Positions 1 through 64,000 of a stretch of DNA of 64,000 bases are shown one piece after another (the stretch's first letter is position 1; every line of letters starts with the position of its first letter). The stretch is taken from NCBI RefSeq assembly GCF_000702505.1, contig NZ_JNIM01000001.1:4464001-4528000 (forward strand), given 5' to 3'. The notes under the pieces were generated by a model. The model did not search any database and had not been told where the DNA came from. It saw only the letters and a list, made by a program, of their open reading frames with translations. Origin of the DNA: Thermogemmatispora carboxidivorans (lineage in GTDB: Bacteria > Chloroflexota > Ktedonobacteria > Ktedonobacterales > Ktedonobacteraceae). Made by a program: the position numbers and the translations under genes.

Positions 1-1470
1 CGCGCTCTGGCGAAAAATCCACAGGAGCGCTATCCTTCGGTTGGAGCTTTTGGGGCGGCCTTCGCCCATGCCGCCCATCGCCTCCCATCGCCGCTGCAGC
101 CGCGCCTGGGGCTGCCAACCAAAGGGGAACCCGTCGGTGAAGCCGATGCCGCCAGCACCTTGCTGCTGCGGGAGTCTCCCGATCCGGCCTTGCCAGCGAC
201 CAGACTTGCGGCGGAGAAGATTGAGCAGCTCAAGCTGCCGCGCGACGGTCAGCCACTGGCCCTGGGTGGCCTTCCGGGAGGCGCTCCATCGCCTCAGAGC
301 CTGCAACAGCGTCAGGAAGCGGCCTCAGCTCCCACCGTTTTCGCTCCTTCACCCTTGCCAGCCTCTTTCTCAGCCCCCGGCCTTCCTCCTCCTGTGCTGC
401 CTCAGCCGTTGCCAGGAGCATCGTCGGGCAAGCAAGGCCAGTTTCGCCCGTCTGCTCCGCACTCGCCAGTCAGGCCAGAGCGGCAGCCCAGAGAGAAAAT
501 GAGCCGGAGGCGCGCCCTGGCATTGATGGCCGCTGGAGTGGTTGGCGTGGGCATTGTGGGCACCAGCCTCTACTTTCTACTGAACAGTCGCCCGGCCCAG
601 GCTCTGGCTGTGCTCCAGGGGCATCAGGACAGCGTCACCAGCCTGGCCTGGTCCCCCGATGGGGCGCACCTGGTCTCCGGCTCCCGCGATCAAACGGCGC
701 GTCTCTGGCTGGCGAGCGAGGCCCGCCCAGTACTGACCTACAGTCTGCAGGCCACCCCCATTCTGGCAGTGGCCTGGAGCGCCGACGGGACGCTGCTGGC
801 CTCGGGAGGTGAGAACCACTCGGTCCAGATTTGGACGACGAGCGGGGCCTTACAGCAGACCTTCAATGATCTGGGGGCCCCGGTGAGTGCCCTGGCCTGG
901 ACCGGGCGGCGCGATGTCCTCCTGGCCGGGACGCTTGGCAATGGTGGCCATGAGCTGCTGGTCAGTGGGCGGACGACGCGCAGCCTCCTGAAGGCTCGCA
1001 TTCGGGCTTTGGCTCTGGCTCCCGGAGGTGAGACCCTGGCTCTGGCACTCGATAGCGGCCTGGTGGCGACCTTCAGTCTGGGTGAACGACGCTTGCTGCA
1101 AAGCTACCATCGCCACCGCGGCGCCGCCTTGTGTGTGGCCTGGTCCCCAGACGGCACACTGCTGGCCTCGGGCGGAGCAGACCACCAGGTGGTGATTTGG
1201 GACAGCGTTTCGGGCGTCGTGCAAGACCATCTGAGCCATCCGGCAGCGGTCAATGGCCTGGCCTGGGACCCAACAACGCCAGGCCGCCTGGCCACCGCTT
1301 GCAGCGATGAACGGGTGCGCGTCTGGAAACTCGGGGGCAATGGCGCAGCGGCTCAGGCAACGGTCTATAACGGCCATCACGGCAGCGTCACCGCGGTGGC
1401 CTGGAGCCAGCAGGGGCTGGCCTCCGCTTCTACGGATCATACTGTGATTCTCTGGCGCGTCAGCGGCTAG
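1..1470 (+). CDS. Ser/Thr protein kinase with C-terminal WD40 propeller (3' part)
   Basis: The reading frame is open from the first base, so the gene begins before the window. The first residues (ALAKNPQERYPSVGAF) match the end of a bacterial Hanks-type kinase domain, where the last helix carries the conserved Arg. A Pro/Ser-rich linker of about 130 residues follows, then one membrane helix encoded at about 510-585 (ALMAAGVVGVGIVG). After it come about seven WD40 repeats, for example HQDSVTSLAWSPDG and SGSRDQTARLW, enough for one complete seven-bladed propeller outside the membrane. Such kinase-WD40 fusions are typical of multicellular-type bacteria and probably sense an external ligand while phosphorylating cytoplasmic targets. 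The catalytic loop lies outside the window, so kinase activity cannot be checked here. Confidence 0.85.
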   Translation, partial: RALAKNPQERYPSVGAFGAAFAHAAHRLPSPLQPRLGLPTKGEPVGEADAASTLLLRESPDPALPATRLAAEKIEQLKLPRDGQPLALGGLPGGAPSPQSLQQRQEAASAPTVFAPSPLPASFSAPGLPPPVLPQPLPGASSGKQGQFRPSAPHSPVRPERQPREKMSRRRALALMAAGVVGVGIVGTSLYFLLNSRPAQALAVLQGHQDSVTSLAWSPDGAHLVSGSRDQTARLWLASEARPVLTYSLQATPILAVAWSADGTLLASGGENHSVQIWTTSGALQQTFNDLGAPVSALAWTGRRDVLLAGTLGNGGHELLVSGRTTRSLLKARIRALALAPGGETLALALDSGLVATFSLGERRLLQSYHRHRGAALCVAWSPDGTLLASGGADHQVVIWDSVSGVVQDHLSHPAAVNGLAWDPTTPGRLATACSDERVRVWKLGGNGAAAQATVYNGHHGSVTAVAWSQQGLASASTDHTVILWRVSG

Positions 1471-1763
1471 GAGACGCCTGTTACGGGGCAGGCCGCCAGG
1501 TTGAGTACAAGGTTAGCCACTGGCTGCCTTGGCTCTGCAGCCTGGTTAGTTACCCTGGCAGGGTTTTACCAGGCCCTGGTGAGGTCCTGCCCGGCCCCGG
1601 CCCCTCCGCTAGCCTTCAGTCAGGCCGACTGTCAGGCTCATGAGGAAGCCGGCTAGAGCCGTTGCAGGCACCACTACAGACAGGAAACCCCAACGTGATC
1701 CCATGCCTTGATGCTGGTGAATGCTCATCGTGTAAGGATAGCTCTAAATAAAACAAAATATAG

Positions 1764-3506
1764 TCATTCATCTATTACTGGCTCATAGATAGCATAATTT
1801 GTATATGTCAGACGATGATAATGGTAGCCGAGCGCTATGAGCTGCTGCAGTCTTAGATCCTGAGGGGAGCCAATGGGAAAGACATAGTCAGGAGGAGACT
1901 GGGCCGCCTCGACCAGGCGGCTATAGGGGGGATAACGATTAAGGCCAGGTTGCAGCCCGGCATCAAGGACACTGCATATAATGCGCTCAGTGCTCTGAAA
2001 AGCGATCCGGTCACAGGTCCAATAGTCGGTGTAGATACGTGTAGCCCCTCGTCTCAGAAGAAAGTTCATCAAAGCTTGCTGCTCGTTATTCAGCCTTTGC
2101 ACCTCAGGCGCCTGGGCTAGAAGCTGGCCGCTTCCCCACCACCAGGCAACAGCAACCGTAAACATTACCAACATTGCCCCGAGCCGAGCAGCCTGAAAAA
2201 GAGGCCTGGAGAGCAAGCGTTTAGAGGGTAGGAAGGCGAGACGCCAGAGCGGGAAAAGTAAGGAAGGAATGCTGATGATAAGACCGACCAGGTATCGAGA
2301 TGAAGGCCAGGGGGTAAGCGCTGCTTGCGGGAAAAGGCAAAAGAGAAAAAGGGTACCGCCAGCGCCGCTCAGAATCATGAGCCTGGCTCCCTCTACGCAT
2401 CTGGTTTGAAGAGCACCAGGCTCGGATTTGACGCCTACTTGCCGTAAGCGCCACCAGGAGAAAAGGGCCTGGCCGGTCGCAAGGCCCCAGAGCAGAAGAT
2501 AGCCTAGGGACCAGATACCATGAAACGCAGTGCAAAACTGAGCCTGGGGATCAGCCCGCAATGGCCAGGCGCGGCTCGGTCCTAGCGTACACAGGGCATT
2601 GCCTCCTGTTGCCAAAGGCAAACTCACTAACAGCGCTCCGGCAACTTGTAAGGGTAACGAAGCGTGAAGCGCTACGCCTTCAGACGGCGACTTGCTGCCC
2701 GACGCGAGAGAGGGATAAGCAGGTTCGCGGTAGCCTGGTCCTAGTAACGATAGAGCCGATGGCGAGGGGGGAACAGTAAGCTTATAGGCAATCTCGGGAC
2801 TCAGGCCCAGCAGTAGGCCACCGACTAATAGAAGGCAGAGCAATGGTGATTTGAGCTGCTGGCGATAGCCCTGAAGGAGGAAAAGAAAAGCAGTTCCTAT
2901 AAAGGGTAAAACAAGCGGGTCACTCCAGATGCTCACGCCGGCCAGAAAGCCCCATAGACTAAGAGCTATTCCATCACGGAGTTTCGACGATTTCTGATTC
3001 ATGCTATGCCTGTGGCGACCAAAAACAAGCCAGCAGCTTACCAGCAATAGCAGAGAGCAAAAAAAGAGGACATCAGGCGCCCCTCCAGCCGCCTCAAGCT
3101 CCCTAAAGAGCACCTCGCCAGGACCGGCCCCAACTATCAGGAGAGTAGCCAAGGCCAATGGTTTGTTATAAATCAGGCTAGTCAGTAAATAGATCTGTAT
3201 CAGAAAAAAGCAAAAGAGCAGCAGGACACTTAAGCGCAGAGTTAGGACCGAGGGTCCCCAGAGGTGGAAAAAGAAGGCGGCCAGGTAGGCATCAATGGGA
3301 GCTAAGTAGTCCTGACCATAGAAGACCAGCGGATGAGCACCCTGATAGGCAATGTGAAGAGCCATGAGGCCCATTGTCCCCTCGTCGCTATCGAGGGATG
3401 GCCAGCCCAGCAGGATCAGATAGAAGCGCAGTAGAGAGGAGAGCAGAATGACGATACACGCCGCAATATGATATTTGTCACAAAGTTTGCTTATCTTCAA
3501 AGCCAC
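1764..3506 (-). CDS. GT-C type integral membrane glycosyltransferase (ArnT/PMT-like)
   Basis: The 580-residue protein has about ten or more hydrophobic helices. Between helix 1 and helix 2, at about residues 36-45, lies SLDSDEGTMG, an acidic loop of the kind that forms the catalytic site of GT-C glycosyltransferases (GT39/GT83, polyprenyl-phosphate sugar donors). The soluble C-terminal part (about residues 470-580) is probably extracytoplasmic. Substrate and product cannot be told; a role in cell-surface glycan or protein glycosylation is inferred. The start is a GTG with only a weak GCGAGG upstream, so the exact N-terminus is uncertain. It follows the secreted-protein gene on the same strand after 76 bp and may be cotranscribed with it. 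Confidence 0.7.
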   Translation of the reverse strand: MALKISKLCDKYHIAACIVILLSSLLRFYLILLGWPSLDSDEGTMGLMALHIAYQGAHPLVFYGQDYLAPIDAYLAAFFFHLWGPSVLTLRLSVLLLFCFFLIQIYLLTSLIYNKPLALATLLIVGAGPGEVLFRELEAAGGAPDVLFFCSLLLLVSCWLVFGRHRHSMNQKSSKLRDGIALSLWGFLAGVSIWSDPLVLPFIGTAFLFLLQGYRQQLKSPLLCLLLVGGLLLGLSPEIAYKLTVPPSPSALSLLGPGYREPAYPSLASGSKSPSEGVALHASLPLQVAGALLVSLPLATGGNALCTLGPSRAWPLRADPQAQFCTAFHGIWSLGYLLLWGLATGQALFSWWRLRQVGVKSEPGALQTRCVEGARLMILSGAGGTLFLFCLFPQAALTPWPSSRYLVGLIISIPSLLFPLWRLAFLPSKRLLSRPLFQAARLGAMLVMFTVAVAWWWGSGQLLAQAPEVQRLNNEQQALMNFLLRRGATRIYTDYWTCDRIAFQSTERIICSVLDAGLQPGLNRYPPYSRLVEAAQSPPDYVFPIGSPQDLRLQQLIALGYHYHRLTYTNYAIYEPVIDE

Positions 3507-3582
3507 ACCTCGCGTTCCTCTGGCTCCAGAGAGAGGTCCTCCTCTGGAGAGGCTCCCCCTGGAAACCTACCTGGGCGCACTC

Positions 3583-4107
3583 TTAAGCGTACTGCTCTGG
3601 GCTATCTGCAGCCAGGCCATAGAGGCTGCCTTGGTAGACAAAGTATGCTTCGGTGTGTGCGTGATAGGCGTGTCCGCCAACAGCAGCCACCGCTGGACCA
3701 TAGAAATGACCAGTGTAGCCTCCTCTCAAGGGGGCGAGGCAGTTCTGACCAACCCCACTGTAAAGCGTTCCAGAAGTGTCATCAATTAAGTCAATATAAA
3801 TAGTGCAAGATGTCCATTTTGAATTATCGGATGTTCTAGGCAGAATATAGCCATCAGAAACAATTCTCAAGGCTGAGTTCTCGCTGACACATGACGTCAG
3901 ACGGACAAGCGAGAACACATTAAAACAGCCTCCGCCGCTTGCCAGAGGGCTGGCTGCAGTAGAGTGGGTCGGTCGGAGTTGCTCACGAAGAGCATCATTG
4001 GTCGGACCGGCATGAACAGCCGAAGCCTTTGCCGTAGAGAAAAAAAGAGAGGAGAGTAGCAGCGAGAGTAATGTCAGACAGAGCAGCATCAGTCCGCGTC
4101 TCAACAT
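3583..4107 (-). CDS. Secreted protein of unknown function
   Basis: The 174-residue protein starts at the ATG at 4107, which has GGAAGGAGAG about 9 nt upstream; the longer frame to 4248 has no such site. The N-terminus is a classical signal peptide (MLRRG, then a Leu-rich core LMLLCLTLLSLLLSSLF, then a likely cut after TAKA). The mature part of about 145 residues holds four cysteines and Gly/Tyr-rich segments (GGYTGHFYGPAVAAVGGHAY), and may form an extracellular beta-rich domain. I do not recognise a family. A TTGACA/TACTAT promoter overlapped by a perfect inverted repeat lies just upstream, so expression is probably repressor-controlled. Confidence 0.65.
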   Translation of the reverse strand: MLRRGLMLLCLTLLSLLLSSLFFSTAKASAVHAGPTNDALREQLRPTHSTAASPLASGGGCFNVFSLVRLTSCVSENSALRIVSDGYILPRTSDNSKWTSCTIYIDLIDDTSGTLYSGVGQNCLAPLRGGYTGHFYGPAVAAVGGHAYHAHTEAYFVYQGSLYGLAADSPEQYA

Positions 4108-4155
4108 TTCAGGGTTCTCTCCTTCCTTTTCCTGAAAGGAATCGCGAGTGATGAC

Positions 4156-4177
4156 ATTTACATTCGCCAATGTAAAT
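4156..4177. promoter_or_regulatory. Perfect inverted repeat, probable operator of the secreted-protein gene
   Basis: Arms ATTTACATT and AATGTAAAT are separated by CGCC, giving a 22-nt perfect inverted repeat. It overlaps the last bases of the predicted -10 box and the expected transcription start, a classical repressor position. The regulator is not identified. Confidence 0.55.
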
Positions 4178-4205
4178 AGTAACTCAAAAAAATTATTGTT
4201 GTCAA
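4176..4205 (-). promoter_or_regulatory. Sigma70-type promoter of the secreted-protein gene
   Basis: On the minus strand, TTGACA (4205-4200) is followed after 18 nt by TACTAT (4181-4176). The start codon at 4107 lies about 65 nt downstream of the -10 box. Confidence 0.55.
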
Positions 4206-4717
4206 TATATGATGAGATAGATAGAGTGCTTAGCTTCGAGCTCTGCATTTATCTTTTGAGGAAGGGGATTACCAAGCAATCGTTACCAGTCCAGTTATCT
4301 CTGGATGCTACTAGCTCAAGGTCATCTCACAAGACTACTATTAGCATACGAGCACCCCGGTAACTGGGAGCAGGTACTCTAGCGACTGCCATGATCGGCC
4401 AGAGCAGCCCAGCGGCAGCGGTGCGGCAAACATCAATGAGATAAGCAGTAAGGATCACTTGTATTACGTCCTTTTCCGGGGGCCCGCCAGGCGCTCCTAC
4501 GGGCATGGTGCTCATCCTGACCATCTGCTCTGCCCGCGCCCCGAGCACTCCTGGTACTTCCTAGCCTTTGGATTGAAGCGACTTCATACAGGGGATATAC
4601 TGATCGTGTTGAGGAAGATTCCTTACACACACCTCCCTGCCAGTCCCCGCCACCGCCTTCACGGCGCATGGGCAGAGCAGGGCCAGATTTTCTTGTGAGG
4701 AAGGTTTCGAGACCGCG
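4206..4717. other. Intergenic region
   Basis: About 500 bp between divergent genes. The left end carries the promoter and operator of the secreted-protein gene. No convincing coding frame, RNA gene or strong promoter for the downstream CoxG-like gene was seen; the open frames on either strand lack ribosome sites and family features. Confidence 0.4.
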
Positions 4718-5185
4718 ATGGAAATCACGGGCAGTCAGCAGATCAAGGCCCCGCGCCAGCGCGTCTTTGATGCCCTGTTCGATCCACAGGTGCTCAAAGA
4801 GAGTATCCCCGGCTGCGAGAACGCCGAGTACGTTGAGAATCCCGATGGGCGCACGGGGCGCGAGCTGAAGCTGGTTATTTCTCCCAATATTCCCGGTCTG
4901 AAGGGACCCTACACCGTTTATGTGCGCACCGGCGAGGTCGTGGCTCCCGAGCGCGTCGTGCTGCTGAGCGAGCCGTATAACGCCCTGGGGCGCATCAAGG
5001 CCAGCTGCACCATCACGCTCGCCGAGGACGGCGCCGCCACCACTAACCTGAGCTACGCCGCCGAAGCTTCTCTCGAAGGCAAGATCGCCGCCACCCCCGA
5101 GGTCGTGATGAAAAATACCCTCAAGCTGGCCCTCGACCAGTTCTTCAAGAACTTCGAGAAGCAGGTCGGCGCCATCACGGCCTGA
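4718..5185 (+). CDS. CoxG-like SRPBCC family protein
   Basis: The 155-residue protein covers the whole length of the CoxG (carbon monoxide dehydrogenase subunit G) branch of the SRPBCC/START-like fold. It shows the N-terminal strand-helix MEITGSQQIKAPRQRVFDAL, the family signature IPGCEN, a central run of antiparallel strands, and a long C-terminal helix ending LDQFFKNFEKQV. In CO dehydrogenase operons CoxG helps attach the enzyme to the membrane. No cox structural genes lie nearby, so here it is a stand-alone member that may bind a hydrophobic ligand. The family call is secure; the function is not. Confidence 0.8.
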   Translation: MEITGSQQIKAPRQRVFDALFDPQVLKESIPGCENAEYVENPDGRTGRELKLVISPNIPGLKGPYTVYVRTGEVVAPERVVLLSEPYNALGRIKASCTITLAEDGAATTNLSYAAEASLEGKIAATPEVVMKNTLKLALDQFFKNFEKQVGAITA

Positions 5186-5347
5186 GTGCGCACGTGCGTC
5201 CGCCAATACCTGCTAGTCACTCGCTCCCTGCGCAGCGCCACCTGTCATACAGCGACGCTCGCGCAGGGAGAAAGCGCCTCTCCTGCTGATCCTACTCCTC
5301 CCTTCAGATCTTACGCTCTCTCCTCTTGGACCTGCCCTCACTGGCCC

Positions 5348-6631
5348 TCAGCTTCCTGCCACCTTCACCCGCACCCGCGGCACTCCCAGCCCGATAAAGT
5401 GCGCGAGCAGGAGACGAACGAGCCGCCGGCGCACCAGCCAGCGAAACCAGCGCGGCAGACGAAATTGCTCTCCCTCCTTGGTCAGGCTTGCGGCAATCAG
5501 CCGCCGCTGCATCTGTTCCTGGACGAGCTGCATCAGCCGCGTAGGCCAGAGGCGCGCACGCTGGACACGCGCCAGCTCCCTCTCATCCAGCACACCCCGC
5601 CGCAGAGAAGCGCTGAGGAGATTGGCCGCCACGACGGCATCCTGAATAGCATAGTTGATGCCCACGCCGGCCACTGGAGACATGACATGCGCCGCATCGC
5701 CGATGAGCAGTAGCCCCGGACGATACCAGCGCTTGAGATAGCTGGACTCAACCGAGAGCACAGCAATCTGGTTCCAACCCTGGAGCGTCTCCAGGCGAGT
5801 CGCCAGCTCCTTTGGAAGTAAGATGGCCAGCTCCCGACGCAGGGCTGCCAGCCCCGCCTGACGGATCTGCTGATATCCCCCCTTGGGAATAAGGTAGCCA
5901 AGCTGGTAATAGCTGCCGCGCTCAAGCACGACCAGCGCACGCCCGTGCAGGAAGCGACCACCCGAGGCAAGCTGATCACCAGGCTGACGCGGCAGTCGGA
6001 ACCAGAGCACATCGATCGGCGGCGAAGTCTTGACCGGCTCCAGGCCGGCCAAGTGGCGCACCCGCGAGAAACGTCCATCGGCTGCCACCGTCAGCAGCGC
6101 CCGCGCCTCGCGCCAGCCCTCGCGCGTCCGATAGCGCACGCCTACGATGCGCCCCTCCTGCTCTAGCAGTCCCTCAACGCGCGCGCCCATCTCCAGATGG
6201 AAAGTCGGCCAGCGCTGGGCTTCCCATGCCAGAAACGTCAGAAACTCAACCTGGGGCACCAGCATGATGTAGGGATAGCGCGTCGAGAGCAGGCGAAAAT
6301 CAGTCAGCTCCAGCCAGCCAGCCTCGGTCTGCAGGCCAAATTGCTGCACGCGGCTATGGGGCAACGCCAGCAATCCCTCACTCAGGCCCAACTGATCGAT
6401 GATCTCCAGTACTGACGGATGAACCGTATCCCCCCGAAAATCACGATCGAAATCTCCATGCGCTTCCAAGACCAGCACCGAGAGCCCCTGGCGTGCTAGC
6501 AGCAGCCCAAGCATCAAGCCTGCCGGACCTGCCCCAACGATGCAACAGGTCACCTCTGGCCCAGCCGACGCCGATGCCATCGCCGCCTTCTCCGCAGCAG
6601 TCATCGGCGTCACAGCGCTCTCCTCCAACAT
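5348..6631 (-). CDS. FAD-dependent monooxygenase (PHBH/UbiH group)
   Basis: The 427-residue flavoprotein has an N-terminal Rossmann dinucleotide motif (IVGAGPAGLM, residues 31-40), a second FAD/NADPH-contact motif about residue 165 (VAADGRFSRVR) and the C-terminal GD motif (LLIGDAAHVMSPVAGVG). Together these define class A aromatic-ring hydroxylases. The start is the ATG at 6631, preceded by AAAGGAGG with 8-nt spacing; a longer frame to 6664 lacks such a site. It is the last gene of the tetR-ABC ATPase-permease set, 37 nt after the permease stop. The context suggests chemical modification of a toxic compound alongside export. The substrate is unknown; it could also act in a biosynthetic pathway. 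Confidence 0.8.
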   Translation of the reverse strand: MLEESAVTPMTAAEKAAMASASAGPEVTCCIVGAGPAGLMLGLLLARQGLSVLVLEAHGDFDRDFRGDTVHPSVLEIIDQLGLSEGLLALPHSRVQQFGLQTEAGWLELTDFRLLSTRYPYIMLVPQVEFLTFLAWEAQRWPTFHLEMGARVEGLLEQEGRIVGVRYRTREGWREARALLTVAADGRFSRVRHLAGLEPVKTSPPIDVLWFRLPRQPGDQLASGGRFLHGRALVVLERGSYYQLGYLIPKGGYQQIRQAGLAALRRELAILLPKELATRLETLQGWNQIAVLSVESSYLKRWYRPGLLLIGDAAHVMSPVAGVGINYAIQDAVVAANLLSASLRRGVLDERELARVQRARLWPTRLMQLVQEQMQRRLIAASLTKEGEQFRLPRWFRWLVRRRLVRLLLAHFIGLGVPRVRVKVAGS

Positions 6632-6668
6632 GGTAGAAGCCTCCTTTCTGACCCAGCCTTTCATCTCA

Positions 6669-7835
6669 TCAGGCCACCTGACGCCTCACGGTCAAGGCAC
6701 TTAGTCCAATCATCAGCACCATGAAGACTAGTAGGGCTGCCAACTGGGGAGCAATCTGACCGAAATCGCTTCCTTTGAGCATCACAGCGCGCAGCGCCTC
6801 ATTGGCATACGTCAAAGGGAGCAGATAGGCAACGGGTTGCAACCAGGCTGGAAGCTGCTCCACCGGCCAGAAGATGCCCGAGAGTAAAACCTGCAATCCG
6901 AAGACCAATGGAATGAACTGGATGATCTGAAACTCGTTTTGGGCAAAGGTCGAGAGAAAGATGCCCAGGTTGACGCCGCTCACCGTCAGCAGGATTGCTA
7001 CCAGGAAGACCAGGCCGAGATTCCCCTGATAGTGCACTCGCAGGACAAAAACCACAAAGAGTAAGACCACGATCGCCTGCACCAGGGCGAAAAGCGTGAA
7101 GCCACAGACGTAGCCCATGACCAGCTCGGCGCGACTCAGGGGTGAGGCCAGGACGCGCTCGATTGTGCCCTGGGAGCGCTCGCGCAGGAAGGCCACCGAG
7201 GTCAGCAGAAAGACAAAGAAGAAGGAGAAGACACCGATAAAAACCGGAGCCAGCGCATCATTAGAAGTGTAATCGGGGCCGCCATGTAGATAGCGCGGCT
7301 CGGCCAGCGTTAAGAGCGAGGTGGTCTGCGTAGTGATAGGAACGGTCTGCCCTGCTCCCTGGCTGGCCCGACTCTGGGCCTGCGCCAGAGCCACATCAAG
7401 CTGACGCACCAGCGCTGTCACACTCTCACGCATGGCCGTGGCGACCGCGGGATCAGATCCCTCAAGTACGAGCTGCAGCCTGGGATGCTCGCCTCGCGCC
7501 AGCTGGGCGGCGAGATCTGCCGGGAAGACCAGCGCCGCATCGGCCTCGCTCTTGTTGAGCACGTCCTCCACCTCATCGGCTGTGATCGTCACTGTCTTCA
7601 GGCGCGAGGCCGGCGGCAGCAGACGATCGATCAGCACGTTGAGGGCGTCGCTCCCCACCCCCGTGGGACGCACCAGGGCCAGGGTGGGGACACTGCCGCT
7701 GCTTCCTGTCAGGACCACGTAGAGAACGCACATCACGAGCAAAGGCACGAGAAAGACCAGCGCCAGCGTGCGGCGATCGCGCACGATCTGCCGTATAATG
7801 CGTGAAGTCAAGGCCAGGACACGCGCGCCGTTCAT
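6669..7835 (-). CDS. ABC-2 type transporter permease
   Basis: The 388-residue membrane subunit has one N-terminal helix (about residues 22-43), a large extracytoplasmic domain of about 150 residues, and five further helices in the C-terminal half. This is the usual layout of the YhgE/YbhR-type ABC-2 permeases that export drugs or lipid-like molecules. Its start codon overlaps the stop of the ATPase gene by 4 nt, so the two subunits are translationally coupled. Two copies would form the channel with two ATPase subunits. The substrate cannot be read from the sequence. Confidence 0.85.
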   Translation of the reverse strand: MNGARVLALTSRIIRQIVRDRRTLALVFLVPLLVMCVLYVVLTGSSGSVPTLALVRPTGVGSDALNVLIDRLLPPASRLKTVTITADEVEDVLNKSEADAALVFPADLAAQLARGEHPRLQLVLEGSDPAVATAMRESVTALVRQLDVALAQAQSRASQGAGQTVPITTQTTSLLTLAEPRYLHGGPDYTSNDALAPVFIGVFSFFFVFLLTSVAFLRERSQGTIERVLASPLSRAELVMGYVCGFTLFALVQAIVVLLFVVFVLRVHYQGNLGLVFLVAILLTVSGVNLGIFLSTFAQNEFQIIQFIPLVFGLQVLLSGIFWPVEQLPAWLQPVAYLLPLTYANEALRAVMLKGSDFGQIAPQLAALLVFMVLMIGLSALTVRRQVA

Positions 7836-8620
7836 GCTGTGACCTCCTCCTGTCGTCCCCGAGCGGCATAGTAGAGAAAGGCCGCCTCCATATCGCTGGT
7901 GCCAGCCCCGGCGAGCAGCTCATGAGGCGTACCGCAGGCCAACAGTCTGCCGAAGCGCAGCAGCCCCAGTCGACTGCAGCGCGCCGCCTCATCCAAATGA
8001 TGGGTCGAGACGATGATCGTCGTTCCCTCGCGATTGAGCTGGGCGAAGTAGTCCCAGAAAGAGCGCCGCAGCTCGGGATCAACACCAACCGTCGGCTCGT
8101 CCAGCAGCGCCAGCCGCGGACGATGGACCAGGGCACAGGCCAGCGAGAGACGCTGACGCATGCCGCCGCTGAAGGTCGCCACCACCCGGTCAGCGTCGGC
8201 GCTCAGATCGACTCGGGCCAGGATTTCAGCGATGCGCCGCTCGCGCTCTTGGCCGCGCAGACCGTAGATGCTGCAGAAGAAGCGCAGATTCTCACGCGCC
8301 GTCAGATCGAGATAGAGCGCGCTGAGCTGGGTCATGTAGCCGAGCGAGGCCGCCACCCGCGGATCGGGCAGACGCCGCCCGAGCACGCGCACACTGCCAG
8401 CCGTGGGGCGCACCAGGCCCGCCAGGATACGCATCAGGGTGGTCTTGCCGGAGCCATTGGGGCCTACCAGCCCGAAGGTCTCACCCACCCCAATGGCCAG
8501 GTCAAGGCCATCCAGTACACGCAGCCTGCCAAAAACCTTCACCAGACCGTCACAGATGACGAGCGGCTCTTTCGCACTCCCCGCCAACGAGGGCGCTCCC
8601 ACCCGCTTGTCGTCAGCCAT
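7832..8620 (-). CDS. ABC transporter ATP-binding protein (drug-export type)
   Basis: The 262-residue ATPase has Walker A GPNGSGKTT, the Q-loop in YMTQLSALY, the signature TFSGGMRQRL, Walker B LALLDEPTVGVD and the switch His in VSTHHLDEA. It belongs to the DrrA/CcmA-like group that energises ABC-2 permeases. The ATG at 8620 has AAAGGAGGG with a 6-nt spacer. It is the first gene of the operon with permease and monooxygenase, and sits 59 nt downstream of tetR on the same strand. A 22-nt box in that short gap is shared with the tetR promoter region. Confidence 0.9.
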   Translation of the reverse strand: MADDKRVGAPSLAGSAKEPLVICDGLVKVFGRLRVLDGLDLAIGVGETFGLVGPNGSGKTTLMRILAGLVRPTAGSVRVLGRRLPDPRVAASLGYMTQLSALYLDLTARENLRFFCSIYGLRGQERERRIAEILARVDLSADADRVVATFSGGMRQRLSLACALVHRPRLALLDEPTVGVDPELRRSFWDYFAQLNREGTTIIVSTHHLDEAARCSRLGLLRFGRLLACGTPHELLAGAGTSDMEAAFLYYAARGRQEEVTA

Positions 8621-8638
8621 GCCGTTCCCTCCTTTCTA

Positions 8639-8660
8639 TTAACTGACTGACTAATTAATA
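8639..8660. promoter_or_regulatory. Probable TetR operator before the ABC operon
   Basis: This 22-nt box begins TTAACTG and ends TAATTAATA. It is 20/22 identical to the box at 9322-9343 upstream of tetR. TTAA-containing ends in opposite orientation give partial dyad symmetry. It lies 19 nt upstream of the ABC ATPase start codon. Confidence 0.5.
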
Positions 8661-8679
8661 ACATGATCAAAAAAAGCCG

Positions 8680-9303
8680 CTACCTCGACGGCAGCAGCAA
8701 GCCAGGCAGCACCGTCTTCAGCACGAGTGCCACCAGCTCCTCATGTGAATAGCGGAGCACGCTGTCATCGCGCAACACCTGGCGACGCATGACCAGGCCC
8801 ATCATCGCACTCAGGAGCACCTGAGCCACCGCCTCGGGTTCGACCTCCGCGTGCAGCGCTCCCCGCTCACGCTGCAGACGCAGATAGCGCTGCAGGACAT
8901 CGATGATGCGTGGCAAGAATAATCTTGGTAACAAAGGGATCTCCTCGCCATGAAGCAGCTCGGAAAGGACCGTGCGGATCAGGCTGATGACCTGCTCGCT
9001 CTCGATAATGTTAAGCGCCTGGCACAAGATCGCGTGCAAAAACTCGGGGGGCGGCGCATCCCATTGGGCCGGCTCCAGCTGCGCAAAGAGGCGCAGCGGC
9101 GAGCGGCTCTCAATCACGGCCTGCAAGAGCGCCTCCTTATCGGCAAAATAATAGTAGATCAAACCCGGCGTAATGCCCGCCTCACGGGCGATATCCTTGT
9201 TCGTGGCCCGAGCGAAGCCCTTACGCGCAAAGACGCGCAGGGCCGCATCGATAATCTGCTCGCGGCGATCTTCTGTTCCTTCCGCCTTTGGTCTACGTGC
9301 CAT
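8680..9303 (-). CDS. TetR family transcriptional regulator
   Basis: The 207-residue protein has a TetR N-terminal DNA-binding domain at about residues 14-60: the helix REQIIDAALRVFARKGFA, then the recognition helix region KDIAREAGITPGLIYYYF, followed by DKEALL. The C-terminal ligand/dimer domain is all-helical and divergent, as usual. It sits directly upstream of an ABC exporter and a monooxygenase on the same strand, and shared boxes precede both it and the exporter. It most likely represses its own gene and the exporter operon until a toxic ligand binds. Confidence 0.9.
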   Translation of the reverse strand: MARRPKAEGTEDRREQIIDAALRVFARKGFARATNKDIAREAGITPGLIYYYFADKEALLQAVIESRSPLRLFAQLEPAQWDAPPPEFLHAILCQALNIIESEQVISLIRTVLSELLHGEEIPLLPRLFLPRIIDVLQRYLRLQRERGALHAEVEPEAVAQVLLSAMMGLVMRRQVLRDDSVLRYSHEELVALVLKTVLPGLLLPSR

Positions 9304-9321
9304 CTCTTCCTATCCCATAAT

Positions 9322-9343
9322 TTAACTGGCTGATTAATTAATA
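9322..9343. promoter_or_regulatory. Probable TetR autoregulatory operator
   Basis: This second copy of the 22-nt box (TTAACTG...TAATTAATA) lies 18 nt upstream of the tetR start codon and differs from the copy at 8639-8660 at two positions. Confidence 0.5.
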
Positions 9344-9408
9344 TGATAGGCCAGAGGAGAGGAGTTGTCAAGGCTGCCAGGAGGGGGGGAGCGGGATGGC
9401 TGGCGCGA

Positions 9409-10653
9409 TCAGGGGTCGACGGTTGGCGGGGCGGTATAGCTAATGCGATAGATATAGCCGCCCTTATCGTCGCTCACATAAAGCGAGCCCTGGGGGTCGA
9501 CGGCCAGGCCCACGGGGCGCCCGGTAGCGTCGTTATTATTCAGCAGCCAGCCGGTAGCGAAATCCTCCACGGGGCCGGCGACCGCGCCTTGGGAGTTGAG
9601 CGGGATGAAGACCACCTTATAGCCCGTCGGTACCGTGCGGTTCCAGGAGCCGTGGAAGGCCACAAAGACGCCGTGGTAGTGAGAGGGGAACTGGTTAGCG
9701 GTATAGAAGGCCAGGCCGAGAGGAGCCGAGTGGGCCTGCATTTTCACCAGCGGCTGCACCACCCCGCGGCAATCGCCGGGGTGGCCATAGTCGGGATCGA
9801 TAATATCGCCAGCGTGGCAGCGAGGCCAGCCATAGTTAGCCCCATCCTGGAGGGCATAAATCGTCTCTGGCGGCGTATTATCGCCCATCAGATCGCGGCC
9901 ATTATTGGTCACCCAGATCTGATTATTCCACGGATTGATGGCCATTCCGACTGCATTGCGCAGGCCGCGGGCGTAGATCCTGCCGCCGCTGCCATCCAGG
10001 TTAAAGACCATCACTGTTGCACGGCGGGGGTCCGGCTCGATGCACACATTGCAGGAGGAACCGATCGAGACATAGAGCCGGCCATCGGGGCCGATCAAGA
10101 CCGTGCGCGTCACATGGTTGCCGCCTGTAGGCAAGTCGGGCACGATCACCTTGCGGCTCGTCACATGCCAGGAGGCATCGAGGGTAAAGCGCGTGACACG
10201 CGAAGCCTCGCCCACGTAGAGCGCGCCCTGATAAAAGACCAGGCTGGTTGGATCGTCAAGGCCCGAGACCACGACCACGCGGCGAGCGGCCTTCCCGCTG
10301 TGGGTTGGATCGGGCAAGGCCACAATGCTCCCGGTGCCGCGCTCGGCCACAAAGAGCGTGCCATCGGGGCTAAAGGTAATAAAGCGGGGAGCCGAGAGAC
10401 CTTGTGCGAAGACCGTAGCCGTGAAGCCGGGGGGGAGATGCAAATGGGTCACGGTCGCACTGCCGCCCACGAAATGCGAGCCGGTCAACAAGGAGCGCAC
10501 CAGGGCCCGCTGACTATAGAGCAGGGCGGCCAGGACCACCAGCACGGCTACCAGGAGCGAGAGTATCACGATCAGGCGCCGTCGTCCGCGGCGGCGCGAC
10601 GGCTGTAGCGGCTGACTACTCGTGACCTGCAGGCGTTCCTCTTCGTCCGACAT
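9409..10653 (-). CDS. Membrane-anchored PQQ-dependent sugar/sorbosone dehydrogenase-like protein
   Basis: The 414-residue protein has a short basic cytoplasmic tail, one membrane helix (about residues 27-46, LIVILSLLVAVLVVLAALL) and a periplasm-side beta-propeller. The propeller shows the glucose/sorbosone dehydrogenase pattern: LPPGFTATVFAQGLSAPRFI, then SPDGTLFVAERGTGSIVAL, IYARGLRNAVGMAINP, DGANYGWPRCH and FVAFHGSWNRTVPTGYKV. The related soluble aldose dehydrogenases use PQQ and Ca2+. No PQQ synthesis genes are visible, so the cofactor is inferred from the family and the substrate is unknown. Confidence 0.8.
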   Translation of the reverse strand: MSDEEERLQVTSSQPLQPSRRRGRRRLIVILSLLVAVLVVLAALLYSQRALVRSLLTGSHFVGGSATVTHLHLPPGFTATVFAQGLSAPRFITFSPDGTLFVAERGTGSIVALPDPTHSGKAARRVVVVSGLDDPTSLVFYQGALYVGEASRVTRFTLDASWHVTSRKVIVPDLPTGGNHVTRTVLIGPDGRLYVSIGSSCNVCIEPDPRRATVMVFNLDGSGGRIYARGLRNAVGMAINPWNNQIWVTNNGRDLMGDNTPPETIYALQDGANYGWPRCHAGDIIDPDYGHPGDCRGVVQPLVKMQAHSAPLGLAFYTANQFPSHYHGVFVAFHGSWNRTVPTGYKVVFIPLNSQGAVAGPVEDFATGWLLNNNDATGRPVGLAVDPQGSLYVSDDKGGYIYRISYTAPPTVDP

Positions 10654-10836
10654 AAAGCACTCGTCCAGCTAGCAAGGGGCCTGTACTGAGCGAGACAGAG
10701 CTATCAGCTCACAGGGCCGCGCAGGCCTGAGATCATGGGGCGCTTCCCAAAGCGCAGTACAGGACCGAGAAATAACGGCAGGCTCCTCAGCCACCAGCCA
10801 GCCGACCCGTCCGCCTTGGCCTGCCAGCCGGACTGG

Positions 10837-11067
10837 CTAAGAGACCAGCTCCAGCTGAGAGATCTCCAGAACACGCGCTAAGAGACGAACGTGATAAGGC
10901 TGAGGCTCCTCGCGCCCGTCCTCCAGGTGAGCGATCGTCGTGCGGCGCAATCCAGTCATATCGGCCAATTGGCCGATACTGAGGCCGCGACGCTGTCGCC
11001 AGAGACGGAGGTTGGGGAGACCACGCCGCCGTGACTGGGCCTTGCTTTGCGTAGCCTGTGCCTTCAT
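10837..11067 (-). CDS. Small XRE-family helix-turn-helix regulator
   Basis: The 76-residue protein is essentially one Cro/CI-type domain: LRLWRQRRGLSIGQLADM, then the recognition helix TGLRRTTIAHLEDG, then PYHVRLLARVLEIS. A short basic N-terminal tail precedes it. The ATG at 11067 has AAAGGAGAG about 5 nt upstream, supporting a real gene despite its size. There is no attached effector domain. Its targets are unknown; it lies downstream of the sigma/anti-sigma pair on the same strand. Confidence 0.75.
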   Translation of the reverse strand: MKAQATQSKAQSRRRGLPNLRLWRQRRGLSIGQLADMTGLRRTTIAHLEDGREEPQPYHVRLLARVLEISQLELVS

Positions 11068-11309
11068 GACCCTCTCCTTTGAGGATAAGCTCCTTCCTCC
11101 TGGCGCCGCTCAGCGTCGTTGCAGAGTGAAGCGCCATCTGGAGCAGCATTTGTCTCTGCCCTTTCCTCGCGAACAACCAGGTGGGTGCTCGCGAGAGGAG
11201 CAGCAGCCCAATCCTGCCCCTCTTTTTAGAGGATACCAGATCGGCCCGGTCCTTGTCTAGAGAGGAAGCACGCCAGCGAAACTCGCCCCGCCTGACGGTC
11301 AGCGTCAGG

Positions 11310-12620
11310 CTAGGAATGATGCTGCTGACCCGTCTGGGAGGAAGCCGTCGCTGTATGGCTACTCTCGCTCTGATGGCCCTGGCCCTGAGCCTGCGAGCCG
11401 TGAGATGACGAGGTTTTGGCCTGGCCTAAACTCCCAGCAGGCTGATCCGGGCCGACGAGGCGGAGATAGGGGCTATCCAGGCTGCTATCGAGCGAGAGCG
11501 AGAGAATCACTCCATCGAAGGGACCAGGCAGGTAACGATTGAGGGCCGTCGCCGAGGCCAGCGAGACGCCGGAGTGCAGGAGATGCTGTATTTGCAGCTC
11601 CTGCAAGGAATCCGCCACAGAGAGCAAAGTTTCCACATTGAGACCCGTCTGCGGCGAGCACTGGCCAGCAATCCAGAAAACGACGCCATCGCGCTGGGTG
11701 AGCAGCTCGCAATGCCCGTTGTAGATCCAGCGGCGCGCGTAGGTATTGATGGTCACCCATTGACCTTCAACATAGATGGCTGCTGCACGCCCCTGGTTGT
11801 CAACCTGGAGAGGGTGGATGGCGTTGGCCTCCACTACCTGATAGACCTGGCCGTAAGGCTTAAACTCGCGGATCGCCAACTCGCTTGCGTCATGCCAGGG
11901 GCTACCGGGAGCCATCAAGGAGTAGCGGAACTCCACCATCGGCCCATCGGTCCATACGGGCCAGCCGCGCACGTGGTCGCTATAGAGATAAAGGTTGCGC
12001 AACACGTAGTGATCGGGGATCTCTGCCGGCCAATAGAGCGGGAAATGCAGCTCGCGCTCAACGGCCAGCAGGCTTACTTGATCGTTGTGGCCTGCGGTCG
12101 TATTGAGGGGCGAACTGACCACAGGTTTCGTCAGGGGTCCATGCACCGGATAGACCCCGCTCTGCACACCCTGCAGCAGGATCACCAGGCCAGAGGCGAA
12201 CGAAGGAGCTGCAATGAGCATCGTCAGAAGCATGAAGAGCAGGAGTGAGACGCCGGCCAGGAGGAGGCGCCGGCTCAGGCCCATTCCGCGCACCAGCTCT
12301 CTCCAGGCACGTCTCTCCTCCAGGTTAAAAAGACGACGCTGCAGTTTTAAACGCCGAAAGACGCGAGCGCGTATCCTTTGCTCAAAACCGGAATCGACTG
12401 GTGCAAAGCGTGGATCTTCAGACTCAAGTAAGGTATGCACAAAGTATGGCGGAATCTCCTCTTCGGGAAGGGAGAAGAGCGTATCCAGCTCCTGGGCGAA
12501 AGCGACTTCCTCCTCACTAAAATCGGAAGGAAGCGTCACTTTGCGGCCACCGAATGAGAAAGAGACAGCGTTGCGACATTCCCTGTTCTCTGCCTGCTCC
12601 TCAAATTCGCTCATACTCAT
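11310..12620 (-). CDS. Membrane protein, probable anti-sigma factor of the adjacent ECF sigma
   Basis: The 436-residue protein has a cytoplasmic N-terminal part of about 120 residues, one membrane helix (about residues 122-145, LLLAGVSLLLFMLLTMLIAA) and a large external region ending in a Ser/His/Gln-rich tail. It overlaps the sigma-factor gene by 20 nt, which is typical of sigma/anti-sigma pairs. I chose the ATG at 12620 because AAGGAG lies 7 nt before it; neighbouring ATGs at 12626 and 12614 are worse placed. No zinc-binding HxxxCxxC motif is visible, so the anti-sigma role rests on gene order and topology only. Confidence 0.6.
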   Translation of the reverse strand: MSMSEFEEQAENRECRNAVSFSFGGRKVTLPSDFSEEEVAFAQELDTLFSLPEEEIPPYFVHTLLESEDPRFAPVDSGFEQRIRARVFRRLKLQRRLFNLEERRAWRELVRGMGLSRRLLLAGVSLLLFMLLTMLIAAPSFASGLVILLQGVQSGVYPVHGPLTKPVVSSPLNTTAGHNDQVSLLAVERELHFPLYWPAEIPDHYVLRNLYLYSDHVRGWPVWTDGPMVEFRYSLMAPGSPWHDASELAIREFKPYGQVYQVVEANAIHPLQVDNQGRAAAIYVEGQWVTINTYARRWIYNGHCELLTQRDGVVFWIAGQCSPQTGLNVETLLSVADSLQELQIQHLLHSGVSLASATALNRYLPGPFDGVILSLSLDSSLDSPYLRLVGPDQPAGSLGQAKTSSSHGSQAQGQGHQSESSHTATASSQTGQQHHS

Positions 12621-13269
12621 GTGCATACTCCTTGAGCGCCTCGCGCAAGCTCTTCCGCGCTCGCCACAGGCGGGTATCGACCGCGTGGCGAGTGAGACCT
12701 GTTCGGGCCGCCAGTTCTTCCGTGCTGGCGAACCGGAAATAGCGCTGATAAATCAGGTAGCGGTCAAGCTCAGGCAACGTCGCCAAGGCCAGGCGCAGCT
12801 CTTCGCGCCTTTCATTTTGTTCCAGCAGCAGCTCCATGCTGGCATCAGGATGAGGAGGCAAAGGAACGCGATTCTCCTGTTCCTGGCCACCCCATCGGTT
12901 CCCTTTTCGCCCACCGCTGCCATCGGCAGCAGCCCACTGACCATTTTCTTCCGCTGGCTGGACAGCGTGCACCTGTCGTCGACAGAGCTGACGGCGTCGG
13001 TCCAGCGCAATATATTTCGCGCGCATCGTCAGCCAGGTACGGAGCGTACCACGACTGGCATCGAAGGTCTCGATCTCCTGCCAGGCGGCCACAAAGAGAT
13101 CGTTGACGCACTCCTCCGCATCCTGGATCACCCCCACACCGTTGAGGATGAGTCGGATAAAATAATAAATCTCGCGCGAGTAACGTGCAATGAGGGTCTC
13201 CAGGGCATCGGGATTGCGCTCCTTCAACTGCTGAACGAGGTCTTCATCCGACCAGTCCTGTCGCACCAT
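12601..13269 (-). CDS. ECF-type RNA polymerase sigma factor
   Basis: The 222-residue protein has sigma region 2 at about residues 17-90 (ALETLIARYSREIYYFIR, DAEECVNDLFVAAWQEI, GTLRTWLTMRAKYIALDRRR). A Gly/Asn-rich linker follows, then region 4 at about 150-210 (ALATLPELDRYLIYQRYF, then STEELAARTGLTRHAVDTRLWRA). It directs polymerase to a specific promoter set. The start at 13269 has AAGGAG 5 nt upstream. The downstream membrane gene overlaps its 3' end and probably holds it inactive until an external signal arrives. Confidence 0.9.
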   Translation of the reverse strand: MVRQDWSDEDLVQQLKERNPDALETLIARYSREIYYFIRLILNGVGVIQDAEECVNDLFVAAWQEIETFDASRGTLRTWLTMRAKYIALDRRRQLCRRQVHAVQPAEENGQWAAADGSGGRKGNRWGGQEQENRVPLPPHPDASMELLLEQNERREELRLALATLPELDRYLIYQRYFRFASTEELAARTGLTRHAVDTRLWRARKSLREALKEYAHEYERI

Positions 13270-13919
13270 GCTCGCTCCTTGGGGTATCAGGTATATCCTC
13301 CCACCAACAGGACCTGCTTGCCGACCACCTCTTCAGCAAGTCATGCGGCGTCACCGCGCACCGCGGCAGCGCCCCTGATCGGGGAGATATACCGAGTGGT
13401 GGTGCTGCGCCATCATCCAACAACATACTACGCCCCGCCTTGCGGGGCTCCTCACATACTCAGCCGCTACGGCCCTCGCCCGTGCTCCTCTCCACTCCAT
13501 CCTTTGTGACAGGCTCTCCCACCTATCATACTCCGTAGGTGAGCCTGGCGCTTGGTTCCTGTTTCCCCTCTGACCCGTGCTGCTTCCTTGCGTTCTCTCT
13601 GGCGTTTGGGCTACTACTCCCTTCTCCCGCGCGTGAGTACTGCTGCTTGTCGCTTGCCGTTGCCAATGATGGCGTTTTTTCCATTGTGACGGAAAGCTTG
13701 CTGAAAGTCAAGGCCGCTGCTGCCTCGCTATCCAGTGGTGAAGATTCCTCTCCCTCTCTCCTTCATCTTCGCTCGTCGCCAGCCCTTCATCCTCTCGCTC
13801 TTTTCGGCCATCTGCTCTCAGCGTCCGCTTACTCCCAGTGCGGGAGCATGTTATAATACCTCAACATCAGGGCTTCAACCAACCCAACCCAACCAGCTTC
13901 ACGTAAGGGGTGCCTGAAG
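13270..13919. other. Divergent intergenic region
   Basis: About 650 bp between the sigma-factor gene (minus strand) and the DUF1028 gene (plus strand). No convincing gene was seen. A TATAAT box lies at 13852-13857 on the plus strand. Confidence 0.4.
13829..13857 (+). promoter_or_regulatory. Candidate promoter of the DUF1028 gene
   Basis: TTACTC (13829-13834) is followed after 17 nt by a perfect TATAAT (13852-13857). The start codon is about 60 nt downstream. Confidence 0.45.
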
Positions 13920-14801
13920 ATGACCTTCTCCATTGTGGCCCGTGACCCGCAGGCGGGCGAATTGGGCATTGCCGTCCAATCGAAGTTTCTGGCTGTAGGG
14001 GCTGTTGTTCCCTGGGCTCAAGCTGGCATTGGCGCCATTGCTACCCAATCCTGGGCCAATACTACCTATGGTCCCCGTGGTTTAGAGTTGTTAGCCCGCG
14101 GCTTCTCGGCAGCTGAGACGTTAGAGCAGTTGCTGGCAGATGATGCAGAGCGGGCCAAGCGCCAGGTTGGTATTGTGCCTGCCAGCGGCGCGCCGGTCAC
14201 TTATACTGGTAGCGAATGCTTCCCCTGGGCCGGTGGGCGCGTCGGTGAGCATTATGCCTGCCAGGGCAATATTCTGGTCAGCGAGGAAACGGTGAACGCG
14301 ATGGCGCGCACTTTTGAAGAGACGTCTGGCCAGCTTTGCGATCGCCTGCTGGCGGCTCTGGCCGCAGGTCAGGAGGCGGGCGGCGACAGCCGTGGTCAAC
14401 AATCGGCGGCTCTGCTGGTGGTGCGCGAGAAGGGTGGTTACGGAGGTTTCAACGATCGCTTCATTGATCTGCGCGTCGATGATCATCCCCATCCGATTGA
14501 GGAGCTGGCTCGCCTCCTGCGATTGCACAGGCTCTATCTCTTCCCCCCCGATCCCCAGGATATTCTGCCGATCGATGGAGCTATCGCTCGTGAGCTGCAG
14601 GAGCTGCTGAGGCGCAGCGGCGACTATCATGGCCCGCTCTCGGGCGTCTTTGACGCGCAGACACGTGAGGCTTTCTGGCACTTCTGTGGGCGCGAGAATC
14701 TGGAAGAGCGCTGGCTGGAAGGGGAGCGCATCGATCGTGTGGTGCTGACCTTTATGCGCGAGCGGCTGGGTAGCCAGAGCGGCGGTAGCGGCTCAGCCTG
14801 A
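13920..14801 (+). CDS. DUF1028 family protein with C-terminal peptidoglycan-binding-like part
   Basis: The 293-residue protein starts with the DUF1028 hallmark MTFSIVARDPQAGELGIAVQ and continues with GAVVPWAQAGIGAIATQS, GNILVSE and GGDSRGQQSAALLVV. These place it in the Ntn-hydrolase-like DUF1028 family, whose substrate is not established. The last 80 residues (LQELLRRSGDYHGPLSGVFDAQTREAFWHFC) resemble the peptidoglycan-binding-like tail found in many family members. AAGGGG lies about 9 nt before the ATG. A strong hairpin terminator follows, so it is probably a single-gene transcript. Confidence 0.8.
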   Translation: MTFSIVARDPQAGELGIAVQSKFLAVGAVVPWAQAGIGAIATQSWANTTYGPRGLELLARGFSAAETLEQLLADDAERAKRQVGIVPASGAPVTYTGSECFPWAGGRVGEHYACQGNILVSEETVNAMARTFEETSGQLCDRLLAALAAGQEAGGDSRGQQSAALLVVREKGGYGGFNDRFIDLRVDDHPHPIEELARLLRLHRLYLFPPDPQDILPIDGAIARELQELLRRSGDYHGPLSGVFDAQTREAFWHFCGRENLEERWLEGERIDRVVLTFMRERLGSQSGGSGSA

Positions 14802-14900
14802 CCTGCTGCCGGCGGGGCGCTAGCTGTCCTGCGTCTTCTGGCAGGGCAACCCGCTATCTTCTCTCCCTCCCGCTCTAGAGTCAGACTTGAGAGGCACGAG

Positions 14901-14952
14901 GTCAGGGCTGCAATCTGATTTGCTGGTTGCAGCCCTGACTTCTTGTTCTTTT
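14901..14952 (+). terminator. Intrinsic terminator after the DUF1028 gene
   Basis: A 13-bp perfect stem (GTCAGGGCTGCAA paired with TTGCAGCCCTGAC, 13-nt loop) is followed by a T-rich stretch TTCTTGTTCTTTT. Confidence 0.8.
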
Positions 14953-15012
14953 CCTGCCTGGCCTGTCATTGCCAGTGATGATCAAGCCGACAGTGTGTGG
15001 TCTCTGTCTGGC

Positions 15013-16845
15013 CTAGCGTCTGGTGCTGGCCTGGCTGCGGTTGAGCACCGGGATCTTGGAGACCGTCCAGCGGTCGTTGGGGCTGGCGACCTCGAACTGG
15101 ACCATCGAGATGGCGTCGGTTGGACAGCGGACGATGCAGAGGCCGCAGCGGATGCACTTCTCCTCGTCGATGATCATATCGGCGCCGCCCTCCCAGGTCT
15201 CGGTTAGCTGGTGCAGTGGATCGCCTTTGACCACGCGCGAGAGGCCTTCCATGCTGATGCAGTCGTAGGGACAGATGTCGACGCAGCCCGAGCAGAGGAT
15301 ACAGATCGAGGGGTCGATCATGATGTTGAGCTGGCACTGCAGGCAGCGCCGTGCCTGGATGACCGCCTGCTCGGGGGTATAGCCGGTCTCGGTCTCGCGC
15401 GTGTAGCTATAGCGCTCCCTGACGGGCAACGATGGAATATTCTCATGCGGGATCGACTCGTAGTCGTCGACCATGCCGCGGCGGTAGTCGGGCAGTTCGA
15501 TCTCTTCGGGTGGCTCCGCCGGCTTATCCTGCCCGCCGAGGTAGCGGTTGATGGCGATGGCGGCATCGCGCCCGTCGGCGATGGCTGAGATCAGGTTACG
15601 CGAGCCTTCGGTGAAGTCGCCGCCGGCGAAGAGGCCGGGGTAGCTGGTCATCCAGGTCTCGCGGTCGATCAGCGGCACGCCAGTGCGGCGATTGACCTCC
15701 AGATTCAGCTCTTTGGCCGGTATCCAGGAGGAATCGCTATACTGACCGAAGGCGGCGATCACCATATCGATCTCATCAAGAACGAACTCGCTGCCCGGGA
15801 TGGGGATCGGGCGACGGCGTCCGCTGGAGTCGGGGTCGCCGAGCTTGTTGCGCACGAACTTAATGCCGCTGACGTGAACGCCATCCTTGCTCAGGATTTC
15901 GGTCTGCGTGACCAGATACTGGAACTCGACGTGTTCGCGGATTGCCTCGTCGACCTCGTACTCGTCGGCAGGCTGCTCCTCCTTGGAGCGGCGGTACATG
16001 ACGTAGACCTTGTCGGCGCCGAAGCGGATGGCGGTGCGGCAGCAGTCCATCGCGGTAAAGCCGGAGCCGAGGACGACGACGCGCTTGCCGACAAAGACCG
16101 GTTCACCATAGTTGGTCTTGGCCAGGAATTCGATGCCGTTCATGACGCCGACGAGGTCGGCCCCGGGGACGACCTTGCCGTCAGGCCCGGTAATGGGGTT
16201 GGAGATGTAGCAGCCGGCGGCCAGGAAGACAGCATCGTACTGCTTGAGCAGGTCGGTGAGCTGGATGTCACGCCCAACGCGCGTGTTGTAGATGGCCTCG
16301 ACTCCGAGGTCCTCCATGTACTCGTTGCACTCTTCGTAGGTCACACTGCGCGGCAGACGCCAGATGGGGATACCGTTGACCATGACGCCGCCCGCTACAG
16401 GGTCGGCCTCGTAGATGGTCACTGGATAGCCCATCTCGCGCAGGTCGCGGGCGCAGGCGAGGCCGGCAGCACCAGCTCCGACAATGGCCACCTTCTTGTC
16501 TCTGGTGATCGGGGGCCGCTCGGCGTGATGACGGAACTGGCGGTGATCCGCAGCCGCACGCTTGAGCCAGCAGATGGCAATGGGCTTGCCGTCGATCTTG
16601 TTGCGCCGACAGACCGGCTCACAGGGGCGCGCGCAGGTGCGCCCCAGGACGCCCGGTACGACGTTGGCCTTGCGGTTCAGCAGGTAGGCCTCGTCAAAGC
16701 GCGCCTGCGAGATGAGGCCGATGTAGGTTGAGACGTCGGTATGCGCCGGACAGCCTACCTGGCACGGTATATTGGTTTGATACCAGTCAGGGCTGGCCAG
16801 AAAAGACTGGTATCGGGGTTCCAGTTCGCGATCAGGATCAATCAT
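15013..16845 (-). CDS. GltD-like NAD(P)-binding flavoprotein with ferredoxin domains
   Basis: The 610-residue protein begins with the Fe-S domain of glutamate-synthase small subunits (CQVGCPAHTDVSTYI, CARPCEPVCRR). It continues with an FAD site (VAIVGAGAAGLACARDL), a NAD(P) site (VVVLGSGFTAMDCCRTA) and the FAD-closing GLFAGGDFTEGSRNLI. The last 110 residues carry a CLQC pair and two 4Fe-4S clusters (CILCSGCVDICP and CIRCGLCIVRCP). This is an electron-transfer module of the NfnB/GltD type that shuttles electrons between NAD(P)H and ferredoxin. No glutamate synthase large subunit or other partner is adjacent, so the physiological partner is unknown. Confidence 0.85.
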   Translation of the reverse strand: MIDPDRELEPRYQSFLASPDWYQTNIPCQVGCPAHTDVSTYIGLISQARFDEAYLLNRKANVVPGVLGRTCARPCEPVCRRNKIDGKPIAICWLKRAAADHRQFRHHAERPPITRDKKVAIVGAGAAGLACARDLREMGYPVTIYEADPVAGGVMVNGIPIWRLPRSVTYEECNEYMEDLGVEAIYNTRVGRDIQLTDLLKQYDAVFLAAGCYISNPITGPDGKVVPGADLVGVMNGIEFLAKTNYGEPVFVGKRVVVLGSGFTAMDCCRTAIRFGADKVYVMYRRSKEEQPADEYEVDEAIREHVEFQYLVTQTEILSKDGVHVSGIKFVRNKLGDPDSSGRRRPIPIPGSEFVLDEIDMVIAAFGQYSDSSWIPAKELNLEVNRRTGVPLIDRETWMTSYPGLFAGGDFTEGSRNLISAIADGRDAAIAINRYLGGQDKPAEPPEEIELPDYRRGMVDDYESIPHENIPSLPVRERYSYTRETETGYTPEQAVIQARRCLQCQLNIMIDPSICILCSGCVDICPYDCISMEGLSRVVKGDPLHQLTETWEGGADMIIDEEKCIRCGLCIVRCPTDAISMVQFEVASPNDRWTVSKIPVLNRSQASTRR

Positions 16846-17396
16846 AGCAGGAGAATCCTTTCCTGAGCATCCGGTTACTTGCTCTCGTCGCCCGGAGTCA
16901 CGTTTCGGCTCTGCCTGAACGAATGGGTGGAAGCCAACGCGGGCCGCGGGGCGCTCACCTCGCCTCTCTTTGTCCTTATCCTTCTTCCTTACTCTGGCCG
17001 GGTAACCGCTTGATCGGTCTGCTTTGCTGGCGGCCTTTCCTTCTGCCTGCTGAGCGGCTGACCCCTTCGGCGGCCTCGCCAGGCTTCCCCTTCCCTCTCC
17101 GGTTTTCCGGTCAATGCACAGGTTCAGCTTGCTTTGTTTGCTGTTGCTAGCGTTGGCTATTGACGAGACTGGACCGCTCTGCGGGGCGGTGTATTTCTTC
17201 CGTCCGTCAGATTATAGCATAGCGCATGGAGAGGAACAAGGCGCAAAGGGGCCAGAGCCTGGCTGTCAGGCTGCCTGAAATTGCCTGGATTGAGCGGTTA
17301 CGCTGCTGAAGCTGCTGCCGGGTTTGCCGGGTTGCCCCGACGCCAAGCCTGGTCCTGCGCCCGCCTCTTGGCTTCCCATTTGCCGTTTGGCCACAT
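16846..17396. other. Intergenic region upstream of the GltD-like gene
   Basis: About 550 bp. It holds a minus-strand promoter at 17211-17239 and a roughly 360-nt leader before the GltD-like start codon. No gene was recognised in it. Confidence 0.4.
17211..17239 (-). promoter_or_regulatory. Promoter of the GltD-like gene
   Basis: On the minus strand, TTGTTC (17239-17234) is followed after 17 nt by a perfect TATAAT (17216-17211). A long leader of about 360 nt separates it from the start codon at 16845. Confidence 0.5.
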
Positions 17397-18611
17397 TTAG
17401 TGCGTGTGATGGATGACTGTGGCTTCTTCGGCTTCGGCCTCGACAGGTAGCGGCGAGGCGATAAGACCAGCCAGGAGGGCGGCACGCGGCGCAACGCTGT
17501 CGAGCAGGAGGTACTCATCGGGGCTGTGGTCGTTGCCGCCGATGGGACCAAGGCCGTCGAGTGTGGGTACACTGTAGAGGGCGGCATAGCTGGCGTCGGA
17601 GGCGCCGCCCGTCAGGACATGCTCCAACGAGAAGCCGAGCATGGCGGCGATGGCCTGAGCCTGCTCTGCCAGGCGATGCGCGGCAGGTGTGCAGACCAGG
17701 GGATGCTTGAGATGGGGATCTTCTTCTAGCTCCAGACGTACGCCGGGGACGCGCTGCTGCTGGAGCAGGCCCAGCCAGCGCTCTTCGGTGGCCTCTTTAT
17801 CTTCCAGGTGCAGGAAACGCAGGTCGAAGCGCGCTTCGGCGTAGTCGGGGATAACGTTGGTGGCAATGCCACCGTTGATGAGGCCAGGGGTAACGGTGAG
17901 GCCCGCACGCCAGCCGGAGAGGCCGGCAAATTGGAGGACCTGATGGGCCAGCTCAACGATGGCGTTGCGGCCTTTTTCGGGTTCGACCCCGGCATGGGCG
18001 GCTCTGCCGTAGGCGCGCAAGGTGTAGCCAGCGTTGCCTTTGCGCGCACTGACGATGGCGCCGTTGGCACGGGCGGCTTCCAGGACAAAGGCTCGGTGGG
18101 CGTCATGTAAGACCTGCTCCATAAGGTCGTCGCAGTGACGGACGTTGATTTCTTCGTCGGAGACACAGAGGAAGCGCAGCTCGCCAAAGGGCCGGTAGTT
18201 GAGAGCCTGCAAGGCTTCGAGGGCGTAGAGCGCCGCCAGGATGCAGCCTTTCATGTCGCAGACGCCAGGGGCGTAGAGGCGGTTGCCTTCACGGCGCAGG
18301 GGACGTGCAGCGGCGGTGCCTATGGGATAAACGGTGTCGCTGTGAGCCAGGAGGACCACGATGTCATCGCGGTCACCTTGGCCGTGCAGGGTGCCCAACA
18401 GGTCATTCCCCCACTCCTGGCGTTCGACAATGGCGACCTCCATGCCAAGGGCTTGCAGACGAGCAGCAAGCCACTCCGTCGCTTGGTCAATGCCAGCTTT
18501 ATGAAAGGTGAAGGTTTCAAAAGCACAGAGGGTGCTCAGCTCATCAATATAGCGCGCCAATCGCTGGCGGACATAGTCTTCAACGCTTCGGACAAGTGTG
18601 TGCAAATCCAT
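17397..18611 (-). CDS. M20 family metallopeptidase (carboxypeptidase G2/ArgE/DapE type)
   Basis: The 404-residue enzyme shows the M20 metal and catalytic residues in order: His90 and Asp92 in LLAHSDTV, the bridging Asp119 in GVCDMKG, Glu153-Glu154 in CVSDEEIN, Glu178 in FVLEAARA, and the late His in GGNDHSPDEY. An M20 dimerisation domain fills the middle (about residues 190-310). It hydrolyses an amide bond of a peptide or N-acyl amino acid; the exact substrate is open. The ATG at 18611 has GGGGAGG 5 nt upstream, while the longer frame to 18737 covers the promoter and is rejected. Confidence 0.85.
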   Translation of the reverse strand: MDLHTLVRSVEDYVRQRLARYIDELSTLCAFETFTFHKAGIDQATEWLAARLQALGMEVAIVERQEWGNDLLGTLHGQGDRDDIVVLLAHSDTVYPIGTAAARPLRREGNRLYAPGVCDMKGCILAALYALEALQALNYRPFGELRFLCVSDEEINVRHCDDLMEQVLHDAHRAFVLEAARANGAIVSARKGNAGYTLRAYGRAAHAGVEPEKGRNAIVELAHQVLQFAGLSGWRAGLTVTPGLINGGIATNVIPDYAEARFDLRFLHLEDKEATEERWLGLLQQQRVPGVRLELEEDPHLKHPLVCTPAAHRLAEQAQAIAAMLGFSLEHVLTGGASDASYAALYSVPTLDGLGPIGGNDHSPDEYLLLDSVAPRAALLAGLIASPLPVEAEAEEATVIHHTH

Positions 18612-18657
18612 GACTGCCTCCCCACGAGCCAGGGTGTGTTTCTTGTAATTGAACGAG

Positions 18658-18686
18658 AGGATAGATGAGATGTGACCTCTTGTCAA
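18658..18686 (-). promoter_or_regulatory. Promoter of the M20 peptidase gene
   Basis: On the minus strand, TTGACA (18686-18681) is followed after 17 nt by TATCCT (18663-18658). The start codon is about 47 nt downstream. Confidence 0.6.
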
Positions 18687-18958
18687 GGGTTTGGAGGACA
18701 TTTGTCTTTCATCTGTGACACATCGATACATCGACACATTGCTCTATCATAGGCCCTCAGCCTATCTCGCCGCCGCCATACCGGCAGTGCAGGAAGAGCT
18801 GAACGTACCGTGCTTCGCGACACTATGCTGGACGGACACTTTCGCATACTTGCTGCCCTCTGTGGCAGAGCGGTGACAGAATCCTGGCGATGAAGTTGCG
18901 AGCTACTATTGCTGCCTTTGCTACTACCATTCAGCACGCGATGATCATGTTATATATA

Positions 18959-18987
18959 TTGACAACTGTAAATATCAGAAGTTATAT
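18959..18987 (+). promoter_or_regulatory. Promoter at the head of the toxin/immunity island
   Basis: A perfect TTGACA (18959-18964) is followed after 17 nt by TTATAT (18982-18987) in AT-rich DNA. The next gene starts at 19033. Confidence 0.65.
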
Positions 18988-19032
18988 TACTAAGCAGATT
19001 TGTAGATCTCTTGATAAGGGGAGAAAGCTATT

Positions 19033-19830
19033 ATGGCAGCTAGCTCTTCTGGTCCAGAAGATGAGGGGCTTGTGCAGGTGTCACCATCGAGTCTACAGAG
19101 TGCCTCTCATCCTTTTCATATGACAGCCAAGCAGATCTCAGATTTAAGTCAGACACTGCAAACAACGCTACAATGGATGGTTAATGACTCAATGCTCGCT
19201 GCCGAGCTCCTCCGCTATGCTCTTGATATGCAGCAGTTTGGGCTGGCCCTACAGATCTCTATGGAATGTCAGATTCAGGCTCTTCAGCGCATAGGCTTCA
19301 ACCTGGGCCTGACAGGCTTGATCTTTGAGGGGCTGGATCTGCAGCTCCAGCAGCGGTTTGAAGAGGTGGCTTTCCCTGGTTTTGAGCCTGATTTCGAGCC
19401 GAACGGCGCTGTTTTCAGGCCGCAGATGAGTGGTCTGATGCCAGGGCAGGAGCATCCTGGTCTGACCACCGATCAGGAGGGATGGTCAACCAGACCTATC
19501 TCCCCGCAAATCGTGACGACCAATCCCCTCCAGACACCCACCACTGGTAGCTTTGAGCCAGATCCAATCTTGGCGCCAGAGTCGATTTTCACGGCTATTG
19601 CTCCGGAGAATATTGTCCACCCCGAGCAGAACAGTCCTTCACTTCAACTGAAGCAGCAGAATCCTGGTTTGCAGGCTGGTTCTCTATCGCCATCTTCGTT
19701 TGCCCCCAACCCTGAAGGCATATCTCAGCGTAGCTGGCAGCCGCAGCCGCAGCCTCAGCCAGAGGGAGCGGGATGGCAAATCGGACCGGGCATCAGTTTT
19801 CAGCTCCCTTCTTCTGAGGAGGAACCTTGA
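19033..19830 (+). CDS. Alpha-helical protein of unknown function, first gene of toxin island
   Basis: The 265-residue protein has a helical N-terminal region (about residues 30-115, for example ISDLSQTLQTTLQWMVNDSM and FGLALQISMECQIQALQRIG). A disordered Pro/Gln/Ser-rich tail follows with repeated QPQP near the end. It has no signal peptide or membrane helix. AGGGGAGA precedes the ATG, and a strong promoter lies about 50 nt upstream. It is 207 nt upstream of the WXG-deaminase toxin on the same strand, so it could be a targeting partner for toxin export, as small helical proteins are in type VII systems. That role is inference from position only. Confidence 0.6.
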   Translation: MAASSSGPEDEGLVQVSPSSLQSASHPFHMTAKQISDLSQTLQTTLQWMVNDSMLAAELLRYALDMQQFGLALQISMECQIQALQRIGFNLGLTGLIFEGLDLQLQQRFEEVAFPGFEPDFEPNGAVFRPQMSGLMPGQEHPGLTTDQEGWSTRPISPQIVTTNPLQTPTTGSFEPDPILAPESIFTAIAPENIVHPEQNSPSLQLKQQNPGLQAGSLSPSSFAPNPEGISQRSWQPQPQPQPEGAGWQIGPGISFQLPSSEEEP

Positions 19831-20037
19831 TAGATAGTTGCTAGCCGGCGGTCAGGAGTAAGAATCGCTATCTGGCAGTTTCCTGGCCGCCCCTGACTGT
19901 CCTATGCGAGTCGGCAGGCTTTTCCCGCATTGCAATCGTCGCTGGAGCTGAGCGGCTTTCCGACTCCCTGCAGCCTCAGCCTTGGTAGACAGACAGACGG
20001 TGCGTGTTGCTAGCGCATGCTCATGAGAGGAAAGCAT

Positions 20038-21228
20038 ATGGGCAAAGCTGATGATCTTGAACAATTTGCAGATTCCTTGCGTAAGCTAGCCGGCCAATGC
20101 AGCACTACCAAGCAGATCATTGATCAATATATGCAGGGGTTGCAGGGGGTAGTTGACGGATTACAATCGGGCCAGCAGCGCTGGGCAGGCCAGGCAACTC
20201 AGGCATTTCGACAGGCCTGGGCTCAGGCGCGAGGCGATCATCGGCACGTCTCCAACGGCCTGCAGGTGCTCATCAGCTCCTGCCAGACCGTTGCTGATCA
20301 TATCGATCAGGCCGTGCCCGCTATCCGACGCTATGAGCTACTGCAGCAGCTCGAGCAGGAGATGGCTCAGCAGCAAGCTTTGCGCTCTCCGCTCATTGAT
20401 CCTTCGTCGTCTTTCTCCTCATCCTCCTCCGCAAATGCTGATCCGATTCAGCAAGGCTTGGAGGGGGCGATGGAGGAGGCTTCAAATGCCGAGGCGCTGC
20501 TGGCTGCTCTCTTCTCCAGCCAGAGCGAGCAGTTGGAGGAAGCCATGAAAGACCTCGGCTTCTGCAGCACTGGCGAGGAGGAGGACGAGCATGATAGAAT
20601 GAATGACGGAATAAGGGCGCTCACGTCTGCTGATGGCGGAGAGGGGGCGGGCCAGGGACAGCCACCCGCTGAGGATGGACAGCCTGGTTCTGAGGGCCAG
20701 GCATCCGATGAGTCTGGCGTCTCCCTACTGCCAGGCTCAGACCAGCCTTCCCAGCCTGGCTCCAATCAATCTGCCTCTGGCGCGGCCCAGGGATCAAATC
20801 AGACGCTACTCGCTCGTCTTAAGCAAACGTTCAACCAGATAAGGCAAGAGCTGGGATTAGGTCCCTGGAGCCGCAACCCAGATGATGGCCAGACCCTCGC
20901 CGTCGTCTTCGCTCACGGTGAGGACTTTTGGGGTATAAACGGGGAAAATGCACGTGAACCTGAGTTGGACCCAAAGCAAGGGGCAAGGATAAATGCCATT
21001 AGTCCTAGCCATGCAGAGTTAGACGCGCTGAACGATCTTCTGCGCTACAGAAAAGCCAACGGGCTGACTGGAGGAAGTGCAGTACTATGGGTCGATCGCG
21101 AACCTTGTAAGGCCTGTGGCCTGTTTGGTGGACTAAGGAGTGCTGTGCGGATTCTTGGCCTTGACAAGCTTGAGGTCTTCTTTCTTTGCCATGATGGCAC
21201 TCTTGGTCAAATGCTTGTTCAGCCGTGA
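20038..21228 (+). CDS. WXG-type polymorphic toxin with C-terminal deaminase-like domain
   Basis: The 396-residue protein starts at the ATG at 20038, with AGGA six nt upstream. Residues 1-110 are helical and carry a WXG motif in RWAGQATQAF (W49-G51), the hallmark of ESAT-6-like proteins exported by type VII-like systems. A Ser/Gly/Gln-rich linker (about 125-275) separates this from a C-terminal domain. That domain has the two zinc and catalytic motifs of the cytidine-deaminase fold: His325-Ala-Glu327 in SHAELDAL, and Pro356-Cys357-x-x-Cys360 in DREPCKACG. The arrangement matches contact-dependent or secreted toxins that deaminate nucleic acid bases (SCP1.201/DddA/YwqJ groups). The exact subfamily and target are not determined. 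Imm1-like genes follow at once. Confidence 0.8.
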   Translation: MGKADDLEQFADSLRKLAGQCSTTKQIIDQYMQGLQGVVDGLQSGQQRWAGQATQAFRQAWAQARGDHRHVSNGLQVLISSCQTVADHIDQAVPAIRRYELLQQLEQEMAQQQALRSPLIDPSSSFSSSSSANADPIQQGLEGAMEEASNAEALLAALFSSQSEQLEEAMKDLGFCSTGEEEDEHDRMNDGIRALTSADGGEGAGQGQPPAEDGQPGSEGQASDESGVSLLPGSDQPSQPGSNQSASGAAQGSNQTLLARLKQTFNQIRQELGLGPWSRNPDDGQTLAVVFAHGEDFWGINGENAREPELDPKQGARINAISPSHAELDALNDLLRYRKANGLTGGSAVLWVDREPCKACGLFGGLRSAVRILGLDKLEVFFLCHDGTLGQMLVQP

Positions 21229-21292
21229 TTGCTTTTTCTGTCTCTCCTTTTGATTGATTCACATACCGCCTGAAAGGAGGCTGATCACTGCT

Positions 21293-22183
21293 ATGACATC
21301 GTCCCCTCCTTGGCGCCTCTCCCTTGGCTCCCAAGGCAATGATGAGATTCACGACCCCTCCTGGTCCCAGATCGCCGACGCCTTCTTCTCCCTCGACGGC
21401 CAGTGCGGGCATCGCGACTGGCTCTCCCTTATCAGTCCTCAGCAGCAGTCGTTGATCATCTGCGGCGGCAACTCCCGGCGCTTCCTCGTCTCCCACCTCC
21501 TGGCTGCTTCCTGGGATGCCGACCCTTTACCCCTTCCTACCCGCTACCTGCAGGCCGTCGATTTGGACCAAACTGGCCCCGACCTGCCCCTCTGCCTGCA
21601 GCCCCCAGTCTCCTCCCCCGCTTACGCCGTCCTCTCCTGGCCCCTCCTCTCCCAGATCGCCCGCCGCTTCTTCGAGGACGGCCAGCTCTACCTCCGCAGT
21701 GGGCTGCGCTGGGAGATCGAGACTACGCCTCCCCCCACCTTCCTTCCTGTTCCCCCTTCCTCTCCCGCTGTCTCCCTTCATGCTTCCTCCCCCTCCCTCC
21801 TTGTCCTCGGCCCCTCCTCTTCCCAGTCCTTCCCCTCCCCCGACTGGTCCGACCTGGAAACCGCCCTCTTCTGCCTCGACGGCCACTCCCTCACCCACGT
21901 CCTCCTCACTCACCCCGACCGCGGCACCCTCGCCGTCCTCGGCGGCCTCCAGCAACGCTACGCTGTCTTTCTCTTCCCCCCCAACCAGCGCTTTCCGGTC
22001 GTCTCTCTGCAGGTCATGGACCCCTCCCTGGCCGGCCCCGAAGTCGAGCTGTGCATCCAGACCCCCGCTCAGTTTCCGTCACGCATCGCCATCGGCCAAC
22101 GCCTCGCCTGGAAGATCCTCCAGCAGTTCTATCGCACCCAAACCATTCCGCGCGACGTGCACTGGCTCCTCGAGGTCTTCTGA
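21293..22183 (+). CDS. Double Imm1-like immunity protein, copy a1
   Basis: The 296-residue protein holds two related domains. Domain 1 (about residues 20-75) reads DPSWSQIADAFFSLDGQ, then SLIICGGNSRRFLV. Domain 2 (about 180-235) reads PDWSDLETALFCLDGH, then TLAVLGGLQQRYAVF. The pattern W-x-x-[IL]...LDG...[IV]-x-GG-x-x-x-R-[FY]-x-V fits the Imm1 immunity family known from polymorphic toxin loci. It directly follows the deaminase toxin (64 nt) and is the best candidate for its antidote. The ATG at 21293 is preceded by AAAGGAGG at an unusually long 12-nt spacing, which is kept in all seven paralogues. It ends with PRDVHWLLEVF, also conserved. Confidence 0.75.
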   Translation: MTSSPPWRLSLGSQGNDEIHDPSWSQIADAFFSLDGQCGHRDWLSLISPQQQSLIICGGNSRRFLVSHLLAASWDADPLPLPTRYLQAVDLDQTGPDLPLCLQPPVSSPAYAVLSWPLLSQIARRFFEDGQLYLRSGLRWEIETTPPPTFLPVPPSSPAVSLHASSPSLLVLGPSSSQSFPSPDWSDLETALFCLDGHSLTHVLLTHPDRGTLAVLGGLQQRYAVFLFPPNQRFPVVSLQVMDPSLAGPEVELCIQTPAQFPSRIAIGQRLAWKILQQFYRTQTIPRDVHWLLEVF

Positions 22184-22547
22184 CCCCGCTGAAACAAGAA
22201 GCCGTCTTCTCGCAGGCTTAGGCTCCGGCGAGAGGCACCCGGCACTAGCACCAGGAATACAATGCGATAGATGACTGGAGCTGACAGGCTATCCAGCCCT
22301 CCCCCCCTGACGAATCTTTATCAAAAATTTGAGCGGTAAGTACCTCGTTGTCGTCTGCGATGAAGACGGCGAAGTCGTGACCGCCTTCTTCGCCAGGAAT
22401 AGAGAAGAGCTTAACCGATCTGCACGCGCCAACGGCTGGATCTTCGTCAATTGAACACACATTTGGCACCTGCTATACTCGGCTAGAAGCACTCAATGCA
22501 CTGAAGGTCTGTATCCTCAGTCTTGAGAAAGGGGGACAACTGTCACA
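22184..22547 (+). other. Intergenic region with a toxin-like C-terminal remnant
   Basis: The stretch holds no complete gene. It contains the short open frame described separately at 22312-22455 and a GGGGG-containing ribosome-site-like sequence just before the gene at 22548. Confidence 0.4.
22312..22455 (+). pseudogene. Remnant of a toxin C-terminal domain
   Basis: About 48 codons are open after a TGA, with no ATG start. The product includes SGKYLVVVCDEDGEVVTAFF and ends NGWIFVN before a TGA. The pattern of a hydrophobic strand, an acidic turn and then a Thr-Ala-Phe strand is seen at the C-terminal ends of BECR-fold (RelE/colicin E5/EndoU-like) RNase toxins. It lies between an Imm1-like gene and an unknown gene that could be its antidote. 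The fragment is short, so the assignment is tentative. Confidence 0.35.
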
Positions 22548-23372
22548 ATGGTTCAGTGTGGCCCTACTACCTTGCACCAGTCCTTTAGCCTGTGCTTTGA
22601 GCTGGCTGCTTCTCCTCCTGAGACTGCTGATGTTCCTTCCCCACTCTGGCTGCGACTTCTCCTCTATCCCCATCCCGCCTTCGGGTCTTTCTCGCTGCAA
22701 ACACCCTGGACTCCCTGCTCCATGCCTGCTTTCCATCAGCTTCCCGCCTATCTCGAACGCCACCTTGAACTCTTGCACGCTGACCTCGACTCTGAATCCC
22801 CCCCTCTTCAGGCCAACGATCTCCCCTTCCTCCTGCAAGCTTTCGCCGCTGACCTAGCTCCCACGCCCTCAGATTCCCTCTCCTTCCCTATCCGTATTCT
22901 CCTGCAAACTGGCTTCTCTTCACGCTGGTCCTGCCCTGTCTTTGCTGGCGGCGAAGAGACTCTGGCCCTCTCTTCCCTCTCTCAGTTTCTCCCCTGTTGG
23001 CAGCAGGCTTTCGACGCTCTCCCCACCTTATTGCCTTCCCCACCATCCCCCTCACGGACCCTCCCCCCCAGCTACCCCGGCCCTTCTCAACCTCCTTCTG
23101 CGCTACTTCAGGGACTTCCTCCCCAATCCTTCACGCTCTCCCTCCCGACCGAAGGCTACACCTTCCTCCTCTCTCTCTGGCCACTCCCCACCCCCCGAAG
23201 CTACCTGGGCCTTCAGTTCGCGATAGCACTCCCCTGCAGCACAGGCCGATGGTGGTTACATGAACGCACCTCGTCCTTTCTTCCGGCTGCTGATCTCTTC
23301 TCTCCAGCCGACTATTTAGAACACCATTTGCATCAGTGGCAGCGTGACCCTTCCTCTATTTCCCCAGAGTGA
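22548..23372 (+). CDS. Unknown protein, candidate immunity protein
   Basis: The 274-residue Pro/Leu/Ser-rich protein has no signal peptide or membrane helix and no family I recognise. Visible blocks are PLWLRLLLYPHPAFGSFSLQ, FPIRILLQTGFSSRWSCPVF and GYTFLLSLWPLPTPRSYLGL, which suggest beta strands separated by loops. Base composition is strongly pyrimidine-rich like the Imm1-like neighbours. It follows the toxin-like remnant at 22312-22455, a position where antidote genes are usually found. The start is uncertain: AAAGGGGG lies about 13 nt before the ATG. Confidence 0.5.
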   Translation: MVQCGPTTLHQSFSLCFELAASPPETADVPSPLWLRLLLYPHPAFGSFSLQTPWTPCSMPAFHQLPAYLERHLELLHADLDSESPPLQANDLPFLLQAFAADLAPTPSDSLSFPIRILLQTGFSSRWSCPVFAGGEETLALSSLSQFLPCWQQAFDALPTLLPSPPSPSRTLPPSYPGPSQPPSALLQGLPPQSFTLSLPTEGYTFLLSLWPLPTPRSYLGLQFAIALPCSTGRWWLHERTSSFLPAADLFSPADYLEHHLHQWQRDPSSISPE

Positions 23373-23396
23373 ACCAGCTCTGAGCTTGATCTCCCC

Positions 23397-23693
23397 ATGC
23401 AAGCTCAAGGCGGGCAGCGCTTGCCGGATGGCTCTGGCGCTGTGCAGCTGCTCTGCCTCCCGCTCTTTTGCTCCAAAACTGACAAGCAGACGATCCGTCT
23501 GGGAGGTCTCGCCCCTGTCGATAGAGCAGTCTTGCAGGACTTTCTTGCCTCCCTGCACCTCTCCCCCGAGCAGCTGGGAGCGATCAATGATCCCTCCGCC
23601 CTCTACTTAGCTGCTCGCTCCCCTACCCAGGCGAGGCCTCTTCTCCCCCGGCTTTTGTCGCACTGGCAAGGAAGAGAACTAGCCAGCCGCTGA
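23397..23693 (+). CDS. Small unknown protein
   Basis: This 98-codon frame is protein-like in its middle (LGGLAPVDRAVLQDFLASLH, then LSPEQLGAINDPSALYLAAR). No good ribosome site precedes the ATG. It begins 24 nt after the stop of the previous gene in a different frame, and may be a separate small gene or a frameshifted tail of it. Confidence 0.3.
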   Translation: MQAQGGQRLPDGSGAVQLLCLPLFCSKTDKQTIRLGGLAPVDRAVLQDFLASLHLSPEQLGAINDPSALYLAARSPTQARPLLPRLLSHWQGRELASR

Positions 23694-23790
23694 GGATGGG
23701 TCGTCTCGCTGAGCGGAGGACAGCTTCCCTGCGACTCCTCTCGTCCCCGCAGGTCGGGATTCTCCGCCCGCTGCTGACCAGCCAGACTAA

Positions 23791-24246
23791 CCATCGCCCC
23801 AGCAGCTTCCTCGCCATGACCTGACCTGGGATGAGCAGCAGGGTGGCCATACCCTCTCCCGCCATGTCAACGTGACTGAGGATCAGGTCCGCCAACGGGC
23901 TGAACAGAGAGCTGGTGAGGCACGTCAGAGGATCATCGCAGCGCAAAGAAGAGGCCGCTTACGCGGACAAGATCCTAATGCAGTTACTGCTCAAGCAAGT
24001 GCTTTTTACTCTCTCGATAGAGCAGAGGAGGCCATCCAATATGTCCTTGATCACAGCACTCCACAACAACTGCCTAATGGACGAATGATCTACTCAGGCA
24101 CCTTTCTCGAGAATGTAGGCTATGTCTACACCTATGACTGGCAAACGAGCACGTTCGTGCGCAGTGAAGCCGATGCACTTCTCATCGTCATAGAAACTGC
24201 TCCCGATGGCACAACCTTTATCTTGACAGCCTACCCTATCCTGTAG
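23791..24246 (+). pseudogene. Orphan RNase A-like toxin cassette, unit 1
   Basis: The frame is open for 151 codons from a TAA at 23788-23790, but its first possible start is a GTG at 23872. The conserved part begins before that: GGHTLSRHV at 23842-23868, followed by TEDQVRQR, ASAFYSLDRAEEAIQYVL and a final FILTAYPIL. This order (Gly-Gly-His-Thr-Leu...His-Val, then Thr-x-x-Gln, then the TAE-like helix, then the closing LTAYP strand) is the pattern of the bacterial RNase A-like toxin domain found at C-termini of CdiA and related toxins. Without a delivery domain or start codon it looks like a silent toxin cassette. It is the most complete of three copies. Confidence 0.65.
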
Positions 24247-24320
24247 AGTGCGATGGAGCATATACACTGAGAAGAGCCAGACGTTCTTACATCTTCTAAT
24301 CAGCCAGAAGGAGGATGATC

Positions 24321-25741
24321 ATGCTGACCTTCACTCGTCACCCCCTGACTGACAGGCCCCTATCACAGCCAGTGATCGCGGCGCTTACAGATGGTCCAGA
24401 GAATCGGGTCGGCGTCGCCCTCCTCACCACCGCTGAAGCTACAACCAGTCCTGCAGAAAACTCCATCTGCCAGCTTGGGGAACTCTCTCTTTCCACTCCT
24501 TCTCAACCGGGACGCCTGCGCCTCTGGCAGGGTAAAATCCTTCCCCCTCGTGCCACCGCGGATCTCCTCCTTACTTACTCCCCTTCTCTTCAGGAATGGC
24601 TGCTGCTGCTAGGTAGTGAACAACAGCTATCCTTCTACCGTAGGTTTCCCTCTCAAGAACTCTGGCTTCATCTCTGGTCAATCGGTCATGACTTTCCCCG
24701 AAGAGGGCCGCGCTTTCCCCTTGAATTCTGGACTCATCAGGGGGAAAGCTTTCTCCTCTTCCTCGAGCAGGAAGGATCTGTAGATGAGGTCTCTGACGAC
24801 TCTCTCTTCTTCTGCCGCTGGAAGCAGTCCTATCCCACCGATGAGATGCTCCTGCGCCGCCAGACCTTCTGTGATCGAGTCTGCACTTTGCCCAGCCAGC
24901 ACCAGGTTGTTCTTGCTCTCTGCCAACGCTCCTTGGAGTTGACCTCACCACCCAGCACTCTGCGTCGCGGCCCCGGCCTCTGGCGCCTCGGCCTGGAAAC
25001 CTTCTCCCTCTCCTCCGGCCAGCTCCTCTCCTCCTTCTGGCCCGACCACCTCTCCCTGCCCATCCGCTCCCTCTCCTTCCCCTCCGACGACCTCCTCGAC
25101 CACTACCTCCCTTCCCTCTCCCTCGCCTCCGGCCCCTCCGACCCCAATGGCTCCCCCTCCTACTTCGCCGCCCTCTCCCTCCCCCTGCAGGCTCCCTCTC
25201 GCCCTCACGACCACCTCTCTCGACCCGCCGTCCCCCCACAGGGCGTCGGCTCCCTCTTCTGGCTCTCCTCCTCCCTTGCTCCCCTCTCCTCCCTCCCCTG
25301 GCTCGGCGCTTTCCCCTCCCTCGTCCCCTCCGGCTCCTCCCTCTTCGGCTCCGACCTCTTCCTCGACTCCTGGCGCCTCTGGCGCTGGCTCCCCTCCTCT
25401 CCTTCTCCCTCCTCCTTCCTCCTCCTTGACTCCTTCCCTGCCGACCCTTCCTCCTTCTTCTCCCTGCTCGCTCCTTCCTCCTCCTCTCCTTCTTCACACC
25501 CTCCTACTCACTTCTGGTCCCTACTCGCTTCCCCCAACCAGCTCCTCCTCTCCCTCCGCCGCTCCTCCGACGGCTCCCTCCTCGACTCTCCCTCTCTCTC
25601 CCCCACCTGCGCCCTCCCTTCCCCAACCCTGAGGTTCTTCCCGCTCTCGCCCTCACCGACCCCGACGGCTCCCCTCGCCTCGTCCTCCTCGCCTCCGACT
25701 CCAATGGCTCCCTCTCCCTCGTCGAGGTCTTCCCCTCCTGA
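24321..25741 (+). pseudogene. Large unknown protein, copy 1 (CT-slippage frameshift)
   Basis: The gene starts at the ATG at 24321 with AAGGAGG six nt upstream. It encodes about 215 residues shared with copy 2 (MLTFTRHPLTDRPLSQPVIA...), then a C-terminal half nearly identical to copy 3 (RRGPGLWRLGLETFSLSSGQ onward). Near 25587-25602 this copy has two extra bases in a CT-rich run compared with copy 3. The frame therefore shifts and runs on to 26063, over the start of the next gene. Restoring the frame gives the copy-3 ending (LSLVEVF) at 25741. It follows the RNase A-like cassette by 75 nt, suggesting an antidote or accessory role. The family is not recognised; repeats of the type DPNGS/DPDGS are visible. 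Confidence 0.55.
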
Positions 25742-25771
25742 CCCCCTTCCTCCCCCTCCCTCTGCTGCCAG

Positions 25772-25808
25772 ACCGTCCTGGCTCTCTCTCACCCCCAGCC
25801 AGGACGGT
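25772..25808 (+). repeat. Conserved intergenic hairpin, copy 1
   Basis: ACCGTCCTGGCT pairs with AGCCAGGACGGT, a 12-bp perfect stem with a 13-nt loop. Equivalent hairpins occur after the other two copies of the large gene. There is no clear T-tract, so it may be an RNA processing or stability element rather than a terminator. Confidence 0.55.
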
Positions 25809-26001
25809 TCGGTTCACCCCCTCCACCCGCTACCACTTCTCCCTCCCCCCGTCGGAAGATTCTCCCAGATGCGTTGCATCTGCCCCCGGCATGCCCGGCG
25901 CTTTCTCATCCGCTGGGACAGATGCGTCTTCCTGTACCGTGACAGTCGTCTTTTTCTGTTGCTCTACAGCTCACCCACACACAAGGAGGTTGATCACTGC
26001 T

Positions 26002-26895
26002 ATGACCTCGCCCCTTTCCTGGCTGCTCTTCCTCGGCTCCCAAGCCGAGGAGGAGATCTCTGACCCCTCCTGGTCCCAGATCGCCGACGCCTTCCACTCC
26101 CTCGACGGCCAGTGCAGGCGCCGCGACGCCCTCATTCTCTGCTGCCCCAGCTACGGCACTCTCCATATCTGCGGCGGCAACTCCCTGCGCTTCCTCGTCT
26201 TCTTCGAGCTGGGACCCGAATGGCTTGCCTCCTTCGCTACGGCCCGCTTTGTCCCTACCCGCTATCTGCAGGCCGTCGATCTGGACCAGGCCGGCCCCGA
26301 CCTGCCCCTCTGCTTGCAGCCCCCCTTCTTCTCCCCCTCCTACACCGCCCTCTCCTGGCCCCGCCTCATCCAATCCGTCCGCTCCTTCGTCGAGAAAGGC
26401 CAGCTCTACCACAAGTGGGAGATCGAGACCGAACCGGCCCCCCCTTTCCTTCCTGTTCCCCCCTCCTCCCTCGTCGCCTCCCCTCACGCTTCCTCTCCCT
26501 CCCTCCTCGTCCTCGGTCCCTCCTCCTCCCAGTCCTTTCCCTCCCCCGACTGGTCCGACCTGGAAACCTCCCTCTTCTGCCTCGACGGCCATTCCCTCAC
26601 CCACGCCTTCTTTTCCCGCCCCGACCGCGGCACCCTCGCCGTCCTCGGCGGCCTCCAGCAACGCTACGCCCTCTTCTTCTTCCCCCACGACCAGCGCTTC
26701 CCGGTTCTCTCCCTGCAGGCCATGGATCCCTCCCTGGCCGGTCCCGAAGTCGAGCTGTGCATCCAGACCCCCGCTGCCTTCCCGTCACGCCTCGCCATCC
26801 GCCAACCCCTCGCCTGGCACATCCTCCAGCACTTCTATCACACTCTAACCATCCCCCGTGATGTCCACTGGCTCCTCGGTGTTACACCCCAGTGA
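26002..26895 (+). CDS. Double Imm1-like immunity protein, copy a2
   Basis: The 297-residue paralogue of a1 has domain 1 DPSWSQIADAFHSLDGQ with LHICGGNSLRFLVFF, and domain 2 PDWSDLETSLFCLDGH with TLAVLGGLQQRYALF. The start ATG at 26002 follows AAGGAGG at 12 nt, the spacing kept across the family. The frameshifted copy 1 of the large gene reads through into its first codons. It is the 'a' member of repeat unit 1. Confidence 0.7.
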   Translation: MTSPLSWLLFLGSQAEEEISDPSWSQIADAFHSLDGQCRRRDALILCCPSYGTLHICGGNSLRFLVFFELGPEWLASFATARFVPTRYLQAVDLDQAGPDLPLCLQPPFFSPSYTALSWPRLIQSVRSFVEKGQLYHKWEIETEPAPPFLPVPPSSLVASPHASSPSLLVLGPSSSQSFPSPDWSDLETSLFCLDGHSLTHAFFSRPDRGTLAVLGGLQQRYALFFFPHDQRFPVLSLQAMDPSLAGPEVELCIQTPAAFPSRLAIRQPLAWHILQHFYHTLTIPRDVHWLLGVTPQ

Positions 26896-27145
26896 GACAG
26901 GAGGCAGCCTTCCTGCTGCCTTCACCTCGCTCAGCCCAGCCTGGTACGCTGGCGCTCCCTCCCACCCCCTGCTATCCTGCCGGGGTCTCATCCCCCCTGC
27001 CCTTCTATGGGGGCTGGTACACAGACAGCCTCCTACCTATCCTACTCCCTCCCCCGTCTTCATCACTCCTTGTAGTATCCATTGGATCAGGCTGCTGCTT
27101 CCTTGCCAAGCAGCATATCAATTCCAAAGGAGGTGGCTTGCTCCC

Positions 27146-28063
27146 ATGACATCGTTCATGTCCTGGCTGCTCTCCCTCGGCTCCCCAGCCGAGGAGGTGC
27201 TCACCGATCCCTCCTGGTCCCAGATCAGCGACGCCTTCCTCTCCCTCGACGGCCAAAGCCCTCGCAGCTGCTGGCTCTCCCTCACCAGTCCTCAGCAGCA
27301 GTCGCTGACCATCTGCGGCGGCCACTCCCTGCGCTACCTCGTCCTCTTCCACCCTCGCCCTCCCAAGCCCGCTCTGGCCCACCCGTTCCCCACCCGCTCC
27401 CTTCAGGCCCTCTACCTCTTTCAGTCCGGTCCCGACCTGCCCCTCTGCCTGCAGCCTCCTCTCCTCTCCCCCTCCTACGCCACCCTCCCCTGGTCTCCCC
27501 TCCTTCACCTCGTTCGCCACTTCTGGCAGACCGGCCTGCTCCTCCTTCACTCCCCACAGCACCCTCAGATCGCCTGGTCCCTCCAGACCGATCCTCCTCC
27601 CTCCTCTCTCCCCACACTCCCTCCCCCACAGCCCGATTGGTCTTCTCCCTCCACCCTCTTCCTGCAGGGCCCCAGCGTTTCCCAACCCTTCCTCGAACCA
27701 GACTGGTTCGAGTTGAGTACCGCTCTATGCCACCTTGACGGCCAGACGCTCACCCATGCCTTCTTCTCTCGCGCCAACCGCGGCACCCTCGCCGTCCTCG
27801 GCGGCCTCCAGCAACGCTACGCCCTCTTCTTCTTCCCCCACAACCAGCACTTCCCTGTCACCTCCCTCCTCGCCTTCGATCCCTCTCTCGCTGGCCCCGA
27901 CATCGAAGTCTGCAGCCAGCCCCCTACCAGCTCCCCCTCACGCACGGCCGTCCAGCAGCCGCTCGCCTGGCGCATCCTCCAGCACTTCTATCACACCCAG
28001 ACTATTCCCCGTGATGTCCACTGGCTCCTCGATGGCCAACCCAACCCTGCTCTAGCTAACTAA
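27146..28063 (+). CDS. Double Imm1-like immunity protein, copy b1
   Basis: The 305-residue protein has domain 1 DPSWSQISDAFLSLDGQSP with LTICGGHSLRYLVLF, and domain 2 PDWFELSTALCHLDGQ with TLAVLGGLQQRYALF. It belongs to the 'b' type with a different first loop (SPRSCWLSLTSPQQQSLT) and the shared ending PRDVHWLLDG. AAAGGAGG lies 12 nt before the ATG at 27146; the frame further upstream has no ribosome site. Confidence 0.7.
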   Translation: MTSFMSWLLSLGSPAEEVLTDPSWSQISDAFLSLDGQSPRSCWLSLTSPQQQSLTICGGHSLRYLVLFHPRPPKPALAHPFPTRSLQALYLFQSGPDLPLCLQPPLLSPSYATLPWSPLLHLVRHFWQTGLLLLHSPQHPQIAWSLQTDPPPSSLPTLPPPQPDWSSPSTLFLQGPSVSQPFLEPDWFELSTALCHLDGQTLTHAFFSRANRGTLAVLGGLQQRYALFFFPHNQHFPVTSLLAFDPSLAGPDIEVCSQPPTSSPSRTAVQQPLAWRILQHFYHTQTIPRDVHWLLDGQPNPALAN

Positions 28064-28317
28064 CGCCAAGGGCTGCACCCCTCTTCCTGCCGCCCTATCC
28101 CGCAGGCCCTCAGCATCACCTCCGGCTGACCTCGCTGGGGGCCTGCTCCCTCCCTGCCCTCGCTCTCCTCTCCTTTCTCAGCTCGAACCTGTCCCCCAAC
28201 TTCCGGCTCCTCTCGCCACGGCTCCTCTCGCCGACTTCCTCGGCTCCTTCCCCTCAACGGCCCCAACCTCCCTGCACTGACCACCCACTGAGGACAGACA
28301 GCCTGGCTCAGAGACGA

Positions 28318-28485
28318 GTGGTCTACTCAGGCACCTTTCCCGAGAACGTCGGCTATGTCTACACCTATGACTGGCAAACAAGTACGTTCGTGCGTAGTGA
28401 AACCAATGCACTTCTCATCGTCATAGAAACTGCTCCCGATGGTACAACCTCTATCTTGACAGCCTACCCCTACCCTCTCCTGTAG
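28318..28485 (+). pseudogene. RNase A-like toxin fragment, unit 2
   Basis: The 55 codons preceding the TAG at 28483-28485 encode VVYSGTFPENVGYVYTYDW, then ALLIVIETAPDGTTSILTAY. This is nearly identical to the last part of the unit-1 cassette but lacks the GGHTL...HV half. It is a truncated, inactive copy placed 85 nt before copy 2 of the large gene, exactly as in unit 1. Confidence 0.6.
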
Positions 28486-28569
28486 AGTGCGATGGAGCAT
28501 ATACCCTGAGCAGAGCCAGGCGTTCTTACATCTTCTAACATCTTCTAATCGGCCACAAGGAGGATCTTC

Positions 28570-29655
28570 ATGCTGACCGTCACTCGTCACCCCCTGACTG
28601 ACAGGCCCCTATCACAGCCACTGATCGCGGCGCTGACAGATGGTCCAGAGAATCGCGTCGGCGTCGCCCTCCTCACCGCCGCTGAAGCTACAACCAGTCC
28701 TGCAGAAAACTCCATCTGCCAGCTTGGGGAACTCTCTCTTTCCACTCCTTCTCAACCAGGACGCCTGCACCTCTGGCAGGGTACAATCCTTCCCCCTCGC
28801 GCCACCTCGGATCTCCTCCTTACTTACTCCCCTTCTCTTCAGGAATGGCTGCTGCTGCTAGGTAGTGAACAACAGCTATCCTTCTACCGTAGGTTTCCCT
28901 CCCAACAACGCTGGCTTCCTCTCTGGTCAATCGGCCATGACTTTCCCCAAAGAGGCCCCCGCTTTCCCCTTGAATTCTGGACTCATCAGGAGGAAAGCTT
29001 GCTCCTCTTCCTCGAGCAGGAAGGATCTGTAGATGAGATCTCTGACGACTCTCTTCTTCTGCCGCTGGAAGCAGTCCTATCCCACCGATGAGATGCTCCT
29101 GCGCCGCCAGACCTTCTGCGATCAAGTCTGCACTTTGCCTCGCCAGCACCAGGTTCTTCTTGCTCTCTGCCAACGCTCCTTGGAGGTGACCTCTCCACCC
29201 AGCACTCTGCGTCGCGGCCCCGGCCTCTGGTGCCTCGGCCTGGAAACCTTCTCCCTCTCCTCCGGCCAGCTCCTCTCCTCCTTCTGGCCCGATCACCTCT
29301 CCCTGCCCATCCGCTCCCTCTCCTTCCCCTCCGACGACCTCGTCGACCACTACCTCCCTTCCCTCTCCCTCGCCCCTTGGCCCTTCCGACTCCAATAGCT
29401 CCCCCTCCTACTTCGCTGCCCTCTCCCTCCCCCTGCTGGCTCCCTCTTCCGGCACTCCTCCTCTCTTGATCCCCTCTCCTCCCTCCCCTGGCTCGGCGCT
29501 TTCCCCTCCCTCGACTCCTGGCACCTCTGGCGCTGGCTCCCCTCTCCTTCCTCCTGGCTCCTCCTCGACTCCTTCCCTCTCTCCCACCTGCGCCCTCCCT
29601 CGCCCTCATCGACCCTGACGGCTCCCTCTCCCTCGTCGAGGTCTTCCCCTCCTGA
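28570..29655 (+). pseudogene. Large unknown protein, copy 2 (frameshifted and internally deleted)
   Basis: It starts at the ATG at 28570 with AAGGAGG six nt upstream. The first 160 codons match copy 1 almost exactly. At about 29048-29062 one CT is missing relative to copy 1, so the frame stops at 29091. The matching sequence continues in another frame through RRGPGLWCLGLETFSLSSGQ, shifts again near 29370, and has lost several hundred bases before the conserved end (LVEVFPS, stop 29653-29655). It is clearly a decayed copy. A conserved hairpin follows at 29691-29729. Confidence 0.65.
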
Positions 29656-29690
29656 CCCCCTTCCTCCTCCCTCCCTCCCTCTGCTGCCAG

Positions 29691-29729
29691 ACCGTCCTGG
29701 CTCTCATCCTCACCTCCAGCCAGGACGGT
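29691..29729 (+). repeat. Conserved intergenic hairpin, copy 2
   Basis: The same ACCGTCCTGG/CCAGGACGGT stem as at 25772-25808, with a slightly longer and altered loop. Confidence 0.5.
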
Positions 29730-29901
29730 TCACCTCCCACCACCCGCTACCGCTTCTCCCTCCCCCCGCCGGAAGATTCTCCCAGATGCGCTGCACCTTC
29801 TCAGCCACAGGGACAAATACGTCTCCCTGTGCTGCGACGGTCATCTCTCTCTGTCGAGCTACACCTCACCCACACACAACACAAGGAGGTTGATCACTGC
29901 T

Positions 29902-30795
29902 ATGACCTCGTCCCTTTCCTGGGTGCTCTTCCTCGGCTCCCAAGACCCTGAAGAGCTCCTTGACCCCTCCTGGTCCCAAATCACCGACGCCTTCTTCTCC
30001 CTCGACGGCCAGTGCGTCCGCCGCGACCTGCTCATTCTCACCTGCCCCAGTTATGGCTCCCTTCATTTCGGCGGCGGCAACTCCCAGCGCTTCCTCGTCT
30101 TCTTCGAGCCTGTACCCGCCTGGGTGGCTCCTCACACTGCCGCCCGCCTCACTTCTACTCGCTTTCCTACTCGCTACCTCCAGGCCGTCGACCTGGACCA
30201 GACCGCTTCCGACCTGCCCCTCTGCCTGCAGCCCCCAGTCTCCTCCCCCGCTTACGCCGTCCTCTCCTGGCCCCGCCTCTCCCAGCTCGCCCGCCGCTTC
30301 TTTGAGAAAGGCAAGCTCGACGGCTACTGGGAGATCGAGACTGAGCCCGCTCCGGCTTTCTTGCCTGTTCCCCCTGCTCCACCGGCTGACTCCCCCCACC
30401 TCTCCTCTCCCTCCCTCCTCGTCCTCGGTCCAACCTCCTCCGACTCCTTCCCTCTCCCCAACTGGTCCGACCTGGAAACCGCCCTCTTCTGCCTCGACGG
30501 CCACTCCCTCACCCACGCCTTCTTTTCCCGCCCCGACCGCGGCACCCTCGCCGTCCTCGGCGGCCTCCAGCAACGCTACGCCGTCTTCTTTTTCCCCCAG
30601 GGTCAGCCCCTCCCAGTTTTCTGGCTGCAGGCCATGGACCCCTCCCTGGCCGGCCCCGACGTCGAACTGTGCATCCAGGTCTGTGTCGAGTGGCCCTCGC
30701 GCACTGCCGTCCGGCGGCCGCTCGCCTGGCACATCCTGCAGCACTTCTACCAGACCCTGACCATTCCCCGCGATGTTCACTGGCTCTCCCTTTAA
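29902..30795 (+). CDS. Double Imm1-like immunity protein, copy a3
   Basis: The 297-residue paralogue shows DPSWSQITDAFFSLDGQ with LHFGGGNSQRFLVFF in domain 1, and PNWSDLETALFCLDGH with TLAVLGGLQQRYAVF in domain 2. It is almost identical to the copy at 34187-35080. The start ATG at 29902 follows AAGGAGG at 12 nt. It is the 'a' member of unit 2. Confidence 0.7.
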   Translation: MTSSLSWVLFLGSQDPEELLDPSWSQITDAFFSLDGQCVRRDLLILTCPSYGSLHFGGGNSQRFLVFFEPVPAWVAPHTAARLTSTRFPTRYLQAVDLDQTASDLPLCLQPPVSSPAYAVLSWPRLSQLARRFFEKGKLDGYWEIETEPAPAFLPVPPAPPADSPHLSSPSLLVLGPTSSDSFPLPNWSDLETALFCLDGHSLTHAFFSRPDRGTLAVLGGLQQRYAVFFFPQGQPLPVFWLQAMDPSLAGPDVELCIQVCVEWPSRTAVRRPLAWHILQHFYQTLTIPRDVHWLSL

Positions 30796-30946
30796 ACACG
30801 CTGGCGCAGACACCTTGATGACGCTCGGAAGCCGGGGAGCAACCCTTCTCCTCCTCTTCCTCATCGCTGCTGCTCCCCTCTCCTGGCTCGCCCTGCTTCT
30901 TCCCTCATGTGCACCTGACCGACACCACAGGAGGTTGTTTGTACCC

Positions 30947-31855
30947 ATGACGGCGCTCCATCCCTGGCGGCTCGCTCTCGGCTCCCAAGACCAGGTCGCG
31001 ATCCTTGACCCTTCCTGGTCCCAGATCTCCGACGCCTTCTTCTCCCTCGACGGCCAAAGCCCTCGGACCTGTCGGCTCTCCCTCACCAGTCCTCAGCAGC
31101 AGTCTCTCACCATCCGCGGCGGCCACTCCCGGCGCTTCCTCGTCCTCTTCGACCCCAGCCCCTCCAGGCCCGCTCCGGCCCCTCTCATCCCTACCCGCTC
31201 CCTGCAGGCCGTACACCTCCACCAGACCGGCCCGGACCTGCCCCTTTGCCTGCAGCCCCCTCTCCTCTCCCCTACCTACGCCACTTTGTCCTGGCCCCTC
31301 CTTGTTCCCATCGCCCGCCACTTCCTCGCCCACGGCGAGCTCTACCGCTCCCTCCCCCACCAGCCAGACTTAGGCTGGACACTCGAAACCGACCCTCCCC
31401 CTCACACCCTCCCTGTGCCCCCCTCCCCACGACCTGACCTCGCTCACACCCCCACCCTGCTCGCGCTGTCTCCTGATACCTCCGACCTCTCCGTCGCACC
31501 AAACTGGCACACCCTCATCACCACGCTGGCCTTCCTTGACGGCCAAATTGTCACCCACGTCTTCCTCACCCTCCCTGACCGCGGCACCCTCGCCATCGTC
31601 GGCGGCTTCCAGCAACGCTACGCCGTCTTCTTCTTCCCCCACAACCAGCGCTTCCCTGTAGAAACCCTCCTCGCCTTCGATCCCTCTCTCGCTGGCCCCG
31701 CAGTCTCGGTCTGCACCCAGCCTCCTACCAGCTCCCCCGCTCGCACCGCCCTCCAGCAGCCGCTCGCCTGGCGCATCCTGCAGCACTTCTATCACACCCA
31801 GACTATTCCCCGTGATGTCCACTGGCTCCTCGATGTCCAACCCTTCTCTAGCTAA
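30947..31855 (+). CDS. Double Imm1-like immunity protein, copy b2
   Basis: The 302-residue 'b'-type protein shows DPSWSQISDAFFSLDGQSP with LTIRGGHSRRFLVLF in domain 1, and PNWHTLITTLAFLDGQ with TLAIVGGFQQRYAVF in domain 2. It is nearly identical to 35232-36140. AGGAGG precedes the ATG at 30947 by 12 nt. The second domain has drifted from the 'a' type more than the first, consistent with different toxin specificity. Confidence 0.7.
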   Translation: MTALHPWRLALGSQDQVAILDPSWSQISDAFFSLDGQSPRTCRLSLTSPQQQSLTIRGGHSRRFLVLFDPSPSRPAPAPLIPTRSLQAVHLHQTGPDLPLCLQPPLLSPTYATLSWPLLVPIARHFLAHGELYRSLPHQPDLGWTLETDPPPHTLPVPPSPRPDLAHTPTLLALSPDTSDLSVAPNWHTLITTLAFLDGQIVTHVFLTLPDRGTLAIVGGFQQRYAVFFFPHNQRFPVETLLAFDPSLAGPAVSVCTQPPTSSPARTALQQPLAWRILQHFYHTQTIPRDVHWLLDVQPFSS

Positions 31856-32068
31856 CTAACGCCCAGGGCTGCCCTCCTCCTGCTGCCCTCCCCGCAGGCC
31901 CTCAGTACCACCATCCACTGCCCCGCTGGGGGCCTGCTCCCCCCGCTCTCGCTTATCTCTCCCTTCTCGACTCGAACCTGTTCCCCACCTCCCAACCCTC
32001 TAGCCCTGCCTCCCCTCGCCAACCCCCTTGGCTCCTCCCCCCTATCCACAGCCCCAACCTCACCTACT

Positions 32069-32368
32069 TTGACCCCGCTCCCTGCCCAGCCAGATCACCC
32101 CCTATCGCCCGCCCATCTGCTCATGCCCCTACAAACTGCCGAGGAGGCTGTCCAGTACGCCCTTGATCATGGTACTGCAGGTATTCCTCGCCGGGGCCCT
32201 GGTGGTACAATAAGGACTACCTATAGAGCTACTTGCCCAGAAATGATCGGCTACGTCTATGCGGCAGATCGCTCCCGCTACGAAACAGCCAATGTCGAAG
32301 TAGTCCTTGTTACCCGTCCCGATGGGTCAAGCTTTGTCTTGACAGCTTTCCCAACTCGGAGACCCTAG
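32069..32368 (+). pseudogene. RNase A-like toxin fragment, unit 3 (variant type)
   Basis: The frame begins at a TTG; an ATG lies at 32123. It encodes LQTAEEAVQYALDHG, then MIGYVYAADRSRYET and a closing VVLVTRPDGSSFVLTAFP. The layout matches the second half of the unit-1 cassette, but the sequence is clearly diverged, and the GGHTL...HV half is absent. It lies just upstream of copy 3 of the large gene, whose N-terminal half is also a different type. Confidence 0.55.
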
Positions 32369-32423
32369 TATCCTGCTAAAATGTGCAATCTAATGCAGCT
32401 CTACCATTCCGGAGGTGCCTGTG

Positions 32424-33911
32424 ATGCTCTCTCACACCCTTCACCGCCTTCCCACTCAGGCCCAAGACCGTCCCTTGCTCTCTCCTCTGGCAGCTGCCCC
32501 CAATGGTCACGTTGGTTTCTTCCTGGCTGCCCCAGAGATTAAGCTGCCAGCGTCACAACCTTTCCCCCCTGGCCCCACTTCTCTATCTTGTTCTCTTGGC
32601 ATCCTTACCAGCCCTCGAGCAGTCCCACCCAATTCGAGACTGCAATTCCTTCCTCTTCACTTTAGGCCAGCCTTATCCTCCTCTGTCCTCCTGCGCCCTG
32701 CCCCTCAGTACCAGGGCTGGTTGCTCGCCTCCACTCCTCGCGACTCCCTTTCTCTCTACCTCTTCGGCTACCCCTCATTCGAAGCTTACCCCGACCCCGA
32801 TGCGGCCCGGGCTGCTGCCTTTGACCCTTCCTGGCGCGACCTCGACTCCTGGTTGATTAGCCGCAGCACCTATACCTTTTTCGAAGAAAAAAGACCGCTC
32901 CAGCTGCTTTGCCAGCCGGAGCAGGTCTTCCTGGTCTTCCTCCAGTTCCCAGAAGACGAGATCGCCGATGCCACGCTCTTCCTGCTGCAGTGGCTCCCCG
33001 AGCAGCCCCACCGTCCCCCCCAGCTGCTCACGCTCGCCCTCTTCGATGATGTCTCCGTGCTCCACCTCCCCCCTGACCTGCTGCTGAGCGCCGGCATCCG
33101 CCGCTTCCTGGAGCCTGGTCCCGCCAGCCTCGAACGCCGCGGCCCCGGCCTCTGGCGCCTCGGCCTGGAAACCTTCTCCCTCTCCTCCGGCCAGCTCCTC
33201 TCCTCCTTCTGGCCCGACCACCTCTCCCTGCCCATCCGCTCCCTCTCCTTCCCCTCCGACGACCTCCTCGACCACTACCTCCCTTCCCTCTCCCTCGCCT
33301 CCGGCCCCTCCGACCCCAACGGCTCCCCCTCCTACTTCGCCGCCCTCTCCCTCCCCCTGCGGGCTCCCTCTCGCCCTCACGACCACCTCTCCCGACCCGC
33401 AGTCCCCCCACAGGGCGTCGGCTCCCTCTTCTGGCTCTCCTCCTCCCTTGATCCCCTCTCCTCCCTCCCCTGGCTCGGCGCTTTCCCCTCCCTCGTCCCC
33501 TCCGGCCCCTCCCTCTTCGGCTCCGACCTCTCCCTCGACTCCTGGCGCCTCTGGCGCTGGCTCCCCTCCTCTCCTTCTCCCTCCTCCTTCCTCCTCCTCG
33601 ACTCCTTCCCCGCCGACCCTTCCTCCTTCTTCTCCCTGCTCGCTCCTTCCTCCCCCTCTCCTTCTTCACACCCTCCCTCTCACTTCTGGTCTCTGCTCGC
33701 CTCTCCCAACCAGCTCCTCCTCTCCCTCCGCCGCTCCTCCGACGGCTCCCTCCTCGACTCCCTCTCTCTCCCCCACCTGCGCCCTCCCTTCCCCAGCCCA
33801 AGAGTTCTTCCCGCTCTCGCCCTCACCGACCCCGACGGCTCCCCCCGCCTCGTCCTCCTCGCCTCCGACCCCAACGGCTCCCTCTCCCTCGTCGAGGTCT
33901 TCCCCTCCTGA
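32424..33911 (+). CDS. Large unknown protein, copy 3 (intact), candidate immunity protein
   Basis: This 495-residue protein is the only intact member. The ATG at 32424 has GGAGG eight nt upstream. Residues 1 to about 235 (MLSHTLHRLPTQAQDRPLLS...) do not resemble copies 1 and 2. From RRGPGLWRLGLETFSLSSGQ on, the sequence is nearly identical to copy 1. The C-terminal half is Ser/Pro/Leu-rich with repeated Asp-Pro-Asn/Asp-Gly-Ser turns (DPNGSPSYFAAL, DPDGSPRLVLLA, DPNGSLSLVEVF), possibly a repetitive beta fold. There is no signal peptide or membrane helix. Position behind a toxin fragment in all three units suggests an antidote whose N-terminal half sets specificity. The family is not recognised. 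Confidence 0.6.
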   Translation: MLSHTLHRLPTQAQDRPLLSPLAAAPNGHVGFFLAAPEIKLPASQPFPPGPTSLSCSLGILTSPRAVPPNSRLQFLPLHFRPALSSSVLLRPAPQYQGWLLASTPRDSLSLYLFGYPSFEAYPDPDAARAAAFDPSWRDLDSWLISRSTYTFFEEKRPLQLLCQPEQVFLVFLQFPEDEIADATLFLLQWLPEQPHRPPQLLTLALFDDVSVLHLPPDLLLSAGIRRFLEPGPASLERRGPGLWRLGLETFSLSSGQLLSSFWPDHLSLPIRSLSFPSDDLLDHYLPSLSLASGPSDPNGSPSYFAALSLPLRAPSRPHDHLSRPAVPPQGVGSLFWLSSSLDPLSSLPWLGAFPSLVPSGPSLFGSDLSLDSWRLWRWLPSSPSPSSFLLLDSFPADPSSFFSLLAPSSPSPSSHPPSHFWSLLASPNQLLLSLRRSSDGSLLDSLSLPHLRPPFPSPRVLPALALTDPDGSPRLVLLASDPNGSLSLVEVFPS

Positions 33912-33949
33912 CCCCCTTCCTCCCCCTCCCTCCCTCCCTCTGCTGCCAG

Positions 33950-33988
33950 ACCGTCCTGGCTCTCTCTCTCACCCCCAGCCAGGACGGT
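33950..33988 (+). repeat. Conserved intergenic hairpin, copy 3
   Basis: The ACCGTCCTGGCT/AGCCAGGACGGT stem is repeated with a 15-nt loop. The flanking DNA up to the next start codon is nearly identical to that after copy 1. Confidence 0.55.
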
Positions 33989-34186
33989 TCGGTTCACCCC
34001 CTCCACCCGCTACCGCTTCTCCCTCCCCCCGTCGGAAGATTCTCCCAGATGCGTTGCATCTGCCCCCGGCATGCCCGGCGCTTTCTCATCCGCTGGGACA
34101 GATGCGTCTTCCTGTACCGTGACAGTCGTCTTTCTCCGTTGCTCTACAGCTCACCCACACACAACACAAGGAGGTTGATCACTGCT

Positions 34187-35080
34187 ATGACCTCGTCCCT
34201 CTCCTGGGTGCTCTTTCTCGGCTCCCAAGACCCTGAAGAGATCCTTGACCCCTCCTGGTCCCAAATCACCGACGCCTTCTTCTCCCTCGACGGCCAGTGC
34301 GTCCGCCGCGACCTGCTCATTCTCACCTGCCCCAGTTATGGCTCCCTTCATTTCGGCGGCGGCAACTCCCAGCGCTTCCTCGTCTTCTTTGAGCCTGTAC
34401 CCGCCTGGGTAGCTCCTCACACTGCCGCCCGCCTCACTTCTACTCGCTTTCCTACTCGCTACCTCCAGGCCGTCGACCTGGACCAGACCGCTTCCGACCT
34501 GCCCCTCTGCCTGCAGCCCCCAGTCTCCTCCCCCGCTTACGCCGTCCTCTCCTGGCCCCGCCTCTCCCAGATCGCCCGCCGCTTCTTTGAGAAAGGCGAG
34601 CTCGACGGCTACTGGGAGATCGAGACTGAGCCCGCTCCGGCTTTCTTGCCTGTTCCCCCTGCTCCGCCGGCTGACTCCCCCCACGCCTCCTCTCCCTCCC
34701 TCCTCGTCCTCGGTCCAACCTCCTCCGACTCCTTCCCTCTCCCCGACTGGTCCGACCTGGAAACCGCCCTCTTCTGCCTCGACGGCCACTCCCTCACCCA
34801 CGCCTTCTTCTCCCACCCCGACCACGGCACCCTCGCCGTCCTCGGCGGCCTCCAGCAACGCTACGCCGTCTTCTTTTTCCCCCAGGGTCAGCCCAACCCA
34901 GTTTTCTGGCTGCAGGCCATGGACCCCTCCCTGGCCGGCCCCGACATCGAACTGTGCATCCAGGTCTATGTCGAGTGGCCCTCGCGCACTGCCGTCCGGC
35001 GGTCGCTCGCCTGGCGCATCCTGCAGCACTTCTACCAGACCCTGACCATTCCCCGCGATGTTCACTGGCTCTCCTTTTAA
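34187..35080 (+). CDS. Double Imm1-like immunity protein, copy a4
   Basis: The 297-residue protein is nearly identical to a3, with DPSWSQITDAFFSLDGQ and PDWSDLETALFCLDGH as the two domain starts and TLAVLGGLQQRYAVFFF near the end. Only scattered substitutions separate them, for example EILDPSW for ELLDPSW. The start ATG at 34187 follows AAGGAGG at 12 nt. It is the 'a' member of unit 3. Confidence 0.7.
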   Translation: MTSSLSWVLFLGSQDPEEILDPSWSQITDAFFSLDGQCVRRDLLILTCPSYGSLHFGGGNSQRFLVFFEPVPAWVAPHTAARLTSTRFPTRYLQAVDLDQTASDLPLCLQPPVSSPAYAVLSWPRLSQIARRFFEKGELDGYWEIETEPAPAFLPVPPAPPADSPHASSPSLLVLGPTSSDSFPLPDWSDLETALFCLDGHSLTHAFFSHPDHGTLAVLGGLQQRYAVFFFPQGQPNPVFWLQAMDPSLAGPDIELCIQVYVEWPSRTAVRRSLAWRILQHFYQTLTIPRDVHWLSF

Positions 35081-35231
35081 ACACGCTGGCACAGACACCT
35101 TGATGACGCTCGGGAGCCGGGGAGCAGCCCTTCTCCTCCTCTTCCTCATCGCTGCTGCTCCCCTCTCCTGGCTCGCCCTGCTTCTTCCCTCATGTGCACA
35201 TGACCGACACCACAGGAGGTTGCTTGTACCC

Positions 35232-36140
35232 ATGACGGCGCTCCATCCCTGGCGGCTCTCTCTCGGCTCCCAAGACCAGGTCGCGATCCTTGACCCTTCC
35301 TGGTCCCAGATCTCCGACGCCTTCTTCTCCCTCGACGGCCTCAGCCCTCGGACCTGCCGGCTCTCCCTCACCAGTCCTCAGCAGCAGTCTCTCACCATCC
35401 GGGGCGGCCACTCCCTGCGCTTCCTCGTCCTCTTCGACCCCAGCCCCACCAGGCCCGCTCCGGCCCCTCTCATCCCTACCCGCTCCCTGCAGGCCGTACA
35501 CCTCCATCAGACCGGCCCGGACCTGCCCCTTTGCCTGCAGCCCCCTCTCCTCTCCCCTGCCTACGCCACCCTGTCCTGGCCCCTCCTTGTTCCCATCGCC
35601 CGCCACTTCCTCGCCCACGGCGAGCTCTACCGCTCCCTGCCCCTCCAGCCAGACTTAGGCTGGACACTCGAAACCGACCCTCCCCCTCACACCCTCCCTG
35701 TGCCCCCCTCCCCACGACCTGACCTCGCTCACACCCCCACCCTGCTCGCGCTGTCTCCTGATACCTCCGACCTCTCCGTCGCACCAAACTGGCACACCCT
35801 CATCACCACACTGGCCTTCCTTGACGGCCAAATTGTCACCCACGTCTTCCTCACCCTCCCTGACCACGGCACCCTCGCCATCGTCGGCGGCCTCCAGCAA
35901 CGCTACGCCGTCTTCTTCTTCCCCCACAACCAGCGCTTCCCTGTAGAAACCCTCCTCGCCTTCGATCCCTCTCTCGCTGGCCCCGCAGTCTCGGTCTGCA
36001 CCCAACCTCCTACCAGCTCCCCCGCTCGCACCGCCCTCCAGCAGCCGCTCGCCTGGCGCATCCTGCAGCACTTCTATCACACCCAGACTATTCCCCGTGA
36101 TGTTCACTGGCTCCTCGATGTCCAACCCTTCTCAAGCTAA
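35232..36140 (+). CDS. Double Imm1-like immunity protein, copy b3
   Basis: The 302-residue 'b'-type protein is almost identical to b2 (DPSWSQISDAFFSLDG, LTIRGGHSLRFLVLF, PNWHTLITTLAFLDGQ, TLAIVGGLQQRYAVF). From the a4 start to the b3 stop is 1954 nt, exactly the length from the a3 start to the b2 stop. This shows a very recent duplication or ongoing gene conversion. It is the last gene of the island. Confidence 0.7.
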   Translation: MTALHPWRLSLGSQDQVAILDPSWSQISDAFFSLDGLSPRTCRLSLTSPQQQSLTIRGGHSLRFLVLFDPSPTRPAPAPLIPTRSLQAVHLHQTGPDLPLCLQPPLLSPAYATLSWPLLVPIARHFLAHGELYRSLPLQPDLGWTLETDPPPHTLPVPPSPRPDLAHTPTLLALSPDTSDLSVAPNWHTLITTLAFLDGQIVTHVFLTLPDHGTLAIVGGLQQRYAVFFFPHNQRFPVETLLAFDPSLAGPAVSVCTQPPTSSPARTALQQPLAWRILQHFYHTQTIPRDVHWLLDVQPFSS

Positions 36141-36365
36141 CGCCAAGGGCCGCCTCTCGCTCACCCCGCAGGGGGCCTGCTCCCTCCCAGGCTCAGGCCC
36201 CCCTCCCCGTCAGGCGGCAGGGGCCTCCCCGGCACCTTCCACCAGCCAGAGGGAGGGTGTATAACATAAGCAGGCAACAAACCGCCCACAAGCAGCAGAC
36301 AACCCTGCCCTAACTCAATACCAACAGCAACTGATTAACTCAGCCTGGAAAGGAAGAAGTACAGC

Positions 36366-38078
<1,713 letters not shown>

Positions 38079-38108
38079 TCATCGCTCCCATCGGCAGCCA
38101 TAAGAAAA

Positions 38109-38149
38109 GCAGACTGGGACCCTCTCCTCTCTCGGGGGTCCCAGCCTGC
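38109..38149. terminator. Hairpin terminator between hutU and the FHA gene
   Basis: GCAGACTGGGACCC pairs with GGGTCCCAGCCTGC with one mismatch, a strong stem between two convergent genes. It may act on both strands. Confidence 0.6.
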
Positions 38150-38174
38150 CTAAGTGACCCAGCCCCGGCCTCAA

Positions 38175-39254
38175 TCAGGTCTGCACCTGATTGTCGTTCG
38201 TCTGCGGCGCCCGATCGATCTTCCACGTTCCATTCTCACGCACAAAGTTTATTGTGCCCGTCGCCATACGCGCACTTCGCTGGAAGCCCAGCTTTAACTG
38301 CGCAGTGGCATGGTCCCCATTCTCCTGGAAATCAGAGGCCGAACACGTGGTCACTGGCCCCACCAGCGCTGTGATGGTCTGAAAGCCTTTCGTAAACTGC
38401 TGCTCACTTTCATTCGCCTGGAGGTTAGACGAGAATTGACCATAGGCTGTGTGATAGTCGCTCTTCTTCAGAGCACTGCAGAAGGTATCCATCGTCTTCT
38501 GAGGTGAGGAAGCAAGCAATCCGAGAGGTCCAGGGAAATTGAGAGGATTAAAGAGTACCACAACTAAAACAAGCACCAAGAGCACCAGCACCAGGAGAGA
38601 GGCAATCAGGCAACCTGCACGCCCGCCACGCCGCGCCGGCGGCTGTGGCTGCGGCGGGAATTGCGGATAGCCTGCTGCCTGACCGGGGAAGGGTGGCCCC
38701 CCCTGGGGAGGTGGACCATAGGGCGCCGGCTGCACAGGGTAGCCCGGTGGGCCTGCCGGTGGCCGCTGACCATAGCCTTGATTAGGTGGCGCCCCATAGG
38801 GCTGAGCTGGCCACCCTCCCTGCTGGCCATACCCTTGTCCCTGCATGGGCGAGGCTGCAGCAGGGGGCGACTGATACGCTGACTGAGGATAGGAGGGCGC
38901 CGCCGAGGAGGGCTGGAACTGATCGGGTGAACCCGCCACCACCGTGCGCTCTTCGGCCTGGTCCCCAACCCCAGCGACCTCATAGGTAAAGACTGTCTCC
39001 CCGAAACGAATGCGATCGCCTGAGTTAAGACGCCGAGGAACCTGGCTGGTCAGACGCTGATCATTGACAAAGGTGCCGTTGGTACTGCCTCGGTCAACCA
39101 GACTGTACCCTCCATCCTCAGCACGAAATTCCGCATGGTGTGACGAAACTTGCTGATCGTTCAAACGAATCTGATTATCGGGCGCACGCCCCACAGTCGT
39201 CACGCCCGGCCCCAGGGCAATACGCCCTTGAGGGCCGCTCAAGCTCGCTTCCAC
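38175..39254 (-). CDS. FHA-domain membrane protein with external NTF2-like domain
   Basis: The 359-residue protein begins at a GTG at 39254 with AAAAAGGAG seven nt upstream; the longer frame to 39425 lacks this. Residues 1-100 form a forkhead-associated domain (VGRAPDNQIRLNDQQVSSHH, then DRGSTNGTFVND) that binds phosphothreonine. A long Pro/Gln/Gly/Tyr-rich linker follows, then one membrane helix (about 225-248, LIASLLVLVLLVLVLVVVLF). The external domain (about 260-359) resembles the DUF4878/NTF2-like lumazine-binding fold. It probably reads the action of a Ser/Thr kinase at the membrane. Confidence 0.75.
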   Translation of the reverse strand: MEASLSGPQGRIALGPGVTTVGRAPDNQIRLNDQQVSSHHAEFRAEDGGYSLVDRGSTNGTFVNDQRLTSQVPRRLNSGDRIRFGETVFTYEVAGVGDQAEERTVVAGSPDQFQPSSAAPSYPQSAYQSPPAAASPMQGQGYGQQGGWPAQPYGAPPNQGYGQRPPAGPPGYPVQPAPYGPPPQGGPPFPGQAAGYPQFPPQPQPPARRGGRAGCLIASLLVLVLLVLVLVVVLFNPLNFPGPLGLLASSPQKTMDTFCSALKKSDYHTAYGQFSSNLQANESEQQFTKGFQTITALVGPVTTCSASDFQENGDHATAQLKLGFQRSARMATGTINFVRENGTWKIDRAPQTNDNQVQT

Positions 39255-39718
39255 AAGAGAACTCCTTTTTCCTTGATCGGTGTCTACTTCCTTCCTGCTT
39301 GCCTGCTTCGGACCATTCACCTGCTCAGAACACCTGGCCCCGGTGCATCCACCCGGACCTCCCTGTCCCATCACTTTACCACTGACTACCACGCAAGCAG
39401 AGCCAGTGCAGCTTCGACCAGACATCTACTGACTTGCTCTACGCTAGTCCGCGATTGTCTCACAGTTAGCAACCTTCTTTCCTTTGCCTGCTTCGCTCGC
39501 CCACATTGCACAAGAAGCAGCCGGAGCACTCAGTGACAAACGACTGACTTGTGGTATACTGGCAGCCTACTCTTCTCCCCACTCTGGCAGGGACCTGCCT
39601 CCTGCCTGGCCCAGTCCAGTCTACCCTGTCCAAAAAACGTAGCAAGCGGGCATTTTTCTTCAAGGAGAACGATAGGGCAGGCACGAGACAGCCCCACAGC
39701 CAGAGATGCTCAAGGCTC
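39255..39718. other. Intergenic region
   Basis: About 460 bp between two minus-strand genes. A TATACT box lies near 39556 on the plus strand without a gene behind it. No coding frame is supported. Confidence 0.35.
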
Positions 39719-40846
39719 TCAGGCCAGGGCATTGAGGCGCCAGATATCGGCCTCTAGCACCAGCTCATCATGATCCGTCTCTGTTTTCCCATTGGCATAG
39801 GTAATGATCCCACTCACAATGAAGCGATCGCCTTTCTTCTGAGTTGCTCCCACCGCACAGCTTTTGATCCCCCCATTGCTCTTGATTACCGGATCAGCAA
39901 CGTTGACAAACTGGCGCAGGCCACCAAAATGCGCCTGGAAGTCCAGGCTGAGCAGCTCGTAGGCAGTGCTATACGCGCCCTGCTGCAGCGCCTTGCAAAA
40001 ACTCAAGAGGGAGCGTGTTGGCGTCGACAGCGACGATAGAGCATCGACCAACCAGTCGCCCATCGCAGGTACCAGCAGGGCCGTGCTCTGCTCCGGCTGG
40101 GCCTCAGTACGGTAGCGCACCACGACCAGAGTCCTGGCCTGCGTAGGAGTCACTGTTTCAATCTGCGAGGAGCAGGAGGTAACACCATCCACAAGCAGGC
40201 GAAAAAGCCCAAGAGAGACATGGCGCTGGAAAAGCGCCGTCAACTTTGCATAGGCAGCGTCAGCTTTACCTGCTTGCAACGCTGAACAAAAGGCATCGAG
40301 CGAGCGTGGTAGCGCTGTGAGCGCCTCGTCCTTGCTCAGTAGCCAGGTTCCTCCTTCCTGGCTCAGGCTGACCTGCTGCGTCTGGAGCTGGCCGGCGCTG
40401 GTGAGCCGTAGCAAAGCCGTTGCCGTCGTCCCCTGCACCTGAAGGGCCTCATAGCTACAGCCTTCGGTCTCTCCCAACAAGCCAGAGAAAACCAGCAAAG
40501 AAGTCTGACGCTGTAAAGCCGAATCCAGATAGCGATAGGCCGAGCGAGGATCTCCCTGACTCAGAGCAGTGCAAAAGGCGGCTAATGACTTTTCTGGAGT
40601 CGAACGGAGCGTGTACCAGGCTCCTCCGGCGGCCAGCGCCAGCAGCAGACCTCCAGCCAGGGCAATGAGCAGGAGGCGTCGACTCGCGCGCCGAGGTCCT
40701 CCGCCTGCTGTCGGCGCTGGCGATGACCAGCTCAACTCTCTGGTAGTAACAGACCACGACGGCTCAGGAGCACTCTCAGCTCTATAGCCATTGGAACCGG
40801 CGTGCAGACCTGATCGATGTCCATCGTCAGGATCAACAGACCACAT
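39719..40846 (-). CDS. Membrane protein with three NTF2/DUF4878-like repeats
   Basis: The 375-residue protein starts at the ATG at 40846 (GAGAGG five nt upstream). It has a basic N-terminal tail, one membrane helix (about residues 56-78, LLLIALAGGLLLALAAGGAW) and three tandem external repeats of about 95 residues. Each begins with a related pattern: SLAAFCTALSQGDPRSAYRY, SLDAFCSALQAGKADAAYAK and LLSFCKALQQGAYSTAYELL. The same repeat forms the external domain of the neighbouring FHA protein (TFCSALKKSDYHTAYGQF). Function is unknown; a role in envelope sensing or ligand binding is inferred. Confidence 0.7.
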   Translation of the reverse strand: MWSVDPDDGHRSGLHAGSNGYRAESAPEPSWSVTTRELSWSSPAPTAGGGPRRASRRLLLIALAGGLLLALAAGGAWYTLRSTPEKSLAAFCTALSQGDPRSAYRYLDSALQRQTSLLVFSGLLGETEGCSYEALQVQGTTATALLRLTSAGQLQTQQVSLSQEGGTWLLSKDEALTALPRSLDAFCSALQAGKADAAYAKLTALFQRHVSLGLFRLLVDGVTSCSSQIETVTPTQARTLVVVRYRTEAQPEQSTALLVPAMGDWLVDALSSLSTPTRSLLSFCKALQQGAYSTAYELLSLDFQAHFGGLRQFVNVADPVIKSNGGIKSCAVGATQKKGDRFIVSGIITYANGKTETDHDELVLEADIWRLNALA

Positions 40847-41139
40847 CTGCGCCTCTCTTCCTTCCCCTCTCGTCAAGCAAGTCCATATCCTTCCTTTCGT
40901 CTTACCTTGCTCTCAGTCAGCCAGCAACCAGGTTGCCAGAGGCAAGAGCCAGAAGAGTAGCCTTCTCTGGCGCAATAGGGAAGGGCAGCAGCAGACCTAC
41001 ACAGGCTACTTGCAGGCTACTTGCCAGTACAGGGTAAACAGGGCATACTAAAGAGACAGCAAGCGCGCCGCCGGCTGAAGTATTCAGTACCGTTGGCCCG
41101 ACTGGCGATCAGCGGCGAGTACGTCACCAGGAGCAAAGC

Positions 41140-42249
41140 GTGAACGACATCATTCTCAGCGCAGAAAATGACATCATCATCAGCACCAGCAGGTTGACCA
41201 AAGCCTTTGGCAACCTCGTGGCAGTCAATGACCTGAATCTGCGCGTGATGCGAGGCGATGTTTTCGGCTTCCTCGGCCCCAACGGCTCAGGGAAGACCAC
41301 CACCATCCGCATGCTATTGGGGCTGATTCGCCCCACAGCGGGGCGCGCCTTTATCTTTGGCCTGGACAACCAATACCAGCTTCCGCGCATCCTGCGGCGC
41401 ATCGGCGCTGTTGTCGAAACACCTGTCTTCTATCCCTATCTCTCTGGAAGAGACAACCTGCGCATTCTTGCCGCAGCCTCAGACATGGCCCGGCACCCTC
41501 TCAACGACCAGCGCATCGAAGAGGTCCTCGAGCTGGTCGAGCTGCGCGCCCAGGCCGGGCTCGCCTATCATACATACTCGCTTGGAATGAAGCAGCGGCT
41601 CGGCATCGCCGCCGCCCTCCTGACCGACCCCGAGTTGATCCTCCTGGATGAACCAACCAACGGGTTAGACCCCGTTGGCATGGTTGAGATTCGCCAGCTC
41701 ATCGTGCGCCTCGCCCAGCAAGGCAAGACCATCTTTCTCTCCAGCCACATTTTACACGAAGTTCAGCAGGTCTGTAACCGCGTAGCCATTCTGCACCGAG
41801 GCAATCTCATCAAGCAAGGGGACGTCGCCGCTCTCCTACGCCAGAGCGAGCACATTCTGATCCGTATGAAGAGCAGCGCCGAGGCTCAGGCAGCCCTGCA
41901 GCTCCTACAGGAAGCACGCGAGGGTGGGGCCACCTGGATCAAAGCCGTTGCAGCGGCGGGAGCCGGTCCCAGCGAGCAGCCTGGGAAAGCGAGCGAGGCC
42001 AGAGGAGAGGCAGCCACAACGCTCCGCGTAGAGGCACCGGCAGAGCGCTCTGCAGAGATCAATGCCTTACTGGCTCGCCGGGACCTCTTCGCGGCAGAGA
42101 TCCATCCCCATGAGGGCAGCCTTGAAGAAGCGTTTCTTGAACTCACGGCAGCAGCTCAATTTCCCGGAGCATCAGCCTCTGCCTTCGGTGGTCTTCCTTC
42201 TCCTCTTCCACCTGGAAGGAGCATGCTGGGCGAAGGCAAGCGCCAGTAA
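41140..42249 (+). CDS. ABC transporter ATP-binding protein
   Basis: The 369-residue ATPase has Walker A GPNGSGKTTT, the signature YSLGMKQRL, Walker B LILLDEPTNGLDP and the switch His in SSHILHEVQ. A C-terminal extension of about 130 residues beyond the core resembles the dimerisation tail of bacitracin-type (BcrA) exporters. The start is a GTG with AGGAG six nt upstream. The permease gene follows after 28 nt, so the two form an export operon; the substrate is not evident. Confidence 0.9.
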   Translation: MNDIILSAENDIIISTSRLTKAFGNLVAVNDLNLRVMRGDVFGFLGPNGSGKTTTIRMLLGLIRPTAGRAFIFGLDNQYQLPRILRRIGAVVETPVFYPYLSGRDNLRILAAASDMARHPLNDQRIEEVLELVELRAQAGLAYHTYSLGMKQRLGIAAALLTDPELILLDEPTNGLDPVGMVEIRQLIVRLAQQGKTIFLSSHILHEVQQVCNRVAILHRGNLIKQGDVAALLRQSEHILIRMKSSAEAQAALQLLQEAREGGATWIKAVAAAGAGPSEQPGKASEARGEAATTLRVEAPAERSAEINALLARRDLFAAEIHPHEGSLEEAFLELTAAAQFPGASASAFGGLPSPLPPGRSMLGEGKRQ

Positions 42250-42277
42250 ACGAAAGGAGCAAGGAGAAGCAGAGTCT

Positions 42278-43237
42278 ATGCATCCCACAGAAACCCATCC
42301 TTCTTCTACGCCGGCGAGAGAGTGTCAGCAGCCAGGCTACGACTTTGTCAGACCCTCGGTTCTCCTGGGCCGACGCGACTACCTGAGCGTCCTGCTGCGC
42401 CTGATCGCGATGGAACTCTACAAGCTCCGCCGACGTCCGCTTACACGGATCTCAGCCCTGATTGCCCTGTTCACCACCTTTTTGGTTTTCTTTGCCCTCT
42501 TCCTCTTCTCGACAGGGGACGATAGCGGCCAGGTAGTCAGGCTGCTTCTGCCTCCTACCTCTATCAATATTGCTGTCCAAACAGCTCTTACACCTTTTAC
42601 TATTCTGATCATTATTCTTGCAGGGAGCGCAGCCGGAGGCGAGTACACCCAGGGAACGATTCGCCTGCTCTTTACCCGGGGGCCTACACGCACGCAGTTT
42701 CTCCTGGCCAAGGTGGGGGCCATGCTCATCTGCTGCATTCTGGGTATTAGCGGCCTGAGCATCAGTGGCCTGGTGATCGGCTACCTGCTCAGTCTTCTCC
42801 GGCAAGTGCCTGACTCAGGTTCTTTTCTCACAACAAGCTGGCTGCTCCACACCTTCCTTTTTCTACTCCTGGCCATCGTCAACTGGTTCATCTTTGCCGT
42901 TATTGCTCTTTTCTTCGGTATCCTGGGCCGCTCCAGTGCGGCAGGCATTGGGGGAGGCATCGTCTGGTACCTGCTGGAGCCTATCATTGGGCAAGTCTGC
43001 CAGCTGAGCAGTGAGCTGGTGCAAGGGCCGGTCAGCACCTTCCTGCGCGCCCTTCCAGACTATTTGATCGGCAATAATCTGGCTACCTTGATGGCCCATC
43101 AGGGATATTATATCTTTGGGAGCAGTAGCATCTCTACACTTCCCGACGCGGAAGCTCTTGCAGTGCTGCTCGCCTACATCGTGCTCCTGCTGGGCATTGC
43201 AGGCTGGTTAAACCATCGGCGAGACATCACCAACTGA
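42278..43237 (+). CDS. ABC-2 type transporter permease
   Basis: The 319-residue protein starts at the ATG at 42278; the longer upstream frame overlaps the ATPase gene and has no support. After about 45 soluble residues it has six hydrophobic helices, the first at about 60-82 (ISALIALFTTFLVFFALFLF). It also shows the ABC-2 feature GGEYTQGTIRLLFTRGPTR on the cytoplasmic side between helices 2 and 3. It is the membrane partner of the ATPase just upstream. Confidence 0.85.
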   Translation: MHPTETHPSSTPARECQQPGYDFVRPSVLLGRRDYLSVLLRLIAMELYKLRRRPLTRISALIALFTTFLVFFALFLFSTGDDSGQVVRLLLPPTSINIAVQTALTPFTILIIILAGSAAGGEYTQGTIRLLFTRGPTRTQFLLAKVGAMLICCILGISGLSISGLVIGYLLSLLRQVPDSGSFLTTSWLLHTFLFLLLAIVNWFIFAVIALFFGILGRSSAAGIGGGIVWYLLEPIIGQVCQLSSELVQGPVSTFLRALPDYLIGNNLATLMAHQGYYIFGSSSISTLPDAEALAVLLAYIVLLLGIAGWLNHRRDITN

Positions 43238-43272
43238 ACTGATTGTGACAGAAACGAAATCGAGACCCGGCC

Positions 43273-44538
43273 ATGAACATGCTCGACGCCGCCCCGATCA
43301 AGGCATACGGCTATGAATTGGGCTTTGACCTCGTTCGTATCACAGGGGCCGAAGCGTTCCCTGAGACCGAGCGAATCATCAAGGAGCGCATTGCCGCGGG
43401 TCTCATGAATGGCCTGCCCTGGTTCACCAGTGAGCGAGCAGAAGTCTCCTGCCATCCCGACGCCCTCCTGCCGGAGGCCCGTTCGATCATTGCCTTAGCC
43501 ATGTGTTATCTAAGCGAAGAGCCGGAGGAGCCGCGGGATGACCAGCCGCGAGGCCGCATCTCGCGCTACGCCTGGGGCGCAGACTATCACGAGATCATCA
43601 AGCCCAAGCTGAAGCAATTTGCCGACTGGCTGCGAGAATATGCACGTCGCGAGGGTGGGCAAGAGCTAGAAGCGCGGCTCTTCGTCGACACCGGGCGTAT
43701 GGTTGACCGCGCCGTTGCTCAGCGAGCGGGCATCGGCTGGTACGGTAAAAACACGACCATTCTGACACGTGGCTGGGGCTCCTGGGTCTTTCTCGCTGAG
43801 ATTGTGACCAATCTGCCGCTCCCAGCAGACGAGCCACTGCAAGCCAACTGTGGTAAGTGCGAACGCTGTCTGCATGCCTGTCCTACGGGGGCGCTACCTG
43901 CTCCCTATGTGCTCGACAACCGGCGTTGCATCTCCTATCTCACCATCGAGCTACGCGGCAGCATCCCGCTCGAGCTGCGTCCCCTCATGGGGAACCTCAT
44001 CTTCGGCTGCGATATCTGTCAGGAGGTCTGTCCCGTCAATCACGTCGTGGAGAAGCGGCTCGGCCTGCGCCAGGTCGGACAAATGGGAGGGCAGGCTGAA
44101 GAGCGAAGGGCAGAGGCAGAAGTGACACGATCGAAGCAGCGACCGCAGATCTGGCTGAGAAGACGCGATGAGTTTCGTCCTCGGCCCTCGGTCGGCGGGG
44201 CACCCGAGCTAATCCCGCTGCTCGCCCTTAGCGAAGAAGAGTTCCGCGCCCGTTTTCGCCACACACCTATCTGGCGGGCCAAACGACGTGGCTTGCTGCG
44301 CAACGTCTGTGTGGCTCTGGGAAACCTTGGCGATCAGCGGGCAATACCGGCTCTCATTCAAGCTCTCAGCGACGCAGAGGCCCTTGTGCGCGGGCATGCG
44401 GCCTGGGCGCTGGGATGTCTCGGGGGAGAAGAGGCAGAGCAGGCCCTTACAGCACGATTTGAACAGGAAGACGACCCAGAGGTTCGTCAAGAGATCCTCC
44501 AGGCGCTGACCATGATAAGCAATAAAAAAAGGCGTTAA
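43273..44538 (+). CDS. queG: Epoxyqueuosine reductase
   Basis: The 421-residue protein shows the QueG cobalamin-binding reductase pattern: VDTGRMVDRAVAQRAGIGWY, GKNTTILTRGWGSWVFL, and two 4Fe-4S clusters in CGKCERCLHACPTGA and CDICQEVCPVNH. A C-terminal HEAT-like repeat region (about 345-415) also occurs in known QueG proteins. It performs the last step of queuosine synthesis on tRNA. The stop codon lies inside the loop of a terminator hairpin. No other queuosine genes are near. Confidence 0.9.
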   Translation: MNMLDAAPIKAYGYELGFDLVRITGAEAFPETERIIKERIAAGLMNGLPWFTSERAEVSCHPDALLPEARSIIALAMCYLSEEPEEPRDDQPRGRISRYAWGADYHEIIKPKLKQFADWLREYARREGGQELEARLFVDTGRMVDRAVAQRAGIGWYGKNTTILTRGWGSWVFLAEIVTNLPLPADEPLQANCGKCERCLHACPTGALPAPYVLDNRRCISYLTIELRGSIPLELRPLMGNLIFGCDICQEVCPVNHVVEKRLGLRQVGQMGGQAEERRAEAEVTRSKQRPQIWLRRRDEFRPRPSVGGAPELIPLLALSEEEFRARFRHTPIWRAKRRGLLRNVCVALGNLGDQRAIPALIQALSDAEALVRGHAAWALGCLGGEEAEQALTARFEQEDDPEVRQEILQALTMISNKKRR

Positions 44539-44549
44539 TAACGCCTTTT
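44526..44549. terminator. Bidirectional terminator at the end of queG
   Basis: AAAAAGGCGTT pairs with AACGCCTTTT around a very short loop. T-runs occur on both strands, so it can stop queG transcripts and those coming through the rRNA gene from the other side. Confidence 0.75.
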
Positions 44550-44606
44550 CGTCGCAGAGAGAAAACCCCACGAGTTGGGAAATGAGAGACAACTGATCGC
44601 GAGACA

Positions 44607-44641
44607 CTTGCCTCAATTTTGCTGAGAGAGAGCAGACAGCA
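44607..44641 (-). promoter_or_regulatory. 3' half of the 23S rRNA processing stem
   Basis: Complementary, in the transcript, to the sequence at 47879-47918 upstream of 23S (CTCAATTTTGCTGAGAG and AGCAGACAGCA blocks). This is the expected arrangement for an RNase III-type processing stem. Confidence 0.6.
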
Positions 44642-44699
44642 GCCACACGCCGGTCAGCGACATCCGACTGAGAACGTAGTGCCATGCAGTGGATAGGAA

Positions 44700-47813
<3,114 letters not shown>

Positions 47814-47878
47814 ATCCTATGACACCGAAGCACAACGTTCTTTGTTAGCTCTGTCGCGTTGCACTCGGCCTGCAGACA

Positions 47879-47918
47879 TGCTGTCTGCTTTTCAGGCTCT
47901 CAGCAAAATTGAAGCAAG
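47879..47918 (-). promoter_or_regulatory. 5' half of the 23S rRNA processing stem
   Basis: Pairs with 44607-44641 in the precursor transcript, bringing the two ends of the 23S precursor together for cleavage. Confidence 0.6.
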
Positions 47919-47944
47919 TATCACTAACGCGATTCAGTTGTCAA
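47916..47944 (-). promoter_or_regulatory. Promoter of the 23S rRNA gene
   Basis: A perfect TTGACA (47944-47939) is followed after 17 nt by ATACTT (47921-47916) on the minus strand, about 100 nt before the mature 23S 5' end. Confidence 0.5.
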
Positions 47945-48554
47945 GGTGCATCATCAGCGTAGCGCTTCAGCCAACGCCGCAGTCATCCGTAACGAGACCT
48001 GTACTCTCTCCTCTCCTTTTAGGAGGGAGAAAGAGCCGATCGGCGAGGACGACTGCACACCTTAGCGGACACCAGGCTCTTCAGCCATCTCCTGTTGGGA
48101 GAGTATCCGCTACCAGCCGGCCACTTATCTTGTTCCCTGGCTCAACCACTGGGACCGTGGGGCTGGGCCGCATTGCTTGCGGCGTCTTTAAGTATTCCAC
48201 ACCTGGCGTCGCTTGTCAAGAGGGTACTGGGACCAGATCGTCCAACTGGGTCACTGGAAGCGGAAGGGCCAGTTGCGCATCCGTCCGAATGGCGGACGAT
48301 TCCTTCGTGGATCCCTGCACCTCCCTGATTGTCGCCAGCCCGACTTATTGAAGCTGGGCTGTAGCGTGGTGCCTGGATACTATGGCATAGGGGGAGGGGT
48401 TTTGTCAATACCTCAGCTTTTGTCATTCGGGGAAGAGATGAAAATTAGCCAGAATCTCCCAGAGAGGATTGACGGATTTCTTTGTGCTGACGTACGCTTT
48501 GCTACGTGATAGTACGAGGGGTCACCATATCAATGCGGAAGGGGAGTCTCTTTG

Positions 48555-49556
48555 ATGAAATATTTTTTCTGGATAGCATTCGCCGTCTTCCTGGCGGCCT
48601 CTATTCCACATGTTGCTTACTTTTTTGCATCGTTTGAGCCATCATCGGGTCCGGAGGGGATCTGGTGGTGGGGTGTAAGCTATGCGATAGCGATCAGCAT
48701 TGACGTTACCATTTATCTGCTGTCCTGGACGGCCTTTCAGCGTTATCGGCGCTATCGGACCCCGAAGGCGGTCTGGCAGCATTGGCTTCTGATTATTATT
48801 TGTACGGGTTTCTCATGGGCGGTGAACTGGGCCTATGCCAAGCAGTTTCACAGCCCGCAGATGCTGAGCGCGGCGGAGCACGCGGCGCCCTGGTTGACCA
48901 ACATTTTCCCCTTCATGGCCAGTGCCTTCCCGCTGCTGGGCATCGTCTATACCATGATGGCAGAGACCATCAGCGAGACGGAGGCGGAGGAAAAGAAGGC
49001 GCGGCAGCAGCAGCTGACAGCGCTCTCCGAGCTTGCCAAACAGGTCCAACTCCCCATGGCGACCCTGCGTCGCGCTCTGACAACCGGCTCGCGGTTGAAT
49101 CCCGCTAGCCTTCTGCCGATTGTCAACCAGGAGCGCACAACTGAGGTGGCCCCGGTTGCCAGCGCTGCCAGCAATGGGACGACCCACGAAAGCAGTCAGG
49201 ATCTCGCACGCCCGATCACCGGTCAGATCGTAGCGGTGGGCAACGAAGGTCCCAATGGTGAGCAGAATACCAATCCGGCGATGTTGGCCACCTCCGCTGA
49301 TGGCAACCCCGACAAGCTCCAGATGACAATTGAGGTTTTGAAATCGAACCCCTCTATCACCGATGAAGCCCTGGCCCAGTACCTCGCCCTGAAACGCCCC
49401 GCCAGCGCTCGCTTCTGGCGCCTGAAGGCCCTGGAGATCCTCAACGCCAATGGCGGGCAGGCCGCAGGACAGGCCAACCATCACAAAAATTCAGTCAGCG
49501 ATACTGGTGTTTGGGCTACACGCGAAGTCGCCAATGGCTCGCTTGGCCGCCGTTAA
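48555..49556 (+). CDS. Membrane protein with C-terminal winged-helix-like segment
   Basis: The 333-residue protein starts at the ATG at 48555 (GGAAGGGGAG eight nt upstream). It has four hydrophobic helices in the first 135 residues, a charged helical stretch (SETEAEEKKARQQQLTALSE), a disordered linker, and a C-terminal segment (about 260-305: MTIEVLKSNPSITDEALAQY, then SARFWRLKALEIL) with the helix pattern of a winged-helix domain. I do not recognise the family. The layout suggests a membrane-tethered DNA-binding or signalling protein, which is inference. Confidence 0.65.
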   Translation: MKYFFWIAFAVFLAASIPHVAYFFASFEPSSGPEGIWWWGVSYAIAISIDVTIYLLSWTAFQRYRRYRTPKAVWQHWLLIIICTGFSWAVNWAYAKQFHSPQMLSAAEHAAPWLTNIFPFMASAFPLLGIVYTMMAETISETEAEEKKARQQQLTALSELAKQVQLPMATLRRALTTGSRLNPASLLPIVNQERTTEVAPVASAASNGTTHESSQDLARPITGQIVAVGNEGPNGEQNTNPAMLATSADGNPDKLQMTIEVLKSNPSITDEALAQYLALKRPASARFWRLKALEILNANGGQAAGQANHHKNSVSDTGVWATREVANGSLGRR

Positions 49557-49600
49557 CTCTCCCTCCCTGGCCCAGACCACCACATGGCCAGTGGAGGCTA

Positions 49601-49653
49601 GCCCGGCTCCCGTCCCCTCCCTTGCTCACTACCAGGCAGCCAGGGAGCCGGGC
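49601..49653 (+). terminator. Hairpin after the membrane-protein gene
   Basis: GCCCGGCTCCC pairs with GGGAGCCGGGC, an 11-bp perfect stem with a 31-nt loop, 45 nt after the stop codon. There is no strong T-tract. Confidence 0.45.
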
Positions 49654-49671
49654 GCCTCTCCGCTCACTACC

Positions 49672-49701
49672 TTGACGTCCGTTGCAACGATATGATAGAC
49701 T
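49672..49701 (+). promoter_or_regulatory. Candidate promoter of the 99-residue gene
   Basis: TTGACG (49672-49677) is followed after 18 nt by TAGACT (49696-49701); the start codon is about 110 nt downstream. Confidence 0.35.
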
Positions 49702-49812
49702 AACCAAGAGCAGTGGAGAAACTTTCTGACCTGTCTTGATGTATACGGTGACAGCGCCGTCATTCTGTGCGCTACAGGTTTCCCATATTGCCACTATCTT
49801 AGGGAGGGATCA

Positions 49813-50112
49813 ATGCCGACCACTTTCAGCTACGCGCGTATCCTCTACGCCGTAGGCCAGGTGCTGGACCAGATCGGAGTGAAAAGTATCGCTCTCCGCG
49901 AGGAGGAAGATGGCCTCTTCGTCGAGGGCTATAATAGCAACGGTCAGCTCCAGGTCCAGCTGCGTTACGATATCCCCGGGCTCTACGAACTGCTAACGCG
50001 CGTGGAAGAGCAAGAGAATGGGCGAGAGCTGCCGCAAACAGCAGAGGTGGAGGGGCTGTTGCGCCGCTTCTTGACAGAACACGACCGCGAGTTGGTTGGT
50101 ATTTCTCGCTAG
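49813..50112 (+). CDS. Small conserved-looking protein of unknown function
   Basis: The 99-residue protein alternates helix (ARILYAVGQVLDQIG) and strands (SIALREEEDGLFVEGYNS, QLQVQLRYDIPG) and ends in an acidic helix. GGGAGGGA lies just before the ATG, and a strong terminator follows the stop, so it appears to be a genuine one-gene transcript. I recognise no family. It has no membrane helix and is probably cytoplasmic. Confidence 0.65.
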   Translation: MPTTFSYARILYAVGQVLDQIGVKSIALREEEDGLFVEGYNSNGQLQVQLRYDIPGLYELLTRVEEQENGRELPQTAEVEGLLRRFLTEHDRELVGISR

Positions 50113-50135
50113 CATCTCAATAGCGTTCACCGGAG

Positions 50136-50163
50136 GAACCGGGGAGTCTCCCCGGTTCTTGTA
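50136..50163 (+). terminator. Terminator after the 99-residue gene
   Basis: GAACCGGGGA pairs with TCCCCGGTTC around a 3-nt loop, followed by TTGTAT. Confidence 0.7.
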
Positions 50164-51124
50164 TATCAAGGACGCCCTCCGGCTGGCGGTGCTGGCAAGG
50201 ATCACTCTCGTTGTCAGCAGTTCCCCATACCCAGGCCTGCTCCGGCTAGCCTGGCCGTCGGGATCGGCAGATAGCACAATAAGGCCCGCTGAGCTGGAGA
50301 CGTTCACACTCTGCTATGGATGCCTAGCCTGGGTGGAAAAATCGCCTGACTGCCACCTGGACCTGTACCAGTCAATTCCACCAGGAGAGAAAGCCGCTCG
50401 ATAATGAGAGAGGCCGCGATCAGCTCAGCTGCTCAGCCGCTTACAACCGAGAGGGGATCTCGATCGTAGGGTAGGATGAGCGAGCCGGCTCTCCTGGGTA
50501 GTTGTCCCGTCTGGCCTCTCCCGGTTGCTCGTCTTGATGGTCAGTGCCCGCCCCTTGCCAGCAGCTCGGGCAACGCCTTACCAGGCGAAGGCCAACAGCA
50601 GAAGGAGAAGCCAGCGAAGACGATCGATCGCTTGCAGATCTCCCATACTGCTGAGGGAGGAGAGAGAAAGCGGCGCTGGTGATGCCTCTCCCGCCGTGAT
50701 CCGGGATCAGGAAGAGCAGCCTGCTCTGCCCGCTCCAGCCGCCGATCACTCCGTCGGGTTGGCCTCTTCAAGAGCAACTGCCCGCTCGGTTGGATTGGCT
50801 CGCGGCCCTACTAGCAGAGAGCCGGTCAACCAGCAGCCAGCAGAAGTGAGAACATTCCCGACCAGCGCAGGTCGATCAGATCGAGGTGATCGCATGCCAA
50901 CGATGTCTTAGTATTTGCTCTTCGCCTTCTGATAAGCAGCCCGGTAGCTATCTTAATGAGAGACTATATCATAAGTAGTTCTGAAAAGTAAAGCGCAGAC
51001 CACTCGACTTCGCCAATAAAGTATGATATGCTCATAGTTGTAGGATTGCATAGCAGGCAATCCGAGCACCTGAACAATCAGCAATCCTGGTCTGCGCGGT
51101 TTCTCCCCATGAGAGGAGAAGATT
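50164..51124. other. Long intergenic region
   Basis: Nearly 1 kb without a supportable gene. The open frames on both strands lack ribosome sites and recognisable protein features. An AT-richer stretch at about 50950-51050 probably carries the promoter of the NYN gene. Confidence 0.4.
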
Positions 51125-52441
51125 GTGCCAGAAGAGATCGCTTTATTCATTGACTTTGAGAACATTCGCTACAGTATGCTGAATATCCAGCGGCGAGAGC
51201 CTGATCCGCAGGAGCTGATCGCCGTCGCCCGCCGTTATGGAACTGTCATGGTGGCCCGCGCTTATGCGGACTGGTCGCGTCAGCCGGAGCTGTTCAAGGG
51301 CAGCCTGACTGCAGCAATGATTGACCGCGTGGATTGTCCGGCCAAGCAGCGCGACCGCATCCGCATCGGGACGATTCACTATCCTCCAGGGAATCCCTCA
51401 ACAGGCGCGCTCGGAGTGCCAGGCTACGCTTCTGAAGGTTCGTATCAGCGCCAGTGGCCTACGGGAAGTGCCACTCATAGTGGCTATACTGGTTCGTTCC
51501 CCGCAGTCCAGTCCCACCAGGAGAACGGCTGGTCTGGCTATCAACAACAGGATCAAGGGCCGCGCCAGGATACAGAGATGCGCTCTTCCGGTGAGGAGGA
51601 CACCGCTTATCAACAGGTACCTCGCCAGAGCTTCCCCTCTGGTTACTCCCACGGCCAGCCTCCCAGTGGCCCCCTCTCCCACCATCATGGCGGCTCTGGG
51701 TCTGGTCCTCTGGGATATTCCCATCAGCAGCATAGCGGCGGTACCGGCCACTTGCCCGCCATTGGACCTGGCACCAATGCGATCGTGCAAAGTACGATCG
51801 TCCAGAGTACCGTCGATCTGAATATGCTGATGGATATCATCGAGACGGTCTTCGACCGACCCTCGATCTCTACTTTTGTCTTGATGACGGGCGATAAGGA
51901 TTTTACCCGCATCTGCGCTCGCCTGAAGTTGCGTCTGAATAAAACGGTGATTGTTGTTGGGATACCAGGAACCGTCAGCCGGGATCTGATTAGCAGCGCC
52001 AACCAGTTCGTTCCTCTGGTCCCCGGCGTCGCCTCGGCCTCGTCGACGAACAGCGGCAGTGGCTATGTCCCCGCCGTCTCGTCGGGCAGCACGGGCCATA
52101 TGCCTGCTGTGCACCCAGGTACTAATCCCCATATGCCGGCAGTCAACCCGCAGCCGCCGATCGATGTCCTGGACCCGCAGTTCTTGCAGTTCCTGGACTA
52201 CATCGACCGCAACTGGTCCTGGCGCACCGTTATGGGCGTGGCGAATTTCATCGGCGATCCCCTGAACCCCAAGAATCGCTTTCGCGGTCGTTTGACACGC
52301 GAATCGGCGCGCGAGTTGCTCCATGCCTGCATCCAGCGAGGGATCTTGCTGGTCCAGACCGATGCAAGTGGGGCCGAGGATCTTCGCCTCAACCGCTCCC
52401 ACCCCGAGGTGGAAGAGGTGCTCAAGCAATTCGTGCGCTGA
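51125..52441 (+). CDS. NYN-domain protein with internal insertion
   Basis: The 438-residue protein starts at a GTG (GAGAGGAG upstream). The first NYN half (residues 1-86) has EIALFIDFENIRYSML with the metal-binding Asp10. A Gln/Ser/Gly/His-rich insertion of about 135 residues follows, then the second half with VDLNMLMDIIE (about Asp231) and LMTGDKDFTRIC (about 253-263). The residues fit a PIN-like metal-dependent RNase of the LabA/DUF88 group. A second low-complexity linker leads to a C-terminal helical domain (about 345-438) that resembles the wing-helix partner domains of NYN proteins. RNA turnover is the likely role. Confidence 0.75.
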   Translation: MPEEIALFIDFENIRYSMLNIQRREPDPQELIAVARRYGTVMVARAYADWSRQPELFKGSLTAAMIDRVDCPAKQRDRIRIGTIHYPPGNPSTGALGVPGYASEGSYQRQWPTGSATHSGYTGSFPAVQSHQENGWSGYQQQDQGPRQDTEMRSSGEEDTAYQQVPRQSFPSGYSHGQPPSGPLSHHHGGSGSGPLGYSHQQHSGGTGHLPAIGPGTNAIVQSTIVQSTVDLNMLMDIIETVFDRPSISTFVLMTGDKDFTRICARLKLRLNKTVIVVGIPGTVSRDLISSANQFVPLVPGVASASSTNSGSGYVPAVSSGSTGHMPAVHPGTNPHMPAVNPQPPIDVLDPQFLQFLDYIDRNWSWRTVMGVANFIGDPLNPKNRFRGRLTRESARELLHACIQRGILLVQTDASGAEDLRLNRSHPEVEEVLKQFVR

Positions 52442-52561
52442 TGCCAGAAAAGAAATGTCAGGGAGGTCCGTGTTGCTGAGCACAGCCCTCTCCGTCGCTG
52501 GCCCGCGCCCCCGTAGCGCGGCTTATTCACTTCGCCCAAGGTCCAGGCGCCTGGTAGCTGC

Positions 52562-52590
52562 AAAGCGCCAGGCGCTTTCATTTCTGTTCT
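52562..52590 (+). terminator. Terminator after the NYN gene
   Basis: AAAGCGC and GCGCTTT form a tight stem around CAG, followed by CATTTCTGTTCT. Confidence 0.6.
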
Positions 52591-52649
52591 GTCGCAGGTG
52601 ATCTTTTCCGCGTTCTCTTTGATCTTTGCTTGCTGTGGAGCGTACTTTC

Positions 52650-53717
52650 ATGGGAGAAGAGTCTCATCTCTCTCTGCTCGAAGAGCTGATTGAACGTCCA
52701 AGCCCCTCGGGTTTCGAGCAACCTGTTCAGGAGGTGGTGCGCCGCGAGTGCGCTCGCTACGCCGACAGGGTGACAACAGACGTGCATGGGAATGTGATCG
52801 CCGCCCTGCATCCCGAGGGGCACCCTCGCCTGATGCTGACGGCCCACTGCGATGAGCTGGGCCTGATGGTGCGTTATATCGATGAGCAGGGCTTCCTGTA
52901 TTTCGCGCCCATTGGGGGGTTCGATCCGGCTACTCTCCCCGGCGAACGGGTGCTGCTTCATACAGCTTCAGGCCCCATACCCGGTGTGATTGGAGTGAAG
53001 CCGATTCATCTTCAGGGCGACGAGGAGCGCGGCAAAGCCCTCGCTCTGAAACAGCTCTGGATCGATATCGGGGCGAACAGTAAGAAGGAAGCCGAAGAAA
53101 TCGCTCCTCCAGGGACGGTGGTCACCCGCGCGGCCCGGCTGCAGCCTCTGCGTGGCTCGCTGGTGACGGCTCGCGGCCTGGATGATAAGGCCGGCCTCTA
53201 TGCGGTACTGGAAACGCTGCGGCAGGTCTCTGAGCAGCGCGAGCAGTTGCAGGCCGCCCTCTACGTGGTCTCAGCCGTGCAGGAGGAGATCGGTTCTCGT
53301 GGCGTACGTACCAGCGCCTTCGAGGTGCAACCAGAGGTAGCCATTGCTGTCGATGTGATGCCCACAGCCGACCATCCCCAGACCTCTAAGCAGGAGATCG
53401 GCGATATCCGGGTTGGGGCCGGCCCGGCGCTGACGATCGGAGCGCACGTGAATCCACACGTCTACGAGCTGCTGCTGCAGGCGGCTCGTGAAGCCGGACT
53501 ACCCTACCAGCTTGATCCTACCCCAGGACGAACGTCCAGCGATGTGGACCTGCTCCAGGTGAGCCGCAGCGGGGTAGCAACTGGCCTGGTCAATATTCCT
53601 TGCCGCTATCTCCATACAGGCTCTGAAATCGTTTCGTTGGAGGATGTTAAGGCAACGGCAGCCCTGCTGACTCGCTTTACCCTGGCCTTGAGCGCCCAGA
53701 CAAATCTGATTCCCTAA
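52650..53717 (+). CDS. M42 family aminopeptidase (FrvX/PepA type)
   Basis: The 355-residue enzyme has the complete M42 set of residues: LTAHCDELGLMV (metal His and nearby Asp), ARGLDDKAGLYA (bridging Asp), VQEEIGSRG (catalytic and metal Glu pair), AIAVDVMPTAD (Asp) and CRYLHTGSE (last metal His). These enzymes form dodecameric shells and trim short peptides in the cytoplasm. The start ATG at 52650 has GGAG nine nt upstream. It stands alone with a hairpin after it. Confidence 0.9.
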   Translation: MGEESHLSLLEELIERPSPSGFEQPVQEVVRRECARYADRVTTDVHGNVIAALHPEGHPRLMLTAHCDELGLMVRYIDEQGFLYFAPIGGFDPATLPGERVLLHTASGPIPGVIGVKPIHLQGDEERGKALALKQLWIDIGANSKKEAEEIAPPGTVVTRAARLQPLRGSLVTARGLDDKAGLYAVLETLRQVSEQREQLQAALYVVSAVQEEIGSRGVRTSAFEVQPEVAIAVDVMPTADHPQTSKQEIGDIRVGAGPALTIGAHVNPHVYELLLQAAREAGLPYQLDPTPGRTSSDVDLLQVSRSGVATGLVNIPCRYLHTGSEIVSLEDVKATAALLTRFTLALSAQTNLIP

Positions 53718-53752
53718 CGTTCCTGATATGCTATCCAGTCCGACTCTCTGCC

Positions 53753-53792
53753 AAGCTGGCTGACAGAGTGAAGGACGCTCGTCAGCCAGCTT
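53753..53792 (+). terminator. Hairpin after the M42 gene
   Basis: AAGCTGGCTGAC pairs with GTCAGCCAGCTT, a 12-bp perfect stem with a 16-nt loop. Confidence 0.6.
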
Positions 53793-54321
53793 CGTTGGCC
53801 AGGGAAGAAACACAGGATGGTCAGGGTTTCCTCGGCCAGCTACCTGGTCTGTGGGCTAGTTGACCGGCAGGAGCCAGCCCGGCTGCGGCTCTCTTCGGTG
53901 CGCTCAGTAGCCGAGAGGTGCTCAGCTGAATGGGGTGCGTCCACTATTTCCTCTCTCCCTCCCCGTCAAGCTGTTCTGCCCGCATGAACTGACTCGCGCC
54001 GAGCCGGGCCTGCCCATGCTGCTCGCTCGTCCAGCGGCCCCCGCGCAGGCGCTCGCCTCCTCCAGCCTGGATAGAGTGGCCAGATGGAAACCGGCAGCGG
54101 GGCACACAGGAAGGAAGGCAGAGGATGGAAGCCAGGGGCCAGACAAACTGGCCCACGCCGGCGTTGCTCACGCCCCGAACAGGAGCCCGCATCAGGACTA
54201 CGGCGATGCCAGCGCCGGCAGCCGGCCTGGAGGTAGCGGCATTCATGAGCGGTGCCCTACCCAAGCGTTAGCACTTTGCTTATAATGTGAGTACCCAACG
54301 CCGTAAGGAGACCGCTGGATT
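53793..54321. other. Intergenic region
   Basis: About 530 bp, GC-rich, with no supported gene. A TATAAT box at 54281-54286 lies 35 nt before pgsA and probably belongs to its promoter, although the -35 is weak. Confidence 0.4.
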
Positions 54322-54945
54322 ATGCAGCATGTTCCCAATCTACTGAGCCTCAGCCGGATCGCCAGCACCCTGCTCATTTTTATTCTGGTACTGATCAACC
54401 AGCACTGGGCTTTTTTGGTGGCCACCCTTTTCTTCGTGCTGGCATCTATCACCGATCTGCTCGACGGTTATCTGGCACGCCGCTATCATCTGGTCTCATC
54501 GCTAGGCGTTTTCCTCGACCTGACGGCGGATAAGGTCTTTGTCTCTAGCATCCTGATCGCCCTGGTGCAGATCAGCCTGGTACCAGCCTGGATCGTTGTG
54601 ATCATTGTGGCCCGCGAATTCCTGGTCACTGGCCTGCGCTCAATGGCCGCGGCCCGGGGGACCGTGATCGCCGCAGGACGCTGGGGCAAGCAAAAAACTT
54701 TTATCACCTTGCTCGCCATCGGCGGTATCCTCCTGGCCCACGGACTTGGCGACCCTCAGCTGGCGCTCTTCCCCACTCCCCTCCTGACGTCCTCTCCCTC
54801 AGCCTGGAGCTTGAGTAGCTTGCTCCATCTGTCGGCAGATATCGCTCTCTTGCTGGCCACCTTCTGGACCATCATGTCAGGGGTGGAGTACGTGCTGCGC
54901 GCCTTGCCACTCCTGCAGGGCAAAGAGGACCACCTGCGCGCCTAG
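54322..54945 (+). CDS. pgsA: CDP-diacylglycerol-glycerol-3-phosphate 3-phosphatidyltransferase
   Basis: The 207-residue integral membrane enzyme begins with the family start MQHVPNLLSLSRI. It carries the CDP-alcohol phosphotransferase motif DGYLARRYHLVSSLGVFLD (Asp-Gly, Ala-Arg, Gly, Asp, then Asp four residues on). AREFLVTGLRS is also diagnostic for PgsA. It makes phosphatidylglycerolphosphate, the first committed step to phosphatidylglycerol and cardiolipin. AAGGAG lies 11 nt before the ATG. The plsY gene next to it, on the opposite strand, feeds the same pathway. Confidence 0.9.
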   Translation: MQHVPNLLSLSRIASTLLIFILVLINQHWAFLVATLFFVLASITDLLDGYLARRYHLVSSLGVFLDLTADKVFVSSILIALVQISLVPAWIVVIIVAREFLVTGLRSMAAARGTVIAAGRWGKQKTFITLLAIGGILLAHGLGDPQLALFPTPLLTSSPSAWSLSSLLHLSADIALLLATFWTIMSGVEYVLRALPLLQGKEDHLRA

Positions 54946-55054
54946 GTCGGAACTTTCCCTTCACCGCCACCGATAGCAAGAGCCAGCGGGATCGCGGCCA
55001 GAGGCTCAGCCCAGGCGCCACTCTTCGGCGTCGCTCGCCAACTCCCTCGCCAGC

Positions 55055-55756
55055 TCAGCGGGAGGATGCCGCCCCGCCGGGCGAGGCCACCACCTCCTTC
55101 TGCCCAAGTTTGCGCTCTTTTCCAGCTAGAAGCCGCTCAATATTATCAGAATGGAAAAATATCACGAGCAGGGGAGCAACGATCATAAAGATCATGGCCG
55201 GTATGGGGAGCCAGCCGAGAACTCCAGAGACAATGCCACAGATCATGACAGTGACACAGCCTACCAAGGAGCCCAGGGAGACATAGCGAGAGAGGGCAAT
55301 GGTACTAATGGTGAAGACTGCCCCAATGCCAAAGATAAGAAAGGAAACAGGGGGCGCAACAAAGAGCAATGAGCCAGCCCCAGTAAGGACCCCTCTGCCT
55401 CCCTGGAAGCCAATAAAGACGGGATGGCGATGGCCGATGAGGGCCGCTAAACCTGCCAGCAGAGGCCCCCAGCCCAGGACGTGAAAGAAAGGTACGTAGA
55501 CAGCCAGGAGCATCGGCAAAATACCTTTGGAGAGATCGAGAATCATGACAATGATGGCCGGCCCCAGTCCGAGGACACGGTTGACGTTGGTCGCCCCCGT
55601 CTTGCGACTGCCATAGTTGCGAATATCAAAGTCACGTCCGCGCAGAATCTTGCCCATCCAGTAGCCTGGCGGCAACGAGCCCCAGAGATAGCCGATGACG
55701 GCTACAAGCAAGAGTCTGAGCGCAATAAAGATGGGTTGATCAGCGGTAAGCGGCAT
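55055..55756 (-). CDS. plsY: Glycerol-3-phosphate acyltransferase
   Basis: The 233-residue membrane protein has the three PlsY motifs: GSLPPGYWMGKILRG with the following RNYGSRKTGATNVNRVLG, then GHRHPVFIGFQGGRGVLTGAG, then FFHSDNIERLLAGKE. It transfers an acyl group from acyl-phosphate to glycerol-3-phosphate, starting phospholipid synthesis. The ATG at 55756 has GAAGGAGG five nt upstream; the longer frame does not. The acyl-phosphate source PlsX is not in the window. Confidence 0.9.
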   Translation of the reverse strand: MPLTADQPIFIALRLLLVAVIGYLWGSLPPGYWMGKILRGRDFDIRNYGSRKTGATNVNRVLGLGPAIIVMILDLSKGILPMLLAVYVPFFHVLGWGPLLAGLAALIGHRHPVFIGFQGGRGVLTGAGSLLFVAPPVSFLIFGIGAVFTISTIALSRYVSLGSLVGCVTVMICGIVSGVLGWLPIPAMIFMIVAPLLVIFFHSDNIERLLAGKERKLGQKEVVASPGGAASSR

Positions 55757-55968
55757 AGGAGCCTCCTTCGTTGACTCTGTGAAGTCGGCGCTAGCTAGCA
55801 CCTGTTGGCGGCACGTCGTCGCGCGCCCTTATTATAGGCCACAATGTCCGCCGGATTCCAGCCAGCCAGTTTCGATAGCAACCCCTCCTCTCCTGCCCTC
55901 TCCCGGCACTCTTCGAGGCTCTTGCCTCCATCCGGCAGCAGACAACAGCCGCAAGGCCACAGCCGACC

Positions 55969-56841
55969 TTAGCCGGTGGCAGGCCGATCTTGCGACCAGA
56001 GCAGACTGTCAAGCAGACGAATGCCTCCAATGCGGACCGCGACTACGAGAAGCGCTCTCTCTCCTAACCCAGCCAGAGTCGTCAGTGAATCCGGATCGCA
56101 CAGCGCGACATAGTCCAGCGTCGCCAGGGGCTCAGCCTTGATGACCTGCTCCACTGCCTGGATGACCGCCTCTGGCCGCCGCTCACCAGCAAGCAACAAT
56201 CCCAAACCGGTCAATAAAGAGCTATAGATAACACGAGCAGCAAGGCGTTCTTCAGAAGTTAATAGGGAGTAACTTTCGCTATACACCAGTCCATTGGCGT
56301 CTCGCTGCTCAGGCAGAACCGAGATATTCACGTCGATATTGAGGTCACGCACAAGGCGACGCAGGAGGGCCACCGTATAGACCTCGTTGCGCAAGACATA
56401 GGCGATATCTGGCCGGACAAGCAGCAGCAGCTTGCAAGTGGTCGTGGCGATGGCCTGCAAACGCTGCGGATAGAGCTGGGCCTCGCGACATTCGGCCAGG
56501 GTCCCAGTAGGAGTGACATAGGTGGCAAAGTCTGGCGGATACATCGCCTCCCGCTGCGGCACAAAGACCACATCAACCCCCAGCCGCTCCAGCAGTCGCA
56601 GCTCGTGTTCACTGGCCCCTTGCTCGCGCGTATGACGAGCCAGTTCTTCTGGTGAAGTGAACTGGAGAGGGTCGGCAAAGAGGCTGACGACACAGATTTC
56701 ACATTCTCGCCTGGCCGCTTCGATGAGAGCCAGGTGCCCCGGATGCAAATAGCCCTGCGTCGGAACCAGGGCTACGGCTCCCCCAGACAGCCAGCCACGC
56801 GCCGTCTCAGTCATCTCCCACAGTTCATGAATCACGCGCAT
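55969..56841 (-). CDS. Divergent pantothenate synthetase-like protein
   Basis: The 290-residue protein follows PanC in length and order. It has VALVPTQGYLHPGHLALIEA (usual MGxLHxGH), SLFADPLQF (usual NPxQF), a central lid region, and DANGLVYSESYSLLT (usual DGLAxSSRN). However, the segment that is normally GxKDxQQ reads LRNEVYTVALLR, and the SSRN loop is SESY. ATP-site histidines are kept while several pantoate and phosphate contacts are lost. It may still act as a weak PanC, or be a paralogue with another nucleotidyl- or ligase-type activity. The start at 56841 has AGGGAG five nt upstream. Confidence 0.65.
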   Translation of the reverse strand: MRVIHELWEMTETARGWLSGGAVALVPTQGYLHPGHLALIEAARRECEICVVSLFADPLQFTSPEELARHTREQGASEHELRLLERLGVDVVFVPQREAMYPPDFATYVTPTGTLAECREAQLYPQRLQAIATTTCKLLLLVRPDIAYVLRNEVYTVALLRRLVRDLNIDVNISVLPEQRDANGLVYSESYSLLTSEERLAARVIYSSLLTGLGLLLAGERRPEAVIQAVEQVIKAEPLATLDYVALCDPDSLTTLAGLGERALLVVAVRIGGIRLLDSLLWSQDRPATG

Positions 56842-56943
56842 ACTTTCTCCCTGGGCTGCGCCCATTTGTATAAAAATGTATCTCTATTATTCATTATGTG
56901 CGCGTATTGTAGTTGCTCCGTCGTGCGGCGTCAACTCACCTAC

Positions 56944-56964
56944 CATGCTATACTACTCAGCGAG
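56944..56964 (+). repeat. 21-nt direct repeat, copy 1
   Basis: CATGCTATACTACTCAGCGA plus G; the identical sequence recurs 145 nt downstream at 57089-57109, just before the hydrolase gene. Confidence 0.6.
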
Positions 56965-57088
56965 CCAGCCCCCTTCCAGCTTCGCACGCGCCCGGCCCGC
57001 GCGACCTGGCCCTGGCCATTGCCGCGGCCTCTGGCAGTGGGCGAGTGGCTCCCGCTGGTGCTCCCTGAAGTAGCGCCACCTCGCCTCT

Positions 57089-57109
57089 CATGCTATACTA
57101 CTCAGCGAG
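57089..57109 (+). repeat. 21-nt direct repeat, copy 2
   Basis: Second identical copy. It contains a -10-like TATACT and runs into the GCGAGGAGG ribosome site of the next gene. Confidence 0.6.
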
Positions 57110-57127
57110 GAGGTCTGCGTCTCACCC

Positions 57128-58381
57128 ATGAAGAACGCTTTGCCCCGCCTGAAATGGCTGTTGCGCCTGAGTGCCTTCGCCAGCCTGCTAGCGGGTCTGG
57201 GGGCTGCCCTGGCCGTTGTCTGGCACCGTCTCCTGACACCGCAGCTGCTAGAGAGTGCGCTGCCGGGTCAGGCGCGGCTCTATCGCTGGCGGCACGGCTA
57301 CATCTTCTACAAGCTGGTTGGTCCCGAGCAGGGGCCGCCGCTGGCGCTCTGGCATGCGCCCGGGCTGGCAGCCTCCGCTTATGAGTTGCGCGAGCTGGTG
57401 ACCCTGTTGGGGGAACGATATCGGGTCTACGCCCCTGACCTGCTGGGCTTCGGCCTCTCCGACCGGCCCGCGCTCCCCTATAGCGGCCCACTCTATGTTG
57501 AGTTGCTGAGCGATTTCCTGCGTGAGGTGGTCGGGCAGCCGGCGCTACTGGTGGCCCAGGGAACAAGCTGCCAGTATGCCCTGGAAGTGGCCAGGCGCAG
57601 CCCTGAACTGTGCCGCGGTCTGGTGCTGCTCTGGCCAGAGCACGAGGTCGGGTGCTGGCAAGAACGCTTTCCCCGGCTTCGCTGGCTGCTGGCCCTTCTG
57701 GCTCGTCCCCCTCTGCTGGGACTGCTCACCTATTGCCTGCTCACGACGCGGCCCGCGCTACGCTTGCTGTCGGCGCCAGAGCAGACACCCAGCGACCTGG
57801 ACTATCGCTACGCCACAACTCACCAGTTCGGCGCAGAACACGCTGTACAAGCCTGGCTTACTGATCGTCTCCGTCTGGAGGCGAATGGAACCCGGTCCCC
57901 AGCGACCCCTTTGCGCCCCCCCGTCCTGCTCGTGCACGCTGAGCCAGGCGGGAGCAAGACAGAGGATTGGCCCGGGCTCCAGAACCAGGTGACGGCTGTC
58001 GAGCAGCTCTGGATCAAGGCCCGGGACTGCACGATCGACCGGCAGACAGCCGCCTTGATCAGTGCTCGCCTGGACGCCTGGCCAGAACTCACGACCCAGG
58101 GAGAGGAGATCTCTCAGGCAACCTCCGGCACCGGCGAGGCTCACGAGGCATCCCCGGACCCCGAGAGCGAGCCGACAGGCTCCGCAGCTGCCTCCGTAGT
58201 GGCACAACCCCAGCAGTCGCTAGCCGAGCCGGAGCCTGTCTTTGAAGCATACTGCGTCCGATGCCGGCAGAAAACTCCCATGCTCTCCGTCTCAGAAACA
58301 ACGCTCAAAAACGGACGTCCGGCGCTCCAAGGCCTCTGCGCACGCTGCGGAGCACGCATGTATCGCATTGGCCGTCGCTGA
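57128..58381 (+). CDS. Alpha/beta hydrolase with C-terminal zinc ribbon
   Basis: The 417-residue protein has an N-terminal hydrophobic helix (about residues 14-31), then an alpha/beta-hydrolase core. The core shows ALWHAPGLAASAYELRE (oxyanion region), YRVYAPDLLGFGLSDRP, and the nucleophile elbow AQGTSCQYA with Ser147 in a modified Gly-x-Ser-x-x form. After an acidic linker, the last 45 residues are a four-Cys ribbon (C376, C379, C404, C407) with NGRPALQGLCARCGARMYRI, resembling the DUF5679 family. AGGAGG lies about 13 nt before the ATG. The fusion is unusual; substrate unknown. Confidence 0.7.
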   Translation: MKNALPRLKWLLRLSAFASLLAGLGAALAVVWHRLLTPQLLESALPGQARLYRWRHGYIFYKLVGPEQGPPLALWHAPGLAASAYELRELVTLLGERYRVYAPDLLGFGLSDRPALPYSGPLYVELLSDFLREVVGQPALLVAQGTSCQYALEVARRSPELCRGLVLLWPEHEVGCWQERFPRLRWLLALLARPPLLGLLTYCLLTTRPALRLLSAPEQTPSDLDYRYATTHQFGAEHAVQAWLTDRLRLEANGTRSPATPLRPPVLLVHAEPGGSKTEDWPGLQNQVTAVEQLWIKARDCTIDRQTAALISARLDAWPELTTQGEEISQATSGTGEAHEASPDPESEPTGSAAASVVAQPQQSLAEPEPVFEAYCVRCRQKTPMLSVSETTLKNGRPALQGLCARCGARMYRIGRR

Positions 58382-59337
58382 TGGCCTGGCCGAGACCAGG
58401 AGACCGCCAGCCACCCCGGCCAGTGCCCGGAACAGAATCAGCCTTGTCCGTCGTTGTAATCATCAGAAGGGAGGCCACAGAAGCGCGGGAAGGAGCCAGA
58501 CAGGAACCGGACGCTGGTCACAGCGCCCCGTCGGCCAGCACTGCACTGCACTGCAGTGCACTGCGCCAGGACGAACGGGCCTGAGATCAGCCAGCGCTCT
58601 ACCATAGCAAAAATGGCTACCTGATTTGACTTGACGTCCGGTTTTTGAGACCGTATAATCTCTGTCATGTGTTGCGCACCTGGCGTAGCGCCTGCCGCGC
58701 GCTGAGCAGCTCTTGAGGGACCCTGACGGCACAACCACGTGGCAGCTTTGCCCCAAACTCTGCACGGATGCATGCGCAGTGGATCATGATCGCCACGCCG
58801 TACCCGCGTAAAGTGCGGCCCAGCGATCACTTGCAACAGAAGCATGCTGTTCTCTTCCCCGGTTTTCACACCCCACCGGGCCAAGCCTGGTGGGAGGGGC
58901 TGCGGATTCGCCTTCTGATATGCCCAGCCCCAGGCAGCCACCCACGCCGTGGCTTCTAGCACTGGCCAGGGCGAGCAAGCAAACAAACAAGGGCAAGGAA
59001 AGCAGGCAGCCGGTCTACCCTGGGCTTCCACCCCGAGTGAGCGCGCTGGGTTGCCCCCAGCACCTGGCCACAGAGAGGGGCAAGCCGCCAGGTCAGAGCG
59101 CCATCCCATCACAGGGACCACAGGGCCGCCAGCCGCCTCCAGATCAGACGGATCGGAGGTGTCCGCCGAGCCGCTGCGGCTCCCAGCCTGATCCTGGGGA
59201 CCAGGCAGAGAACTGTTCCAACGAACCGGACGATAACAAGCCAGAGCTAGCGATTGCAAGGATCTGGGAGAGGCAACCGCGAACGAATCACGCTTCGATC
59301 ACGAGCCTTAAGACCAGAGAGGAGTAGGAGTCTAAAT
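58382..59337. other. Long intergenic region with a strong orphan promoter
   Basis: About 950 bp before greA. It contains a near-consensus plus-strand promoter at 58631-58659 and a 14-nt palindrome TGCACTGCAGTGCA around 58550. The long open frames on the minus strand (58438-59259) are not protein-like. The transcript from the promoter may be a leader for greA or a small RNA. Confidence 0.45.
58631..58659 (+). promoter_or_regulatory. Near-consensus sigma70 promoter without a recognised gene
   Basis: TTGACG (58631-58636), exactly 17 nt, then TATAAT (58654-58659). An ATG at 58667 would give a leaderless 12-residue peptide MCCAPGVAPAAR. The next recognised gene, greA, starts about 670 nt downstream. 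Confidence 0.65.
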
Positions 59338-59859
59338 ATGAGTATTGGTGGACAGAGCGATGTAACACCCGAGCGCAAGGTCTACTTTCTGACCCCTGAA
59401 GGATATCGCAAGAAAAAAGAGCGCCTGGAATACCTGCGCACGGTCAAGCGCCAGGAGGTCGCTGACTTCATCCATGACGCGAAGGAAGCTGGCGACATCA
59501 GTGAAAGCGGCGCCTACGAGGAGGCCAAGCGCCAGCAGGCTGCGGTAGAAGGCGAGATTCTGGAGCTGGAGAAGTTGCTGGCCTCTTCCGAGATCATGAC
59601 CGCTGATATGCACAGCGATCTCGAAGGCCCTCCGGTCGTACGTATCGGTATGCAGGTAGAGGTGGAGACAGAGAGCGGCGCAACACGCACATTTAAAATT
59701 GTAGAGACCTACGAAGCCGATCCCAAGTCCGGTTTGATCTCCGACCAGTCTCCAGTCGGTAAGGCTCTGCTCGGCCATAAGGCGGGCGACGTCGTGAGCG
59801 TTTCGACACCGGGTGGCGTGACAACCTACAAGATTCTGTCGGTGCGCCCAATGCTCTAA
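59338..59859 (+). CDS. greA: Transcription elongation factor GreA family
   Basis: The 173-residue protein has the GreA layout. An N-terminal coiled-coil (about 20-90) carries the acidic tip AKEAGDISESGAYEEAK with Asp53 and Glu56, which help RNA polymerase cleave stalled transcripts. A C-terminal FKBP-like domain (about 95-173) has ISDQSPVGKALLGHKAGDVV. It is some 15 residues longer than usual at the N-terminus. GGAG lies 11 nt and AGGAG about 7 nt before the ATG at 59338. A strong hairpin follows. Confidence 0.9.
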   Translation: MSIGGQSDVTPERKVYFLTPEGYRKKKERLEYLRTVKRQEVADFIHDAKEAGDISESGAYEEAKRQQAAVEGEILELEKLLASSEIMTADMHSDLEGPPVVRIGMQVEVETESGATRTFKIVETYEADPKSGLISDQSPVGKALLGHKAGDVVSVSTPGGVTTYKILSVRPML

Positions 59860-59934
59860 GCCGAGGGCGTCGGGAGTTTGACCTGGTCGCCGCAGCACAG
59901 CTCAGGCCCACGCCCTTCTTGACAACAACGAAGA

Positions 59935-60014
59935 ACAGAGCAGGGTGGCTCCGCCACCTCGCGCCGTTAACCGGTACGCGAGAGCAGGCGTCGATTGCCA
60001 CCCTGTCTGTTTTG
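59935..60014 (+). terminator. Terminator after greA
   Basis: GCAGGGTGGC pairs with GCCACCCTGT across a 47-nt loop that itself holds a small hairpin (GGTGGC/GCCACC), followed by TTTT. Confidence 0.5.
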
Positions 60015-60096
60015 CACACCCAGCTCGCTCTTCGCCGCAGCGTCAGCAGACCAGGCCAGGAAGGAGGCTGGCCAGACCGGCTAGCAGCCGTGCCGA

Positions 60097-61224
60097 TTAG
60101 ATCACAAACTGGCCATCCTTGTAGAAGAGCAGGCCATCGACACGAATCTCACTCTCCTGGCGCATGTCACATACCAGGTCCCAGTGGATAGCCGACTGAT
60201 TGCTGCCGCCCGTCTCGGGATAGGAGGCCCCCAACGCCAGGTGGATGGTCCCCCCAAACTTCTCATCAAAGAGCGGATGCTTGGTAATGCGCTGCACGCG
60301 GTAGTTATTGCCAATGGCGAATTCTCCCAGTCGGCGCGCCCCCTCATCGATGGCCAGCATGCGATCCAGATACGGCTGGCCGTGGGCCGCCTGGGCCTCA
60401 ACCACGACACCGTTTTCCAGGCGGAGGCGCACATCTTCGACCGACACTCCCTGCGCGCTGCAGGGAAAACGGAAGCGAATCCAACCGTTGGCCGAGGTCT
60501 CTAGCGGACTGGTGAAGATCTCCCCGCCGGGCAGATTGTAGCGGCCATCGTCGCTGACAAAGCGTCGTCCCTTATAGGAGAGGGTCAGCTCGACGTCCGG
60601 CCCACGCAGCTCAACGCTGGCTTCCTCACGCGCGCTGAGCCACTCCACCAGGCGCTCTTGCTGTTGGTGCAGCTCCGCCCAGCGCGCCACCGGGTCCTCA
60701 TCATCCAGAAAGCAGGCACTGTAGAGGAAATCCTCGAAATCGCTCAGGGACATGCCTGTGTTCTGAGCATAGGCGGGCGTCGGGAACATGGTCGCTGCCC
60801 AACGCAGCGACTGCGGATCATAGCGCCGATCAGGTTGGGTGCGCTTCATCAGGATCTCACGCAGTTCTCTGCTAGCTTGCTGTGCGAGCGCCAGACGAGC
60901 CGGATCGACGCCACTCAGCTCGGCGGTGTTTTCCTCCGCCTCGATATCGAGGAGGGCTTCATACTCCCCCCAGAGCAAACGCTGCACCGGCGACACAAAG
61001 GTCAACTGCTCTTCGCTGGCCTCTTTGAGGATGATTTCAGCAAGACCCGGCAGCTGCAAGAGAGGTGACACATGGGCGCCGGCGCGCACCGCTTCCCGCA
61101 CAACTTCGCGAATGAGGGGCGCCGCCAGGGGAGTGGCGAGGATCGCCAGACGATCTCCCCGGCGCAATTCCAGGGAATGGTGGACGAGAACGCGCGCCAT
61201 GCGCTCCACACGTGGGTCAGACAT
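60097..61224 (-). CDS. M29 family aminopeptidase (AmpS/AmpT type)
   Basis: The 375-residue enzyme shows the M29 signature blocks: RYNLPGGEIFTSPLETSANG, RRLGEFAIGNNYRV (metal-binding Glu region), and EKFGGTIHLALGASYPETGG followed by SAIHWDLVCDMR (metal His and Asp). These thermostable leucine-type aminopeptidases carry two metal ions and remove N-terminal residues from peptides. The MFS gene lies just upstream on the same strand (24 nt), so the two are probably cotranscribed. Confidence 0.9.
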   Translation of the reverse strand: MSDPRVERMARVLVHHSLELRRGDRLAILATPLAAPLIREVVREAVRAGAHVSPLLQLPGLAEIILKEASEEQLTFVSPVQRLLWGEYEALLDIEAEENTAELSGVDPARLALAQQASRELREILMKRTQPDRRYDPQSLRWAATMFPTPAYAQNTGMSLSDFEDFLYSACFLDDEDPVARWAELHQQQERLVEWLSAREEASVELRGPDVELTLSYKGRRFVSDDGRYNLPGGEIFTSPLETSANGWIRFRFPCSAQGVSVEDVRLRLENGVVVEAQAAHGQPYLDRMLAIDEGARRLGEFAIGNNYRVQRITKHPLFDEKFGGTIHLALGASYPETGGSNQSAIHWDLVCDMRQESEIRVDGLLFYKDGQFVI

Positions 61225-61248
61225 TATCTTCCTTTGCCTCCTTCAACA

Positions 61249-62607
61249 TTAGGCCTGCGCCGGCTGCTCGGGACCTGCCTCTGTCGAGGTCGGCGACGCA
61301 GCGACAGGCTCGATTCTGGCTGGCAAGCCAAACCAGCCGATGAGACCGGCTAGCACCGTCAGCCACCCTCCCACAATAAACAGAATATACACCGGAATGA
61401 ATTGAGCAAGATAGCCCCCAATGGCAATCGAGAGCACACTGGCAATAAACATGCTGGTCTGGATGACAGCCTCAACACGCCCGATGAGCGTCCGCGGCGA
61501 GCTGATGAGGACCAGCGCCATGTAGCCGACTTCGATGCCACCCTGGAGCAGCCCCGTGAGGCAGTAGAAGAACAAGGCCAGGGGGAACCAGACCTGAAAG
61601 CCAAAGACGACAATCCCCAGCCCCGTCAGAAAGACACTGCCAGTCAGTAAGGAGCGCGGCGAGAGCTTCTTGCTCAAGACTCCCGCGATGAGGGAGCCAA
61701 TAAGGAGACCAACGCCGCTACCTGTGGCCATCGGCCCATAGAGTTCAGGGCTGACATGGAGACGCTGGCTGATGAAGACAATGTCCAGGGCATTGAGAGC
61801 ACCCACCCCAAACCAGTTGATCACCAGCAGGAGCATCACCACACCAAGGACCCGTGAGCCGAGGACAAAGCGGAAGCCGTCCACTAGCTCGGTCAGTACC
61901 GCGCGCACGGCCCCAGTACGACCCTCGCCAGCCGCTACCTCGGCCCGACGCTGCGCGCCCGGCTGCAAGGCTTGAGCCGAGACGCGCATGGCCAGAATAC
62001 AGAGGGCTGAGACCAGAAAGGAGAGCGCATTGAGTATCGTCCCAAGGTAGGGGCCAACCAGAAAGTAGAGGCCCGCCCCCAGACTCGGACCAGCAACGAC
62101 GGCAAAGGCAAAGCTGGACTGCAGAATCGAGGCCGCCCGCGGCTGGTCTTGTTCGGCAAGAATGACTTGCATGACCCCCGAGCGCGCCGGTGAGAAGAAG
62201 CGGCCCAGGCTGCCAATCAGGAAAACTGCCAGATAGATGGCTGGCAGGCGCAGCGCCGGCGGTACTAACAGAGGCCAGAGGGCAATAAAGCAACGCAACA
62301 GATCAGAGACGATCATGATCTGACGGCGATTCCAGCGATCGACAAAGACGCCGGCAATCGGCCCCACCAGCACATAGGGGAGATATTGGGCCGCCCAGAT
62401 GCCACTGACTGAAGCCGCGTTGGGCACCAGGGAATAGGCCCAGATCTGCAAGGTCGTACTGTAAATGAAATCTCCCAGATAGGAGATGATCTGGCCGCCA
62501 GTCAAGAAGAGGAAATTACGGTTGCGCAGTAGGCCCACGGGAGGAACCTCTCCCACCGACTGCGCCGCTGTCTGGGGGGAAGTAGGGTGCTGCGAATCCA
62601 ATGTCAT
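61249..62607 (-). CDS. Major facilitator superfamily exporter (EntS/MFS_3 type)
   Basis: The 452-residue protein has twelve hydrophobic helices. It carries the loop 2-3 motif AGVFVDRWNRRQIMIVSDLL and, before that, FLTGGQIISYLGDFIYSTTL and WAAQYLPYVLVGPIAGVF. These match the MFS_3 group of small-molecule exporters such as EntS. The substrate is unknown. It shares its transcript with the M29 aminopeptidase gene downstream. Closing residues after helix 12 are Pro/Ala/Glu-rich and disordered. Confidence 0.85.
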   Translation of the reverse strand: MTLDSQHPTSPQTAAQSVGEVPPVGLLRNRNFLFLTGGQIISYLGDFIYSTTLQIWAYSLVPNAASVSGIWAAQYLPYVLVGPIAGVFVDRWNRRQIMIVSDLLRCFIALWPLLVPPALRLPAIYLAVFLIGSLGRFFSPARSGVMQVILAEQDQPRAASILQSSFAFAVVAGPSLGAGLYFLVGPYLGTILNALSFLVSALCILAMRVSAQALQPGAQRRAEVAAGEGRTGAVRAVLTELVDGFRFVLGSRVLGVVMLLLVINWFGVGALNALDIVFISQRLHVSPELYGPMATGSGVGLLIGSLIAGVLSKKLSPRSLLTGSVFLTGLGIVVFGFQVWFPLALFFYCLTGLLQGGIEVGYMALVLISSPRTLIGRVEAVIQTSMFIASVLSIAIGGYLAQFIPVYILFIVGGWLTVLAGLIGWFGLPARIEPVAASPTSTEAGPEQPAQA

Positions 62608-63366
62608 GCAGAACTTCCTTTCTCTGTCGCAGTAACTGCCAATCGCATCCAGTGCATCCAGTGCAGGCGAAGTAAGGTCATGGGTCCACGCTCCAGGCCA
62701 CTGTTACCACACAGGGCCGCAGAGCAAATTGACGAGCAGGCAGACCGGCAGCGAGGCCCACTCTGGCCCAAGAGCCGGCTCCGAGATGAGAGCGAGAGCC
62801 TGGGAATCTGGCACCCAGTCAGGCAGCAGCGCGCAATGGCATCCCCACATCTCCCCATAGCCATGCTGGCTCAGGCTCTTTCCCGCGCGCTCCGCCCACC
62901 CAGCTTTACAAACTCTGCCAGCCAGTCAACAAGCCAGCCAACTCGCCTGCAGCCGATCTTTGACGGAAGGACCGTCCCATCCCAGGCTCAGGCTCAGGGC
63001 TGCAACTGCCCCCGCTGTCCGCCTCTTTTCTTAGCCGAACAGCGGCAGCAAAGCAGCGATCATCTAGATCTGGCAGAGCCTTTTAGCTACCTATGGTTCT
63101 TAATACTCAGGCATTGATCTATTCTTATCGCTCAATATTGGCAATCATGCAAAAAGATAAAGTACAGATAGCCATGTTGTCAAGGTATTTTATAGCAAGA
63201 TCCTCAGCTCGTTGGTCTGGGAAGGATAGCTCACGATCTCTGCAATTGGGAAGAAAAAAAGAAGGCTGGCTGGTAGCTATCGAGACATGCTACAATAGAG
63301 GGGTAACCACTGCGGGGATTGCCAGCCACAGTGGTTCTCTGGCTTCTAAGAGGGGGGAGACCATTC
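62608..63366. other. Divergent intergenic region
   Basis: About 760 bp between the MFS gene (minus strand) and prs (plus strand). No gene was supported. TACAAT near 63290 is a possible -10 for prs, and a small hairpin (ACCACTG...CAGTGGT) lies in the prs leader at about 63307-63336. Confidence 0.4.
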
Positions 63367-64000
63367 ATGACAGAGAGCGCAGCGGCAGCGAGGAGGCCGA
63401 ACCGGAGCGGCCCGCCGATCGATGTAGACATCTACAGTGGCTCAGCGACCCCGGAACTGGCGCAGGCGGTGGCGCGCTGTCTGGGGCGGCCCCTGGGACG
63501 GCGGGAGCTGCACCGTTTTGCCGATGGCGAATGTCACGTGCAGATCCAGGAGAGCGTGCGCGGGAGAGACATCTACATCGTCCAATCGACCTGTCACCCG
63601 GTCAACGAGCATCTGATGGAGCTGCTCGTGATGATCGATGCCTTTCGTCGCGCCTCGGCGGCGCGCGTCACGGCGATCATTCCCTACTATGGCTACGCTC
63701 GTCAGGAGAAGAAAACCACGGGGCGCGAGCCAATTACCGCTAAGCTGGTGGCCAATCTGCTATCGACCGCCGGGGCGAATCGTGTCGTCTCCGTTGATCT
63801 GCACTCGCCGGCCATCCAGGGCTTCTTTGACATCGGCATGGATCATCTGACGGCTATTCCGCTGCTGGGCGAGTACCTGCGCCAGCACATGGATCTGAGC
63901 GATGCCGTGGTGGTGACACCGGATACTGGGCGAGTGAAGGTAGCCGACGTCTATGCCAACATGCTCAACATTCCACTGGTCGTGATGCACAAGCGGCGCG
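63367..64000 (+). CDS. prs: Ribose-phosphate pyrophosphokinase (5' part)
   Basis: The gene runs off the right edge after 211 codons. The protein shows the PRPP synthetase pattern. After an extra N-terminal tail of about 18 residues come RFADGECHVQIQESVRGRDI, QSTCHPVNEHLMELLVMIDA, the ATP-site loop IPYYGYARQEKK, GREPITAKLVANLL, and DLHSPAIQGFFDIGMDHL. The PRPP-loop region and the C-terminus are partly outside the window. It makes PRPP for nucleotide, His and Trp synthesis. The ATG at 63367 has GGGGGGAG seven nt upstream. Confidence 0.92.
   Translation, partial: MTESAAAARRPNRSGPPIDVDIYSGSATPELAQAVARCLGRPLGRRELHRFADGECHVQIQESVRGRDIYIVQSTCHPVNEHLMELLVMIDAFRRASAARVTAIIPYYGYARQEKKTTGREPITAKLVANLLSTAGANRVVSVDLHSPAIQGFFDIGMDHLTAIPLLGEYLRQHMDLSDAVVVTPDTGRVKVADVYANMLNIPLVVMHKRR

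What the first reader, a model, noticed from the sequence alone, without database searches (positions are those of the whole stretch)
19033..36140. Toxin/immunity island: WXG-deaminase toxin followed by seven double Imm1-like genes
A secreted-type toxin with WXG and deaminase motifs (HAE, PCxxC) heads a 15-kb one-strand array. Seven paralogous genes each encode two Imm1-like domains. A poly-immunity array this large, built from two-domain Imm1-like proteins and interleaved with RNase A-like toxin fragments, is not one I know of. It suggests defence against many related toxins or a reservoir for toxin switching.
Basis: partly seen in the sequence, partly recalled or inferred. Interest (0 to 1): 0.88.

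Follow-up and report, generated by a model that had tools for sequence, protein, structure and literature searches.

The report
Toxin locus with fossil toxin tails
A bacterium carries one probable secreted cell-to-cell toxin gene followed by a long string of protective genes and broken ends of earlier toxins, a readable record of toxin replacement that resembles arrays known from staphylococci and cholera bacteria.

Summary
A WXG100 + MafB19-type deaminase gene (20038-21228) heads a one-strand array of seven two-domain Imm1-like genes. Between them lie three 3' remnants of RNase A-type toxins, each followed by its own immunity-like gene (ImmR). Correction: Pfam's Imm1 match is below its cut-off and only in second halves. 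But the second half aligns with a bona fide Imm1 encoded beside a 40%-identical deaminase in Nostoc, and the two halves are homologous.

Comparison within the genus explains the array. A sister genome has the island at the same site with six double-Imm1-like genes, and there one RNase A tail still follows a broken piece of the present toxin's linker: a displaced end of an earlier allele of this gene. Two other genomes keep scars, one an empty site. These three lack a detectable EssC ATPase; both array carriers have it. Paralogues are mosaics, most of them exchanged more recently than the flanks diverged.

Best reading: a type VII-secreted polymorphic toxin locus whose tip was replaced repeatedly, with old immunity genes kept and reshuffled. 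The kind is known (Staphylococcus EsaG/TsaI, Vibrio T6SS). New: double-Imm1-like proteins, ImmR, and T7SS/array co-occurrence (small n). The phylum, probably Chloroflexota, is recalled, not tested.

The parts
18959..18988 (+). promoter-like site TTGACA-18-TATATT upstream of the island's first gene
   Evidence: consensus scan, 11 of 12 matches; 6 promoter-like sites in 18600-36400 against a mean of 1.5 in shuffles; not evidence of function; this stretch is missing in sister genome G003
19033..19830 (+). 265-aa protein without a Pfam match, upstream of the toxin (inferred export partner; start uncertain, perhaps 19120)
   Evidence: ORF kept in G003 from residue 20 on (90% identity, dN/dS 0.32), frame broken in G001, which lacks a detected EssC
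20038..21228 (+). toxin: WXG100 domain (20071-20310), linker (about 20560-20790), MafB19-type deaminase (profile match 20881-21156) with HAE and PCKAC
   Evidence: PF14437 30.2 bits > 27; WXG100 27.1 bits in hmmscan and 30.3 bits in the six-frame search; deaminase region 40% identical to a Nostoc protein that also passes PF14437
21293..22183 (+). double Imm1-like gene 1 (type A), 64 bp after the toxin, predicted cognate immunity gene
22548..23372 (+). 274-aa protein of unknown family, pyrimidine-rich like the immunity genes; besides itself one marginal match (E 6e-4, 61 residues, G004) in 31 genomes searched
23797..24246 (+). RNase A-type toxin tail RA1: whole domain, no start codon before GGHTLSRH, preceded by stops and a marginal linker trace
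   Evidence: PF18431 34.4 bits > 27
24321..25740 (+). ImmR1, predicted RNase A immunity gene, reading frame shifted near 25580 (my reading; end approximate)
26002..26895 (+). double Imm1-like gene 2 (type A); 98.5% identical in DNA to the first Imm1-like gene of sister genome G003
27146..28063 (+). double Imm1-like gene 3 (type B)
28281..28484 (+). RNase A-type toxin tail RA2: 3' end only (from about 28303), overlapped at its start by a 33-nt linker remnant (28281-28313)
28570..29652 (+). ImmR2, frame broken (end approximate)
29902..30795 (+). double Imm1-like gene 4 (type A)
30947..31855 (+). double Imm1-like gene 5 (type B)
32069..32368 (+). RNase A-type toxin tail RA3: N-terminal part missing here; its counterpart in G003 covers the whole profile
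   Evidence: PF18431 19.1 bits, below cut-off; G003 copy 48.7 bits, over the cut-off, positions 1-113
32424..33911 (+). ImmR3, the only fully open ImmR gene of the window; its N-terminal part differs together with RA3
34187..35080 (+). double Imm1-like gene 6 (type A)
35232..36140 (+). double Imm1-like gene 7 (type B)

Best explanation
This is a polymorphic toxin locus of the type VII secretion kind. Inferred: the WXG100 domain directs the protein to the genome's EssC/YukD/WXG100 machine, encoded about 3 Mb away on the contig; the C-terminal deaminase damages nucleic acid of a recipient cell; the adjacent double Imm1-like protein protects producer and kin. Shown by comparison: in the sister genome a downstream RNase A tail follows a broken piece of the present toxin's own linker, so it is a displaced 3' end of an earlier allele of the same gene; the other tails carry weaker traces or none. 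Shown: an RNase A tail and the 5' part of the ImmR gene behind it differ together while the 3' part follows another pattern, as expected if ImmR is the RNase A immunity gene and its N-terminal part the specific part. Shown: the Imm1-like paralogues are mosaics, a stretch of about 3.7 kb between two of them is absent in the sister genome (loss there or gain here, not settled), and two relatives keep only scars. So new tips arrive by recombination, old immunity genes are retained and homologous recombination reshuffles them. Protection of kin that still carry older toxin alleles, and a store for new specificities, are inferred benefits.
For: Families. Imm1 link: the gene 8 bp behind a 40%-identical MafB19-type deaminase in Nostoc is a bona fide Imm1 (60.3 bits, cut-off 22.4), and our second-half profile aligns with it over 106 columns (hhalign 78.9%, E 1.6e-5). 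Two-domain structure. Toxin linker upstream of the RNase A domain in G003: local score 138 against a maximum of 27 in 300 shuffles; 62-76 nt linker scar in G005: 80 against 31; RA2 in both genomes: 41 with 0 of 300 shuffles reaching it; RA1: 33 with 1 of 300. RNase A domain of G003 passes PF18431 at 48.7 bits. Site between the M20-type peptidase gene and hutU: array in G000 and G003, scars in G001 and G005, no remnant found in G002. EssC at E<=1e-50 in 3 of 6 genus genomes, G000, G003 and G004, not in G001, G002, G005; 1 of 14 controls. T7SS locus: WXG100 44.2 bits, YukD 55.6 bits, FtsK/SpoIIIE 302.8 bits in adjacent genes. Tail/ImmR co-variation: RA1-RA2 90%, RA1-RA3 57%; ImmR 5' 570 nt 96% against 46%; ImmR 3' part, ImmR1-ImmR3 98%. 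dN/dS: hutU 0.06, M20 0.10, WXG+linker 0.10, deaminase 0.40, seven Imm1-like pairs 0.39-1.1; dS 0.015-0.126 in six of these seven pairs against 0.27-0.36 in the flanks. Mosaics.
Against: No experiment. Imm1 score below the curated cut-off; 0 of 7 N-halves match Pfam and the N-half profile hardly aligns with the Nostoc Imm1 (5%, 45 columns). The gene behind the Rhizobium relative of the deaminase has no Pfam match. The PF14430 search at E<=1 also rings in 3 of 14 control genomes. Structure models are poor (pLDDT 50 and 53), so no fold confirms Imm1. RA3 of the window shows no linker trace (274 of 300 shuffles score as high) and that of RA1 is marginal. Some recent pairs have dN/dS near 1 (W3-S2 1.1, W4-S3 1.04; W4-W6 0.85), which is also what relaxed selection gives. 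The T7SS/array co-occurrence rests on five related genomes with readable sites; G004 has EssC, no detected array, and a contig end at the site. G003 is a draft and repeats can be misassembled.
Confidence: 0.8

Rival explanations
1. Tandem duplication of one 4-kb unit (RNase A tail - ImmR - Imm1A - Imm1B) made the array; no successive toxin replacements took place.
For: Three units of similar order with spacings of 3.9-4.3 kb; genes 4/6 and 5/7 are 97.6-97.9% identical.
Against: The RNase A tails and ImmR 5' parts of units 2 and 3 are only 47-55% identical while the Imm1-like genes after them are 98% identical, so the toxin-specific part was exchanged; one tail in G003 follows the toxin's own linker. 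Duplication plus replacement is likely.
Confidence: 0.25
2. A stand-alone poly-immunity shield: the double Imm1-like proteins mainly neutralise deaminase toxins of other strains, and the local toxin is incidental.
For: Seven open paralogues with fast protein evolution (dN/dS 0.39-1.1) against one toxin; published reading of polyimmunity loci (PMC3482391, section 39).
Against: The array is missing in 3 of 3 genus genomes without detectable EssC and present in 2 of 2 EssC-positive genomes with a readable site; Zhang et al. state that polyimmunity loci are never interrupted by toxin cassettes, and this one is.
Confidence: 0.2
3. A decaying island: only the toxin and the first immunity gene matter, and the rest is debris still open because pyrimidine-rich DNA has few stops.
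For: Off-frames have only 2-7 stops per gene; 2 of 3 ImmR genes here are frame-broken; some dN/dS near 1.
Against: 13 of 13 double Imm1-like genes in two genomes are open over their full length; dN/dS of the four distant paralogue pairs tested is 0.44-0.68 (close pairs 0.28 and 0.85); GGAGG before 7 of 7.
Confidence: 0.15

Closest known systems
T7SS immunity gene arrays of Staphylococcus aureus (EsaD/EsaG, TspA/TsaI) and streptococcal TipC, PMC9484751 (passages and discussion section read)
   Same: T7SS toxin followed by a string of non-identical immunity paralogues, intergenic recombination through conserved blocks (esaG, tipC), copy-number change, and a toxin 3' fragment inside the tsaI cluster
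   Different: Deaminase and RNase A tips, two-domain Imm1-like proteins, several toxin tails per array, each with its own ImmR gene; presumably another phylum (untested)
Vibrio cholerae T6SS immunity gene arrays by sequential effector displacement, PMC5361080 (abstract and passages read)
   Same: New effector-immunity module pushes the old effector's 3' end and immunity genes downstream
   Different: T6SS instead of T7SS; there the retained genes are cognate to several effector types, here mainly one repeated Imm1-like family plus ImmR
Polyimmunity loci and polyimmunity proteins, PMC3482391 (passages and section 39 read)
   Same: Tandem immunity genes of one type on one strand and several immunity domains in one protein
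   Different: Those loci are said never to contain toxin cassettes; Imm1 is not among the homogeneous loci named in section 39; section 39 names proteobacteria, bacteroidetes, firmicutes and actinobacteria for extended loci
MafB19-type deaminase + Imm1 pair of Nostoc commune HK-02 plasmid5 (AP018331.1)
   Same: 40% identical deaminase followed 8 bp downstream by an Imm1 gene
   Different: One single-domain Imm1 above cut-off, no WXG100 match in the toxin and no array in the 3.3 kb seen
DddA immunity protein (PDB 6u08)
   Same: Immunity protein of a deaminase toxin; appears at rank 14 (Z 3.8, 74 residues) for a low-confidence model of the second domain
   Different: Match too weak to support a shared fold; no useful sequence match in the PDB

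Membership tests
MafB19-like deaminase (PF14437) | score above the curated cut-off | tested here: met
   30.2 bits against 27, residues 289-380
MafB19-like deaminase (PF14437) | [HCD]xE and CxxC motifs of deaminase toxins (as given in PMC3482391) | tested here: met
   HAE and PCKAC here, HAE and PCGYC in G003
MafB19-like deaminase (PF14437) | deaminase activity and toxicity | not testable with these tools
   needs expression
WXG100 / T7SS effector | WXG100 domain above cut-off | tested here: inconclusive
   27.1 bits against 27.3 by hmmscan, 30.3 bits in the genome search
WXG100 / T7SS effector | EssC-type ATPase and partners in the genome | tested here: met
   WXG100, YukD and FtsK/SpoIIIE in adjacent genes; TIGR03928 640.6 bits over positions 8-1252 of 1296 but under its cut-off of 778.4, a model made for Firmicutes
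WXG100 / T7SS effector | secretion by the T7SS | not testable with these tools
   needs an export assay
Imm1 (PF14430) | score above the curated cut-off | tested here: not met
   second halves 14.0-17.4 bits against 22.4, 0 of 7 first halves match. Hence called Imm1-like, not filed as Imm1
Imm1 (PF14430) | homology to a bona fide Imm1 | tested here: met
   second-half profile against the Nostoc Imm1: 78.9%, E 1.6e-5, 106 columns; first half not: 5%, 45 columns
Imm1 (PF14430) | aromatic residue and W near the C-terminus (immunity table of PMC3482391) | tested here: met
   W invariant in all 14 half-domains
Imm1 (PF14430) | adjacent to a deaminase toxin gene | tested here: met
   64 bp downstream here; same arrangement for the related Nostoc pair. 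PMC3482391 names SCP1.201 deaminases as partner, not MafB19
Imm1 (PF14430) | Imm1 fold | tested here: inconclusive
   models with pLDDT 50 and 53; no confident match
Bacterial CdiA-CT RNase A (PF18431) | whole domain above cut-off | tested here: met
   RA1 34.4 bits, G003 48.7 bits, 0 of 14 controls; RA2 and RA3 of the window are truncated
Polyimmunity locus (Zhang et al. 2012) | not interrupted by toxin genes or cassettes | tested here: not met
   three RNase A tails inside the array
Displacement-type immunity array | displaced 3' toxin ends with retained immunity genes | tested here: met
   linker-RNase A tail in G003, tails followed by ImmR
Displacement-type immunity array | copy number differs between close relatives, recombination among paralogues | tested here: met
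   7 against 6 genes, 22209-25978 absent in G003, mosaics, scars
Displacement-type immunity array | retained immunity proteins neutralise the former toxins | not testable with these tools
   needs co-expression

The most novel reading that the evidence does not exclude
The two-domain Imm1-like proteins are bivalent, each half binding a different deaminase variant, and the RNase A tails are a silent store: recombination at the shared linker can put an RNase A tip back onto the WXG100 part, so that the lineage alternates between a deaminase and an RNase weapon while already holding both immunities. ImmR would be a new immunity family for bacterial RNase A toxins with a modular, toxin-matched N-terminal domain.
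Probability: 0.3. Interest if true: 0.68.

Novelty: new variant of a known kind. Interest (0 to 1): 0.5.

Why it matters
Displacement-type T7SS toxin/immunity arrays are described from Bacillota; this one lies, if my untested guess of the phylum is right, in Chloroflexota. One genus shows several stages of the cycle: full array, array with an older tail still joined to its linker, two different scars, and an empty site. It offers a test of whether retained immunity genes serve kin protection or toxin switching, and a candidate new immunity family (ImmR) for bacterial RNase A toxins.

Tried and rejected
Genome-wide relatives: two scans of genome contigs (gene 1, then alignment A1) gave 48 and 68 pattern matches and no confirmed relative; the tool says that records near the window may be left out. 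No call names its phylum: Chloroflexota, Ktedonobacteria and Thermogemmatispora (a search term) are recalled guesses. hutU and 23S rRNA against plasmids gave only distant matches (about 66-70% identity in the rows listed) and did not settle it.

Wider spread: 4 of 47 genomes of the class match alignment A4, namely G000, G003, the G001 scar and one single-domain protein near a contig end in G013; that protein has no Pfam match at E<=0.05, so it does not bridge to Imm1. The toxin matches in 2 of 61 relatives, G000 and G003. In plasmids its deaminase part matches 5 records; I looked at two. The gene behind the Nostoc one is Imm1, the gene behind the Rhizobium one has no Pfam match although it aligns with the Nostoc Imm1 at 31%.

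Structure: AlphaFold models of the whole protein and of the second domain are poor. Foldseek gave no match at E<=0.001. VIA-align listed 6u08_F at rank 14, Z 3.8, among unrelated rows; not used as evidence.

PDB sequence searches with the second-domain profile, the toxin and RA1 gave no useful match. PADLOC gave nothing relevant for the 10 proteins scanned.

Reading open frames alone as selection was dropped, because the pyrimidine-rich DNA leaves the other frames long too.

Literature: in the listings and the passages read I saw no description of a double-Imm1 array or of a T7SS immunity array in Chloroflexota; the library holds open-licence papers only and the listings are capped.
Full report
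What is there. The window lies at 4,464,001-4,528,000 of a 5.6-Mb single-contig genome. Between a peptidase gene of the M20 type (17397-18608, minus strand; best NCBIfam model below its cut-off) and hutU (36366-38078, plus strand; TIGR01228 977.6 bits) lies a one-strand island of about 17.7 kb. Its order is: helper protein, toxin, double Imm1-like gene 1, a 274-aa protein, then three times [RNase A tail - ImmR - Imm1-like A - Imm1-like B].

Toxin. 20038-21228 has an N-terminal WXG100 domain (27.1 bits by hmmscan, just under the cut-off of 27.3; 30.3 bits in the genome search), a linker and a MafB19-type deaminase domain (30.2 bits, cut-off 27) with HAE and PCKAC. A search with WXG100 finds two places at E<=0.01 in the genome: this toxin and a 125-aa protein next to YukD and an EssC-like ATPase. 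So a T7SS core exists about 3 Mb away on the contig, and this toxin is the only large protein with a detected WXG100 domain. In plasmid records the deaminase part (residues 267-396) matches ends of a HecA-type adhesin, an RHS-repeat protein and others at 40-42% (5 records), so the same tip is used by other delivery systems. Export and activity are inferred.

Immunity genes. The seven paralogues are 58-74% identical to the first. Each consists of two halves that align as profiles (98.8%, E 5.7e-17); 16 columns are invariant over all 14 half-domains, including a C-terminal W. PF14430 is the only Pfam family that the seven whole proteins reach at E<=1 (6 of 7); as halves, 7 of 7 second halves reach it and 0 of 7 first halves, always below its cut-off. 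A six-frame search of the genome with PF14430 finds these 7 genes and nothing else at E<=1; the same search rang, below cut-off, in 3 of 14 control genomes. Independent support comes from Nostoc commune HK-02: a protein whose deaminase part is 40% identical to ours and passes PF14437 (35.3 bits) is followed 8 bp downstream by a bona fide Imm1 (60.3 bits), and our second-half profile aligns with that Imm1 over 106 columns (78.9%, E 1.6e-5). The first-half profile does not do so convincingly (5%). I call the genes Imm1-like and do not file them as Imm1, because the cut-off is not met. They fall into type A (genes 1, 2, 4, 6) and type B (3, 5, 7) by nucleotide identity.

RNase A tails and ImmR. 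The frame 23797-24246 covers the whole PF18431 model (34.4 bits, cut-off 27), but its only start codon lies behind the conserved GGHTLSRH motif and stops precede it. The other two tails are truncated. Each is followed by a long gene; the two scanned (ImmR1 and ImmR3) and the start of ImmR2 have no Pfam match. Of the three ImmR genes only the third is fully open. RNase A tail and ImmR 5' part differ together: RA1-RA2 90% and ImmR1-ImmR2 96%, but RA1-RA3 57% and ImmR1-ImmR3 46%. The ImmR 3' part follows another pattern, with ImmR1-ImmR3 98%. The N-terminal parts of ImmR1 and ImmR3 are still distant relatives (27%, E 2e-6). This is what one expects of a toxin-matched N-terminal immunity domain.

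Comparison within the genus (six genomes held, unnamed). Both flanking genes mark the site in five of them. G003 has the island with six double Imm1-like genes and the toxin at 95% identity. It lacks window 22209-25978, and its first Imm1-like gene aligns with both gene 1 and gene 2 of the window, as after recombination between genes 1 and 2; whether this is a loss there or a gain here is not settled. In G003 the third RNase A domain (48.7 bits) is preceded by a piece of about 120 nt of the present toxin's linker (score 138, shuffle maximum 27) in which the frame is broken. The same linker appears as a scar in G005 (80 against 31), as a 33-nt piece before RA2 in both genomes (41, 0 of 300 shuffles) and marginally before RA1 (33, 1 of 300), but not before RA3 of the window. 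G001 keeps the helper region, frame-broken, and the last part of an Imm1-like gene beside hutU, with everything between absent. G002 has about 215 bp between the aligned flanks without a detected remnant. In G004 the contig ends at the peptidase gene, so the site cannot be read.

T7SS and array. EssC is found at E<=1e-50 in G000, G003 and G004 and not in G001, G002 and G005 (1 of 14 controls, Bacillus subtilis). Of the five readable sites, array and EssC are both present in two and both absent in three. The sample is small and the genomes are related.

Evolution. Between G000 and G003 the flanks have dS 0.27-0.36 and dN/dS 0.06-0.10. WXG plus linker has dS 0.08 and dN/dS 0.10, the deaminase 0.20 and 0.40. 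The seven best Imm1-like pairs have dS 0.015-0.126 in six cases (0.26 for gene 1 with S4) and dN/dS 0.39-1.1. So most of the array has been exchanged or homogenised after the flanks diverged, and its proteins change fast or under relaxed constraint. Sliding comparison shows mosaics: S4 begins like S6/W5, continues like W1 and has a stretch in the middle like W4; S6 is W5-like with a 3' end 97-100% identical to W3. The G003 gene next to its toxin is the counterpart of window gene 2, not of gene 1, so the adjacent immunity gene differs where the deaminase tip differs.

What is known. Garrett et al. 2022 (PMC9484751; passages and discussion read) describe strings of T7SS immunity paralogues, recombination through conserved blocks in esaG and tipC, and a toxin 3' fragment inside the tsaI cluster. 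Kirchberger et al. 2017 (PMC5361080; abstract and passages read) give the displacement model for Vibrio. Zhang et al. 2012 (PMC3482391; passages and section 39 read) link Imm1 to SCP1.201-type deaminases and state that polyimmunity loci are never interrupted by toxin cassettes. The present locus works like the first two and fails that defining feature of the third. The T7SSb review PMC10765036 (passages read) notes WXG100 sequences in Chloroflexota; the passages that I saw describe no toxin there.

Verdict. Real, well explained by analogy, and informative as a comparative series. It is a new variant of a known kind. The parts with most novelty are the double Imm1-like proteins, the ImmR family and the linker-bearing displaced tail.

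Noticed in passing
21293-36140: The immunity-type genes are strongly pyrimidine-rich on the coding strand (C+T 0.67-0.73 in the seven Imm1-like genes, the 274-aa gene, ImmR1 and ImmR3) while toxin, RNase A tail RA1 and six other genes compared have 0.48-0.54; fourfold sites are 83-90% pyrimidine in the Imm1-like genes, but hutU and the peptidase also reach 76-77% there. Cause unknown.
   Followed up: partly
44699-47810: A 23S rRNA gene lies on the minus strand; the plus-strand ORFs there are spurious.
   Followed up: yes
22548-23693: A 274-aa gene and a following 98-aa ORF between Imm1-like gene 1 and RA1 have no known family (only the first was scanned) and are missing in G003; a promoter-like site lies at 22451-22479.
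   Followed up: partly
L021:3645-4010: A single-domain relative of the Imm1-like repeat stands near a contig end in another genus of the family (G013); what follows it is not held.
   Followed up: partly
L073 (G050:C15:1083-1871): In a distant genome of the phylum one open frame of 381 aa carries two RNAse_A_bac domains in tandem, both above cut-off.
   Followed up: no
18816-19096: The promoter-like site and the first codons of the helper gene are absent in G003 although the rest of the gene is kept, so the true start may be 19120.
   Followed up: no
L077:1852-2226: The gene 3 bp behind the Rhizobium relative of the deaminase has no Pfam match but aligns with the Nostoc Imm1 at 31% identity: perhaps another divergent Imm1.
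   Followed up: partly
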